Positions 1 through 37,012 of a stretch of 37,012 nt of DNA are shown here, piece by piece (the first letter of the stretch is position 1; every line of letters starts with the position of its first letter). The notes under the pieces were generated by a model. It was not told where the DNA came from, did no database searches, and saw only the letters and a list, made by a program, of their open reading frames with translations. The DNA is from a virus, in IMG/VR virus record IMGVR_UViG_3300027749_002715, positions 1-37,012 of that record. The stretch is one strand, 5' to 3'. Made by a program: the position numbers and the translations under genes.

Positions 1-1
1 C

Positions 2-1270
2 ACAGCCGCTTATGTAGAAAACTCTGACGTAGCACTACGCATCGCACAATGGGCACGTGATGTCCGTGGTGGTGCAGGTGAACGTCAATTGTTCCGCGAC
101 ATTCTAGTTCATCTAGAAAAGCGTGACCCAGACGCCGCTTTGGCTTTGCTTCGCAAGGTTCCAGAAGTTGGTCGTTGGGATGACATCTTTGTCTTCTCTG
201 ACCCAGTTCTGAAGTCAGCCGCTTATACCATGTTGGGCGATGCCCTACGTGCTAAGAACGGTTTGGCCGCAAAGTGGACTCCTCGTAAGGGTAAGATCGC
301 GGCTGAAGTGCGAGCATTCTTCGGAATGAGTCCAAAGCAGTACCGCAAGTCATTGGTAGAAATGACAAAGGTTGTTGAAACCCAAATGTGTGCAGGAGAT
401 TGGGACAACATCAACTTCAGTCACGTTCCTTCTGTAGCTTCTCGAATCTACAAGAAGGCATTCAACCGTCACACACCTGCGTTTGCAGAGTATGTTGCCA
501 AGTTGGTAAGTGGTGACAAGACTGTTAAGGTTAACGCCAACGCAATCTTCCCACATGACGTGTTGAAGGGAGTGATCGGTAGCTACCGTGCTAAGTTGGA
601 CAAGACTGAAACCGACCATGTGATCGCACAATGGGACAGCTTGCCAAACTACGTTGGAGATGCTAGCATCATGCCAATCGTAGACGTTAGCGGTTCTATG
701 TCTTGCCCAGCAGGAAAGAACACTAATGTAACTTGCATGGATGTTTCAATCAGCTTGGGCTTGTACCTAGCAGACAAGAACAAGGGCGTGTTTAAGGACA
801 CATTCTTGACTTTCTCAGACAAGCCAGAACTTGTTACTCTAAAGGGTAACATTGTTGACAAGGTTGCTCAAATGAGCAAGAGTGATTGGAACATGAGCAC
901 TAACTTGCATAAGGCTATGGACAAGATCCTAGACGTTGCAGTTAAGGGTTCAGTACCAGCCAGCGACATGCCAGCCATGTTGCTAATCTTGTCAGACATG
1001 CAGTTTAACCAATGTGCTCATTACGATGACACAGCAATGCAAGTGATCGAACGCAAGTTCGCAGATGCAGGTTACACTGTGCCACAGATTGTTTTCTGGA
1101 ACCTAAACAGTTCAGACAACGTGCCTGTTGCGTCAGACAAGAGTGGTGCCGCATTGGTAAGTGGATTTAGTCCAAGTATAATGACCAGCTTGCTGGCCGC
1201 TGACATGGATCAATTCACTCCAGAAGGCATCATGCTTAAGACTGTAATGAGTGATCGTTACGCTCTGTAA
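2..1270 (+). CDS. DUF2828/TROVE-like protein with vWA domain (5' partial)
   Basis: The frame is open from base 2, so the start lies outside the window; the TTG at 89 is not a credible start because coding continues upstream. The N-terminal part carries an RDVRGGAGER stretch typical of DUF2828 and TROVE (Ro60-like) helical-repeat domains. The C-terminal half is a von Willebrand A domain with a complete MIDAS metal site: DVSGS (near base 680), the Thr of NMSTNL, and the Asp of LILSDMQ. Ro60 relatives bind small structured RNAs and misfolded RNA. DUF2828 itself has no settled function, so RNA binding is inference. Codon use is unlike the island downstream: Lys is nearly always AAG and Leu mostly TTG/CTA, which suggests high expression. 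The gene is followed by a structured intergenic RNA and a strong terminator. Confidence 0.85.
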   Translation, partial: TAAYVENSDVALRIAQWARDVRGGAGERQLFRDILVHLEKRDPDAALALLRKVPEVGRWDDIFVFSDPVLKSAAYTMLGDALRAKNGLAAKWTPRKGKIAAEVRAFFGMSPKQYRKSLVEMTKVVETQMCAGDWDNINFSHVPSVASRIYKKAFNRHTPAFAEYVAKLVSGDKTVKVNANAIFPHDVLKGVIGSYRAKLDKTETDHVIAQWDSLPNYVGDASIMPIVDVSGSMSCPAGKNTNVTCMDVSISLGLYLADKNKGVFKDTFLTFSDKPELVTLKGNIVDKVAQMSKSDWNMSTNLHKAMDKILDVAVKGSVPASDMPAMLLILSDMQFNQCAHYDDTAMQVIERKFADAGYTVPQIVFWNLNSSDNVPVASDKSGAALVSGFSPSIMTSLLAADMDQFTPEGIMLKTVMSDRYAL

Positions 1271-1415
1271 GATCCGCTGGCCCGCCTTAGCTTCATGCTG
1301 AGAACCCAGCGTCCGCGGTACACGAAATGCGGGATGGGCTGTGTATCCGGGGTTTGTTACTCTTCCTGACACAAAAAAGAGTAACACTAATTCGTTGTTT
1401 TATTACAACACCGGA
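1271..1415 (+). ncRNA. Candidate structured RNA downstream of the TROVE-like gene
   Basis: No coding frame is convincing here, yet the stretch is clearly more GC-rich than its surroundings and packed with pairing arms. Hairpin I: CGCTGG 1275-1280 with CCAGCG 1306-1311, plus an inner TTAGC/GCTGA stem. Hairpin II: GGTACAC 1317-1323 with GTGTATC 1341-1347. Hairpin III: GTTACTCTT 1356-1364 with AAGAGTAAC 1377-1385. Hairpin IV: GTTGT 1394-1398 with ACAAC 1405-1409. The rho-independent terminator follows directly. It could be a 3' UTR structure or a processed small RNA. Bacterial Ro60 genes often sit beside their Y RNA gene, so a Y-RNA-like partner is possible, but I identified no Y-RNA consensus. 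Confidence 0.4.
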
Positions 1416-1448
1416 CCTAGTCAACGAAAGTTGACTAGGTTTCTTTTT
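1416..1448 (+). terminator. Rho-independent terminator
   Basis: A perfect 10-bp stem, CCTAGTCAAC (1416-1425) and GTTGACTAGG (1430-1439), closes a GAAA tetraloop and is followed by TTTCTTTTT. It ends transcription of the vWA gene and the structured RNA. Confidence 0.9.
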
Positions 1449-1459
1449 GACAGTATAAT
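1431..1459 (+). promoter_or_regulatory. Sigma70-type promoter overlapping the terminator
   Basis: TTGACT at 1431-1436 (inside the terminator's 3' arm) and TATAAT at 1454-1459 are separated by 17 bases. The expected start of transcription, seven bases after the -10 box, is 1466, exactly the A of the next ATG. This would make a leaderless mRNA. Confidence 0.55.
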
Positions 1460-1465
1460 AACGAT

Positions 1466-1693
1466 ATGTATAAAATAATAGGAAAAGAAGAAACACTCAA
1501 AGTTCTTACACTTGCTGAAGCAATGAACGTTGCTAAGAGCATGAATGAATTTGTAAGAATTGTTGGAACAGATTTTGAAGTATGCGGCATCTTTGGTGTC
1601 GATACTGTTAAGGACGGCAAATGCCCAGATGGCGTTGTCTATGATTGGAACAAAGCAAGCCGAATAGGCCGTGCTAAAAAGGAAAGAACATAA
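1466..1693 (+). CDS. Small protein of unknown function
   Basis: Encodes 75 residues and I do not recognise the family. The N-terminal half looks alpha/beta (a Leu-rich helix after a short strand) and the C-terminus is basic (RIGRAKKER). The ATG has no Shine-Dalgarno and coincides with the predicted transcription start of the promoter just upstream. It is the first gene of a run to 2985; its stop overlaps the next ATG by one base (TAATG), so translation is probably coupled. Confidence 0.7.
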   Translation: MYKIIGKEETLKVLTLAEAMNVAKSMNEFVRIVGTDFEVCGIFGVDTVKDGKCPDGVVYDWNKASRIGRAKKERT

Positions 1694-2166
1694 TGCCATG
1701 GATTGAAAATGTAGCGGCCGCTGATATCCCAATCGGGTTTCATCATGCGGCAGGCCCAAATAGTATGTTGATCAGTATTACTGATCCAGCAAGTTGGCGT
1801 CCAACTGCCAAGCATGAATTCAAAGAGCGACATGACTTTGAGTTTTTGGATGTGGAAGAAAAGGATCATGTGCTTGAAGAAGCAATGAAATGTAGTCATG
1901 AGCAAGCCGCTGAACTTGTCCGTTTGTTGCAACATGCTCTTGACAACAGGATGAATGTTGTAGTACACTGTTATGCAGGAGTGTGCCGTAGTGGTGCAGT
2001 TTGCGAAGTCGGTGTAGCAATGGGTTTTGATGACACTGAAAGATTTCGTGCTCCTAACTTGTTGGTCAAGCATCGCATGATGAAGGCTTTAGGTTGGACA
2101 TATGATGAAAACGAAAAGCCAGTGCCACTAGCAGGTGACGAGTACATGCGTCAAGGAGACATCTAA
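1693..2166 (+). CDS. Protein tyrosine / dual-specificity phosphatase-like protein
   Basis: Encodes 157 residues with the cysteine-phosphatase signature HCxxGxxRSG near residues 92-101: nucleophile Cys93 and phosphate-binding Arg99 in a C-x5-R loop, followed by Ser and a helix. The length suits a minimal dual-specificity phosphatase. The family hydrolyses phospho-Tyr/Ser/Thr through a cysteinyl-phosphate; some members act on RNA 5' ends or phosphoinositides, so the substrate is open. Both ends overlap neighbouring genes by one base, placing it in the operon with the P-loop kinase-like gene at 2524. Confidence 0.8.
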   Translation: MPWIENVAAADIPIGFHHAAGPNSMLISITDPASWRPTAKHEFKERHDFEFLDVEEKDHVLEEAMKCSHEQAAELVRLLQHALDNRMNVVVHCYAGVCRSGAVCEVGVAMGFDDTERFRAPNLLVKHRMMKALGWTYDENEKPVPLAGDEYMRQGDI

Positions 2167-2357
2167 TGCATTTGAGCAAAGAAGAAGTATTGAAAATTTT
2201 GGAAGTTATGGAAAAGTTTCCAGAAGCAGGTTGTTTTGAATTAAAGCAAGATAACGATTCTGGAATCGGATCCATAACTACACTAACAGTCTTCACCGAA
2301 GTAAACGGCTTTGAAGGTCAATTTACAATTGAAATTTCTGGAATTGAGAATTGGTAA
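2166..2357 (+). CDS. Small protein of unknown function
   Basis: Encodes 63 residues, acidic, with an N-terminal helix (LSKEEVLKILEVMEKF) and then probable beta strands. I recognise no family. It overlaps the phosphatase-like gene by one base at its start and the next small gene by one base at its end, which supports real coding and translational coupling. Confidence 0.65.
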   Translation: MHLSKEEVLKILEVMEKFPEAGCFELKQDNDSGIGSITTLTVFTEVNGFEGQFTIEISGIENW

Positions 2358-2524
2358 TGAAAATTAAATTTGATAAAAACACAATGCCCGATGCCTTGTA
2401 TAATGCACTGTTGCAACATTTTGTAAATGAAGCAGTTGGACTAGGTGTTGAGGTAAACAAGTTTACTCAGTTTAACAACTGGGTGATCGAGTGCGAATGT
2501 GATGCTAAGGAAGCGGTACACTAA
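2357..2524 (+). CDS. Small 55-residue protein of unknown function
   Basis: A short frame from ATG 2357 to TAA 2522-2524. It begins MKIKFDKNTMPDAL and ends ECDAKEAVH. The start overlaps the previous stop and the stop overlaps the next ATG, each as TAATG, filling exactly the space between two overlapping genes. That chain is the main reason to accept it. No family recognised. Confidence 0.65.
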   Translation: MKIKFDKNTMPDALYNALLQHFVNEAVGLGVEVNKFTQFNNWVIECECDAKEAVH

Positions 2525-2985
2525 TGCCAAAATGCTATCAACTAATTGGAGTTCCGGGTTCAGGTAAAAGTACTTGGGCTCGTGACCAAGAATGGTTTGA
2601 AGATTGTGCCTATGTGTCTACTGATACATGGGTAGAACTTGAAGCAGAGCGGCTGGGCAAAACTTACTCGGAAATTTTTACAGAGTATATGCCCAAGGCT
2701 GTAAACATTATGGCCGCACAGGTTGTTGATGCTAGCGAGCAAGGCCGGGATATCATTTGGGACCAAACTAGCACCACTGTAAAAAGTCGTGATCGTAAGT
2801 TTAACATGTTGTCCGACTATTATCATATTGCTGTAGTGTTTAAGACGCCAGAGCATAAAGAACTTATGCGTCGATTGATAAGTCGGCCGGGCAAAGAGAT
2901 ACCAGATCATATTGTTGCTAGCATGATTGCCAGTTGGGAAGATCCAACTCTAGAAGAAGGCTTTAGGGAGATTTGGTACGTTTGA
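2524..2985 (+). CDS. P-loop kinase, polynucleotide kinase / AAA_33-like
   Basis: Encodes 153 residues. The N-terminus carries a Walker A motif GVPGSGKST (residues 9-17), followed by an acidic VSTD pair and a DQT stretch (WDQTS) as in T4 Pnk-type and zeta-toxin-type small-molecule kinases. Near the C-terminus an RRLISRPGK segment could serve as the lid arginines. The length fits a stand-alone kinase domain; the phosphatase domain of T4 Pnk is absent. Nucleic-acid 5'-OH phosphorylation is a reasonable guess but the acceptor is not shown. It is the last gene of the operon; a consensus promoter overlaps its end. Confidence 0.75.
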   Translation: MPKCYQLIGVPGSGKSTWARDQEWFEDCAYVSTDTWVELEAERLGKTYSEIFTEYMPKAVNIMAAQVVDASEQGRDIIWDQTSTTVKSRDRKFNMLSDYYHIAVVFKTPEHKELMRRLISRPGKEIPDHIVASMIASWEDPTLEEGFREIWYV

Positions 2986-3010
2986 CAAGTTCTCCTTTTG
3001 GCAGTATAAT
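2982..3010 (+). promoter_or_regulatory. Consensus sigma70 promoter
   Basis: TTGACA (2982-2987) and TATAAT (3005-3010) are perfect boxes with a 17-base spacer. Transcription should start near 3017 and give a short leader carrying a strong Shine-Dalgarno, AAGGAGG at 3027-3033, five bases before the ATG at 3039. It suits an early or middle gene read by host polymerase. Confidence 0.88.
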
Positions 3011-3038
3011 ATATACTTAAACAAGAAAGGAGGGCAAT

Positions 3039-3644
3039 ATGCCTAGTGTATTTTTAGTCAGTGATACGCACTTTGGTCACACTGGCGTATGTAAGTTTAC
3101 CCGAAACGACGGAGTTACCAAGTTACGGCCGTGGACAGATCCAGATGAAATGGACGAAGCTATGGTTAAGGCGTGGAACGAACGGGTCAAACCCACTGAC
3201 AAGGTCTACCACTTAGGTGACGTTGTTATCGCTCGTAAGGCCTTAAAGATTATGGAAAGACTTAACGGCGACAAAGTTTTAATCCGTGGCAACCACGACA
3301 TCTACAAAGATGAGGACTATAGTAAGTACTTTAGATCCATTAGAGCTTATCACGTTATGAATGGTATGATCCTTAGCCATATTCCGTTACACTCAGATTC
3401 AATGGGTCGTTTTGGTACTAACATTCACGGACATACTCACGCAAATCGTGTGAAAAAAGCCCGTGGAGTTGATGCTAGAACTGGAGAAATTCTTTACAGT
3501 GATGTAAACGATGTACGTTATCATTGTGTATGCGTGGAACAAACTCCTGATTTTGCTCCAATTTTGTTTGAAGATGTCATAAAGAACATTGAAGCAGAAG
3601 GTGGGAGTATAGGATTCCGTAATGGAAACGGTCCTACTATGTAA
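3039..3644 (+). CDS. Calcineurin-like metallophosphoesterase
   Basis: Encodes 201 residues with the metal-binding motifs of the family in order: DTHFGH (Asp9, His11), HLGDVV, RGNHD, SHIPLH and HGHTH. These residues hold two metal ions that hydrolyse phosphoesters. This small cytosolic type is common in phages and bacteria and has been linked to nucleotide or nucleic-acid phosphoesters; the substrate is not evident. It is a single-gene unit with its own consensus promoter, a strong ribosome site and a terminator directly after it. A second, different family member lies at 34931. Confidence 0.88.
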   Translation: MPSVFLVSDTHFGHTGVCKFTRNDGVTKLRPWTDPDEMDEAMVKAWNERVKPTDKVYHLGDVVIARKALKIMERLNGDKVLIRGNHDIYKDEDYSKYFRSIRAYHVMNGMILSHIPLHSDSMGRFGTNIHGHTHANRVKKARGVDARTGEILYSDVNDVRYHCVCVEQTPDFAPILFEDVIKNIEAEGGSIGFRNGNGPTM

Positions 3645-3658
3645 TATAGTGGTACTTT

Positions 3659-3685
3659 AATAGGACCTTCGGGTCCTATTTTTTT
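3659..3685 (+). terminator. Rho-independent terminator with UUCG tetraloop
   Basis: AATAGGACC (3659-3667) and GGTCCTATT (3672-3680) form a perfect 9-bp stem around TTCG, followed by a T-run to 3685. It isolates the phosphoesterase unit from the virion gene that follows. Confidence 0.93.
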
Positions 3686-3697
3686 GACTAAAACAAG

Positions 3698-3771
3698 CTA
3701 TCTCCTATTTCTCAAATTGAATAAATACACTATAATGGTCAACAAAGTTGATATACGAATACCGGAGATAG
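3698..3771 (+). promoter_or_regulatory. Inverted repeat that can mask the ribosome site of the virion gene
   Basis: CTATCTCC (3698-3705) is the exact complement of GGAGATAG (3764-3771), which contains the Shine-Dalgarno of the gene at 3775. A read-through transcript would pair these arms and hide the ribosome site. A transcript begun at the late-type motif 3720-3727 would start inside the loop and lack the left arm. T4 controls lysozyme e, soc and gene 49 with this design; here it is inferred. Confidence 0.5.
3720..3727 (+). promoter_or_regulatory. T4-type late promoter candidate (AATAAATA)
   Basis: AATAAATA differs from the T4 late consensus TATAAATA at one base. With the usual geometry transcription starts near 3733, 42 bases before the virion gene. 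A TATAAT at 3731-3736 has no -35 box at a usable distance, so the late-type reading is preferred. An ATG at 3735 could open a short leader peptide. Confidence 0.5.
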
Positions 3772-3774
3772 TAC

Positions 3775-4653
3775 ATGTCATTACGAATTAGACGCGGCAC
3801 AGATGCTCAAAGAGCAACAACACCTTTGGATCTGGGTGAACTTGTATTCACCACAGATACTAAACAGCTATACGTTGGTAACGGTATAGACAACGGCGGC
3901 GAACCTATTATTCGACTGGGTACTGGACTTGCATGGGCAGATGCACAATGTACTACGATTATTGCTACTGGTGCAGCCTTACAAGTTTCCGCAGACGCTA
4001 CTCCAAGTTTAGGTGGTAATTTAACTTTAAGTGGATATAATATTACAGGAACAGGTAACATTGATATTACCGGTAATATTTCTGCAAGCACTTACATACG
4101 ATCGCCAACGTATCAAGGACCACTACAAACAAGCGACATAGTACTACGAAGTAGCAGTGCTAGTCCTGTAAATGTTGTAACGGTTACAGACGGCGCCACT
4201 AATGTTCCATTTTTGACTTTAAAAGCAGCCCGAGGCACACTTGCTGTACCAGTTAATAATACCGTCGGCGACATTATCGGCGGCTTTCAAATTAAAGGTT
4301 ACGGTAATAATTTATTTAAATTTGCTGCCGCCGTAGTAGCCCAGTGGTCAGCTTCTGCTACTTTAACAAACGGTGTTCCGGGTGCAAATTTATTATTAGT
4401 TACAGGTAATAACAACAACGGACAGACAATTGCTAGTTTGAATGGTATAACCGCCGTGTTTAATGCTCCAATATTGTCTACATCTGTGTACTCAGTTGCC
4501 GGTACTGCATTACCTAGTGCATCGGTTGTAGGGAAAGGTGCAAGAGCGTTTGTATCCGATGCAACATCGCCAATACATGGCACGCCTTATGTAGGCAGCG
4601 GCTCAGACAATGTGCCAGTTTACTCAGACGGAACAAGTTGGTTTATTGGTTAA
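3775..4653 (+). CDS. Virion protein with Mtd_N-like N-terminus (tail fibre / receptor-binding type)
   Basis: Encodes 292 residues. The first 45 residues (SLRIRRGTDAQR, then GELVFTTDTKQLYVGNG) match the short domain found at the N-terminus of Mtd-like and many marine phage tail-fibre proteins. The rest is Ser/Thr/Gly/Asn-rich with beta repeats (LTLSGYNITGTGN, IDITGNISAS) and ends in a compact head-like segment (AFVSDATSP, PVYSDGTSWFIG). It probably forms a trimeric, surface-exposed fibre or decoration. SD GGAGA at 3764-3768 sets the start. It lies directly beside the modification island and is a candidate substrate, though nothing in the sequence proves this. Its end overlaps the stop of the opposite-strand gene. 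Confidence 0.85.
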   Translation: MSLRIRRGTDAQRATTPLDLGELVFTTDTKQLYVGNGIDNGGEPIIRLGTGLAWADAQCTTIIATGAALQVSADATPSLGGNLTLSGYNITGTGNIDITGNISASTYIRSPTYQGPLQTSDIVLRSSSASPVNVVTVTDGATNVPFLTLKAARGTLAVPVNNTVGDIIGGFQIKGYGNNLFKFAAAVVAQWSASATLTNGVPGANLLLVTGNNNNGQTIASLNGITAVFNAPILSTSVYSVAGTALPSASVVGKGARAFVSDATSPIHGTPYVGSGSDNVPVYSDGTSWFIG

Positions 4654-5219
4654 GACCAACGAGGATATTTCATAAGTTCTTTTAGAAATTTATCAGGAAA
4701 TAATTGCCACACAGTTTGAATTGTTCCTCTGTAATCAATTTCTTTAATACGTTTCATTTGGCCCAATTTTTCTAAAGCTGGGCCAAATGTACGATGTACT
4801 CTACGCTGTGTTCCTACACTACTTTCATTACTTGTAATGTATAAACTTGACCCAACAGGTGCCCAATCAATACAAACAGGAATTAAAAATTGTGCTGTTG
4901 GATTCTGATGTTCTGTAATAACACTTATAGTTCTTAAGCCCGCTCCGTAAGTACCCAAGATCATGTCTGTGAATACACATGTACGTACGGCAACACGGTA
5001 TGCATTATCTCCCATCTCAGGAAAACTGTGTGCTCCTACAGAACCTATAGCTTTATTATTGTAGTATAAAATCCACACACACCATTCTCGTTCTTTTGCT
5101 AAACTGTCTACTAGCATTTTTTGACTGGAATTGTTTACAAAACCTTTAGATTCAGCCGTGACATAGAATTCTGTTAAGTCCAAGTCAGGTGTCCACCTAA
5201 CTACTTTATACTGTTTCAT
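4650..5219 (-). CDS. GNAT-like acyltransferase-fold protein
   Basis: Encodes 189 residues. A VWILYYNNKAIGSVGAHSF segment in the first half resembles the strand-turn-strand centre of GNAT N-acetyltransferases, and a later MILGTYGAGLRTISV stretch could supply the acetyl-CoA loop, but the classical R/Q-x-x-G-x-G/A is not clean. Acetyl transfer is therefore a fold-level inference. It is the last gene of a three-gene reverse operon (6593 to 4650) with a methyltransferase and a kinase-like protein; the start overlaps the methyltransferase stop by 14 bases. It converges with the virion gene. Confidence 0.6.
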   Translation of the reverse strand: MKQYKVVRWTPDLDLTEFYVTAESKGFVNNSSQKMLVDSLAKEREWCVWILYYNNKAIGSVGAHSFPEMGDNAYRVAVRTCVFTDMILGTYGAGLRTISVITEHQNPTAQFLIPVCIDWAPVGSSLYITSNESSVGTQRRVHRTFGPALEKLGQMKRIKEIDYRGTIQTVWQLFPDKFLKELMKYPRWS

Positions 5220-5913
5220 TCCATTCCCCCCATGTAATAGGCAACGGTGTATGACTTAATTTAAATTTCATAACAAACTTTTTAAGTACTATATCTGTAC
5301 TACTAAGTCCAAATCCATATCTTCCCGGGTCTAGTACTTTTAATAATTCATAACAAGACATGTCTTCTACAAATCCTAATCGATTTAGTACCATTTTTAA
5401 GAAACCCATACTGTATAAAAAACTTAGATATCTATCTTCTTTTATCTGATTAGCCTCGTGGGGCATACTTGTAGGATATACTTCTGTATATGCATGATTA
5501 TATTCTAAGTTATACAATTTACTATTATAATCAGGATCATCCGAACTAATCATAAAAAATGGATAAGGGTTAGGACTTTCTATTATTAAATTATCCGTTA
5601 TCTTTGTTATTTGTTTTAATACGTCTGGAAGATTACTAAACGCAATTATTACATTATTGCAAAACACAACATCAAATTTTCTTTTACACACTTTTAAGAA
5701 ATTTTCTGCTGAAATACATTGCAAATGAGCATTTGAATATTTTTTTAAATTTTCATTTGGAATAATATTAATATCAATACCTAAATATTCTTTGGCACCG
5801 TGTATCATTAAATATTCGCCTAAATAGGCTTTATTACATCCTATATCTAAAAATGTAAGTCCTGATATGCTGTCAGGCGATATCCAACATGAAAATCTTT
5901 CAAATGTATTCAT
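5206..5913 (-). CDS. Class I SAM-dependent methyltransferase
   Basis: Encodes 235 residues. Motif I is LTFLDIGCNKAYLG (Asp23, Gly25), followed by an acidic strand end LGIDIN that would hold the SAM ribose, and a motif IV-like FDVVFCNNVI. This is a complete Rossmann methyltransferase core. The substrate is unknown; small-molecule or protein methylation fits the island. The start overlaps the stop of the kinase-like gene by four bases (ATGA). Confidence 0.78.
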   Translation of the reverse strand: MNTFERFSCWISPDSISGLTFLDIGCNKAYLGEYLMIHGAKEYLGIDINIIPNENLKKYSNAHLQCISAENFLKVCKRKFDVVFCNNVIIAFSNLPDVLKQITKITDNLIIESPNPYPFFMISSDDPDYNSKLYNLEYNHAYTEVYPTSMPHEANQIKEDRYLSFLYSMGFLKMVLNRLGFVEDMSCYELLKVLDPGRYGFGLSSTDIVLKKFVMKFKLSHTPLPITWGEWNETV

Positions 5914-6593
5914 AACAGCTTAACTTTCTCTATAAAATCAGCAGGATAATTGGTATTAAAACTAGCCCAGCATAGTTGTTCCATTACTTCAAACGTCTGT
6001 GGCTTGTCCCACTCTATCCCTAAACTAGCAATATGCTTTTTCATTTCTTGTTGACGAGTTGAATAAATGTGACTTTCGACATCGGAAATACTAAATTGAG
6101 GTTCACGTCTATTGTAGGTGAAAAAATAATTAATACTTTTAAGTTTACCATCAACTACAAAATAGCTACTTGGATGCATGGAATATTTGTATAACCCTAA
6201 TGACTTGTGGGCACGGATAATTTCTAGCATTTGATCTTGCCAATCTGGTAACACACTATCATAATTGGCCGTATCACAACTGGCTCTTTCCCAAAAATCA
6301 GGACCGTCAATTTCTAGATATAATTTACGTTCCTTTAAATCTATATTTTTAATAACTGGAACCAAATGCGGATATGCATTCCGCATCTGAGTTAGATAGT
6401 TTACTTCACGTAACCATTTTTCCTCCATCTTTACAGGATCAATAACTTGATTTTGATCTTTGTGATAAGTCTCGTCGTTATAATACCACTGAACAAATGT
6501 TTTTTTATCTTCTGAGATCAAGCTGGTATAAATTAGATTATTTCTGCATAATCCAATACCGGGAACATTATTATAATAGTATTCGTATTTCAT
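5910..6593 (-). CDS. Degenerate protein-kinase-fold protein
   Basis: Encodes 227 residues from the ATG at 6593; an in-frame start at 6635 would add 14 residues but lies upstream of the likely transcription start. Two segments resemble the small-molecule/protein kinase fold: a hinge-like LYLEIDG (residues 91-97) and a catalytic-loop-like stretch with His140-Pro, VVDGKL and INYF. The HRD Asp is absent and the DFG Asp position reads Asn155, so phosphotransfer is doubtful. It is paralogous in layout to the protein at 20351 (HPHCFFLKDG, FDFY). Possibly a binding or scaffold subunit. First gene of its operon. Confidence 0.6.
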   Translation of the reverse strand: MKYEYYYNNVPGIGLCRNNLIYTSLISEDKKTFVQWYYNDETYHKDQNQVIDPVKMEEKWLREVNYLTQMRNAYPHLVPVIKNIDLKERKLYLEIDGPDFWERASCDTANYDSVLPDWQDQMLEIIRAHKSLGLYKYSMHPSSYFVVDGKLKSINYFFTYNRREPQFSISDVESHIYSTRQQEMKKHIASLGIEWDKPQTFEVMEQLCWASFNTNYPADFIEKVKLL

Positions 6594-6604
6594 TTTGTAT
6601 ATGT

Positions 6605-6612
6605 AATTTATC
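6605..6612 (-). promoter_or_regulatory. Weak late-type motif (GATAAATT)
   Basis: Reading on the reverse strand, GATAAATT lies six bases upstream of a potential transcription start at about 6599, just before the ATG at 6593. It departs from TATAAATA at the first and last bases. It shares a 54-base divergent region with the forward motif at 6613-6620. Confidence 0.3.
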
Positions 6613-6620
6613 AATAAATA
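6613..6620 (+). promoter_or_regulatory. T4-type late promoter candidate (AATAAATA)
   Basis: AATAAATA matches the late consensus in seven of eight bases and predicts a start near 6626, giving a leader of about 20 bases to the ATG at 6647. The leader lacks an obvious Shine-Dalgarno. Confidence 0.45.
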
Positions 6621-6646
6621 TCTGCTATTATACACAAATCAGACTA

Positions 6647-8131
6647 ATGTTCAAATGCCTTTTATTCAATGTTGCTAGCGGAACCAATCATGTTGGCAAC
6701 GGGAGAAGCGTAGGCGTATATAGAATAGCACACTATTTAAGAGATCACAACTGGGATGCCGAGGTAATTGATTTTGTCAGTGCATGGTCATTAGATGAAT
6801 TAAAATTATTAGCAATATCACGTATAGACGCTAATACTAAATTTATAAGTTTTAGTCATATGTTCAGCGTTTGGTCTGATACATTAGAACAATTTGCATT
6901 TTGGTTAAAACAAACATACCCTGAGATTCCGTTGCTATCCGGATCGGGTATATCTCCACAATTTAAATCAAAGGTATTAGATTACTATATACAAGGGTTT
7001 GGCGAAAAGGCACTTGTTGAATTATTGAAATATCTTTTTAGCAACGGCACACGCCCTCGATTTAGTTTATCTAAAGCAAACAATAAACCGTTACTATCTG
7101 CTAACGATCAATACCCATCATTTCCAATGCCCAATTTAAATGTAATATATCAAGATAGAGATTACATACAATCTAACGAATGGTTAGGTATTGAGTTTGC
7201 TAGGGGATGTAAATTTGCTTGTGATTTTTGTAATTTTCCAGTACTAGGTGTTAAAGGTGATTACTCTAGAGATGCAGAAGATTTTCGTATGCAAGTGCAA
7301 GATGCTTATGATAGATTTGGTGTAACTAACTATCTTGTTTCAGATGAAACATTTAATGATCGCACAGAAAAAATTACTAAGTTTGCAGATGTAGTTGACA
7401 AATTAAATTTTTCTCCTTGGTTTACAGGATTCATACGTCCCGACTTAATTATAAGTCGGCTGCACGACAGAGAAGAATTATTACGCATGGGTTTTCTTGG
7501 CCATCACTACGGTGTTGAAAGTTTTAATCACAAAGCAGTTAAAAGTGTTGGCAAAGGAATGCATCCTGATAAAATTAAACAAGGGTTGATTGATGTTAAA
7601 GCCTACTTTGAAACACACGGCACTAATCGTTATAGAACACTACTAACATTTATACTAGGATTACCAGGAGAAACTGAACAAGATCTAGAAAGTACTACAG
7701 ACTGGTTGTTAAAAAATTGGCAGGGGCAGGCGTGGACTCCGTTTGTACTAGAAATACCTATAGGAGAACTTAACAGATTATCTAAGATGAGTTTAGATTA
7801 CAGCAAATACGGATACAAGGAATATACTGGCAAGTATACTGAATTAGAATATACGCAGGCTCGTGTATCCAATGAAATTTTAATTTGGGAAAACAAGGAT
7901 CTAAATTATTTTAAAGCATACGAGATTTTCTTTAAAATGATTGATGTACGTAACAATACGTCGAGTAACTTTACACTAGCACCTTGGGATTTAGCAATGA
8001 TTGGTTTGCCAGGTAATGTAACAGAGAGACTAGCTCTACATAATTCGTATCTTAAAAATAAAGAAGTAGATTTAATTAGAGAAAAATTTGTTAACAACTA
8101 TAAACAGCAAAAACTTAATCTAATTCAATGA
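6647..8131 (+). CDS. B12-binding-domain radical SAM protein, copy 1
   Basis: Encodes 494 residues from ATG 6647; an open frame reaches back to 6497 but upstream of this ATG it lies in the divergent promoter and opposite gene, and the two paralogues start at the equivalent residue. The N-terminal ~150 residues have the Rossmann pattern of cobalamin-binding domains (VYRIAHYLRDHNWDAEVIDF, then GFGEKALVELL) but lack the DxHxxG cobalt ligand. The radical SAM cluster site is CKFACDFC (Cys188, 192, 195), followed by SDETF and GxxYGVESF segments. A C-terminal extension follows. Such enzymes do radical methylations, cyclisations or C-C chemistry. Single-gene unit, converging on 8115. Confidence 0.88.
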   Translation: MFKCLLFNVASGTNHVGNGRSVGVYRIAHYLRDHNWDAEVIDFVSAWSLDELKLLAISRIDANTKFISFSHMFSVWSDTLEQFAFWLKQTYPEIPLLSGSGISPQFKSKVLDYYIQGFGEKALVELLKYLFSNGTRPRFSLSKANNKPLLSANDQYPSFPMPNLNVIYQDRDYIQSNEWLGIEFARGCKFACDFCNFPVLGVKGDYSRDAEDFRMQVQDAYDRFGVTNYLVSDETFNDRTEKITKFADVVDKLNFSPWFTGFIRPDLIISRLHDREELLRMGFLGHHYGVESFNHKAVKSVGKGMHPDKIKQGLIDVKAYFETHGTNRYRTLLTFILGLPGETEQDLESTTDWLLKNWQGQAWTPFVLEIPIGELNRLSKMSLDYSKYGYKEYTGKYTELEYTQARVSNEILIWENKDLNYFKAYEIFFKMIDVRNNTSSNFTLAPWDLAMIGLPGNVTERLALHNSYLKNKEVDLIREKFVNNYKQQKLNLIQ

Positions 8132-8900
8132 TAAGATCTTTAGAGCCATTCTCAACAAACCAATCGAACTTATCTCCAACAAATCCCATAATCAATAAAT
8201 TACAGCGTAAGCTAAACCCTAGATTTGCAGTGCCGTGCGGCATATTTTTCCAATCAAATGTTATTGCTTCACCTGCATTATAATTTTTCCAATACTGATC
8301 ACCAAAGTACCAAGTTTGGCCAAGATCATACGGAGTTAACGAAATAAATGTTTTTCGTAATCTCAAATGATCCTCAGTTGCCAACTGATCATATCTTTTA
8401 TGCAAATTGTGTTCTTTGAAATAAACCTCGTTTAAATCTAAATGATATGAACATACTTGGCCTATTCTTTGAAAGGTAACTCTAATAGCATGAACTTCTG
8501 TATACCCTAGTTTTTCTGCCATTTGATAAAACGGTTCATATGCTTTATGATTGCATTTAAACTCAGGAATTAATATTAACTCATCATTATAACGTCCTTC
8601 GTATATATCAGTCAGCCAATTTATAGATATTCTATTAGTGCCGGCAAGTTTATACATGTCTGCCTCTGCGGCTTTATAACCTCCCGACATAGCTTCCAAA
8701 GGAGTAGCTACCTCAATAAAGTTTTCATAACAATCTTCCGCTGCCTTTTCTATTCCAGCTGCCCAATCACCTTTAAAAGTACACAACGGATTATAGATAT
8801 CTGATTCTAAAACATCTGTTGGTTTAAAATGATAGGTCGAAATCTTTTTATGATCCTCCCACCAAGGATATTGCTGAAATACTGATAGATCGATTGACAT
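8115..8900 (-). CDS. 2OG-Fe(II) oxygenase-like protein (Asp/Asn beta-hydroxylase type)
   Basis: Encodes 261 residues. The double-stranded beta-helix carries a complete iron triad and a 2-oxoglutarate arginine: His153-x-Asp155 (YHLDLNE), His222 (MPHGTANLG) and Arg232. The pattern of the last three elements is the Asp/Asn beta-hydroxylase-like arrangement also seen in other island members. Expected reaction: 2-oxoglutarate- and O2-dependent hydroxylation of a peptide or small molecule. It is alone on the reverse strand, with a late-type motif and a short leader that begins at its GGAG ribosome site. Confidence 0.8.
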   Translation of the reverse strand: MSIDLSVFQQYPWWEDHKKISTYHFKPTDVLESDIYNPLCTFKGDWAAGIEKAAEDCYENFIEVATPLEAMSGGYKAAEADMYKLAGTNRISINWLTDIYEGRYNDELILIPEFKCNHKAYEPFYQMAEKLGYTEVHAIRVTFQRIGQVCSYHLDLNEVYFKEHNLHKRYDQLATEDHLRLRKTFISLTPYDLGQTWYFGDQYWKNYNAGEAITFDWKNMPHGTANLGFSLRCNLLIMGFVGDKFDWFVENGSKDLIIELD

Positions 8901-8917
8901 AATTAATCTCCTACCAA

Positions 8918-8925
8918 TATTTAGC
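8918..8925 (-). promoter_or_regulatory. T4-type late promoter candidate (GCTAAATA)
   Basis: On the reverse strand GCTAAATA predicts transcription from about 8912. The leader would then open with AGGAG, a Shine-Dalgarno, and reach the ATG at 8900 after 12 bases. Shares the intergenic space with a perfect late motif on the other strand. Confidence 0.5.
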
Positions 8926-8955
8926 GAACAAAAAATTCCCCATGACGAATTTGAC

Positions 8956-8963
8956 TATAAATA
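8956..8963 (+). promoter_or_regulatory. T4-type late promoter candidate, perfect consensus (TATAAATA)
   Basis: TATAAATA matches the T4 late consensus in full. With its last base at -6, transcription starts at 8969, exactly the A of an in-frame ATG. It heads the longest operon of the island (to 17985). Confidence 0.6.
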
Positions 8964-8968
8964 TTGCC

Positions 8969-9562
8969 ATGGAAACCATTAATATTTTTGATTATAACGT
9001 ATGTCGCTTTAAGTGCCATGATGAAACCTTGTACAGAACAGAAAAATTAATAGCCGGCATAGACAACTTATTCAATAACTCTGATTTAGACGACGACCTT
9101 AATAATCAAATGAAACACGGTATTAGTACATTTGGGATTGAAAAATATAAATTATTAGAAATAGATGGCATCGACTTATTAATAAAATGGATAACATCAA
9201 AGATACTCGAATCTCGCAGTTTTTTTGGTTACAAAGATGCAATTGATGTAGACATATCACAAGCATTTACAAATAAAATGTGGCCAGGAGCTACGGGCAA
9301 AGTACACAATCATACACCAACTCGGCACGGTGTTATCGTATTCTATTTTCAACAGCCTGAAAATGGAAGTGATTTGGTACTAGTTAAAGATAGCTCTATA
9401 GGAGTAGACTTGGAAAATATTGCCGAGAAAGATAAACACTATTTAAATGTTAGACAAGGTGATTTAATAATTCACGAAACCTCGGCATGGCACGGAGTAT
9501 CTTTACATAAAGGAACTTCTCCAAGAATCGTCTTTATCTTAGAATATAAGTACGTAGTATGA
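8969..9562 (+). CDS. 2OG-Fe(II) oxygenase-like protein (2OG-FeII_Oxy_5-like)
   Basis: Encodes 197 residues from ATG 8969. An upstream in-frame ATG at 8942 would add nine residues, but it precedes a perfect late promoter lying inside that extension. The C-terminal half reads GKVHNHTPTRHGVIVFYF, then a GDLIIH strand, WHGVSLH and SPRIVF: candidate ligands His113/His115, His175 and 2OG-binding Arg186, spaced as in the phage-rich 2OG-FeII_Oxy_5 family. The acidic member of a HxD pair is not obvious, so the exact triad is uncertain. First gene of the forward operon; overlaps the next start by four bases. Confidence 0.7.
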   Translation: METINIFDYNVCRFKCHDETLYRTEKLIAGIDNLFNNSDLDDDLNNQMKHGISTFGIEKYKLLEIDGIDLLIKWITSKILESRSFFGYKDAIDVDISQAFTNKMWPGATGKVHNHTPTRHGVIVFYFQQPENGSDLVLVKDSSIGVDLENIAEKDKHYLNVRQGDLIIHETSAWHGVSLHKGTSPRIVFILEYKYVV

Positions 9563-11049
9563 AAGGTATAATTTTCGGCGTTGAAGATACATCTGCACCT
9601 AAGCGGCAAGGTGGCGCACATAGGATTGCTACATTTTTAAGAGAACATGACTGGGATATAGAAGTTATTGATTTTACCTTATGGTGGTCGCTTGACGAAT
9701 TAAAAGCATTGGCCAAGTCAAGATTTGATAAGGATACAAAATGGATAGGGGTCAGTTCTTTATTTACAGATACCAAGTTAGGCACATTCGGAGAGTTTTT
9801 AGTTTGGGTTAAAATTACTTACCCTGACATCAAAACAATTTTTGGTAGCCAGGTTAAACTGCCTAAGCAGTATAGTTTTATTGATTATAATATAAATGGT
9901 TTTGGAGAACACGCATTGTTAGTGCTGTTGAAATATCTGTTCAGTAACGGCGATTCACCTAAATTTAGTATGTTTTTAAATTCTGGAAGAAACATACCAG
10001 CTAATGAATACTACCCATCGTATCCTATGAAAAGTCTAATGATAAAATATGAAGATCGAGACTTTATTCAATCGTACGAGTGGCTCTCTGTTGAGTTTGC
10101 AAGGGGCTGCAAATTTAGTTGTGACTTTTGTAATTTTCCAGTTATTGGAGTTAAGGGAGATTATACTAGAGATGCAGATGATTTTCGACTGCACATGATG
10201 GATGCATATGACAGATTTGGTGTACAATATTACGCAGTGTCTGACGAAACATTTAACGACAGAACAGCAAAGATTACTAAGTTTGCAGATGTAGTTGAAA
10301 CATTACCGTTTGCTCCTTTTTTTACTGGATTTATTAGGGCTGATTTATTGATTAGTAGAAAAAATGAAAAAGAAGAATTATTACGCATGGGTTTTCTTGG
10401 ACAATTTTACGGTGTAGAAACTTTTAACCATGAAACTGGAAAATCTATTGGTAAAGGAATGCATCCTGATAAAATTAAGCAAGGACTAATTGATATAAAG
10501 AATTATTTTAAATCACATGGTAATAATTATTATAGAGGATACATAAGTTTAATTGCAGGGTTACCGCACGAAACAATGGAAAGTTTGGATGTAACAAAGC
10601 AATGGTTATTAGATAACTGGAAAGGTGAATCATTCAGCGTGTTCGCATTAGAAATACCAATATCAGAATATGACTACCCATCAAGTATTTCTATGAATTA
10701 TAAAAAATACGGTTATAAAGATGCCAGTGGTGATGCTGATGTGCAAAATTTAAAAGATGATTATAATCGTTATAATATAATCACTGACGTATTACTATGG
10801 AAGAACGAACACATGTCTGTTAGAGATGCAGCAAGGATAGCTAAGGATATTGAATGGATACGTGACAATCCTGCTTCTTCTTATAATGCCAAAGTTCCTA
10901 ATTTTAGTTTGGTGGATCTTGGACTTCCTGATAACTTAGAAGATAGACTATCAGTGGATTTTCAGTACATATTTTCGTCGAATACAATTAGAACAAATAC
11001 GTTAAACACAAGAATAAAAGACTACATTCAAAAAAAGTTGGGACTGTAA
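9559..11049 (+). CDS. B12-binding-domain radical SAM protein, copy 2
   Basis: Encodes 496 residues. It has the same two-part architecture as the proteins at 6647 and 11050: an N-terminal Rossmann-like B12-type domain without the DxHxxG histidine motif (QGGAHRIATFLREHDWD, later GFGEHALLVLL), then a radical SAM domain with CKFSCDFC (Cys184, 188, 191). The middle region (NSGRNIPANEYYPSYPMK, YEDRDFI) is almost identical to copy 3 and close at DNA level, so copies 2 and 3 are a recent tandem duplication. The ATG overlaps the previous stop (ATGA) and its stop abuts the next ATG. Confidence 0.88.
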   Translation: MKGIIFGVEDTSAPKRQGGAHRIATFLREHDWDIEVIDFTLWWSLDELKALAKSRFDKDTKWIGVSSLFTDTKLGTFGEFLVWVKITYPDIKTIFGSQVKLPKQYSFIDYNINGFGEHALLVLLKYLFSNGDSPKFSMFLNSGRNIPANEYYPSYPMKSLMIKYEDRDFIQSYEWLSVEFARGCKFSCDFCNFPVIGVKGDYTRDADDFRLHMMDAYDRFGVQYYAVSDETFNDRTAKITKFADVVETLPFAPFFTGFIRADLLISRKNEKEELLRMGFLGQFYGVETFNHETGKSIGKGMHPDKIKQGLIDIKNYFKSHGNNYYRGYISLIAGLPHETMESLDVTKQWLLDNWKGESFSVFALEIPISEYDYPSSISMNYKKYGYKDASGDADVQNLKDDYNRYNIITDVLLWKNEHMSVRDAARIAKDIEWIRDNPASSYNAKVPNFSLVDLGLPDNLEDRLSVDFQYIFSSNTIRTNTLNTRIKDYIQKKLGL

Positions 11050-12504
11050 ATGTTTAAATGCTTTTTACTTAATGCAGATAACGGATCTTTGATAAAAAGA
11101 GGATTGGGTGCGTATAGAATTGCCACCTTCTTAAGAGATAACGAGTGGGACGTTGAAGTGATCGAGTTTGCAGTTCAGTGGTCTCTTGAAGAATTGCAAT
11201 CATTAGCCCAACAGAGAATAGACTCAAACTTTAAATTTATAGGAATAAGTGCATTATTTTTAAATACAAAAGTTCCAGTGTTAGAATTATTCTTAGATTG
11301 GGTGAAAAAAGAGTATCCTTATATAAAAATTATCATAGGCGGCCCTGAACGTTATCGATTTAATAACTCAAACATAGATTACAACCTTAATGGGTATGGA
11401 GAAAATGCACTATTAATGTTATTAAAATATCTTTTTAGCAACGGGCCGAATCCCAAATTTAGTATGCACATGAACTCAGGCAGGAATATACCGGCAAATG
11501 AATATTATCCATCATATCCTATGAAAAGTTTAATGATTAAATATGAAGATCGAGATTTTATCAATTCGGATGAATGGTTAGGTGTTGAGTTTGCACGTGG
11601 TTGTAAATTCTCATGCGATTTTTGCAATTTCCCTGTAATTGGAGTTAAAGGCGATTATACCAGAGATGCAGAAGATTTTCGTGTACAAATGATGGATGCA
11701 TATGATAGATTTGGTGTAACTAATTATTATTGCTCAGACGAAACGTTCAATGATAGAACAGCAAAAATTACTAAGTTTGCAGATGTAGTTGAAACATTAC
11801 CATTTGCTCCTTATTTTACTGGATTTATTAGAGCTGACCTTTTAGTAAGCAGGCCACGCGATAAAGAAGAATTATTACGCATGGGGTTCCTTGGCCAATT
11901 TTATGGGATAGAAACATTCTATCATGAAACTGGAAAAGCAATCGGCAAAGGCATGAACCCTGATAGGTTAAAACAAGGGTTAGTTGATGTCAGGAATTTT
12001 TTTGAAAAGAAAGTAGGAATAAAGTATCGAGGCTCCGTATCGTTAATTGCAGGATTGCCACATGAACCTAAAGAAAGTTTGTATACAACAATGCAGTGGT
12101 TATTAAATCACTGGCAAGGACATGCCTTTAGTATGTACCCATTAGAAATACCAATATCTGAATTTTATTATTCTTCAAAAATTTCTATGGATTATAAAAA
12201 ATACGGTTATATCGATGCTAGTGAAGATCCGGATATTGTTAAACATATTGTAGGAAGACAGGCTATGGATTTTAAAGACATATTGCTTTGGAAAAATGAG
12301 CATATGTCAATTAAAGAAGCAGAAGAAATATCCAAGGAAGCAGAGTCTTTAAAAGCAATACATGATTTTAGACAAAACAGTTTTGGCTTACTAAGGACCG
12401 GAGTGGGAAGTTTGGAAGAAAGACTATTATCATTTGAAAGAGATAGGGCGCCGCCGCCGACTCTTTTCATTGAGAATTACATTAGTAAAAAGTTGGGTTT
12501 ATAA
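11050..12504 (+). CDS. B12-binding-domain radical SAM protein, copy 3
   Basis: Encodes 484 residues. The N-terminal domain ends in a typical cobalamin-fold IIIGGP and GYGENALLMLL but has no cobalt-coordinating His motif. The radical SAM site is CKFSCDFC (Cys185, 189, 192). It is nearest to copy 2 from the NSGRNIPANEYY segment onward, while the first 150 residues and C-terminal ~100 residues diverge, as expected if each copy recognises its own substrate position. It begins directly after the copy 2 stop and overlaps the next gene by one base. Confidence 0.88.
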   Translation: MFKCFLLNADNGSLIKRGLGAYRIATFLRDNEWDVEVIEFAVQWSLEELQSLAQQRIDSNFKFIGISALFLNTKVPVLELFLDWVKKEYPYIKIIIGGPERYRFNNSNIDYNLNGYGENALLMLLKYLFSNGPNPKFSMHMNSGRNIPANEYYPSYPMKSLMIKYEDRDFINSDEWLGVEFARGCKFSCDFCNFPVIGVKGDYTRDAEDFRVQMMDAYDRFGVTNYYCSDETFNDRTAKITKFADVVETLPFAPYFTGFIRADLLVSRPRDKEELLRMGFLGQFYGIETFYHETGKAIGKGMNPDRLKQGLVDVRNFFEKKVGIKYRGSVSLIAGLPHEPKESLYTTMQWLLNHWQGHAFSMYPLEIPISEFYYSSKISMDYKKYGYIDASEDPDIVKHIVGRQAMDFKDILLWKNEHMSIKEAEEISKEAESLKAIHDFRQNSFGLLRTGVGSLEERLLSFERDRAPPPTLFIENYISKKLGL

Positions 12505-13559
12505 TGCAACACTTAACAAATACACTGTCCGTCTGTGAACACTGTTACAGACACATACCTGTTGTCAAGTTTGAACGTGACGGTGCAATATGGTTGAAGA
12601 AAACTTGTAAATTCCATGGTGAGAGCGAACACTTAGTAGACCCAGATGCACAGTTTTATTTAAATTATAACTATATTAGAAGACCATTGGCTAGTTATAT
12701 GTTAGACATCACCAATAGATGCAATTTAACTTGTCCAAACTGTCATCAAGAACCTGACAATCAATCTAAAGATAGACCAATTGATTATTACGCTATGATT
12801 GTGCAAAGTTGGCCTGACGATGGTTATCCTGTGGCCTTATGTGGAGCAGAACCAACTGTCCGTAAAGATTTGCCAGAATTCATCAAAACTTTAAATGCAC
12901 TACCTGGCAAACATAGAAATATAATTGTATTAACCAATGCAGTTAATTTAGCTAAAAAAGATTATGCAAAACAGTTTGCTAAATTTGACAATGTATCATG
13001 GACAGTCGGACTCAACCATCCCGATTATCAAGGACATACAGTACGTTCAAAGCAAATCAAAGGCATTGAGAATCTTGTTGCATTAGGAATGCCTATTAAG
13101 AACATTAGTTATACCCTTGAAGTCCTTGATCAGATGGAATACTGTTTAGAAGAGATACAACAATTTGCTGGAACATATTGCAAGGCATTTAGGGTCCGCA
13201 CTGGCGTAGATATTGGTCGTTATCCTGGAGGTCCAAAAGTTTATATGAGTGACTTAGTAAAAGAAATGCAACGTATTGCAGATAAAAATAGCTGGCCGGT
13301 TGTTAAGATACTTGATGAAGGAAATCGTGCTCACTATGCAGTGTCTGTTAATGGAGTTCCTATTAAAATTATACAATGGCCCGATGCAACTACATTGGAT
13401 TTAAAAGAAATACAAACAGAAGCAATAGGTGATTTTGTTCCAGGCAAACCTCGTAGCCCATTGATACATCAAATCATATTGCGGGATGCGACTGTTAATA
13501 ACAACATGCCGCTGTATGATACTATCCCACAGGAGTACATAGACAATTATGGCAATTAA
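12504..13559 (+). CDS. Radical SAM protein with Tes/MJ0619-like N-terminal Cys cluster
   Basis: Encodes 351 residues. The N-terminal ~50 residues form a small metal-binding module, Cys11-x2-Cys14, Cys35 and His38 (TLSVCEHCYRHIP, KKTCKFHGE), as in the MJ0619 methylase and Tes (tetraether lipid synthase) families. The radical SAM cluster site follows at RCNLTCPNC (Cys73, 77, 80), with LCGAEPT replacing the usual GGEPT. The known relatives join or methylate unactivated carbons. The protein is shorter than typical Tes/MJ0619 proteins, so an identical reaction is not implied. It sits between the B12-type pair and the oxygenase group. Confidence 0.83.
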   Translation: MQHLTNTLSVCEHCYRHIPVVKFERDGAIWLKKTCKFHGESEHLVDPDAQFYLNYNYIRRPLASYMLDITNRCNLTCPNCHQEPDNQSKDRPIDYYAMIVQSWPDDGYPVALCGAEPTVRKDLPEFIKTLNALPGKHRNIIVLTNAVNLAKKDYAKQFAKFDNVSWTVGLNHPDYQGHTVRSKQIKGIENLVALGMPIKNISYTLEVLDQMEYCLEEIQQFAGTYCKAFRVRTGVDIGRYPGGPKVYMSDLVKEMQRIADKNSWPVVKILDEGNRAHYAVSVNGVPIKIIQWPDATTLDLKEIQTEAIGDFVPGKPRSPLIHQIILRDATVNNNMPLYDTIPQEYIDNYGN

Positions 13560-14352
13560 AGGCATAAACAACATTCCCTATTTTGATATGGAACAATATC
13601 TAGATATGGCGGAGTTTGAAAAACTACAGCCAGAAATAATTCGAGGATTTGCCGACGCAAGAGAATTTGCCAAGGAAGGCACTTGGATGACACCTGGCTT
13701 TACATTTAAGGATGCTAGCTATCAACCTCACTGGAAACCTATCTATAAAGCAATAGAAGAATTTTTAGCGTTACCAGATAGTGATCCTATTAAACAAGGC
13801 GGTATAGACTTGTATAGAGATTTTAAAGATTTTCGTGTACGTAATAAATTTACACGATATATCAAAATGGCCATGGGTGCATACGATCCTTACATCTATT
13901 ATTTCTTATGGGAAGACGGTAGTTGGGACGATAGAACTGCACCACGCAAGTTAACACCAGAGGCAACCCATTTCCCCAAGACTGTTAAATGGGTTGAAAG
14001 TCTAGTAGGTACGATTTTTGAAGACATAGGCCGCGTTATATTTTTCCACTGCGAAGCAGATGGTATCCCATTTGAGCACCGTGACTTAGATGCTAAGAAT
14101 GGTATTGACGTTGTTAAGCCTCATCGAAATGAATTTATACATATTAGACCTAATACTAAAAAAGCATTCTACGTATGGGATCCAGAAAAGAAAAACAAAG
14201 TATACTTAAACACCCGGGCTGCTTGGTGGAACGATGTTGACTGGCACGGCGGCGAACAGATTATGGAACAGAGTTATGGATTACGTATTGATGGTAAATT
14301 CACAGAAGAATTTCGCAAGATGTTAGGGATTAGTCATTTAGAGAATTATTAA
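13549..14352 (+). CDS. 2OG-Fe(II) oxygenase-like protein, paralogue A
   Basis: Encodes 267 residues. A helical N-terminal region (FDMEQYLDMAEFEKLQPEI) is followed by a beta-helix with a complete ligand set: His177-x-Asp179 (PFEHRDL), His233 (DWHGG) and Arg246 (SYGLRIDG). Members at 14352 and 15614 share this layout. Probable role: hydroxylation or another 2OG-driven oxidation. It overlaps the Tes-like gene by 11 bases and the next gene by one, so they are translated together. Confidence 0.75.
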   Translation: MAIKGINNIPYFDMEQYLDMAEFEKLQPEIIRGFADAREFAKEGTWMTPGFTFKDASYQPHWKPIYKAIEEFLALPDSDPIKQGGIDLYRDFKDFRVRNKFTRYIKMAMGAYDPYIYYFLWEDGSWDDRTAPRKLTPEATHFPKTVKWVESLVGTIFEDIGRVIFFHCEADGIPFEHRDLDAKNGIDVVKPHRNEFIHIRPNTKKAFYVWDPEKKNKVYLNTRAAWWNDVDWHGGEQIMEQSYGLRIDGKFTEEFRKMLGISHLENY

Positions 14353-15035
14353 TGAGTTATTATAATTTAGAATCTTTAATTGATCATTTTAAGTTTAACG
14401 ATCTGCAAGAAGAAATACATATTGGTCTTGTAGAAACTCTACCTATGGCTGTGTGCGGTGATTACCAAAATACAATTATAGATTACTCACCCGCAAATAT
14501 TCCACCGGGGTTTAGAACATTAAAACAAGCATACGATGATTTTTTAAAGTTATCTGATGAAGATCCTATTAAACAAACAGGTCTAGTATTACAGCAAGAA
14601 AATTCTAGTTACTTCTCAGCTTATTTAAAAATAGCTCTACAAGCATATGATCCGTTTTATTATCATACTCTATGGAAAGACGGAGTAGAGGTAGAACAAA
14701 CAATGCAGTATTTTCCACAAACAAAACAATGGATCTTAGATTCATGCATGCCGTTGTTTGAGCATTTAAATTCTATCACATTTATAGTTTGTGAAGCTAA
14801 TGGACTTGGATGGGAACAACAGTCGCAACAACAATATAAAGACTTTTTGTATATAAGATCCTGTTTAGAAAAACCAATGTACGTTTGGAGCAACAACACT
14901 AAAATTTATATTGATTCAAAAGTTGCATTCTGGAATCAAGATAGATGTATAGGGCATGAAAAAATTACAAAACAAACTTATGCACTACGTATAGGTGGCA
15001 CTTTTAAATCACAGATTAAGGAACAGTATGTTTAA
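14352..15035 (+). CDS. Degenerate 2OG-oxygenase-fold paralogue B (ligands lost)
   Basis: Encodes 227 residues and aligns with the proteins at 13549 and 15614 (CEANGLGWEQQ against CEADGIPFEHR; KQTYALRIGGTF against EQSYGLRIDGKF). The iron-binding HxD has become Gln156-x-Ser158 and the second His has become Ile200 (an off-register His202 follows). Only the 2OG-binding Arg213 remains. It is therefore unlikely to bind iron in the normal way and looks like a maintained pseudoenzyme, perhaps a partner subunit of an active neighbour. The frame is intact and overlaps both neighbours. Confidence 0.75.
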   Translation: MSYYNLESLIDHFKFNDLQEEIHIGLVETLPMAVCGDYQNTIIDYSPANIPPGFRTLKQAYDDFLKLSDEDPIKQTGLVLQQENSSYFSAYLKIALQAYDPFYYHTLWKDGVEVEQTMQYFPQTKQWILDSCMPLFEHLNSITFIVCEANGLGWEQQSQQQYKDFLYIRSCLEKPMYVWSNNTKIYIDSKVAFWNQDRCIGHEKITKQTYALRIGGTFKSQIKEQYV

Positions 15036-15633
15036 AATTCTATGTACTGGAAATCCTAATAAAAATACAATTGCTAAGGCTGTTAAAATAGTGTTCCCTG
15101 ATGCTGATTTTGTTCACCTTTCAGCAGGATATAATTTTACTGAGATCGCCGGGCTTAATAAATTTAAAGAAAAGATTAAAGATTACAATGTGTTTATTAA
15201 TGCATCGCATATAGGCAACGATATACAACTTAACTTATTAAAAATAACCAGAGAAATATGGGAAAGCGGCCATGTGTTTAATATAGGTAGCGTAATAGAA
15301 TATGATTTTTTTAACTGGGTATCTCCTGACCGAGCAGAAAATAAAAAAAGATTAAAAACATTAAGTTTAGAACTATGTAGTGAGAAATTTAAAACCACAC
15401 ATATGATAGTTGGAGCATCTAAAGATCAAAAACCTAATGCAGCCTTTAAGATGGATCCTATACATATTGCAAATGCAATTAAATGGATTGTAGAAGCAAC
15501 TGAATTCCATGTTCCTGTTATTGGAATTGAAAACGATTACTGGAATAAAGGGCAACTCGGTGAGCACGGTGATTGGCAAGAAGGGAAGAATCGAGGTCTT
15601 AAGGAATTTGCAAATGCAACTAAATCGATTTGA
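15028..15633 (+). CDS. SDR-like Rossmann-fold protein
   Basis: Encodes 201 residues from the ATG at 15028 (an open frame extends to 14995 but this ATG gives the natural first strand FKILCTGNPNKN). The fold pattern of short-chain dehydrogenases is visible: a nucleotide-loop-like GNPNKNTIAKA, a YNVFINASHIG segment where SDRs have NNAG, and a VFNIGSV strand at the active-site Ser. The YxxxK pair is not clean, so redox activity is uncertain. It overlaps the previous gene by eight bases and the next by 20. Confidence 0.6.
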   Translation: MFKILCTGNPNKNTIAKAVKIVFPDADFVHLSAGYNFTEIAGLNKFKEKIKDYNVFINASHIGNDIQLNLLKITREIWESGHVFNIGSVIEYDFFNWVSPDRAENKKRLKTLSLELCSEKFKTTHMIVGASKDQKPNAAFKMDPIHIANAIKWIVEATEFHVPVIGIENDYWNKGQLGEHGDWQEGKNRGLKEFANATKSI

Positions 15634-16390
15634 TAAGCACTTTGTCGACATGAGTAGTTTTGTAAACTATGAAGATTTCAAAAAAATAGAACCGGAAGTT
15701 ATGGCAGGCATCGCAAAGTGCAAATTTACAAATGCCATCGAAGGAGGTTGGGGAATTTATAATCCTAAAAAAACTATACAGCCCCGATTCCATAAAAGTA
15801 TAACTGAAGCGTACACTGAATTTAAAAATGATCTCGCAGTTCCGATTAGTCCAGTAAACGGATGGGATTCTAACAAAGGTACAAGCCTTGAATCTAAAAA
15901 TAAAATGACAAGGTATCTTAAATCTAAATATGGTGCTGTTGACAGTTACTGGTCATTACAGATAGAAGAAAACTTAGATTATACAGACGTGCCTGCTGAT
16001 ATCCTAGACTGGGAAAGAAAGCTAATGTCGTATTTTCCTAAAACTAAAACATGGATAAATTCTTTGGTAGGCCCTGTTTTTAAATACATAACGGCTGCTA
16101 ATATATTGTATATAGAAAATAATGGCATACCCTATGAACATCATGACGGTAACGAGGAAAGAGCATTTGACGGAGTTACAAGCGTATACGAGTTCATTCA
16201 CTTTCGTAATCCAAGAAGAGGATTTTATATTCTAGATGAATTAACTAATGATAAAATACATGCAGAGTCTTGGGCAGTTCTTTGGGATGCGAGAAACTAT
16301 CATAGTAGCACACAAAGCATATATCCAGACTGGTCTCTTAGAGTTGATGGTGAGTTTACTGATGCTGTAAGGAATAGTTTATCAAAATGA
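15614..16390 (+). CDS. 2OG-Fe(II) oxygenase-like protein, paralogue C
   Basis: Encodes 258 residues from ATG 15614. The open frame runs back to 15509, but the 15614 start aligns with paralogue A and is preceded by AAGGAA at 15601-15606. Ligands are complete: His176-x-Asp178 (YEHHDG), His230 (NYHSST) and Arg243 (SLRVDG). The LVGPVFKYI, GIPYEH and YEFIHFRNP segments are shared with paralogue A. Probable 2OG-dependent hydroxylase of unknown substrate. The start lies 20 bases inside the SDR-like gene. Confidence 0.75.
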   Translation: MQLNRFDKHFVDMSSFVNYEDFKKIEPEVMAGIAKCKFTNAIEGGWGIYNPKKTIQPRFHKSITEAYTEFKNDLAVPISPVNGWDSNKGTSLESKNKMTRYLKSKYGAVDSYWSLQIEENLDYTDVPADILDWERKLMSYFPKTKTWINSLVGPVFKYITAANILYIENNGIPYEHHDGNEERAFDGVTSVYEFIHFRNPRRGFYILDELTNDKIHAESWAVLWDARNYHSSTQSIYPDWSLRVDGEFTDAVRNSLSK

Positions 16391-16896
16391 AATATATTGG
16401 CAATTATCAAGAATGGATTAAAACAGAATGGGTTAATTATTTGTTAAAGAATGACGGAACGTTACGTCCTAAGACGGCAAGCGAGAATCCAGACACAGAA
16501 GAATTTAGACTTGCTACTACTGTAGGATATGATTTGACCCAAACCTGGTGGCACCATTATTGTAATACTAGTTGTACATTAGATGTTGTACCTCCATTTA
16601 CAAACAACAAAGCATATATGTGGTGGTTTATTAAATTAATGCCTGGCGGCATGATGCCTATGCATAGAGATCCTCATGTATTAGATAGTGACAAGAAAGA
16701 CATTATAAGATATTGGATGCCGCTACAAGATTACATTCCTGGGCATGTGTTTGTGTATAATAATATTTTTATGACAGACTATAAAGCCGGCGACTTGTGG
16801 TCGTACACTGACGAAAACGAAATACACGGTGCATGTAATATAGGATACAGTCCACGCTTAACGTTTCAATTTACAACGTATGATACACATACTTAA
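16387..16896 (+). CDS. 2OG-Fe(II) oxygenase-like protein (short type, copy 1)
   Basis: Encodes 169 residues. The compact beta-helix has His93-x-Asp95 (MHRDPH), His147 (EIHGAC) and Arg157 (SPRLTF), with a hydrophobic WWFIKLMPGG lead strand. It is a clear paralogue of the protein at 17464 (MKYIGNYQEW against MNYIGNYKDW). The pair flanks a related protein with no ligands. Expected activity is 2OG- and Fe(II)-dependent hydroxylation. It overlaps both neighbouring genes. Confidence 0.8.
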   Translation: MKYIGNYQEWIKTEWVNYLLKNDGTLRPKTASENPDTEEFRLATTVGYDLTQTWWHHYCNTSCTLDVVPPFTNNKAYMWWFIKLMPGGMMPMHRDPHVLDSDKKDIIRYWMPLQDYIPGHVFVYNNIFMTDYKAGDLWSYTDENEIHGACNIGYSPRLTFQFTTYDTHT

Positions 16897-17467
16897 TATC
16901 ACATATGATGTGACCGATGCTTTGAAGTATTTTGATATACTTCAAAAAGATTTCCAAAAGCAACGTTGGGGTTATAGAGAACACCATTGCGATCCTCGAG
17001 GAATTGGTAGCAACAATCGTATGGAGAATGTACAAGGCTGGGGCTTGCAAACAATATATGCAGATCTAGAGTTTCCGTATCATGGAGATATAGATCCGCA
17101 CGATGAAGGGCCAGCATATTTTAAAGATACACCGTTAGTATTTGGATTTTTTAAACAGATTAAAGACAAATTTGTAAATCCTTATAGATCATTTTTAATG
17201 ACATTTCCACCAAAGCATTATATAGGCAAATGGTTACCTGGTGGGCCTGCACATGGCAAAGTATTCATTCCTATTGTTACAAATGAACAAGCAACTATTG
17301 TAGATTTAACAACCAATCAAACAGTCAAACTTGAGATTGGAAAAATTTATATGTTTGATATGACTACTAGCTACGGTGAATTTAAAAACGAAGGCGATAC
17401 CGCTATTACGTTTATTACATTCAATGTTCCAGCCGATACGTTTAAAGACTTACTAAGTACAATATGA
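16880..17467 (+). CDS. Beta-helix protein resembling Asp beta-hydroxylase, ligands absent
   Basis: Encodes 195 residues. The C-terminal half follows the Asp/Asn beta-hydroxylase plan (GKVFIPIVTN, KLEIGKIYMFD, FKNEGDTAIT), but the positions that normally bind iron and 2OG read as Gly/Pro-rich LPGGPAHG in place of HxD, SYGEF in place of HxV, and AITF in place of the Arg strand. I see no working metal site. It may be an inactive subunit or a peptide-binding relative. It lies between two active paralogues and overlaps both. Confidence 0.6.
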   Translation: MIHILNITYDVTDALKYFDILQKDFQKQRWGYREHHCDPRGIGSNNRMENVQGWGLQTIYADLEFPYHGDIDPHDEGPAYFKDTPLVFGFFKQIKDKFVNPYRSFLMTFPPKHYIGKWLPGGPAHGKVFIPIVTNEQATIVDLTTNQTVKLEIGKIYMFDMTTSYGEFKNEGDTAITFITFNVPADTFKDLLSTI

Positions 17468-17985
17468 ATTATATTGGAAACTACAAAGACTGGATCACAG
17501 ATTCATTGATGACTCACTTACAAACACACAACGGTGATACCAGGCCTGTTTGGCAACCTGAACGTTGGCAAGGGCACCCTTTATTAGATACTTTTAGAGA
17601 ACTATGCCGAACAGGGTACGCACATAAAAATCACGACTTTCAGCAGTTTAATGCCAACTCAACTGATATGCGAAATTTTCCCGTAGTGTTGCCAGATCTA
17701 CCAGAAAAACGAAAAAAATGTCATTGGTGGTTTATAAAGTTGCTACCTGGACAAATGCAGGCTATGCATATAGATCCACATTTAGTAGAAGTAAAAAATC
17801 CAGTACGTTATACTATTTTTTTAGAAGACTATCACCCCGGTCATATATTTGTATGGGATGATAAAATTGCTTCTAATTATAAAGCAGGAGATATGTTTGA
17901 GTGGAGTGACCCGATGATTGTACACGGGTGTGTTAATATAAGTTTTAAGACTCGATATACTTTACAAATTACCCTGCACGATTAA
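17464..17985 (+). CDS. 2OG-Fe(II) oxygenase-like protein (short type, copy 2)
   Basis: Encodes 173 residues. The ligands are His102-x-Asp104 (MHIDPH), His154 (IVHGCV) and Arg164 (KTRYTL), with a CHWWFIKLLPGQMQ lead strand like copy 1 at 16387. It closes the eleven-gene forward operon that starts at 8969, and its 3' end overlaps the convergent radical SAM gene by 17 bases. The two copies probably act on related positions or residues, which is inference. Confidence 0.8.
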   Translation: MNYIGNYKDWITDSLMTHLQTHNGDTRPVWQPERWQGHPLLDTFRELCRTGYAHKNHDFQQFNANSTDMRNFPVVLPDLPEKRKKCHWWFIKLLPGQMQAMHIDPHLVEVKNPVRYTIFLEDYHPGHIFVWDDKIASNYKAGDMFEWSDPMIVHGCVNISFKTRYTLQITLHD

Positions 17986-19057
17986 TTTGTTCTTCTATTT
18001 TAATAAATGGGGAACTATTACTGCACAATATAGTGCAAGGAGCAGATGAATGCGATTTCCATTTATTATGCATAAGCTCTTGCCAGACTGGTTGCTTCAT
18101 AATATTTTTAATACTATGTATTCTTGTATCTAATACATCAAACCCACCAAACTCATCAATCAAACTATACACTTCGAGTTGAACCTCTTTAGCAATATCA
18201 ATAATCGAAGTATTGTCTACTACTCCGTATTGTTCATATAATTCTCTATCATAGTTTGCATATATGAATGATGCAATTAAACAACATGGAAACATCCGTC
18301 TGTGTGCATCTATATAAAGTTCTTTAGATTCATATGTGAAACAACTAATATCGTCAGTCCAATTTTTATAATCTTTTAGATCAACAAAGTTTACTGATTT
18401 AATATTACTTTTAGAAGGCTGATCAATAAAGTACGATATCTTTCCGGTATTATCCAACACTGGAAATGATTTGCCAAATCGCTTGCTATCTTTAGTATTA
18501 AAAGATCTAAATCCTAATGTACGAGCAACATTACGTGCAATATCTATTTGGTGTTCATTGTGTCTAAATTTAATAAACATCCAATGTGCATTGCCACCTG
18601 CTTCTATAAATGCACTAGCATTACGTAAGATAATATCATAGCTTGTGCCAATACGATATAATGCGTGAGTGTCGGTAAGTCCGTCTAATGCAAACTCCAC
18701 AGTGTGATTAGCAGGCAGTGCGTGTGCCAAAGATTTCCACCATTCTACATTCCTAGCACTGCCGTTTGTATAAATGTAAACACTAACAGTGCTTTTGTCT
18801 TTAAGATGTTGACACATCGCGACTAGATTATTATTAATAATAGGGTCACCAAAGTCTCCGCAGAATATTATTTTCTTAATTTGTGCAAGAACTTCTAAAT
18901 TAAAAATTTCTTTAAACTCTTCTAACGTCCAATCAGTTAATACTAACGAAGGATTATCTATACCTCCGTGAATGTTACGGAGGCACATAGGGCAACTAGC
19001 TTGACAGCGGTTAGTAATCTCTACCTGTACTTGTTCTAATTGTTCAAAGCTAAACAT
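17969..19057 (-). CDS. Radical SAM protein, SPASM-like, short type A copy 1
   Basis: Encodes 362 residues. The cluster site is NRCQASCPMC (Cys18, 22, 25) at the extreme N-terminus, followed by FCGDFGDP (a GGEP-like loop) and FALDGLTDTH. The C-terminal part has a SPASM-like cysteine region (ELYIDAHRRMFPCC, later CTILC) that may hold an auxiliary cluster. SPASM enzymes commonly modify ribosomal peptides. It is a close paralogue of the protein at 28756 with identical cysteine spacing. Last gene of a six-gene reverse operon; its start overlaps the previous stop by one base. Confidence 0.87.
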   Translation of the reverse strand: MFSFEQLEQVQVEITNRCQASCPMCLRNIHGGIDNPSLVLTDWTLEEFKEIFNLEVLAQIKKIIFCGDFGDPIINNNLVAMCQHLKDKSTVSVYIYTNGSARNVEWWKSLAHALPANHTVEFALDGLTDTHALYRIGTSYDIILRNASAFIEAGGNAHWMFIKFRHNEHQIDIARNVARTLGFRSFNTKDSKRFGKSFPVLDNTGKISYFIDQPSKSNIKSVNFVDLKDYKNWTDDISCFTYESKELYIDAHRRMFPCCLIASFIYANYDRELYEQYGVVDNTSIIDIAKEVQLEVYSLIDEFGGFDVLDTRIHSIKNIMKQPVWQELMHNKWKSHSSAPCTILCSNSSPFIKIEEQINRAG

Positions 19058-19635
19058 TAGTAACCTATTATATGAAACATAAACTTAGGCGTAAGCCCAG
19101 CATTAATACCAGCATGCCACTCTTTATAGTTGTTCCATTTAAAAATTGCACCGCGGGGAGCATTGTACAAATAGTCGTTGCCTAATATGAAAATATGTCC
19201 CATTGCTGGCAAATCCATCATGATGCTATACCGTTTAATATTACCTTTTTTAAGATATTCTTTTTCGTTGTCATCGACATCCCAATGCCACGGTGCATAG
19301 TAGCCAGGATCGACTTGACTAATCCACGCCCGATTCACACCATCTAATCTCAAATAGAAAGCTACATCATCCACTAGCTCTTGCGTAAAATGTTTATCTG
19401 GATAATAGTTAGTCCATTTGATAGAGTTAGGATTAAAATTAGCATCTTGCCACATTTTGTGAATCTCAGAGTATCCGCTAGTATCAAAATCCCATCTACT
19501 AGGATCAGTTGTTACTGGTTCGCCATCTTTTAAATTAGCAACTATGATTGATAAATCATGTCTGTAGTAATAACCTAAAAACGCCGAGCTATTAAGATTT
19601 AACAATCGTTTATCAAAAACAGATTCTTCTATCAT
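19057..19635 (-). CDS. 2OG-Fe(II) oxygenase-like protein with Arg-to-Lys change
   Basis: Encodes 192 residues from ATG 19635, chosen because it forms an ATGA overlap with the upstream gene; an earlier in-frame start would lie inside that gene. The iron ligands are His117-x-Asp119 (PWHWDVDD) and His174 (EWHAGI). The position of the usual 2OG-binding Arg reads Lys184 (TPKFMF), as in some family subgroups, so activity is plausible. Located between a PP-loop ATPase and a SPASM radical SAM gene. Confidence 0.72.
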   Translation of the reverse strand: MIEESVFDKRLLNLNSSAFLGYYYRHDLSIIVANLKDGEPVTTDPSRWDFDTSGYSEIHKMWQDANFNPNSIKWTNYYPDKHFTQELVDDVAFYLRLDGVNRAWISQVDPGYYAPWHWDVDDNEKEYLKKGNIKRYSIMMDLPAMGHIFILGNDYLYNAPRGAIFKWNNYKEWHAGINAGLTPKFMFHIIGY

Positions 19636-20354
19636 TCTAAATATCCAAATGCCCACTCACGTTCACCACACCACCAACATTTGCCACAATGCGATTCAGG
19701 ATGCTTATCATCTTCACAGCTACGTGTTACAGGAAATAACTCTTTTTCTACACCCAATGCTTTATATAATTTTGCAATAGATCGCTTGTCGTGATTAATT
19801 AGTGGAGAATAAGCTCTATCATCCATGGTAATTTTATCCACAGGTTTACCGTCTATGCTTAGTGGAGGTTGTGCAAAGTTAGTGCCGGGTGGAAGTTTAA
19901 TTTCAAATCCAAATTCAGGAAATACACGGTCATGCTTTCGAGTCTGTACATGCCACTCAGGCAGTTTTTCTTCCCAGCCGGCATATACTTCATCTGGCGG
20001 AAACTTTGTTAGTCCTGTATATACAATATCAACTTGTTTACTATCTAAAGAATCTTTATATATCTTAAACATCAACTCAGGCGGCGGCTTTGGAACATAA
20101 AACTTATGAATAAAATAATTTGTCTTACCTGTAAGTTCTGCACATTTACTAACAACTTTATCAAATGCTGGCTCGAGAGTTGTTTTTCTATAATCGGCAA
20201 TAAGATTATAAATGTGTAAATCGTGATCCAAGTTTTTCATCAACCAGTACAAAATAATAGCACTGTCTGCACCACAGCTTACGCTTATACCAACAGGTCC
20301 ATTTTTATACAGCCCCATTTTAATTCCGTCTATATCAGTGTATTCTAAATTCAT
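19632..20354 (-). CDS. QueC-like PP-loop ATPase, copy 1
   Basis: Encodes 240 residues. The N-terminal PP-loop reads SCGADS (residues 26-31; the usual second-position Gly is Cys27). The C-terminus has a zinc-type cysteine set TRSCED and CGKCWWC (Cys213, 223, 226, 229) placed as in QueC/ExsB, which adenylates a carboxylate and converts it to a nitrile through an amide. The family match is to fold and motifs; no other queuosine genes occur here, so a different carboxylate substrate is likely. Paralogous to 23987. ATGA overlaps at both ends. Confidence 0.78.
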   Translation of the reverse strand: MNLEYTDIDGIKMGLYKNGPVGISVSCGADSAIILYWLMKNLDHDLHIYNLIADYRKTTLEPAFDKVVSKCAELTGKTNYFIHKFYVPKPPPELMFKIYKDSLDSKQVDIVYTGLTKFPPDEVYAGWEEKLPEWHVQTRKHDRVFPEFGFEIKLPPGTNFAQPPLSIDGKPVDKITMDDRAYSPLINHDKRSIAKLYKALGVEKELFPVTRSCEDDKHPESHCGKCWWCGEREWAFGYLE

Positions 20355-21019
20355 ATTAATCTCTTATAAAATTCTGGAAAAGGATTATCATCTCCCCATG
20401 TAGCATTAAGCTGGTGTGTCATAGTAATTTCAAAGAATTTTTTAAAATCTACACGATCACCCACTGTGGATAAATTAAATCTATCATTAGAGTCGACTCC
20501 GATCATCCCTTCTAACTGTTTTCGAAGAATATATCTTTCTTCTATACCTACACAAGAATAAAAATCAAATGTTTTAATAATTCCATCTTTAAGAAAAAAA
20601 CAATGCGGATATAATGCTAATTTGTAGTATCCCACATTTAGTGTATCTTTAATAATATTAAATATTTGCTCTTTCCAATTAGGACATTCTTTATTTAAAT
20701 TGCGACCTGGAGTAAGCAATATATGATTGAGCGTTTCTTTATTAAACTCTATATATATCTTGTTACCGTCTATCGATAATAATCTAGGAGCCCAGTGAAA
20801 TTTTTGCATTTCTTTTAGATGATCAATTTCTCTTTTAAAGAAGTACTCAACTAAATCTTGTGTTAGATTTTTATTTTCTGATTGATAAGAATGCGTAGAA
20901 TCCCATATCATACATAATACATCTCCAGTTATATTTGTCATGGGTGTATAAAGCATATTAGTTGGAGCATTACGTCCGTCAATATAATTTAGTTTGTAAA
21001 GGTAGTTCCAATTATCCAT
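20351..21019 (-). CDS. Degenerate protein-kinase-fold protein, copy 2
   Basis: Encodes 222 residues. The hinge-like KIYIEFN and the loop YPHCFFLKDGIIKTFDFY (His139 to Asp152) resemble the catalytic and metal loops of the kinase fold. The DFG-type Asp152 is kept but the catalytic HRD Asp is not. It shares layout and length with the protein at 5910, yet belongs to a different operon. A nucleotide- or substrate-binding role is possible; catalysis is doubtful. It overlaps both neighbours by a few bases. Confidence 0.55.
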   Translation of the reverse strand: MDNWNYLYKLNYIDGRNAPTNMLYTPMTNITGDVLCMIWDSTHSYQSENKNLTQDLVEYFFKREIDHLKEMQKFHWAPRLLSIDGNKIYIEFNKETLNHILLTPGRNLNKECPNWKEQIFNIIKDTLNVGYYKLALYPHCFFLKDGIIKTFDFYSCVGIEERYILRKQLEGMIGVDSNDRFNLSTVGDRVDFKKFFEITMTHQLNATWGDDNPFPEFYKRLI

Positions 21020-21683
21020 ATGTTACCTTAAAATCTGTATTAACAAGTTTTTTAAATTCGTCAAGTAGTTCACGTTCTAATTTAAACGATAGTGTAAATG
21101 TATTATGTACAAAGTCGGCTAGTTTACGTTGCTGATTTACACGGTTTAAGAACGGACTAAAAATCTTGTCAAACTTGTATCTAAAATCGTGTTGTTCATA
21201 TGCAGGCTCCATAGCAATGCTAACTAAGTTTATAGTCTGTTGGCTTTTAAATAACAGCTCACGCACTACTAATTGTAAACGTGGAATAGATCCATAATTT
21301 GTCGCAGCATGTATACGACTAGCATCCATGTATGTCCAATAATTATCTCTGATACATTCGTGCATAACCTTATTATCCAAGTCAATCAAATATGATTGCT
21401 CGCCTGTTAAATTTAAATGCCAACGATTGTCTATATCGGCATGTGCCATATAACTGTCACCTGGGTTTAATTTAATAATACGTGCTTGTCCTATAGAGTA
21501 AGGTAATGTATCTAATACTTGTTGCCAAATTGTATCTTTGTACAAGTCTTTGATTTTCCAATTGTCGTAAAAAAAGTTGCCGGTTGGTTCGTTGAGAACA
21601 GTACCTTCACCTGTAACTGGATGCTCCTTGAGTGCTTGTTCAACTAGTCCTTTTGGACATTGCCAACGTTGTTTTTTAATCAT
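21012..21683 (-). CDS. Aspartyl/asparaginyl beta-hydroxylase-like 2OG oxygenase
   Basis: Encodes 223 residues. The clearest Asp/Asn beta-hydroxylase-like protein of the island: MAHADID (His81, Asp83), RWHLNLTG, then SRIHAATN (His125) and IPRLQLVV (Arg135). The family hydroxylates Asp/Asn side chains, but bacterial and phage members act on varied peptides. A helical tail of about 80 residues follows the core and may bind a partner. ATGA overlap with the upstream radical SAM gene and an eight-base overlap with the next. Confidence 0.83.
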   Translation of the reverse strand: MIKKQRWQCPKGLVEQALKEHPVTGEGTVLNEPTGNFFYDNWKIKDLYKDTIWQQVLDTLPYSIGQARIIKLNPGDSYMAHADIDNRWHLNLTGEQSYLIDLDNKVMHECIRDNYWTYMDASRIHAATNYGSIPRLQLVVRELLFKSQQTINLVSIAMEPAYEQHDFRYKFDKIFSPFLNRVNQQRKLADFVHNTFTLSFKLERELLDEFKKLVNTDFKVTYG

Positions 21684-23107
21684 AATAAATGTGCTAATTC
21701 TGGAAATGTTATTTTAAAATCAGTTTTACGATGTGCATCTGTTTTAATAATATATTCTTTAAAGTCTGGCAATAAGTTAGTATGGTCTTCAGCATCCATC
21801 CAATCTAGTATGCCTTCCCAACGTTTCCATCCGTAGGGGTTTTCTTTCCAGAATGAGGAATCTTGTGTATAGTTATTATAAAGCCATTGCTTTAATTCTT
21901 CAAACAACTCACGCACCTCCAGTTTATCTTCCTTGGGTAGCACACGTAAACTTAACCATGTTGGTATCCACAATAGGTGTACTCCTATTAAGCCTCCTCC
22001 CATTACTTGCCCGGCAGCATTAGTATCAAAATTTACTTTCTTAAAGTTCATTCGAACTTTCCATTTGATAAATTCTGGAACATGCTTGATATTTAAAATT
22101 TGCACAGCCATAGCAATATTAGTTTGTATGTTATCGGGGGCGTTATCTAATTTAATTAAATTGTTTTCAACAATTTTCCAATCTAATGGATATCGTATGT
22201 ATTCACCTCGTGCTCCAATTCCATCAAGACTAACTCCTACTTTAACTTTTTTAAACTGTTTCCAAATTTCAATGATGCTATCTGAAATTAAGATACCATT
22301 AGTATTGTATCTTAGACTTATCTGGCTTGCATATCCTCTTTTAATAATTTCTTCAAGAAATACTCTGTGCTCTTTAATTAATAAAGGTTCGCCGCCAGCA
22401 AAGTATAGCTGTTTTATGTTAGGAATTTGATCATATATTTCTTTCCAGAATTCTGTATTCTCGTGCCACTTGTTATTAAAGTCCTTAGCTTCCCAACTCA
22501 TTTGTTTACGTATTAATTTACTTTCTAATAAGGGAAATATTTTTTTATGATCGTTGACCCATAGGCTACTATCGTGAGGACTACACATAATACATTTTAA
22601 ATTGCAAGTATGGCCAAGTCGAAGATCCAAATATTGTAGTTTATAAGGAACGCTTCCATCTACTTCTGTTTCTTTTATTAGTTCTTTGATATCAATTTTT
22701 TCTTGTAAATGCCACGTGCCAGTTTCCCAAATACGCTTGCTAGCAATTCCTTCTTGTTCTTCTTTAAAACATTTAGTACAACTTGCTGGAACGTTGCCTT
22801 CTAGCATAGTTTTACGTACACTTTTCATGTAGTCATTATTGAATGCTTCGGTGGGCAGATTGTGAGCAAAGTTGGCGGCTTTGCCGTTTTCCATTTTCAC
22901 CAGTCCAACACTATAGTCTCCTGTGTCAGCACCGCTTGCATTTGCCACACAACATAAACGCATATCACCGTTTGGTCTTGTTGCCAAATGTATCCATGGT
23001 AATACACAAAAACTAGGAGTTCCTGCTATTTCCTTAATCTGGGATTGCCATTTTCCAACTTGAGTATTCTCAGGTTGCATCCAGAAGATTGTATTTGTAT
23101 TGTCCAT
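21680..23107 (-). CDS. Radical SAM protein with N-terminal twitch domain, copy 1
   Basis: Encodes 475 residues. Cys34, Cys52-Cys53, Cys110 and Cys113 lie before the radical SAM site, matching the arrangement called N-terminal twitch radical SAM, where an auxiliary cluster domain precedes the barrel. The catalytic cluster site is HTCNLKCIMC (Cys168, 172, 175), then FAGGEPL and VSLDGIG. The protein at 24690 shares the layout. Reaction unknown; auxiliary-cluster enzymes usually act on peptides or redox-demanding substrates. First gene of its reverse operon; the ATG sits inside a 15-base inverted repeat and has no Shine-Dalgarno. Confidence 0.88.
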   Translation of the reverse strand: MDNTNTIFWMQPENTQVGKWQSQIKEIAGTPSFCVLPWIHLATRPNGDMRLCCVANASGADTGDYSVGLVKMENGKAANFAHNLPTEAFNNDYMKSVRKTMLEGNVPASCTKCFKEEQEGIASKRIWETGTWHLQEKIDIKELIKETEVDGSVPYKLQYLDLRLGHTCNLKCIMCSPHDSSLWVNDHKKIFPLLESKLIRKQMSWEAKDFNNKWHENTEFWKEIYDQIPNIKQLYFAGGEPLLIKEHRVFLEEIIKRGYASQISLRYNTNGILISDSIIEIWKQFKKVKVGVSLDGIGARGEYIRYPLDWKIVENNLIKLDNAPDNIQTNIAMAVQILNIKHVPEFIKWKVRMNFKKVNFDTNAAGQVMGGGLIGVHLLWIPTWLSLRVLPKEDKLEVRELFEELKQWLYNNYTQDSSFWKENPYGWKRWEGILDWMDAEDHTNLLPDFKEYIIKTDAHRKTDFKITFPELAHLL

Positions 23108-23111
23108 GAAA

Positions 23112-23119
23112 TATTTATG
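23112..23119 (-). promoter_or_regulatory. T4-type late promoter candidate (CATAAATA)
   Basis: On the reverse strand CATAAATA matches the late consensus in seven of eight bases. Its geometry puts transcription within a base or two of the ATG at 23107. It heads the six-gene reverse operon to 17969. Confidence 0.5.
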
Positions 23120-23133
23120 TGCTACATTTACTA

Positions 23134-23141
23134 GGTAAATA
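23134..23141 (+). promoter_or_regulatory. T4-type late promoter candidate (GGTAAATA)
   Basis: GGTAAATA keeps the TAAATA core and predicts a transcription start within a base or two of the ATG at 23146. It mirrors the reverse-strand motif in the same inverted repeat. Confidence 0.45.
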
Positions 23142-23145
23142 TTTC

Positions 23146-24000
23146 ATGGATAAACTTACTGTAGCTTCTTCTTACTCAGCCAACTATTTAGAAATAGATC
23201 GGCCAAGCCCTTTAGTAGACAATAACATAGAACAGTTGATTCAAGATGTATTGTCTGGTAAGTTAGATCGAGATATTACTGATAAAGTATATAGTAATTT
23301 TAAAAGTGAAATGGTTAACTGGATAGTCAGTAGTAAGCTAAACACTTTGGATGGAATTAGTAGTTTTTCTAGGATAGACATTATCAATGGGTGTACCCAA
23401 TTTATTGATAATTTATATATGCAAGGGCCAGTGCAAACATTGCAGGGCGATTACAAGTATCATCATAGATTAGGAAATTGGGGTAGAAAAGCAGGAGAAC
23501 TATCAGCTAATATTCCGTTAATTATTGCTATGCCGTTTCCTAGTATTGGAGCTGTACATACTCATATGATTGATATCTTAGAAGAGTGTTTGGATAAAAA
23601 TATACCCATACACATTGACGGTGCATGGATAACATGTTGTAGAGATATTACATTTGATTTTAGTCATCCTGCTATTAGTAGTGTTGGAATAAGTTTAAGC
23701 AAAGGATTAGGGTTAGGTTGGAACAGAATTGGCTTACGTTGGACTAGACAAGTTAACCCGGATAGTGTTACAATAATGAATGATTTTCGTATGAACAATC
23801 GTGCATTAGTTATGATTGGATTGCACTTTATCCGCAATCTACCAGTAGACTATTTGTGGAACAAACATAGTTTTAATTATTATAAAGTGTGTAACGATTT
23901 TGAATTAACTTCAACCAACAGTATATACCTGGCATTGCGAAAGGGACAGCCTGTTGGTGTTAGTCCATTAATAAGGTATTTGGAAAATGCTAGTAGATGA
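23146..24000 (+). CDS. Minimal PLP-dependent aminotransferase-fold protein
   Basis: Encodes 284 residues from ATG 23146; a GTG at 23119 would add nine residues but lies upstream of the likely transcription start. The fold-type I signature is present: PFPSIGAVH, HIDGAW with Asp158 facing the pyridine nitrogen, and SLSKGLG with Lys186 as the PLP Schiff base. Typical aminotransferases exceed 380 residues, so this is a trimmed enzyme, missing much of the C-terminal small domain. It could transaminate, decarboxylate or eliminate; which is not visible. The end overlaps the PP-loop gene by 14 bases. Confidence 0.8.
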   Translation: MDKLTVASSYSANYLEIDRPSPLVDNNIEQLIQDVLSGKLDRDITDKVYSNFKSEMVNWIVSSKLNTLDGISSFSRIDIINGCTQFIDNLYMQGPVQTLQGDYKYHHRLGNWGRKAGELSANIPLIIAMPFPSIGAVHTHMIDILEECLDKNIPIHIDGAWITCCRDITFDFSHPAISSVGISLSKGLGLGWNRIGLRWTRQVNPDSVTIMNDFRMNNRALVMIGLHFIRNLPVDYLWNKHSFNYYKVCNDFELTSTNSIYLALRKGQPVGVSPLIRYLENASR

Positions 24001-24706
24001 TTTAGAAATTCCATTTGATATTACTTGGCAAAGTATTGCAATAAGTGTAAGTGGCGGTGCCGACTCTGCATTATTAGCATACTTAATATGTTATAAGGCA
24101 ACACCGGGTACAATTATAAATATTATAAGTCATACTCGAATGTGGAAAACACGCCCATGGCAAAGCGACAATAGTTTAACTGTTTACAATTACTTAGCGA
24201 ATGAATTCCCTGCACTTGCATTTAAACGACATACTAATTTTATTGCTCCTGAATTAGAGTATGGGGCCGCTGGCCCTACTGTATACGACGAGTATGGGAA
24301 ATTTGTTAGCGGTGATAATATTCAACAACGTGCATTTGCAGAATACATATGTTTCAATGAAGATATAGATGCTTACTATAATGCCGTTACAAGAAACCCT
24401 AAGGGAATTAATTTAGGCGGGATGAAAGAACGAGATATTGACCCTAGCGAATATAATAAACATTTGTCAGAAATGATTCACATGGGACGCCGTGTATTTC
24501 ATCCGTTTCGCTTTATTGACAAGGCGTGGATCATCAAACAATATTATCGATTGAACCTAACATCATTATTATCCATAACCCGTAGTTGCGAAGGGGAATT
24601 TGAAAATATAAACTATACAAATTACATTCACGGGCAATTTGTTCCTACTTGCGGCAAATGTTTTTGGTGTAAAGAAAGAGAGTGGGCCATTGAAGAATCT
24701 AAGTAA
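23987..24706 (+). CDS. QueC-like PP-loop ATPase, copy 2
   Basis: Encodes 239 residues. The PP-loop is canonical, SGGADS (residues 22-27), unlike copy 1 at 19632. The C-terminus repeats the zinc cysteine set TRSCEG and CGKCFWCKEREWA (Cys222, 225, 228). It probably activates a carboxylate by adenylation for amide or nitrile formation; the substrate is unknown. Its link with a PLP enzyme in the same operon suggests amino-acid or peptide chemistry, which is inference. Confidence 0.8.
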   Translation: MLVDDLEIPFDITWQSIAISVSGGADSALLAYLICYKATPGTIINIISHTRMWKTRPWQSDNSLTVYNYLANEFPALAFKRHTNFIAPELEYGAAGPTVYDEYGKFVSGDNIQQRAFAEYICFNEDIDAYYNAVTRNPKGINLGGMKERDIDPSEYNKHLSEMIHMGRRVFHPFRFIDKAWIIKQYYRLNLTSLLSITRSCEGEFENINYTNYIHGQFVPTCGKCFWCKEREWAIEESK

Positions 24707-25940
24707 AACATTTTGTATGCATCCTTTTACAGGATTGGCTACTAGAGAAGACGGTGCCATTTGTGCTTGCTGCCGTAGCCATCCTGTTGGATTCATTGAT
24801 AAAGAATCGTTAGAAAATATTTGGAACAACGATACAATGCAACGTATTCGTCGACAAGTATTAAACAGTGAACGTCCGGCGGAATGTGAACCTTGTTTTA
24901 GCTTAGAAGATCAGGGCGTTGAAAGTTTACGTATGCGACACATTGCCGGTAAGATTCCAGAAGCAAGAGTTAACCTGTATCCTAACACACCGTTATTAGA
25001 AGTTATGCCGTTTGAGATTCCTACTATGGAACTTAAACTAAACAATTTATGTAACTTAAAGTGCCGTATGTGTCATCCAATGGATAGTACAAGTTGGAAT
25101 GACTGGAGTAAAGTCAAAGACTTTTACAAAGCAGAAGGCAACATTATGTATGCTATTGTAGAAGAACATAATTTAGAACGTAAACCATTTCTAGATAAAT
25201 TTCAGGATAGTAAAGAATGGTGGACTAGTTTAGAAAAACTGTTGCCCTACTTTCGTCGTGTAGAGTTTGCTGGCGGCGAGCCTTTAATGGATCCGCAACA
25301 TTATCGCATACTAGATATGCTTGCTCTGTACGGACATCAAATAGAAATTAAGTATGCTACTAATTTGACTATGTTGGGTAAAGGTAATCGCACAGTTTGG
25401 GAGTACTGGCCTAAGTTTAAATCAGTAGCTGTGAATGTAAGTATAGATGGCATTGGTCCAAGTTACGAATACATACGTGGCAATGCAAGCTGGGATGAGT
25501 TAATAAACAACATTAAACAAATACAAGCAATACCTAACATTAGTCGCATAGTGGGTGCTGTTACTGTGCAAGTTAGTAATGCATTAGTATTAGATAAAAT
25601 AATTGAATATTTTTTGAACGATCTAGGCATTATATTTCACACACATCGCGTAGAATATCCTAAGCTATTATCAGCACAAGTATTGCCTCGACCGTTGCAA
25701 ATGTTAGCTATTGAAAGATTGATTAATATACAAGAAAGAATTAGAGATTTCAAACTAGTTAAACAGCATCCTCGGTTACTAGATTACACACTAGGACAGA
25801 TACAAGATAATATCAATTATCTAATGGCTCGAGATCAAAGCGATAAATGGAAAGAATGTATAGAATTTAATCGTAAATTAGATGCCACTCGTGCCCAAAG
25901 TTTTTTTGATGTTACTCCGGAGTTTTCTAGTTATGAATAA
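24690..25940 (+). CDS. Radical SAM protein with N-terminal twitch domain, copy 2
   Basis: Encodes 416 residues from a TTG at 24690. The frame opens earlier (24639), but that part lies within the PP-loop gene, and the 24690 start keeps conserved Cys9, which also exists in copy 1; the later ATG at 24717 would lose it. N-terminal cysteines 25, 27, 28, 66 and 69 precede the catalytic LCNLKCRMC (Cys121, 125, 128), followed by FAGGEPL and VSIDGIG. Same plan as 21680. The start codon is uncertain, the family is not. Confidence 0.83.
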   Translation: MKNLSKTFCMHPFTGLATREDGAICACCRSHPVGFIDKESLENIWNNDTMQRIRRQVLNSERPAECEPCFSLEDQGVESLRMRHIAGKIPEARVNLYPNTPLLEVMPFEIPTMELKLNNLCNLKCRMCHPMDSTSWNDWSKVKDFYKAEGNIMYAIVEEHNLERKPFLDKFQDSKEWWTSLEKLLPYFRRVEFAGGEPLMDPQHYRILDMLALYGHQIEIKYATNLTMLGKGNRTVWEYWPKFKSVAVNVSIDGIGPSYEYIRGNASWDELINNIKQIQAIPNISRIVGAVTVQVSNALVLDKIIEYFLNDLGIIFHTHRVEYPKLLSAQVLPRPLQMLAIERLINIQERIRDFKLVKQHPRLLDYTLGQIQDNINYLMARDQSDKWKECIEFNRKLDATRAQSFFDVTPEFSSYE

Positions 25941-26868
25941 TCCTATAAAAGAAATATTTTATAATTCGGACGGATTTAATACAGCTGAAATTATAGTAGA
26001 AGCAAAACAAGGAAGATTGTCTTTATTTTATCAGCTAAATGATAATCCTGTACAGCACACATGGCAACAACTACATAAAGATTCTACTAAATTTACTATG
26101 GGTATTACACACGGCAAGAGTTTGGAAGAGTTGCTTACAGAACTAAACAGTTTACTCATAACAACAAATAGACCTACATTATCATTACCTGTATCACAAG
26201 ATCAATTAAACAAATTGCATAACAGTTTTGTAGAACGTGTTAAAAACGAATCGTCTGCCGACGAATTGCAAATTAATTTGCTAATACACGCAATAGAATC
26301 TAAGAACAATTTTTTAACCGAATACGATTCTAGCACAAGATTTTATAAAAACCCTAACAATATTAGAATTCCAATTAAAGAAGAATATAAACTTTGGCTA
26401 ATGAATGACAACAAATGGGGACACTTGTTACTGGGGTTTGGTACATTAGGAAAATCTTGGAATGAGATTGCCAAAACTGATGATAATTTAGATGACTTAA
26501 ATCTTCAAACTACTATTAGTTCAGAAACAATTATGATGTTTAATGCAGATCATCCTTGTTTAAAAACTCCCGAGAAACGTTTATACAAATGGGCAAATAA
26601 TTCTAAACATTTTGTTCCTCTAAATGATTTAAATCAATTATCTTTAGGATTATATTTCCTAGGTGAAATCATTATAACCAATACCTTTTTAGATTTTCAC
26701 CCAAACGCTAGCGACTGGTACGTACCTAACCATATGTGTAAGCTATCTTGGAATCGGGATGTATTAGGGCATAATACACTAGTCAAACAAATTAAATTTT
26801 TTAACAGCGATATGTATTACGATTCTTTAATCAAACATGCTAACTTAAATTCTATATGCATAATGTAA
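25933..26868 (+). CDS. Protein of unknown function in the modification island
   Basis: Encodes 311 residues from ATG 25933, which overlaps the preceding stop by eight bases; the frame extends upstream only inside the previous gene. I do not recognise the family. It is Asn/Leu-rich and looks soluble, with a central FLTEYDSS region and a His/Trp-rich end (FHPNASDW, NHMCKLSWNRD). No signal peptide, membrane segment or clear catalytic motif is seen. It lies between two radical SAM genes, so it may be a peptide-recognition subunit or another modifying enzyme. Confidence 0.7.
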   Translation: MNNPIKEIFYNSDGFNTAEIIVEAKQGRLSLFYQLNDNPVQHTWQQLHKDSTKFTMGITHGKSLEELLTELNSLLITTNRPTLSLPVSQDQLNKLHNSFVERVKNESSADELQINLLIHAIESKNNFLTEYDSSTRFYKNPNNIRIPIKEEYKLWLMNDNKWGHLLLGFGTLGKSWNEIAKTDDNLDDLNLQTTISSETIMMFNADHPCLKTPEKRLYKWANNSKHFVPLNDLNQLSLGLYFLGEIIITNTFLDFHPNASDWYVPNHMCKLSWNRDVLGHNTLVKQIKFFNSDMYYDSLIKHANLNSICIM

Positions 26869-27761
26869 CAAGTCGATGGCCACATCAAAATAGTATTAAG
26901 ATAGAATGGAACATAGGCAAGCGATGTAACTATGATTGCAGTTATTGCCCTGCTAGTATACACGACAGCACTAGCAAACATACAGATATCGAAGTACTTA
27001 AAGCAACCGTGGACAAACTAATGACATTGGGCAAACCTATACGTCTTAGTTTTACAGGAGGAGAGCCATGTGTGCATCCTAAGTTCTTAGAGTTAGTAAA
27101 ATACTGTAAACATGTTGGGATTAGTTGGATTAGTGTGACTACCAACGGCACATTACCTTATGAATTTTATTCAGCGTTAGAAGCAGATCAAATTGTCTTT
27201 AGTATACATTTAGAATTTGATTGGAAACGAGTTTTCAATACAGTAGAAAGTATTGTAGATTTAACAAACAAAAAAGTTATTGCACAGATTATGGCACATC
27301 ATGATCATATGGATGCTGTATTTCAGTTGCGGTCCAAATGTTTATTGGCTACGATTCCGAGTACTGTTAGAAGAATACGTTGGACAGAAGGCGATCACGA
27401 TTTGTTTGATGATATGAGATATAATCTAAATGACTTAGAATGGATTAAAGAACAAGAATCTACAGTTCAAGGTAATTGTGTTATAGACAACACAAAAATT
27501 ATGCATGCCAATGATATTATAAAATTACACCTAAACAAATACAAAGATTGGGCGTGCAATGCAGGTATAGAAAGCCTAATGATTAATTGGGATGGCGATG
27601 TGCATAGGGCAACTTGCCGAGTTGGCGGCAGCTTGGGTAATATATATCAAGGCACATGGATAGTGCCGTCGAGATCTGTTATATGCGACAGAAACTTTTG
27701 CACATGTGCAGCAGATATTCCAATATCTAAACACGTAGTATTGGAATCAATTTCTGATTAG
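26856..27761 (+). CDS. Radical SAM protein, SPASM-like, short type B copy 1
   Basis: Encodes 301 residues. The cluster site is KRCNYDCSYC (Cys24, 28, 31), then FTGGEPCVHP. A C-terminal region (DWACNAGIESLMINWDGDVHRATC, split here as WACNAGIE and ATC) plus CDRNFCTCA supplies cysteines for auxiliary clusters as in SPASM proteins. It shares this C-terminal plan with 27727 and 30415. The end converges with 27727 and overlaps it by 35 bases; the start overlaps the unknown gene by 13 bases. Confidence 0.87.
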   Translation: MHNVTSRWPHQNSIKIEWNIGKRCNYDCSYCPASIHDSTSKHTDIEVLKATVDKLMTLGKPIRLSFTGGEPCVHPKFLELVKYCKHVGISWISVTTNGTLPYEFYSALEADQIVFSIHLEFDWKRVFNTVESIVDLTNKKVIAQIMAHHDHMDAVFQLRSKCLLATIPSTVRRIRWTEGDHDLFDDMRYNLNDLEWIKEQESTVQGNCVIDNTKIMHANDIIKLHLNKYKDWACNAGIESLMINWDGDVHRATCRVGGSLGNIYQGTWIVPSRSVICDRNFCTCAADIPISKHVVLESISD

Positions 27762-28731
27762 ATTGCTTTTCTTTACGGCAATTAATTTCCGGCTGGCACG
27801 TGCATTCCATTTGGTTACATGTAGTTGGTATTAATGTTGGTTGGAATTTTGTTGGGAATTCTATATCAAATAGATTATACTTAAAACTTAAATTGTAAAG
27901 ATTTACACCACATGCACCGGATATTTCGCCGCTTTTATTAATATATAGAGTATCAATTCCAACATTACACTTCCATCCGTAAAACTTGTTAAGTCCGTTA
28001 ACAGATATCCAAGAAAGAGAGTCTATTTTTTTCTTGCTTCCGTTTTCAAAATAGACAGTTGGTTTTTTATGATTTAATTTTTTATTCTTGAGGTAATAGA
28101 AAATGTTTGGTAGTTTTTTAAGATTTTTTAGCAGATATTTTTTTTGATCTTCGGTATACTGTATTGTATGATGATAAACTTCTATAGACGTTACGCACCA
28201 CCCCTTGCTGGCTTTTTTCAAAGTTTCAACTAATGCTACACATTTATCCCAGGCAAACGGATCCATTAGTACCATAGCAGTTGTCCAAACATTCTTTTTA
28301 TATAACGCATTGGCAACGCTAATGTAGTGATCTATATCTACTTGTTCGTGATGACAACTTAACATTACTTCGTCAAAATTTTGTCCGTACTCTTCCCACC
28401 ACCTAATAGTTCTGCTACCATTGGATGATATTGTTATTAGACAATCGTAGTTCTCTTTAAAGTATTTTACAAATATTTCAAATTTACTCCACATAGTTGG
28501 CTCACCGCCAATTATATGAATTTGAAATTTTGTTTTATTAAGAGTTGTCTTATAATAATCAAGCAAATGCGACAAATTCTTGCAAACTAAATCTACATCA
28601 GGCCACTTGTGGGTTCCTTCATTACTTCCAGGAAAACAATACCAACATTTGTAATTACAAAGGTTACTGAGAAATAGTTCTATTCTAAGTAAATTTTCTG
28701 GTTTATTAGATTCTATCTTAACAAGCGTCAT
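27727..28731 (-). CDS. Radical SAM protein, SPASM-like, short type B copy 2
   Basis: Encodes 334 residues. The cluster site is NLCNYKCWYC (Cys25, 29, 32), followed by IIGGEPTMW and a C-terminal WKCNVGIDTLYINKSGEI with a distal CNQMECTC group. It is related to 26856 and 30415. A GAGG ribosome site lies before the ATG at 28731, and a 24-base gap separates it from the upstream gene. It is the last of four genes in the reverse operon from 31389. Confidence 0.87.
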   Translation of the reverse strand: MTLVKIESNKPENLLRIELFLSNLCNYKCWYCFPGSNEGTHKWPDVDLVCKNLSHLLDYYKTTLNKTKFQIHIIGGEPTMWSKFEIFVKYFKENYDCLITISSNGSRTIRWWEEYGQNFDEVMLSCHHEQVDIDHYISVANALYKKNVWTTAMVLMDPFAWDKCVALVETLKKASKGWCVTSIEVYHHTIQYTEDQKKYLLKNLKKLPNIFYYLKNKKLNHKKPTVYFENGSKKKIDSLSWISVNGLNKFYGWKCNVGIDTLYINKSGEISGACGVNLYNLSFKYNLFDIEFPTKFQPTLIPTTCNQMECTCQPEINCRKEKQSNQKLIPILRV

Positions 28732-28755
28732 ACCGCAGTTCCTCTTAATAAAATT

Positions 28756-29829
28756 TTACAATACATCTCTATTTGTTTGTTGATCTCTAGGCTGGGCAAA
28801 AAATACGGATTTAGATCTGCCGCAAGATCTGGCACATGTAATTAACTTATCGTCAGTCCAGTATCGGTCCCAACAAGTCTGCCAAACATCACTGTTAATT
28901 ATATCTTTAATCGAAACTTCTACTGCATTGATATTTCCTAAGGTATTCCTTAAATCATCATATTGAACTTTCATTTGGTTTCTAACTACAGAGGCAGCAT
29001 CATTACTAATATAATTATATGGCGTACTTGCTAGCCAACAACACGGAAATACATTTTTATAAGCATCAATGTAAATCTCTTTGCTAGATTTTGCAAGGCA
29101 ATCAATCTCCATACTATCAACTATATCTTTGTAATTTTCTACATCGGATTTAGTAATAAAAGTCATCTTGTTTTCCGTTGCTGGTTCTAAGTAATATACA
29201 GTGCGCCCTTGACGATCGACTACAGGATGTTTTGAATCTAACATAAATCTAGAACTATTTTTAACTGTAAATGTTTTAAATCCTAATTTTTGGGCTAATG
29301 CCCTAGCATCTTCGACTTGATGTTCGTTGTGTTTAAATTTAATAAACACCCATTCTGCTATAGCACCTTCCTCAATTACAGCCCTTGCATTTTCTAAAAT
29401 AGTATTAAAATTTGTTCCCACACGATAAATGTGGTGAGTGTCTTCTAGCCCGTCGAGAGCAAATATAATATTATGTTGTTTAGGTAACGCTTTTGCCAAA
29501 CGTTTCCACCATTCAGTATTTCTAGCACTTCCGTTACTATGCACACGGATATTAAGATGCGGAGCACATTTGGTAGCATACTCACACATTTCAATGAGAT
29601 CGTTATTTAAAATAGGATCACCAAAATTTCCACAAAAGTAAAACCCATCTAACTGATCAAGGACTTCTTGACTCATGACTGTTTGAAAATCAGTTAATGA
29701 CCAGCTATTATTTTTTATTAAGGGATTATCCAGGCCACTGTTGATATTCCTACTACACATAGGACAGCTGGCTTGACAATTATTCGTAATTTCTAAATGT
29801 ATTTGTTTTAGCTTGTTAAATTCAAACAT
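28756..29829 (-). CDS. Radical SAM protein, SPASM-like, short type A copy 2
   Basis: Encodes 357 residues from ATG 29829, which overlaps the upstream stop by eight bases; a TTG two codons earlier is less likely because the paralogue at 17969 starts at the equivalent Met. Cys18, 22 and 25 (NCQASCPMC), FCGNFGDP, FALDGLEDTHH and EIYIDAYKNVFPCC match the 17969 protein along the whole length. C-terminal CARSCG provides further cysteines. Probable peptide-modifying enzyme by family, substrate unknown. Confidence 0.87.
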   Translation of the reverse strand: MFEFNKLKQIHLEITNNCQASCPMCSRNINSGLDNPLIKNNSWSLTDFQTVMSQEVLDQLDGFYFCGNFGDPILNNDLIEMCEYATKCAPHLNIRVHSNGSARNTEWWKRLAKALPKQHNIIFALDGLEDTHHIYRVGTNFNTILENARAVIEEGAIAEWVFIKFKHNEHQVEDARALAQKLGFKTFTVKNSSRFMLDSKHPVVDRQGRTVYYLEPATENKMTFITKSDVENYKDIVDSMEIDCLAKSSKEIYIDAYKNVFPCCWLASTPYNYISNDAASVVRNQMKVQYDDLRNTLGNINAVEVSIKDIINSDVWQTCWDRYWTDDKLITCARSCGRSKSVFFAQPRDQQTNRDVL

Positions 29830-30424
29830 AACCAATCACCATGAATCTTTTATACAACGGCAGGCTTAGTTCTCCAGCCCATCCTATCTTAGACAATTTG
29901 CATTGTGTTTTGAATTCTTCTAAGTTGTTTGCAATACGAATATGCTCAGGTATATCATAATTGTTACTTTGTAACACAAATAAACTATTATGTGGCATTC
30001 CACTTAACCACACATTGTATTGCTCTTGTGTAATATGCTCGCAACTTGTATTAATTACAACATCAGCATCACTACGGGTATTGCACATATCTGCTGTAAT
30101 TGCTTTAAAACGTCCTTCAATGTCTTCTTTCTTATTCATCATCGTGGCAATAAGTTCACAGGTAGGATCGATGTCAATACTACGGATATGTTTAACTGCA
30201 ATATAACTTTGAAACAACATGCTGGCTAATGTGCCGACCCAGCCACCATGTATATCTATACTAACTGGATTATCTTTAATAGAGCAAAAGTTTGTTAATG
30301 ATTCTATTAACCACTCTTTACTTTTTAGTTGGCCGCTCCAGAACGCATCCATGGTCCGTATAGGATCAGGGCTTTGTCTAATGGCTTGCATCCAATAGTG
30401 TAAATGTTCGGTATCTATTTGCAT
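29822..30424 (-). CDS. Class I methyltransferase-fold protein
   Basis: Encodes 200 residues. Motif I is VSIDIHGGWVGTLASML (residues 54-70) and the acidic strand end is RSIDIDPTCE, both as in Rossmann methyltransferases, with INTSCEHI at the motif IV position. The glycine-rich loop is unusual and it may bind SAM without methylating. It lies between two radical SAM genes and overlaps both, in the operon from 31389. Confidence 0.65.
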   Translation of the reverse strand: MQIDTEHLHYWMQAIRQSPDPIRTMDAFWSGQLKSKEWLIESLTNFCSIKDNPVSIDIHGGWVGTLASMLFQSYIAVKHIRSIDIDPTCELIATMMNKKEDIEGRFKAITADMCNTRSDADVVINTSCEHITQEQYNVWLSGMPHNSLFVLQSNNYDIPEHIRIANNLEEFKTQCKLSKIGWAGELSLPLYKRFMVIGYV

Positions 30425-31389
30425 TTTGGTATCTTAGAATCGGCACTACTTACACAACTTGGTGTGGAACAAATCTTAGGCTCTGTAAATAAAGTAAACT
30501 TTTCTAAATTTCCTAATGATTTATCGTGGCAACTATAACTTCGTTTAACTTCGTCGTTTCTAATTATTATGCTTTGATATCCACTATTACAATTCCAATC
30601 TTTAAATTGGTTGAATCCAAATGCATTAAAACGCTCAGCTTGATCGAACAAATATTCTGTATTATTCATATCATATAATGCTATCTGATGTGTATCTTCT
30701 CCATTAGACTGCTGAGGAAAACCTGTTTGCATTATATTAATCATTTCATCAGTATAGCCATCTACCAATCTACTGGCGGTTGGGTCGCTTTGTGGTTTAA
30801 GAGTTACATTAATACCCCGGGTTGCGAATCGTTTAAGGCGAGCATATAAGTCGTAAAACTTTTCAGGCACCATAACTTGATTAATAGTTACATGCACTCC
30901 ATCACTTATTAGTTGTAAAATTTTATCTCCGAATTCTTGTTCCTTGGCAAACTCGTCGTGGAAGCTGGCTGTGATACTTCTGCGTTGTAACGGACTTGTG
31001 TTACTGGCCCATGCCTTCCACCATCCAAGACCCGGGCTCAAGTTAGTAGTCATATGAATACTTTGGTAAGTAGTTTGCATATCATCAGCTAAATGTTTTA
31101 TCAATTCTAACAAGTACTTGTAAGCGGTAGGCTCGCCTCCGCTAAATGACCAATGGAACTGATCAAATCCATTATTCATTGCTTGTCGTTTGATCTCATC
31201 AACAGTACGGATATATACTTTAAGTGTTCGATAATCTGATATATCTGATCTAGCATATGGCCAACAATAACTACACTTGTAATTACAAAATCTGCCCAAA
31301 ATCCAACTAGTGGAAAATAATGGATTGATTAGCATAGTACGTTGCCCAAAGCGGACAATTTTTTCAAATGGAATGGTGGAATGGCTCAT
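30415..31389 (-). CDS. Radical SAM protein, SPASM-like, short type B copy 3
   Basis: Encodes 324 residues. The cluster site is RFCNYKCSYC (Cys35, 39, 42), then FSGGEPTAY, a C-terminal DWNCNSGYQSIII and further cysteines CHDKSLGN and CSTPSC. It belongs with 26856 and 27727. It is the first gene of the rightmost island operon; the ATG lies one base after the predicted start of transcription from a reverse-strand late-type motif, with no Shine-Dalgarno. Confidence 0.87.
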   Translation of the reverse strand: MSHSTIPFEKIVRFGQRTMLINPLFSTSWILGRFCNYKCSYCWPYARSDISDYRTLKVYIRTVDEIKRQAMNNGFDQFHWSFSGGEPTAYKYLLELIKHLADDMQTTYQSIHMTTNLSPGLGWWKAWASNTSPLQRRSITASFHDEFAKEQEFGDKILQLISDGVHVTINQVMVPEKFYDLYARLKRFATRGINVTLKPQSDPTASRLVDGYTDEMINIMQTGFPQQSNGEDTHQIALYDMNNTEYLFDQAERFNAFGFNQFKDWNCNSGYQSIIIRNDEVKRSYSCHDKSLGNLEKFTLFTEPKICSTPSCVSSADSKIPKCK

Positions 31390-31417
31390 TGACAGTATTT
31401 ACAAATAAGTATATAAT
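31389..31417 (+). promoter_or_regulatory. Consensus sigma70 promoter of the tRNA-like RNA
   Basis: TTGACA (31389-31394) and TATAAT (31412-31417) with a 17-base spacer. The expected start, 31424, is the first base of the acceptor stem of the RNA that follows. The -35 box touches the start codon of the opposite-strand radical SAM gene. Confidence 0.88.
31396..31403 (-). promoter_or_regulatory. T4-type late promoter candidate (TGTAAATA)
   Basis: On the reverse strand TGTAAATA predicts transcription from about 31390, one base before the ATG at 31389. It lies within the spacer of the forward sigma70 promoter, so the two promoters cannot be occupied together. Confidence 0.5.
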
Positions 31418-31423
31418 ACAATG

Positions 31424-31541
31424 GTAGACGTGAGTGGAACTTGGTATACCTCCTCCAAGTAAGCTGACCCCCAGCTGAACGGAGGGCATAGGGCTAGGCT
31501 ATTAGCTGCCTTTGTAGGTTCGAATCCTACCGTCTACACCA
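31424..31541 (+). ncRNA. tRNA-like RNA with encoded CCA but non-standard core
   Basis: A perfect 7-bp acceptor stem, GTAGACG (31424-31430) with CGTCTAC (31531-31537), then discriminator A and CCA (31539-31541). The T arm is GTAGG-TTCGAAT-CCTAC (31514-31530). The 83 bases between do not give a D arm and a 5-bp/7-base anticodon arm. Instead they offer hairpin 1 ACTTGG/CCAAGT (31439-31460), hairpin 2 AGCTG/CAGCT (31462-31476), a GGGCTA/TAGC-type hairpin 3 (31491-31510), and a possible pseudoknot of CCTCC (31449-31453) with GGAGG (31481-31485). At about 115 bases it exceeds ordinary tRNAs. It may be a tRNA-like regulatory RNA, a tRNA with an insertion, or a decayed tRNA. Confidence 0.65.
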
Positions 31542-31554
31542 AATTGAGAATACT

Positions 31555-32091
31555 ATGACTAAAAAAATAGCAAGTAGTCCTGAGCGTCATACCTTTCAAA
31601 AAGAAGGCTATATCAAACGCTGTGAGGAAAAGGGCGAGGAGCCTAATCCTGATTATGTTAAAATGTACGAAACTTGGCGAGAGCAAGAAGCAGAGGCTAT
31701 TGTAGATCCTAAATGGCAAAAGAACAACATGGAATACGACCTACGGGCAAGCAAAGAACTATGTGACAAAGTTAAAGCCAGCGATGCTTATGCTCAAAAC
31801 TTGTATGCCGCAATGTGTAACATGACTTGGCAAAGCAGAGAGTTTTGGCAAGAACTAAAGGGTGAGACCTGGTCATGCAGTTGGCGGCATAGTGGTGGCA
31901 TCATTTCTGACATGCAGGAAAAGGGTGACTATATTGATTGGTACTGTAGTGGTATAGGTAATGCAGAATTAGGCAACGGCCTAACTGGAGCCGATGGCAC
32001 TGGATATGTGCCAGAAGGTACCGTAACTGAAGAAATTGAATTGGACTTGAACCGTTTAGGTTGGAGACCAGTTCCCTACAAAGATGATTGA
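31555..32091 (+). CDS. Phage protein of unknown function
   Basis: Encodes 178 residues. The first half is highly charged and helical (KMYETWREQEAEAIV), while the second is Trp-rich (TWQSREFWQELKGETWSCSWRH, quoted in part as FWQELKGETWSCSWRH) and ends in a Gly-rich, acidic region. I recall no assigned function. It begins 13 bases after the CCA of the tRNA-like RNA, so processing of that RNA's 3' end would also create the 5' end of this mRNA. Confidence 0.75.
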   Translation: MTKKIASSPERHTFQKEGYIKRCEEKGEEPNPDYVKMYETWREQEAEAIVDPKWQKNNMEYDLRASKELCDKVKASDAYAQNLYAAMCNMTWQSREFWQELKGETWSCSWRHSGGIISDMQEKGDYIDWYCSGIGNAELGNGLTGADGTGYVPEGTVTEEIELDLNRLGWRPVPYKDD

Positions 32092-32097
32092 TAACAG

Positions 32098-32105
32098 AGT
32101 AAATA
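32098..32105 (+). promoter_or_regulatory. Late-type motif before the AbrB-like gene (AGTAAATA)
   Basis: The TAAATA core lies four bases before the ATG at 32110, the same spacing as at 23107 and 23146. It could add late transcription to genes otherwise read from 31389. Confidence 0.3.
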
Positions 32106-32109
32106 CACA

Positions 32110-32280
32110 ATGGAAAAACTAATATTTAATGTGGAAGATATATTTGAAGATATCCCGGGAGACCCGGACAATGTTATCATGAAGATTCCTCCAGAAATTC
32201 TTGAACGCAATGGATGGAATACGGGCGATACACTAAACATCAAGATTGAAGACGGTGCGATCGTCATAAGCAAAGTATAA
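32110..32280 (+). CDS. Small AbrB/SpoVT-like protein
   Basis: A 56-residue frame from ATG 32110 to TAA 32280. The stretch VIMKIPPEILERNGW, then GDTLNIKIEDGAIVISK matches the swapped-hairpin AbrB/MazE-type DNA-binding domain, with an 18-residue acidic N-terminal extension. In the family this fold forms dimers that bind DNA, often as antitoxins or regulators. No toxin gene is adjacent; instead its stop overlaps the IF-1 gene start by one base. Confidence 0.7.
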   Translation: MEKLIFNVEDIFEDIPGDPDNVIMKIPPEILERNGWNTGDTLNIKIEDGAIVISKV

Positions 32281-32498
32281 TGGCAAAAGACGATATCATT
32301 GAATTGACGGGTGCGGTCGAAGAGGTATTGCCAGGAAGTATGTTTAGGGTTAGGGTAGAAAATATTCCCAACCCACTGCTTTGCTACATGGGCGGAAGAC
32401 TCAAACAACATAAGATTAGAATCATATTAGGTGACAATGTTAAAATAGAAGTTAGCCCGTATGATTTATCCAAAGGTAGAATCGTATTTAGGTTGTAA
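32280..32498 (+). CDS. infA: Translation initiation factor IF-1 homologue
   Basis: Encodes 72 residues, the same length as E. coli IF-1. The family pattern is complete: MAKDDIIELTGAVEEVLPG, SMFRV, then GDNVKIEVSPYDLSKGRIVF. This is an OB-fold (S1-like) protein that binds the 30S A site with IF-2 and IF-3. The middle loop (IPNPLLCYMGGRLKQHK) departs from bacterial sequences, where a GHVVTAH-like stretch is usual. A phage copy could replace or compete with the host factor after infection. It is coupled to the AbrB-like gene by TAATG, and the next gene starts two bases after its stop. Confidence 0.92.
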   Translation: MAKDDIIELTGAVEEVLPGSMFRVRVENIPNPLLCYMGGRLKQHKIRIILGDNVKIEVSPYDLSKGRIVFRL

Positions 32499-32500
32499 TC

Positions 32501-33169
32501 ATGAATAGCATAATGGAAACAGTTTGCTGGGTTTGTATGCAAGTTAAACTTAAAAGTAAACCTGGCATCAGTTTCCAAAATTTGCTAACTTTATTACGGA
32601 GACAGTTTCGGCATCAAGGCTTTGGTCTTAGCATTAAAAGCAAACGTGATAAGTTTTTAGATTCTGAAGAATTTTATGTCAATGCATATTATGATGCTGA
32701 AGATGATTGTAATGGCGAGATTCCTATAGAAGTTGTTGTACATCATAACTTTGATAAAGATGTTGTATGGGATCAAAAACACGCCACTGAATTTCTAATT
32801 CAAATATTCGATGCAGTTGTACACGAATACAAACACCAGCGTCAAAGCGTCAAGAGAAAATATCAAACATACGTGGCACATACTCGATCTCCGTATAATC
32901 AATATCTTGCAGATCCGGACGAAGTAGATGCGTATGCAGTTTCGATTGCAATCGAACTTTGCAGAAATTTGGGCAAGTACAGAGCGTTGCGATACATGGG
33001 AAAGTTTAGTAGTTTGTCCAGACTCAAGTTTAACGGCAGATATGTTAGTCCATGTTTGGCATCGTATTTTGGTGCATTTGGAAATCTTCCCAATCCAGTG
33101 CTAAGGCGTTTAGCCAAAAAGATCTATGTACGGCTACAAAAGGTTGACACTGACGTACTTTTCCTGTAA
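32501..33169 (+). CDS. Zincin-like putative metallopeptidase
   Basis: Encodes 222 residues. VVHEYKHQRQ supplies an HExxH zinc motif (His108, Glu109, His112), and DPDEVDAYA about 29 residues later offers Glu141 as a third ligand, the layout of several small phage and bacterial zincins. No signal peptide is seen, so it would act in the cytoplasm or in particles. The substrate is unknown. A sigma70 promoter for the next gene lies within its last 30 bases. Confidence 0.7.
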   Translation: MNSIMETVCWVCMQVKLKSKPGISFQNLLTLLRRQFRHQGFGLSIKSKRDKFLDSEEFYVNAYYDAEDDCNGEIPIEVVVHHNFDKDVVWDQKHATEFLIQIFDAVVHEYKHQRQSVKRKYQTYVAHTRSPYNQYLADPDEVDAYAVSIAIELCRNLGKYRALRYMGKFSSLSRLKFNGRYVSPCLASYFGAFGNLPNPVLRRLAKKIYVRLQKVDTDVLFL

Positions 33170-33172
33170 AAT
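33144..33172 (+). promoter_or_regulatory. Sigma70-type promoter
   Basis: TTGACA (33144-33149) and TAAAAT (33167-33172) with a 17-base spacer, giving a start near 33179 and a 26-base leader to the GTG at 33205. The -35 and -10 boxes overlap the 3' end of the zincin-like gene. Confidence 0.78.
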
Positions 33173-33204
33173 ACACAGTATATTAACCAGCATTAGGGCG
33201 TAAC

Positions 33205-33918
33205 GTGAATAAGAACGCAACCTTTCCTGTTCAGCAAGTTTTGGAATTGGCCTGTGCGGCCCAACGTATCAACGGTGAATACATCAAGGACGTTATTATT
33301 CCTGTGTTTACAGACCAAACACCAGACGGTACAATCCAACTAATGTGTCACAAGCACGGTAATAAAATTCTAATGCTGTGTACACTGGATCACACCAACT
33401 GGTCTGCTGATCCAAAAGAGGCACCAATGCCCCTTAAGGTTCTACCTGAAGATGTAGCACAAGCAGAAGAAATTCGAAACTATTTTAAACGACTGTTGTT
33501 TGCAGCCATTGAAGGCGAGAACGAATTTCAAACCAATATCAATAGTATACTAAGTGGAGAAACTGTTAAACCAAATCAATTTGGTTATGTGGCCTGTTTG
33601 CCCAGTGTGTATGTACGTGATCATGCAAAGAATCAGATTAAGAAAATTGCACGAAAATTGGATGAGGGATTTGTTGGAGATATTGGTGCTAATCTAAAGG
33701 ATCTCGATTGCGAAATACTTGAGTCAGTTCGCTCAAAGAACTTTGACGCATACAATGTTTGTGCTATAATAGATAACAAGATGGCATCTTGGTTTAGTAA
33801 GACTCCTTTGAAACTAGGAGCCTGTGTAATAGTTAAAGCCAAAGTAAAAGATCATAGCGAGCACTGGTTGCATAAAAATCCAGTGACCCGTTTAAACTAT
33901 GTAAAGGCGGCCCAATGA
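33205..33918 (+). CDS. Phage protein of unknown function
   Basis: Encodes 237 residues from a GTG start, supported by the promoter and AGGG upstream. I do not recognise a family. Visible features are an N-terminal helix with Cys (LELACAAQRING), a mixed alpha/beta middle and a basic C-terminus (KNPVRLNYVKAAQ-like). It may be an early protein since its promoter is sigma70-type. The end overlaps the next ATG by four bases, and a further promoter lies inside its last third. Confidence 0.75.
   Translation: MNKNATFPVQQVLELACAAQRINGEYIKDVIIPVFTDQTPDGTIQLMCHKHGNKILMLCTLDHTNWSADPKEAPMPLKVLPEDVAQAEEIRNYFKRLLFAAIEGENEFQTNINSILSGETVKPNQFGYVACLPSVYVRDHAKNQIKKIARKLDEGFVGDIGANLKDLDCEILESVRSKNFDAYNVCAIIDNKMASWFSKTPLKLGACVIVKAKVKDHSEHWLHKNPVTRLNYVKAAQ
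33743..33770 (+). promoter_or_regulatory. Internal extended -10 promoter
   Basis: TTGACG (33743-33748), a 16-base spacer and TGCTATAAT (extended -10, TATAAT at 33765-33770) inside the gene at 33205. It would supply the genes from 33915 onward independently. Confidence 0.5.
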
Positions 33919-34358
33919 AACAAGAACTAGATAAATTGTTATGCGAGCGGTATCCGAAAATGATGGTCAACCGTAACAAGTCCATGATGGAAACTTGTAT
34001 GTGTTGGGGCTTTGCTTGCGGAGATGGTTGGTTCAATATTTTGGATCAGCTTATGGGAAATATTCAGCATCATATTGATTGGAAACAAGAGCAAAAAGAA
34101 AAATACAATCGAGGCGAAGGCTGTACACAAGTAACACTAGACCAAGTTAAAGAAAAATTTGGTACACTGCGTTTTTACTATACAGGCGGTGATGATGTTA
34201 TCGACGGTATGGTACGTATGGCAGAAAGCATGAGTGGCGTCACTTGTGAAGAGTGCGGCAGTCCTGGCAAACGTGTTGGTGGTGGATGGATTACTACCTT
34301 GTGCGAAGAACATGCTACGGCAAGGTCTATTGTTTATAACGAAGAAGGAAACGAATAA
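33915..34358 (+). CDS. Phage protein with possible zinc-binding tail
   Basis: Encodes 147 residues of a type I have seen in many phages without an assigned role. The C-terminal part contains VTCEECGSPGKRV and TTLCEEHA, a Cys-x2-Cys plus Cys-x2-His arrangement that could bind zinc, after a KEKFGTLRFYYTG segment. The N-terminus has further cysteines (CMCWGFACGDGW). It overlaps both neighbours by one to four bases. Confidence 0.72.
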   Translation: MKQELDKLLCERYPKMMVNRNKSMMETCMCWGFACGDGWFNILDQLMGNIQHHIDWKQEQKEKYNRGEGCTQVTLDQVKEKFGTLRFYYTGGDDVIDGMVRMAESMSGVTCEECGSPGKRVGGGWITTLCEEHATARSIVYNEEGNE

Positions 34359-34930
34359 TGATTACGATGAAAGAATGGATGGAATTGGTTGACTACAAAA
34401 TTACTGAAGGCAGTGATTATGGCTGGTCATGTTACGGCCCAAACAGCTATACATTAGATTCATGGAACGGTGTTCACGGTACCGGTGGATATAGTTTTAG
34501 TATTGTGTTCAGCACTAAGAGTCAAAAGGTCTATGAAGTAAGTATGTGCGATTATACTAATGATCGTGCTTATCGTATGATCAATCCTAAAAATGTTGAA
34601 AAGCATCGCAAAGAAGCAGAGTCTAAAAGTGTGCTGGCCAATCAGGCGTGGGACGATGTTGACTATATCGATTTAGAAGTCGATGACGATTTTTTCCAAA
34701 AAGCATTGGCTATCCGTGCCGGAGAAGATTATGACACACGGATAAAAGTTCCGGTTGACTTTTCGGATGAAGAACTGTTACAATACATGAAACTAGCACA
34801 CGAGCGTGATATAACCTTTAACGAGTTTGTTGAAGAAGCATTACGCCATGCTCTTGAAGAAGTTGAATCAGGCCGTCTTACTAAAAAAGACGCTCAAAAA
34901 TTTGTAGAAGAACATTACAGCGAGATATAA
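34358..34930 (+). CDS. Phage protein of unknown function
   Basis: Encodes 190 residues. The first half is aromatic and Gly-rich (GWSCYGPNSYTLDSWNG), suggesting a small beta domain. The C-terminal 65 residues are helical and acidic (DEELLQYMKLAHERDITFNEF, read as LLQYMKLAHERDITF) and resemble a ribbon-helix-helix-like helix pair, but this is weak. The start overlaps the previous stop; an ATG three codons later is an alternative. Confidence 0.7.
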   Translation: MITMKEWMELVDYKITEGSDYGWSCYGPNSYTLDSWNGVHGTGGYSFSIVFSTKSQKVYEVSMCDYTNDRAYRMINPKNVEKHRKEAESKSVLANQAWDDVDYIDLEVDDDFFQKALAIRAGEDYDTRIKVPVDFSDEELLQYMKLAHERDITFNEFVEEALRHALEEVESGRLTKKDAQKFVEEHYSEI

Positions 34931-35785
34931 ATGAAGATCAAACTGGTTAGCGACCTCCACTTAGAGTTCTCTGACATCAACATTGAAAACGATCAGAACT
35001 ACGATGTTTTGATTCTTGGAGGCGATATCTGTATTGCACAGGACCTCCACGATCATATTGCCGCAGATTTTAATCCATATAGTGCAGGAGCATTTGCGGA
35101 TCTCAGTCGTAAGCAACAACGAGTCAAAACATTCCGTGATTTCTTCAAGCGTTGTAGTTTTCAGTTTCCCCATGTTATCTACATTATGGGTAATCACGAA
35201 TTCTACCACGGCAAGTTTTATGCGGCTATTGATTACATGCGTGAAGAATGTGCCAAATATCCCAACGTGTATATGTTGGAACAAGACATGAAGATCATTG
35301 ACGATATTGTATTTGTGGGTGGCACGTTGTGGACTGATATGAATCGTCGTGATGCACTCACCATGCATGCCATGAAAGACATGATGAACGATTTTAGAAT
35401 TGTTCGTAATGAGAAACGTGAATTTGCTAAAATGAGTGCATTGGATGTTGCCATTAGACACGACAAGACTCTTGCTTATATCAAACTGATTGTGCAAGAA
35501 CACAAGGATAAGAAGTGTGTTGTGGTTGGACATCATGCTCCTAGTTTCAAAAGTGTACATGAGCAATATGCAAGTCAGACGCTTATGAACGGTGGCTATG
35601 CCAGTGACCTCAGTGAGTTCATTTTGGATCACCCACAGATTGTTCTGTGGACACATGGTCATATGCATCAACCATTTGATTATGTAATTGGTGAGACTAG
35701 AATTGTGTGTAACCCACGTGGTTACGAAAGCGACGGCTATAGTGAGAACAGTGGCTGGAACCCTAACATTTTATTGGAGATTTAA
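34931..35785 (+). CDS. Calcineurin-like metallophosphoesterase
   Basis: Encodes 284 residues with the ordered motifs SDLHLEF (Asp8, His10), GGDICI, MGNHEFYHG, VVGHHAPS and THGHMHQ, a complete two-metal phosphoesterase site. It differs from the shorter enzyme at 3039 and is closer to the larger phosphohydrolase type often seen in phages. The substrate is not evident. It starts directly after the preceding stop and is followed without gap by a small coiled-coil gene. Confidence 0.88.
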   Translation: MKIKLVSDLHLEFSDINIENDQNYDVLILGGDICIAQDLHDHIAADFNPYSAGAFADLSRKQQRVKTFRDFFKRCSFQFPHVIYIMGNHEFYHGKFYAAIDYMREECAKYPNVYMLEQDMKIIDDIVFVGGTLWTDMNRRDALTMHAMKDMMNDFRIVRNEKREFAKMSALDVAIRHDKTLAYIKLIVQEHKDKKCVVVGHHAPSFKSVHEQYASQTLMNGGYASDLSEFILDHPQIVLWTHGHMHQPFDYVIGETRIVCNPRGYESDGYSENSGWNPNILLEI

Positions 35786-35959
35786 ATGAGTGAAGAAACT
35801 AAAGAACTAAGTGTAAGCGATATGCTTAAATTGACTGGTAGTAATACTGCCGACTTTATGAAACGTGTTGCAGATCATATCGACGAACTGGAACATCAAA
35901 TTAAATTGTTGCAAGAACGTGTAACCGAATTTGAAAGTGCTACAAATGAATCTAAATGA
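35786..35959 (+). CDS. Small coiled-coil protein
   Basis: A 57-residue frame from ATG 35786 to TGA 35959. It is acidic, begins MSEETKELSVSDMLKLTG and has a C-terminal heptad-like helix (DHIDELEHQIKLLQERVTEF). Function unknown; a small oligomeric adaptor is plausible. It follows the phosphoesterase stop directly and overlaps the next gene by 14 bases. Confidence 0.65.
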   Translation: MSEETKELSVSDMLKLTGSNTADFMKRVADHIDELEHQIKLLQERVTEFESATNESK

Positions 35960-36263
35960 AAAAGAAGTTAAGCTATTTAAAAAATGGCTTAAGAGTCATC
36001 TTGCCGCTGGCAAGGTTACTGTAACTTTTACCAAAAAGGATGGCGAAGAACGAGTAATGGAATGTACAACCAGTCCAGAGCTTGTTCCTCCTACTCCAGT
36101 TGTTGAAGGTGCAGAACCAAAACGCGAAAAGAAAAAGAATGATGACATTTGCAGTGTGTATGCACTGGATGTAAATGCATGGCGTAGTTTCCGTTGGGAT
36201 AGTATTAAGACCGTTTCCTTTACTTTCGGAGAAGAACTTGAGCACAGTATCGAGACACAGTAA
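35946..36263 (+). CDS. SH3-barrel / WYL_2-like phage protein
   Basis: Encodes 105 residues from ATG 35946; the open frame reaches 35931 but this ATG lies in the context of the overlapping upstream gene. The C-terminal VYALDVNAWRSFRWDSIKTV matches the small phage family described as SH3 beta-barrel or WYL_2, which has a nucleic-acid-binding-like fold and no firm function. A Pro/Lys-rich linker (PPTPVVEGAEPKREKKK) separates it from the N-terminal helix and strands. Confidence 0.72.
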   Translation: MNLNEKEVKLFKKWLKSHLAAGKVTVTFTKKDGEERVMECTTSPELVPPTPVVEGAEPKREKKKNDDICSVYALDVNAWRSFRWDSIKTVSFTFGEELEHSIETQ

Positions 36264-36477
36264 TAACTGCACAGTTAGACAAGCAAACAGTGGCAAAGAA
36301 GTAACTGGCGAAGTCATGGCATTTAACGAAGGCCGCAATCTCACTGTGGTAATAAACAAGTCAGTTAAAATTCTAATGAATTGGAATGGCAGGGTATACG
36401 AAGGCAAGGCTGCTGGCATGGACTTTGAAAGTGCGGGCCCTGCTATTACTCGAACTCAAACAGCATCAAGAGGTTAG
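36238..36477 (+). CDS. Small beta-rich phage protein (start uncertain)
   Basis: Encodes 79 residues if it starts at the TTG 36238, or 53 from the ATG at 36316. The longer form is preferred because CTVRQANSGKEVTGEVMAF reads as a strand-turn-strand leading into NLTVVINKSVKILMNWNG, a continuous small barrel. It would overlap the WYL_2-like gene by 26 bases. The C-terminus (GPAITRTQTAS) looks disordered. No family recognised. Confidence 0.45.
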   Translation: MSTVSRHSNNCTVRQANSGKEVTGEVMAFNEGRNLTVVINKSVKILMNWNGRVYEGKAAGMDFESAGPAITRTQTASRG

Positions 36478-36478
36478 C

Positions 36479-36793
36479 ATGAACGCCTACATGTGTTACT
36501 TTGATTGTATTGGATTCGAATGGATCTTCAATGTGACTGAATACGAGAAGAAAAAGTTCTGGTCTGTATTGAAAGGCGACACCAAAGTTGACTTCCCTAT
36601 ACCCAGACATGCTATACTAAGAGCAACAGCTAACCCACAAAGATTTCCCGAAATTTGGGCTTTCGAAAGTGAAATGACTCAAATTGAATTGGAAGAAATT
36701 GCAGAAGAAAATCCACAAGTATTGGCAGACGCCATTAGGCGTTGTGGACAGAATGTTTTTAAAACTCATAAACCTGAAAGTGTGATTGTATGA
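36479..36793 (+). CDS. Small phage protein of unknown function
   Basis: Encodes 104 residues from ATG 36479, right after the previous stop; the frame is open further upstream but only within the preceding gene. The N-terminus is aromatic (YMCYFDCIGFEWIFNVTEYEK), the middle has FPIPRHAILRA, and the C-terminus is helical and acidic. No family recognised. The stop overlaps the next ATG (ATGA). Confidence 0.65.
   Translation: MNAYMCYFDCIGFEWIFNVTEYEKKKFWSVLKGDTKVDFPIPRHAILRATANPQRFPEIWAFESEMTQIELEEIAEENPQVLADAIRRCGQNVFKTHKPESVIV
36588..36618 (+). promoter_or_regulatory. Weak internal promoter candidate
   Basis: TTGACT (36588-36593), a 19-base spacer and TGCTATACT (extended -10). The spacer is longer than optimal, so this is a weak call; it could serve the last gene. 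Confidence 0.25.
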
Positions 36794-37012
36794 AAATTGG
36801 ACTAAGCTATAGCCGTTGCATCTTAGACATTGTGGAAGGCCGGGTGGACATGGATGATGTACTGGTATTGATTACTCGTACAGACTTTGATCCACGTGAT
36901 GACAAGCAATGGGAAGGAATTTGGTCAGGTTATTGCCTTGGTGGCATGAGTAATCCTGAATGGGCTGATTTTGATTACTATAATAAAGACCACGAGAACA
37001 AATTTCGTAGCG
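36790..37012 (+). CDS. Conserved phage hypothetical protein (3' partial)
   Basis: The frame from ATG 36790 stays open to the window end (74 codons seen). It begins MKIGLSYSRCILDIVEGRVD and continues DDVLVLITRTDFDPRDDKQW, a sequence type I recognise from many myoviruses as a conserved protein without known function. The ATG overlaps the previous stop by three bases. The rest lies outside the window. Confidence 0.75.
   Translation, partial: MKIGLSYSRCILDIVEGRVDMDDVLVLITRTDFDPRDDKQWEGIWSGYCLGGMSNPEWADFDYYNKDHENKFRS

Follow-up and report, generated by a model that had tools for sequence, protein, structure and literature searches.

The virus record IMGVR_UViG_3300027749_002715 carries, beside a tail-fibre gene, an enzyme island of about 30 genes (4650-31389) that is a real, widely conserved system and not a chance pile-up. 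Judged by comparing sequences across loci, the island is a discrete insertion, horizontally exchanged, in freshwater T4-type phages. Phage modules rich in radical SAM (rSAM) enzymes have been termed highly unusual since 2010 and have so far gone without explanation. The freshwater version is now seen to be conserved, syntenic and insertable as a unit; its core can be defined, it is statistically linked to a tail-fibre gene, and homologues occur in an isolated SAR11 phage and in bacterial chromosomes. What was an oddity becomes a testable question: what do phages make with eleven radical enzymes, and do they make it on the fibre?

The window analysed, 37,012 nucleotides, was first read from its letters alone (the initial annotation). 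Genes in the island abut or overlap, and its internal gaps, 41 bp at the largest, leave no space for a separate precursor-peptide gene, in keeping with the initial failure to find one. The fibre and the island features, with positions in the window and strand, are:

3775..4653, plus: Mtd-type tail-fibre-like protein, left edge of island; N-terminal RIRRGT.AQR...GELVFTTDTKQLYVGNG motif by inspection
4650..5219, minus: GNATq, putative GNAT-like acyltransferase (weak); conserved first gene of block; 29 invariant columns in 23 sequences
5206..5913, minus: MT1, class I methyltransferase; PF13489 3e-7
5910..6635, minus, likely true start near 6593: KIN1, protein-kinase-fold; PDB kinase matches and fold of its relative KIN2
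6647..8131, plus: rB12a, rSAM, paralogue of rB12b/c, B12-binding-type N-terminus; PF04055 2.6e-13; CX3CX2C
8115..8900, minus: OXa, 2OG-type oxygenase (HLD...H); HHalign to OXc 95%
8942..9562, plus: OXb, 2OG-Fe(II) oxygenase; phrog_81, 4e-14
9559..11049, plus: rB12b, rSAM, B12-binding-like N-terminus; PF04055 1e-8; PF02310 0.05, under cut-off
11050..12504, plus: rB12c, B12-binding and rSAM; PF02310 3e-9, PF04055 6e-9
12504..13559, plus: rHMPTM, rSAM with HMPTM-type zinc ribbon; PF23545 3e-12, PF04055 7e-10
13549..14352, plus: AspHa, 2OG-type oxygenase; H177/D179/H233/R246 invariant
14352..15035, plus: AspHb, AspHa paralogue without HxD motif
15028..15633, plus: SDRq, SDR-like (weak assignment); no Pfam match; 10 homologues in loci
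15614..16390, plus: AspHc, AspHa paralogue, triad present
16387..16896, plus: OXc, small 2OG-type oxygenase
16880..17467, plus: OXd, DSBH-like, without clear triad
17464..17985, plus: OXe, small 2OG-type oxygenase; H102/D104/H154/R164 invariant
17969..19057, minus: rSPa, rSAM; PF04055 2e-8
19057..19656, minus: OXf, 2OG-type oxygenase; H124/D126/H181 invariant
19632..20354, minus: PPa, QueC-like PP-loop ATPase; PF06508 2.8e-8
20351..21019, minus: KIN2, protein-kinase-fold; AlphaFold pLDDT 95.7; Foldseek matches kinases
21012..21683, minus: OXg, Asp/Asn-hydroxylase-like 2OG oxygenase; PF05118 1.9e-4, just under cut-off
21680..23107, minus: rTWa, twitch-domain rSAM (NF033640); 398.7 bits, cut-off 170
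23119..24000, plus, likely start 23146: PLP enzyme, class-I-aminotransferase-like; SLSK motif, K186 invariant
23987..24706, plus: PPb, QueC-like PP-loop ATPase; PP-loop and Cys motif conserved; HHalign to PPa 99.8%
24690..25940, plus: rTWb, twitch-domain rSAM (NF033640); 321.4 bits, cut-off 170
25933..26868, plus: OXh, conserved protein; 6 homologues, 0 library matches
26856..27761, plus: rS1, rSAM; PF04055 1e-12
27727..28731, minus: rS2, rSAM; PF04055 4e-10
28756..29835, minus: rSPb, rSAM/SPASM-like; PF04055 1.4e-6; over cut-off in genome search
29822..30424, minus: MT2, methyltransferase-fold, NTSCEH motif; pLDDT 94; Foldseek class I MTases
30415..31389, minus: rS3, rSAM; PF04055 1e-13; 50-59% identity to Bdellovibrionota chromosomal proteins

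The count of eleven rSAM sites is exact: PF04055 matches 11 ORFs in the record, at the positions first listed, each over the curated cut-off and each with CX3CX2C. Eight of the 11 were scanned with NF033640 and RiPP-maturase equivalog models. By score rTWa and rTWb belong to the NF033640 twitch-domain family, with the difference that members here are usually paired and lie within a larger block; the remaining six fall under 170 bits, and all eight are far under the RiPP-maturase cut-offs. Ten ORFs are of the double-stranded beta-helix (DSBH) type, as many 2OG-type proteins as were initially counted, although the fold is this one and not the beta-helix then named. Eight of them have a candidate metal motif, made up of HxD (in OXb, H-N-H) and a distal His; AspHb and OXd fail this test and may be inactive. 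Only OXb and OXg match the libraries, the latter below threshold. Profile-profile comparison joins OXa, OXc, OXe, OXf and OXg to one another and, weakly (probability 50%), to OXb.

Both PP-loop ATPases of the initial annotation are QueC-like, with S(G/C)GADS and a QueC-type Cys motif. Its PLP enzyme, which has no Pfam match, is upheld by a Lys186 invariant in 22 relatives, and its methyltransferases number two, MT1 found by Pfam and MT2 by predicted fold; the fold of MT2 matches nicotianamine synthase as well as many class I methyltransferases, and does not single out one reaction. The GNAT-like and SDR-like genes exist and are conserved, but lack library matches (in Pfam, PHROG or NCBIfam for GNATq), and those assignments are weak. 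KIN1 and KIN2, not flagged before, have a protein-kinase-like predicted fold without the HRD catalytic Asp (Ala or Ser stands there when they are aligned to kinases), and are apparent pseudokinases. PDB profile searches with MT2, the PLP enzyme, AspHa, GNATq, OXf and a 'YDEPNAE' protein returned nothing usable. A glycosyltransferase reading of the 'YDEPNAE' family was dropped, a DxD motif being its one basis and Pfam, PHROG and PDB giving no support. Together with AspHa, MT2 and the pseudokinases, this DxD protein represents families with little or no sequence match to Pfam, PHROG or solved structures.

As the initial annotation had proposed checking, the set recurs as a block next to tail genes. 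About 70 non-redundant IMG/VR loci carry it, gene order largely conserved; among them are T4-type phages of 186-364 kb that encode Gp23. With the SPASM rSAM pair as the sole query, 27 of 28 non-redundant loci (15 kb or longer) also hold three or more further island rSAM genes, and 25 hold a kinase-fold gene; for the twitch pair the figures are 52 and 49 of 54. Genes occurring separately in relatives would have told against the initial reading; core co-occurrence is near-obligate, and only the B12-rSAM family is often solitary (alone in 11 of 31). In some relatives (L381, L392, L399, L499) the same insertion site is empty, in others it is occupied by another enzyme island, and on the flank-gene tree loci of these states are scattered among one another. 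Accessory genes vary between loci and are exchanged; those in phage islands include NAD epimerases, UDP-glucose dehydrogenase, carbamoyltransferase and GDSL hydrolases, and alternative islands at the site carry AMP-binding, ketoacyl-synthase, FabA and tripartite-transporter proteins.

The surface virion protein said to adjoin the island is the Mtd-type tail-fibre-like gene at its left edge, which has no PHROG match. With fibres called by motif, and in loci that are mostly incomplete and phylogenetically non-independent, such a gene adjoins 13 of 13 sampled rSAM-type islands, compared with 7 of 17 other islands (Fisher p=0.001) and 1 of 12 empty sites (p=2.7e-6); L497 is a second empty site bearing a fibre. 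Confounding by tRNA arrays was rejected: the arrays occur at rSAM, other and empty sites alike, and so do not account for the link. The contrast between 13/13 and 1/12 supports a role tied to adsorption. The initial interpretation is supported in part, by the recurrence of the block beside tail genes. For peptide or virion-protein modification itself the signs looked for were not seen: fibre C-termini, inspected by eye, share no obvious core-like motif, and the island, which has SPASM/twitch-type rSAMs in common with RiPP/SPASM peptide-maturation clusters, has neither their linked short precursor gene nor, among the eight rSAMs scanned, one over a RiPP-maturase cut-off. No protease or transporter was recognised in the window.

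Searched by tblastn against 50,697 phage records, the island proteins gave partial matches of 22-33% or none. Campylobacter phages CP220 and CPt10 encode 11-12 rSAM proteins per genome (Timms et al. 2010, PMC2853527). Their module, too, is interchangeable, being replaced by divergent versions at one locus, and several of its rSAMs match the rSPa/b profile, at only ~24% identity; in CP220 the rSAM genes lie downstream of baseplate lysozyme/PAAR genes. It differs in having a five-rSAM-gene module with amidinotransferase and nucleotide-sugar-transferase-like genes, and in the region examined the 2OG, QueC-like, KIN, MT2 and PLP families go unmatched. Pelagibacter phage Mosig (MT647606) is T4-type, and its plastic tail-fibre cluster holds a homologous PLP enzyme, MT2, a SPASM-type and an rS2-like rSAM, and Asp-hydroxylase and acetyltransferase genes; this pelagimyophage cluster has fewer rSAMs, and has nitroreductases, a DegT aminotransferase and a carbamoyltransferase. 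Pelagimyophage host-recognition clusters gain rSAM cassettes, whereas the freshwater (fonsimyophage) relatives, as published, have no rSAM genes (PMC7029224). From its published description, Aeromonas giant phage 332-Vera, one of the Chimallinviridae and not T4-type, resembles the island in having eight rSAM genes within a structural cluster that also includes five tail-fibre genes (PMC12390700). In a few Bdellovibrionota the core of the island is chromosomal, with no phage fibre recognised nearby; these and rhizobial relatives lie near glycosyltransferases.

We propose that a horizontally exchanged biosynthetic island inserts, together with a tail-fibre gene of Mtd type, at a fixed site. The core enzymes would alter unactivated carbons of one molecule in successive steps: rSAMs (SPASM/twitch-type and other, small ones) and 2OG oxygenases, with a PLP enzyme resembling aminotransferases, a QueC-like ligase that adenylates carboxylates, methyltransferases and probable acyltransferases. 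The two kinase-fold proteins of this core, without their catalytic Asp, would perhaps serve as substrate-holding scaffolds. The product most likely acts at the phage-host interface. The enzymes might make chemical decorations for the fibre inherited with them, or attach these to it, so that swapping fibre and enzymes as a set would retune adsorption. We regard this as a plausible reading somewhat short of an even chance, and the fibre as substrate is its most tentative part. The substrate was not recognised, co-location could reflect one plastic region housing unrelated genes, and the Bdellovibrionota core without a recognised fibre tells against fibre decoration. So does the fact that enzymes for amino transfer and carboxylate adenylation are found more often in small-molecule pathways. 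A bolder form, rather doubtful at present, is an exchangeable chemical code for adsorption, in which each fibre travels with a matched rSAM/oxygenase set that rewrites its surface chemistry while the fibre gene stays unchanged; this would be a virus-encoded, multi-enzyme system of post-translational decoration.

Other products deserve weighing. Phage base hypermodification uses rSAM and PLP enzymes, and the two QueC-like proteins and weak QueE-like scores of rS1 and rS2 recall a 7-deazaguanine-like or thymidine-type pathway acting on phage DNA bases or tRNA; but the island genes offer nothing further of the QueD/QueE/FolE plus transglycosylase set, and DpdA, a base hydroxymethylase and a DNA glycosyltransferase are likewise missing from among them. 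Some relatives with the same flanks lack the island, and we consider this reading very unlikely. Still less credible is a plastic region passively accumulating auxiliary genes without a common pathway: exchanged accessory genes and solitary B12-rSAMs fit it, conserved core order and motifs do not, and near-obligate co-occurrence already strains it. A diffusible product, whether a specialised metabolite or a compound of cofactor type, directed against competing microbes or phages or redirecting host metabolism, would suit the mix of tailoring enzymes, the AMP-binding, ketoacyl-synthase, FabA and transporter proteins of the alternative islands and the existence of a bacterial chromosomal version. 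We think it unlikely: in the window neither an NRPS/PKS scaffold gene nor one for export or self-protection was recognised, and the fibre linkage would be left unexplained.

During infection the island might instead modify the host envelope (LPS, capsule or another glycan), for instance to keep out superinfecting competitors; the fibre's adjacency would then be that of a joint host-recognition locus. The glycosyltransferases near bacterial relatives and the sugar-nucleotide enzymes among accessory genes lean that way, and surface alteration with avoidance of co-infection is what the pelagimyophage authors propose (PMC7029224). By Pfam, however, the window has no glycosyltransferase, nor is there one among the 25 commonest families of longer lists of accessory genes and alternative islands; we consider envelope modification somewhat improbable, though a serious competitor to fibre decoration.

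The island shares hypervariability and a tail fibre with the host-recognition cluster of T4-type aquatic phages: empty sites, alternative islands and rSAM islands occupy one site, with the fibre at the left edge. It does not share that cluster's place in the structural region, with VrlC on one side and gp14 on the other. Ro60-like, polynucleotide-kinase-like and phosphoesterase genes, along with unknowns, flank the island, and neither VrlC nor gp14 was matched among the flanking proteins scanned, so the island probably sits at another locus of this type. The late-type promoters initially reported are rejected, TATAAATA having 2 matches where chance predicts 6.7 and none upstream of a gene, and late expression is without support. 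At the right edge of the island lies an anticodon-less tRNA-like RNA with strong covariation.

The enzyme island is conserved and insertable, is tied to a tail-fibre locus, and comprises C-H-functionalising enzymes and transferases. The window is 37,012 bases of an IMG/VR virus. Its tail-fibre-like gene (3775-4653) and a conserved flank gene (31555-32091) enclose 31 closely spaced ORFs, and eleven ORFs in the window, as the initial annotation had counted, encode radical SAM (rSAM) enzymes: each matches PF04055 above its cut-off, and each contains CX3CX2C. Three are B12-binding-type paralogues, 51-63% identical to one another, of which 11050-12504 alone passes the B12-binding cut-off; one has an HMPTM-type zinc ribbon; two form a SPASM-type pair (42% identity) and two a twitch-domain pair (NF033640 members); and the remaining three are smaller. 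The ten 2OG-type proteins reported earlier hold up as well, but their fold is the double-stranded beta-helix (DSBH) rather than the ‘beta-helix’ named then. Eight of the ten keep a candidate metal motif; DSBH-type paralogues without a metal-binding motif lie at 14352-15035 and 16880-17467 and, by sequence, are possibly inactive partners of active oxygenases. Both PP-loop proteins retain S(G/C)GADS and the QueC-type Cys motif. Overlooked at first were KIN1 (5910-6635) and KIN2 (20351-21019), members of one family whose predicted fold resembles that of protein kinases (pLDDT 95.7); because the HRD aspartate position reads Ala/Ser in KIN1/KIN2, we call them pseudokinases.

The island is a unit. 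IMG/VR was searched for relatives of single island families and their surroundings were then inspected, with counts restricted to non-redundant loci that span 15 kb or more. Recurrence as a block, which the initial annotation had proposed checking, is what we find: at least three other island rSAMs are present in 27 of 28 loci found through the SPASM pair and in 52 of 54 found through the twitch pair, with a kinase-fold gene in 25/28 and 49/54, respectively. The B12-type rSAM is an accessory of the island, occurring on its own in 11/31 loci. Gene order is largely conserved—GNATq (a putative acyltransferase), KIN1, the HMPTM-type rSAM, the oxygenase-series genes AspHa, OXc/e and OXf, KIN2, OXg, the aminotransferase-like PLP enzyme, PPb (PP-loop), rTWb (twitch) and rS1 (a small rSAM), then, on the opposite strand, rS2 (small), rTWa (twitch), rSPb (SPASM-type), MT2 (methyltransferase-fold) and rS3 (small)—and between these genes cassettes are exchanged. 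Catalytic motifs are invariant or almost so across relatives. Eight of 14 large carriers, some of 186-364 kb, encode a T4-type Gp23 capsid protein.

Loci collected through the left and right flank genes reveal a discrete insertion. In 25 of 38 non-redundant right-flank loci the stretch directly upstream is an island containing three or more rSAMs; most of the rest are empty or hold other islands. Pfam tallies for those other islands record fatty-acid desaturases, 2OG oxygenases, GNATs, TauD, AMP-binding proteins, ketoacyl synthase and solute-binding proteins; their sequences also show PP-loop ‘SGGADS’ proteins. Alternative islands at the same phage site (L454, L467, L469, L479, L481, L525, L386, L411) are rich in PP-loop ATPases, fatty-acid-desaturase-like proteins, GNATs and 2OG oxygenases, and a few carry TctC/DctP/TctA transport proteins. 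Island states are intermixed on the flank-phosphoesterase tree, where many forks are poorly supported, a pattern consistent with island turnover. Accessory genes of rSAM-type islands are chiefly additional 2OG oxygenases, SDRs, sugar epimerases and GDSL hydrolases. One frequent accessory protein (L017:15948-16577; a cluster of 99 proteins from 72 loci, starting GCSYTFGHG) looks GDSL/SGNH-like by inspection; the member scanned had no Pfam match.

Among left-flank loci, all 13 rSAM-type islands have an Mtd-type fibre gene beside them—the neighbouring tail genes that the proposed check had called for—vs 7/17 other islands (Fisher, p = 0.001) and 1/12 empty sites (p = 2.7e-6), in a small sample of related, often truncated loci with fibres called by motif. 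A second fibre-bearing empty site, L497, falls narrowly outside the table's score filter. Independent phages have a similar gene geography. In Mosig, homologues of PLP, MT2 and two rSAMs adjoin tail-fibre genes; in CP220, the genes for baseplate lysozyme and PAAR have the rSAM genes downstream of them; the structural cluster of 332-Vera, with five fibres, contains eight rSAM genes (PMC12390700); and pelagimyophage host-recognition clusters have gained rSAM cassettes (PMC7029224).

We infer that the island enzymes would act in one pathway on one scaffold. That scaffold may be the co-inherited tail fibre, the reading we commit to although we rate it as less likely than not. Modification of the envelope is the main rival, because the cellular relatives keep glycosyltransferase company and the accessory genes include sugar-nucleotide enzymes. 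Rhizobiales carry MT2 homologues near glycosyltransferases, and several Bdellovibrionota carry a fuller chromosomal core—rTWa and rS3, in most cases rSPb, and in some also PLP, GNATq or MT2—one on a 1.62-Mb contig. Thirteen of 129 Bdellovibrionota genomes have an rS3 match, six at 50-59% identity to phage rS3. Glycosyltransferase and HTTM-like genes lie near this core (L271, L256, L293, L359-L366). All four of the bacterial clusters examined, and 16 phage loci, encode a protein with YDEPNAE and DGDN motifs. It is possibly a glycosyltransferase-like enzyme, but it has no match in Pfam or PHROG and none usable in PDB. This unclassified ‘SYDEPNAE’/‘DGDN’ family repeatedly turns up with the rSAM core, whether in phages or in bacteria; examples are L271:8880-9824 and L121:2393-3277, with further phage loci. 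Alternatively, the island might make a diffusible metabolite, which we rank next after the envelope, or hypermodify nucleic acid, which is unlikely. No RiPP precursor gene was found within the block, in agreement with the initial annotation, and none of the RiPP-maturase models, scored on eight of the eleven island rSAMs, exceeded its cut-off.

The late-type promoters formerly assigned to the island found no support in a promoter search. The right-edge gap, 165 bp, contains a promoter and a tRNA-like RNA:

31389-31394 and 31412-31417: sigma-70-consensus promoter read from the sequence, TTGACA, 17 bp, TATAAT
31424-31541: tRNA-like RNA, ~118 nt; acceptor arm, T arm and encoded CCA present

In this RNA the anticodon arm gives way to a variable hairpin, and there is no anticodon loop. 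Across 30 distinct relatives 99.0% of cells are paired, 12 pairs have changed on both sides, and covariation is strong, at 0.40 (0.13 when shuffled, at most 0.08 when slid). Rfam returned no family at threshold, the best being tRNA-Sec (17.8 vs a gathering score of 47 bits), and known phage tRNAs match the 3' part only. The RNA lies just upstream of gene 31555 at island, empty and alternative sites; it belongs to the phage lineage, not to the island. In relatives such as L368 and L386, it sits inside the tRNA array.
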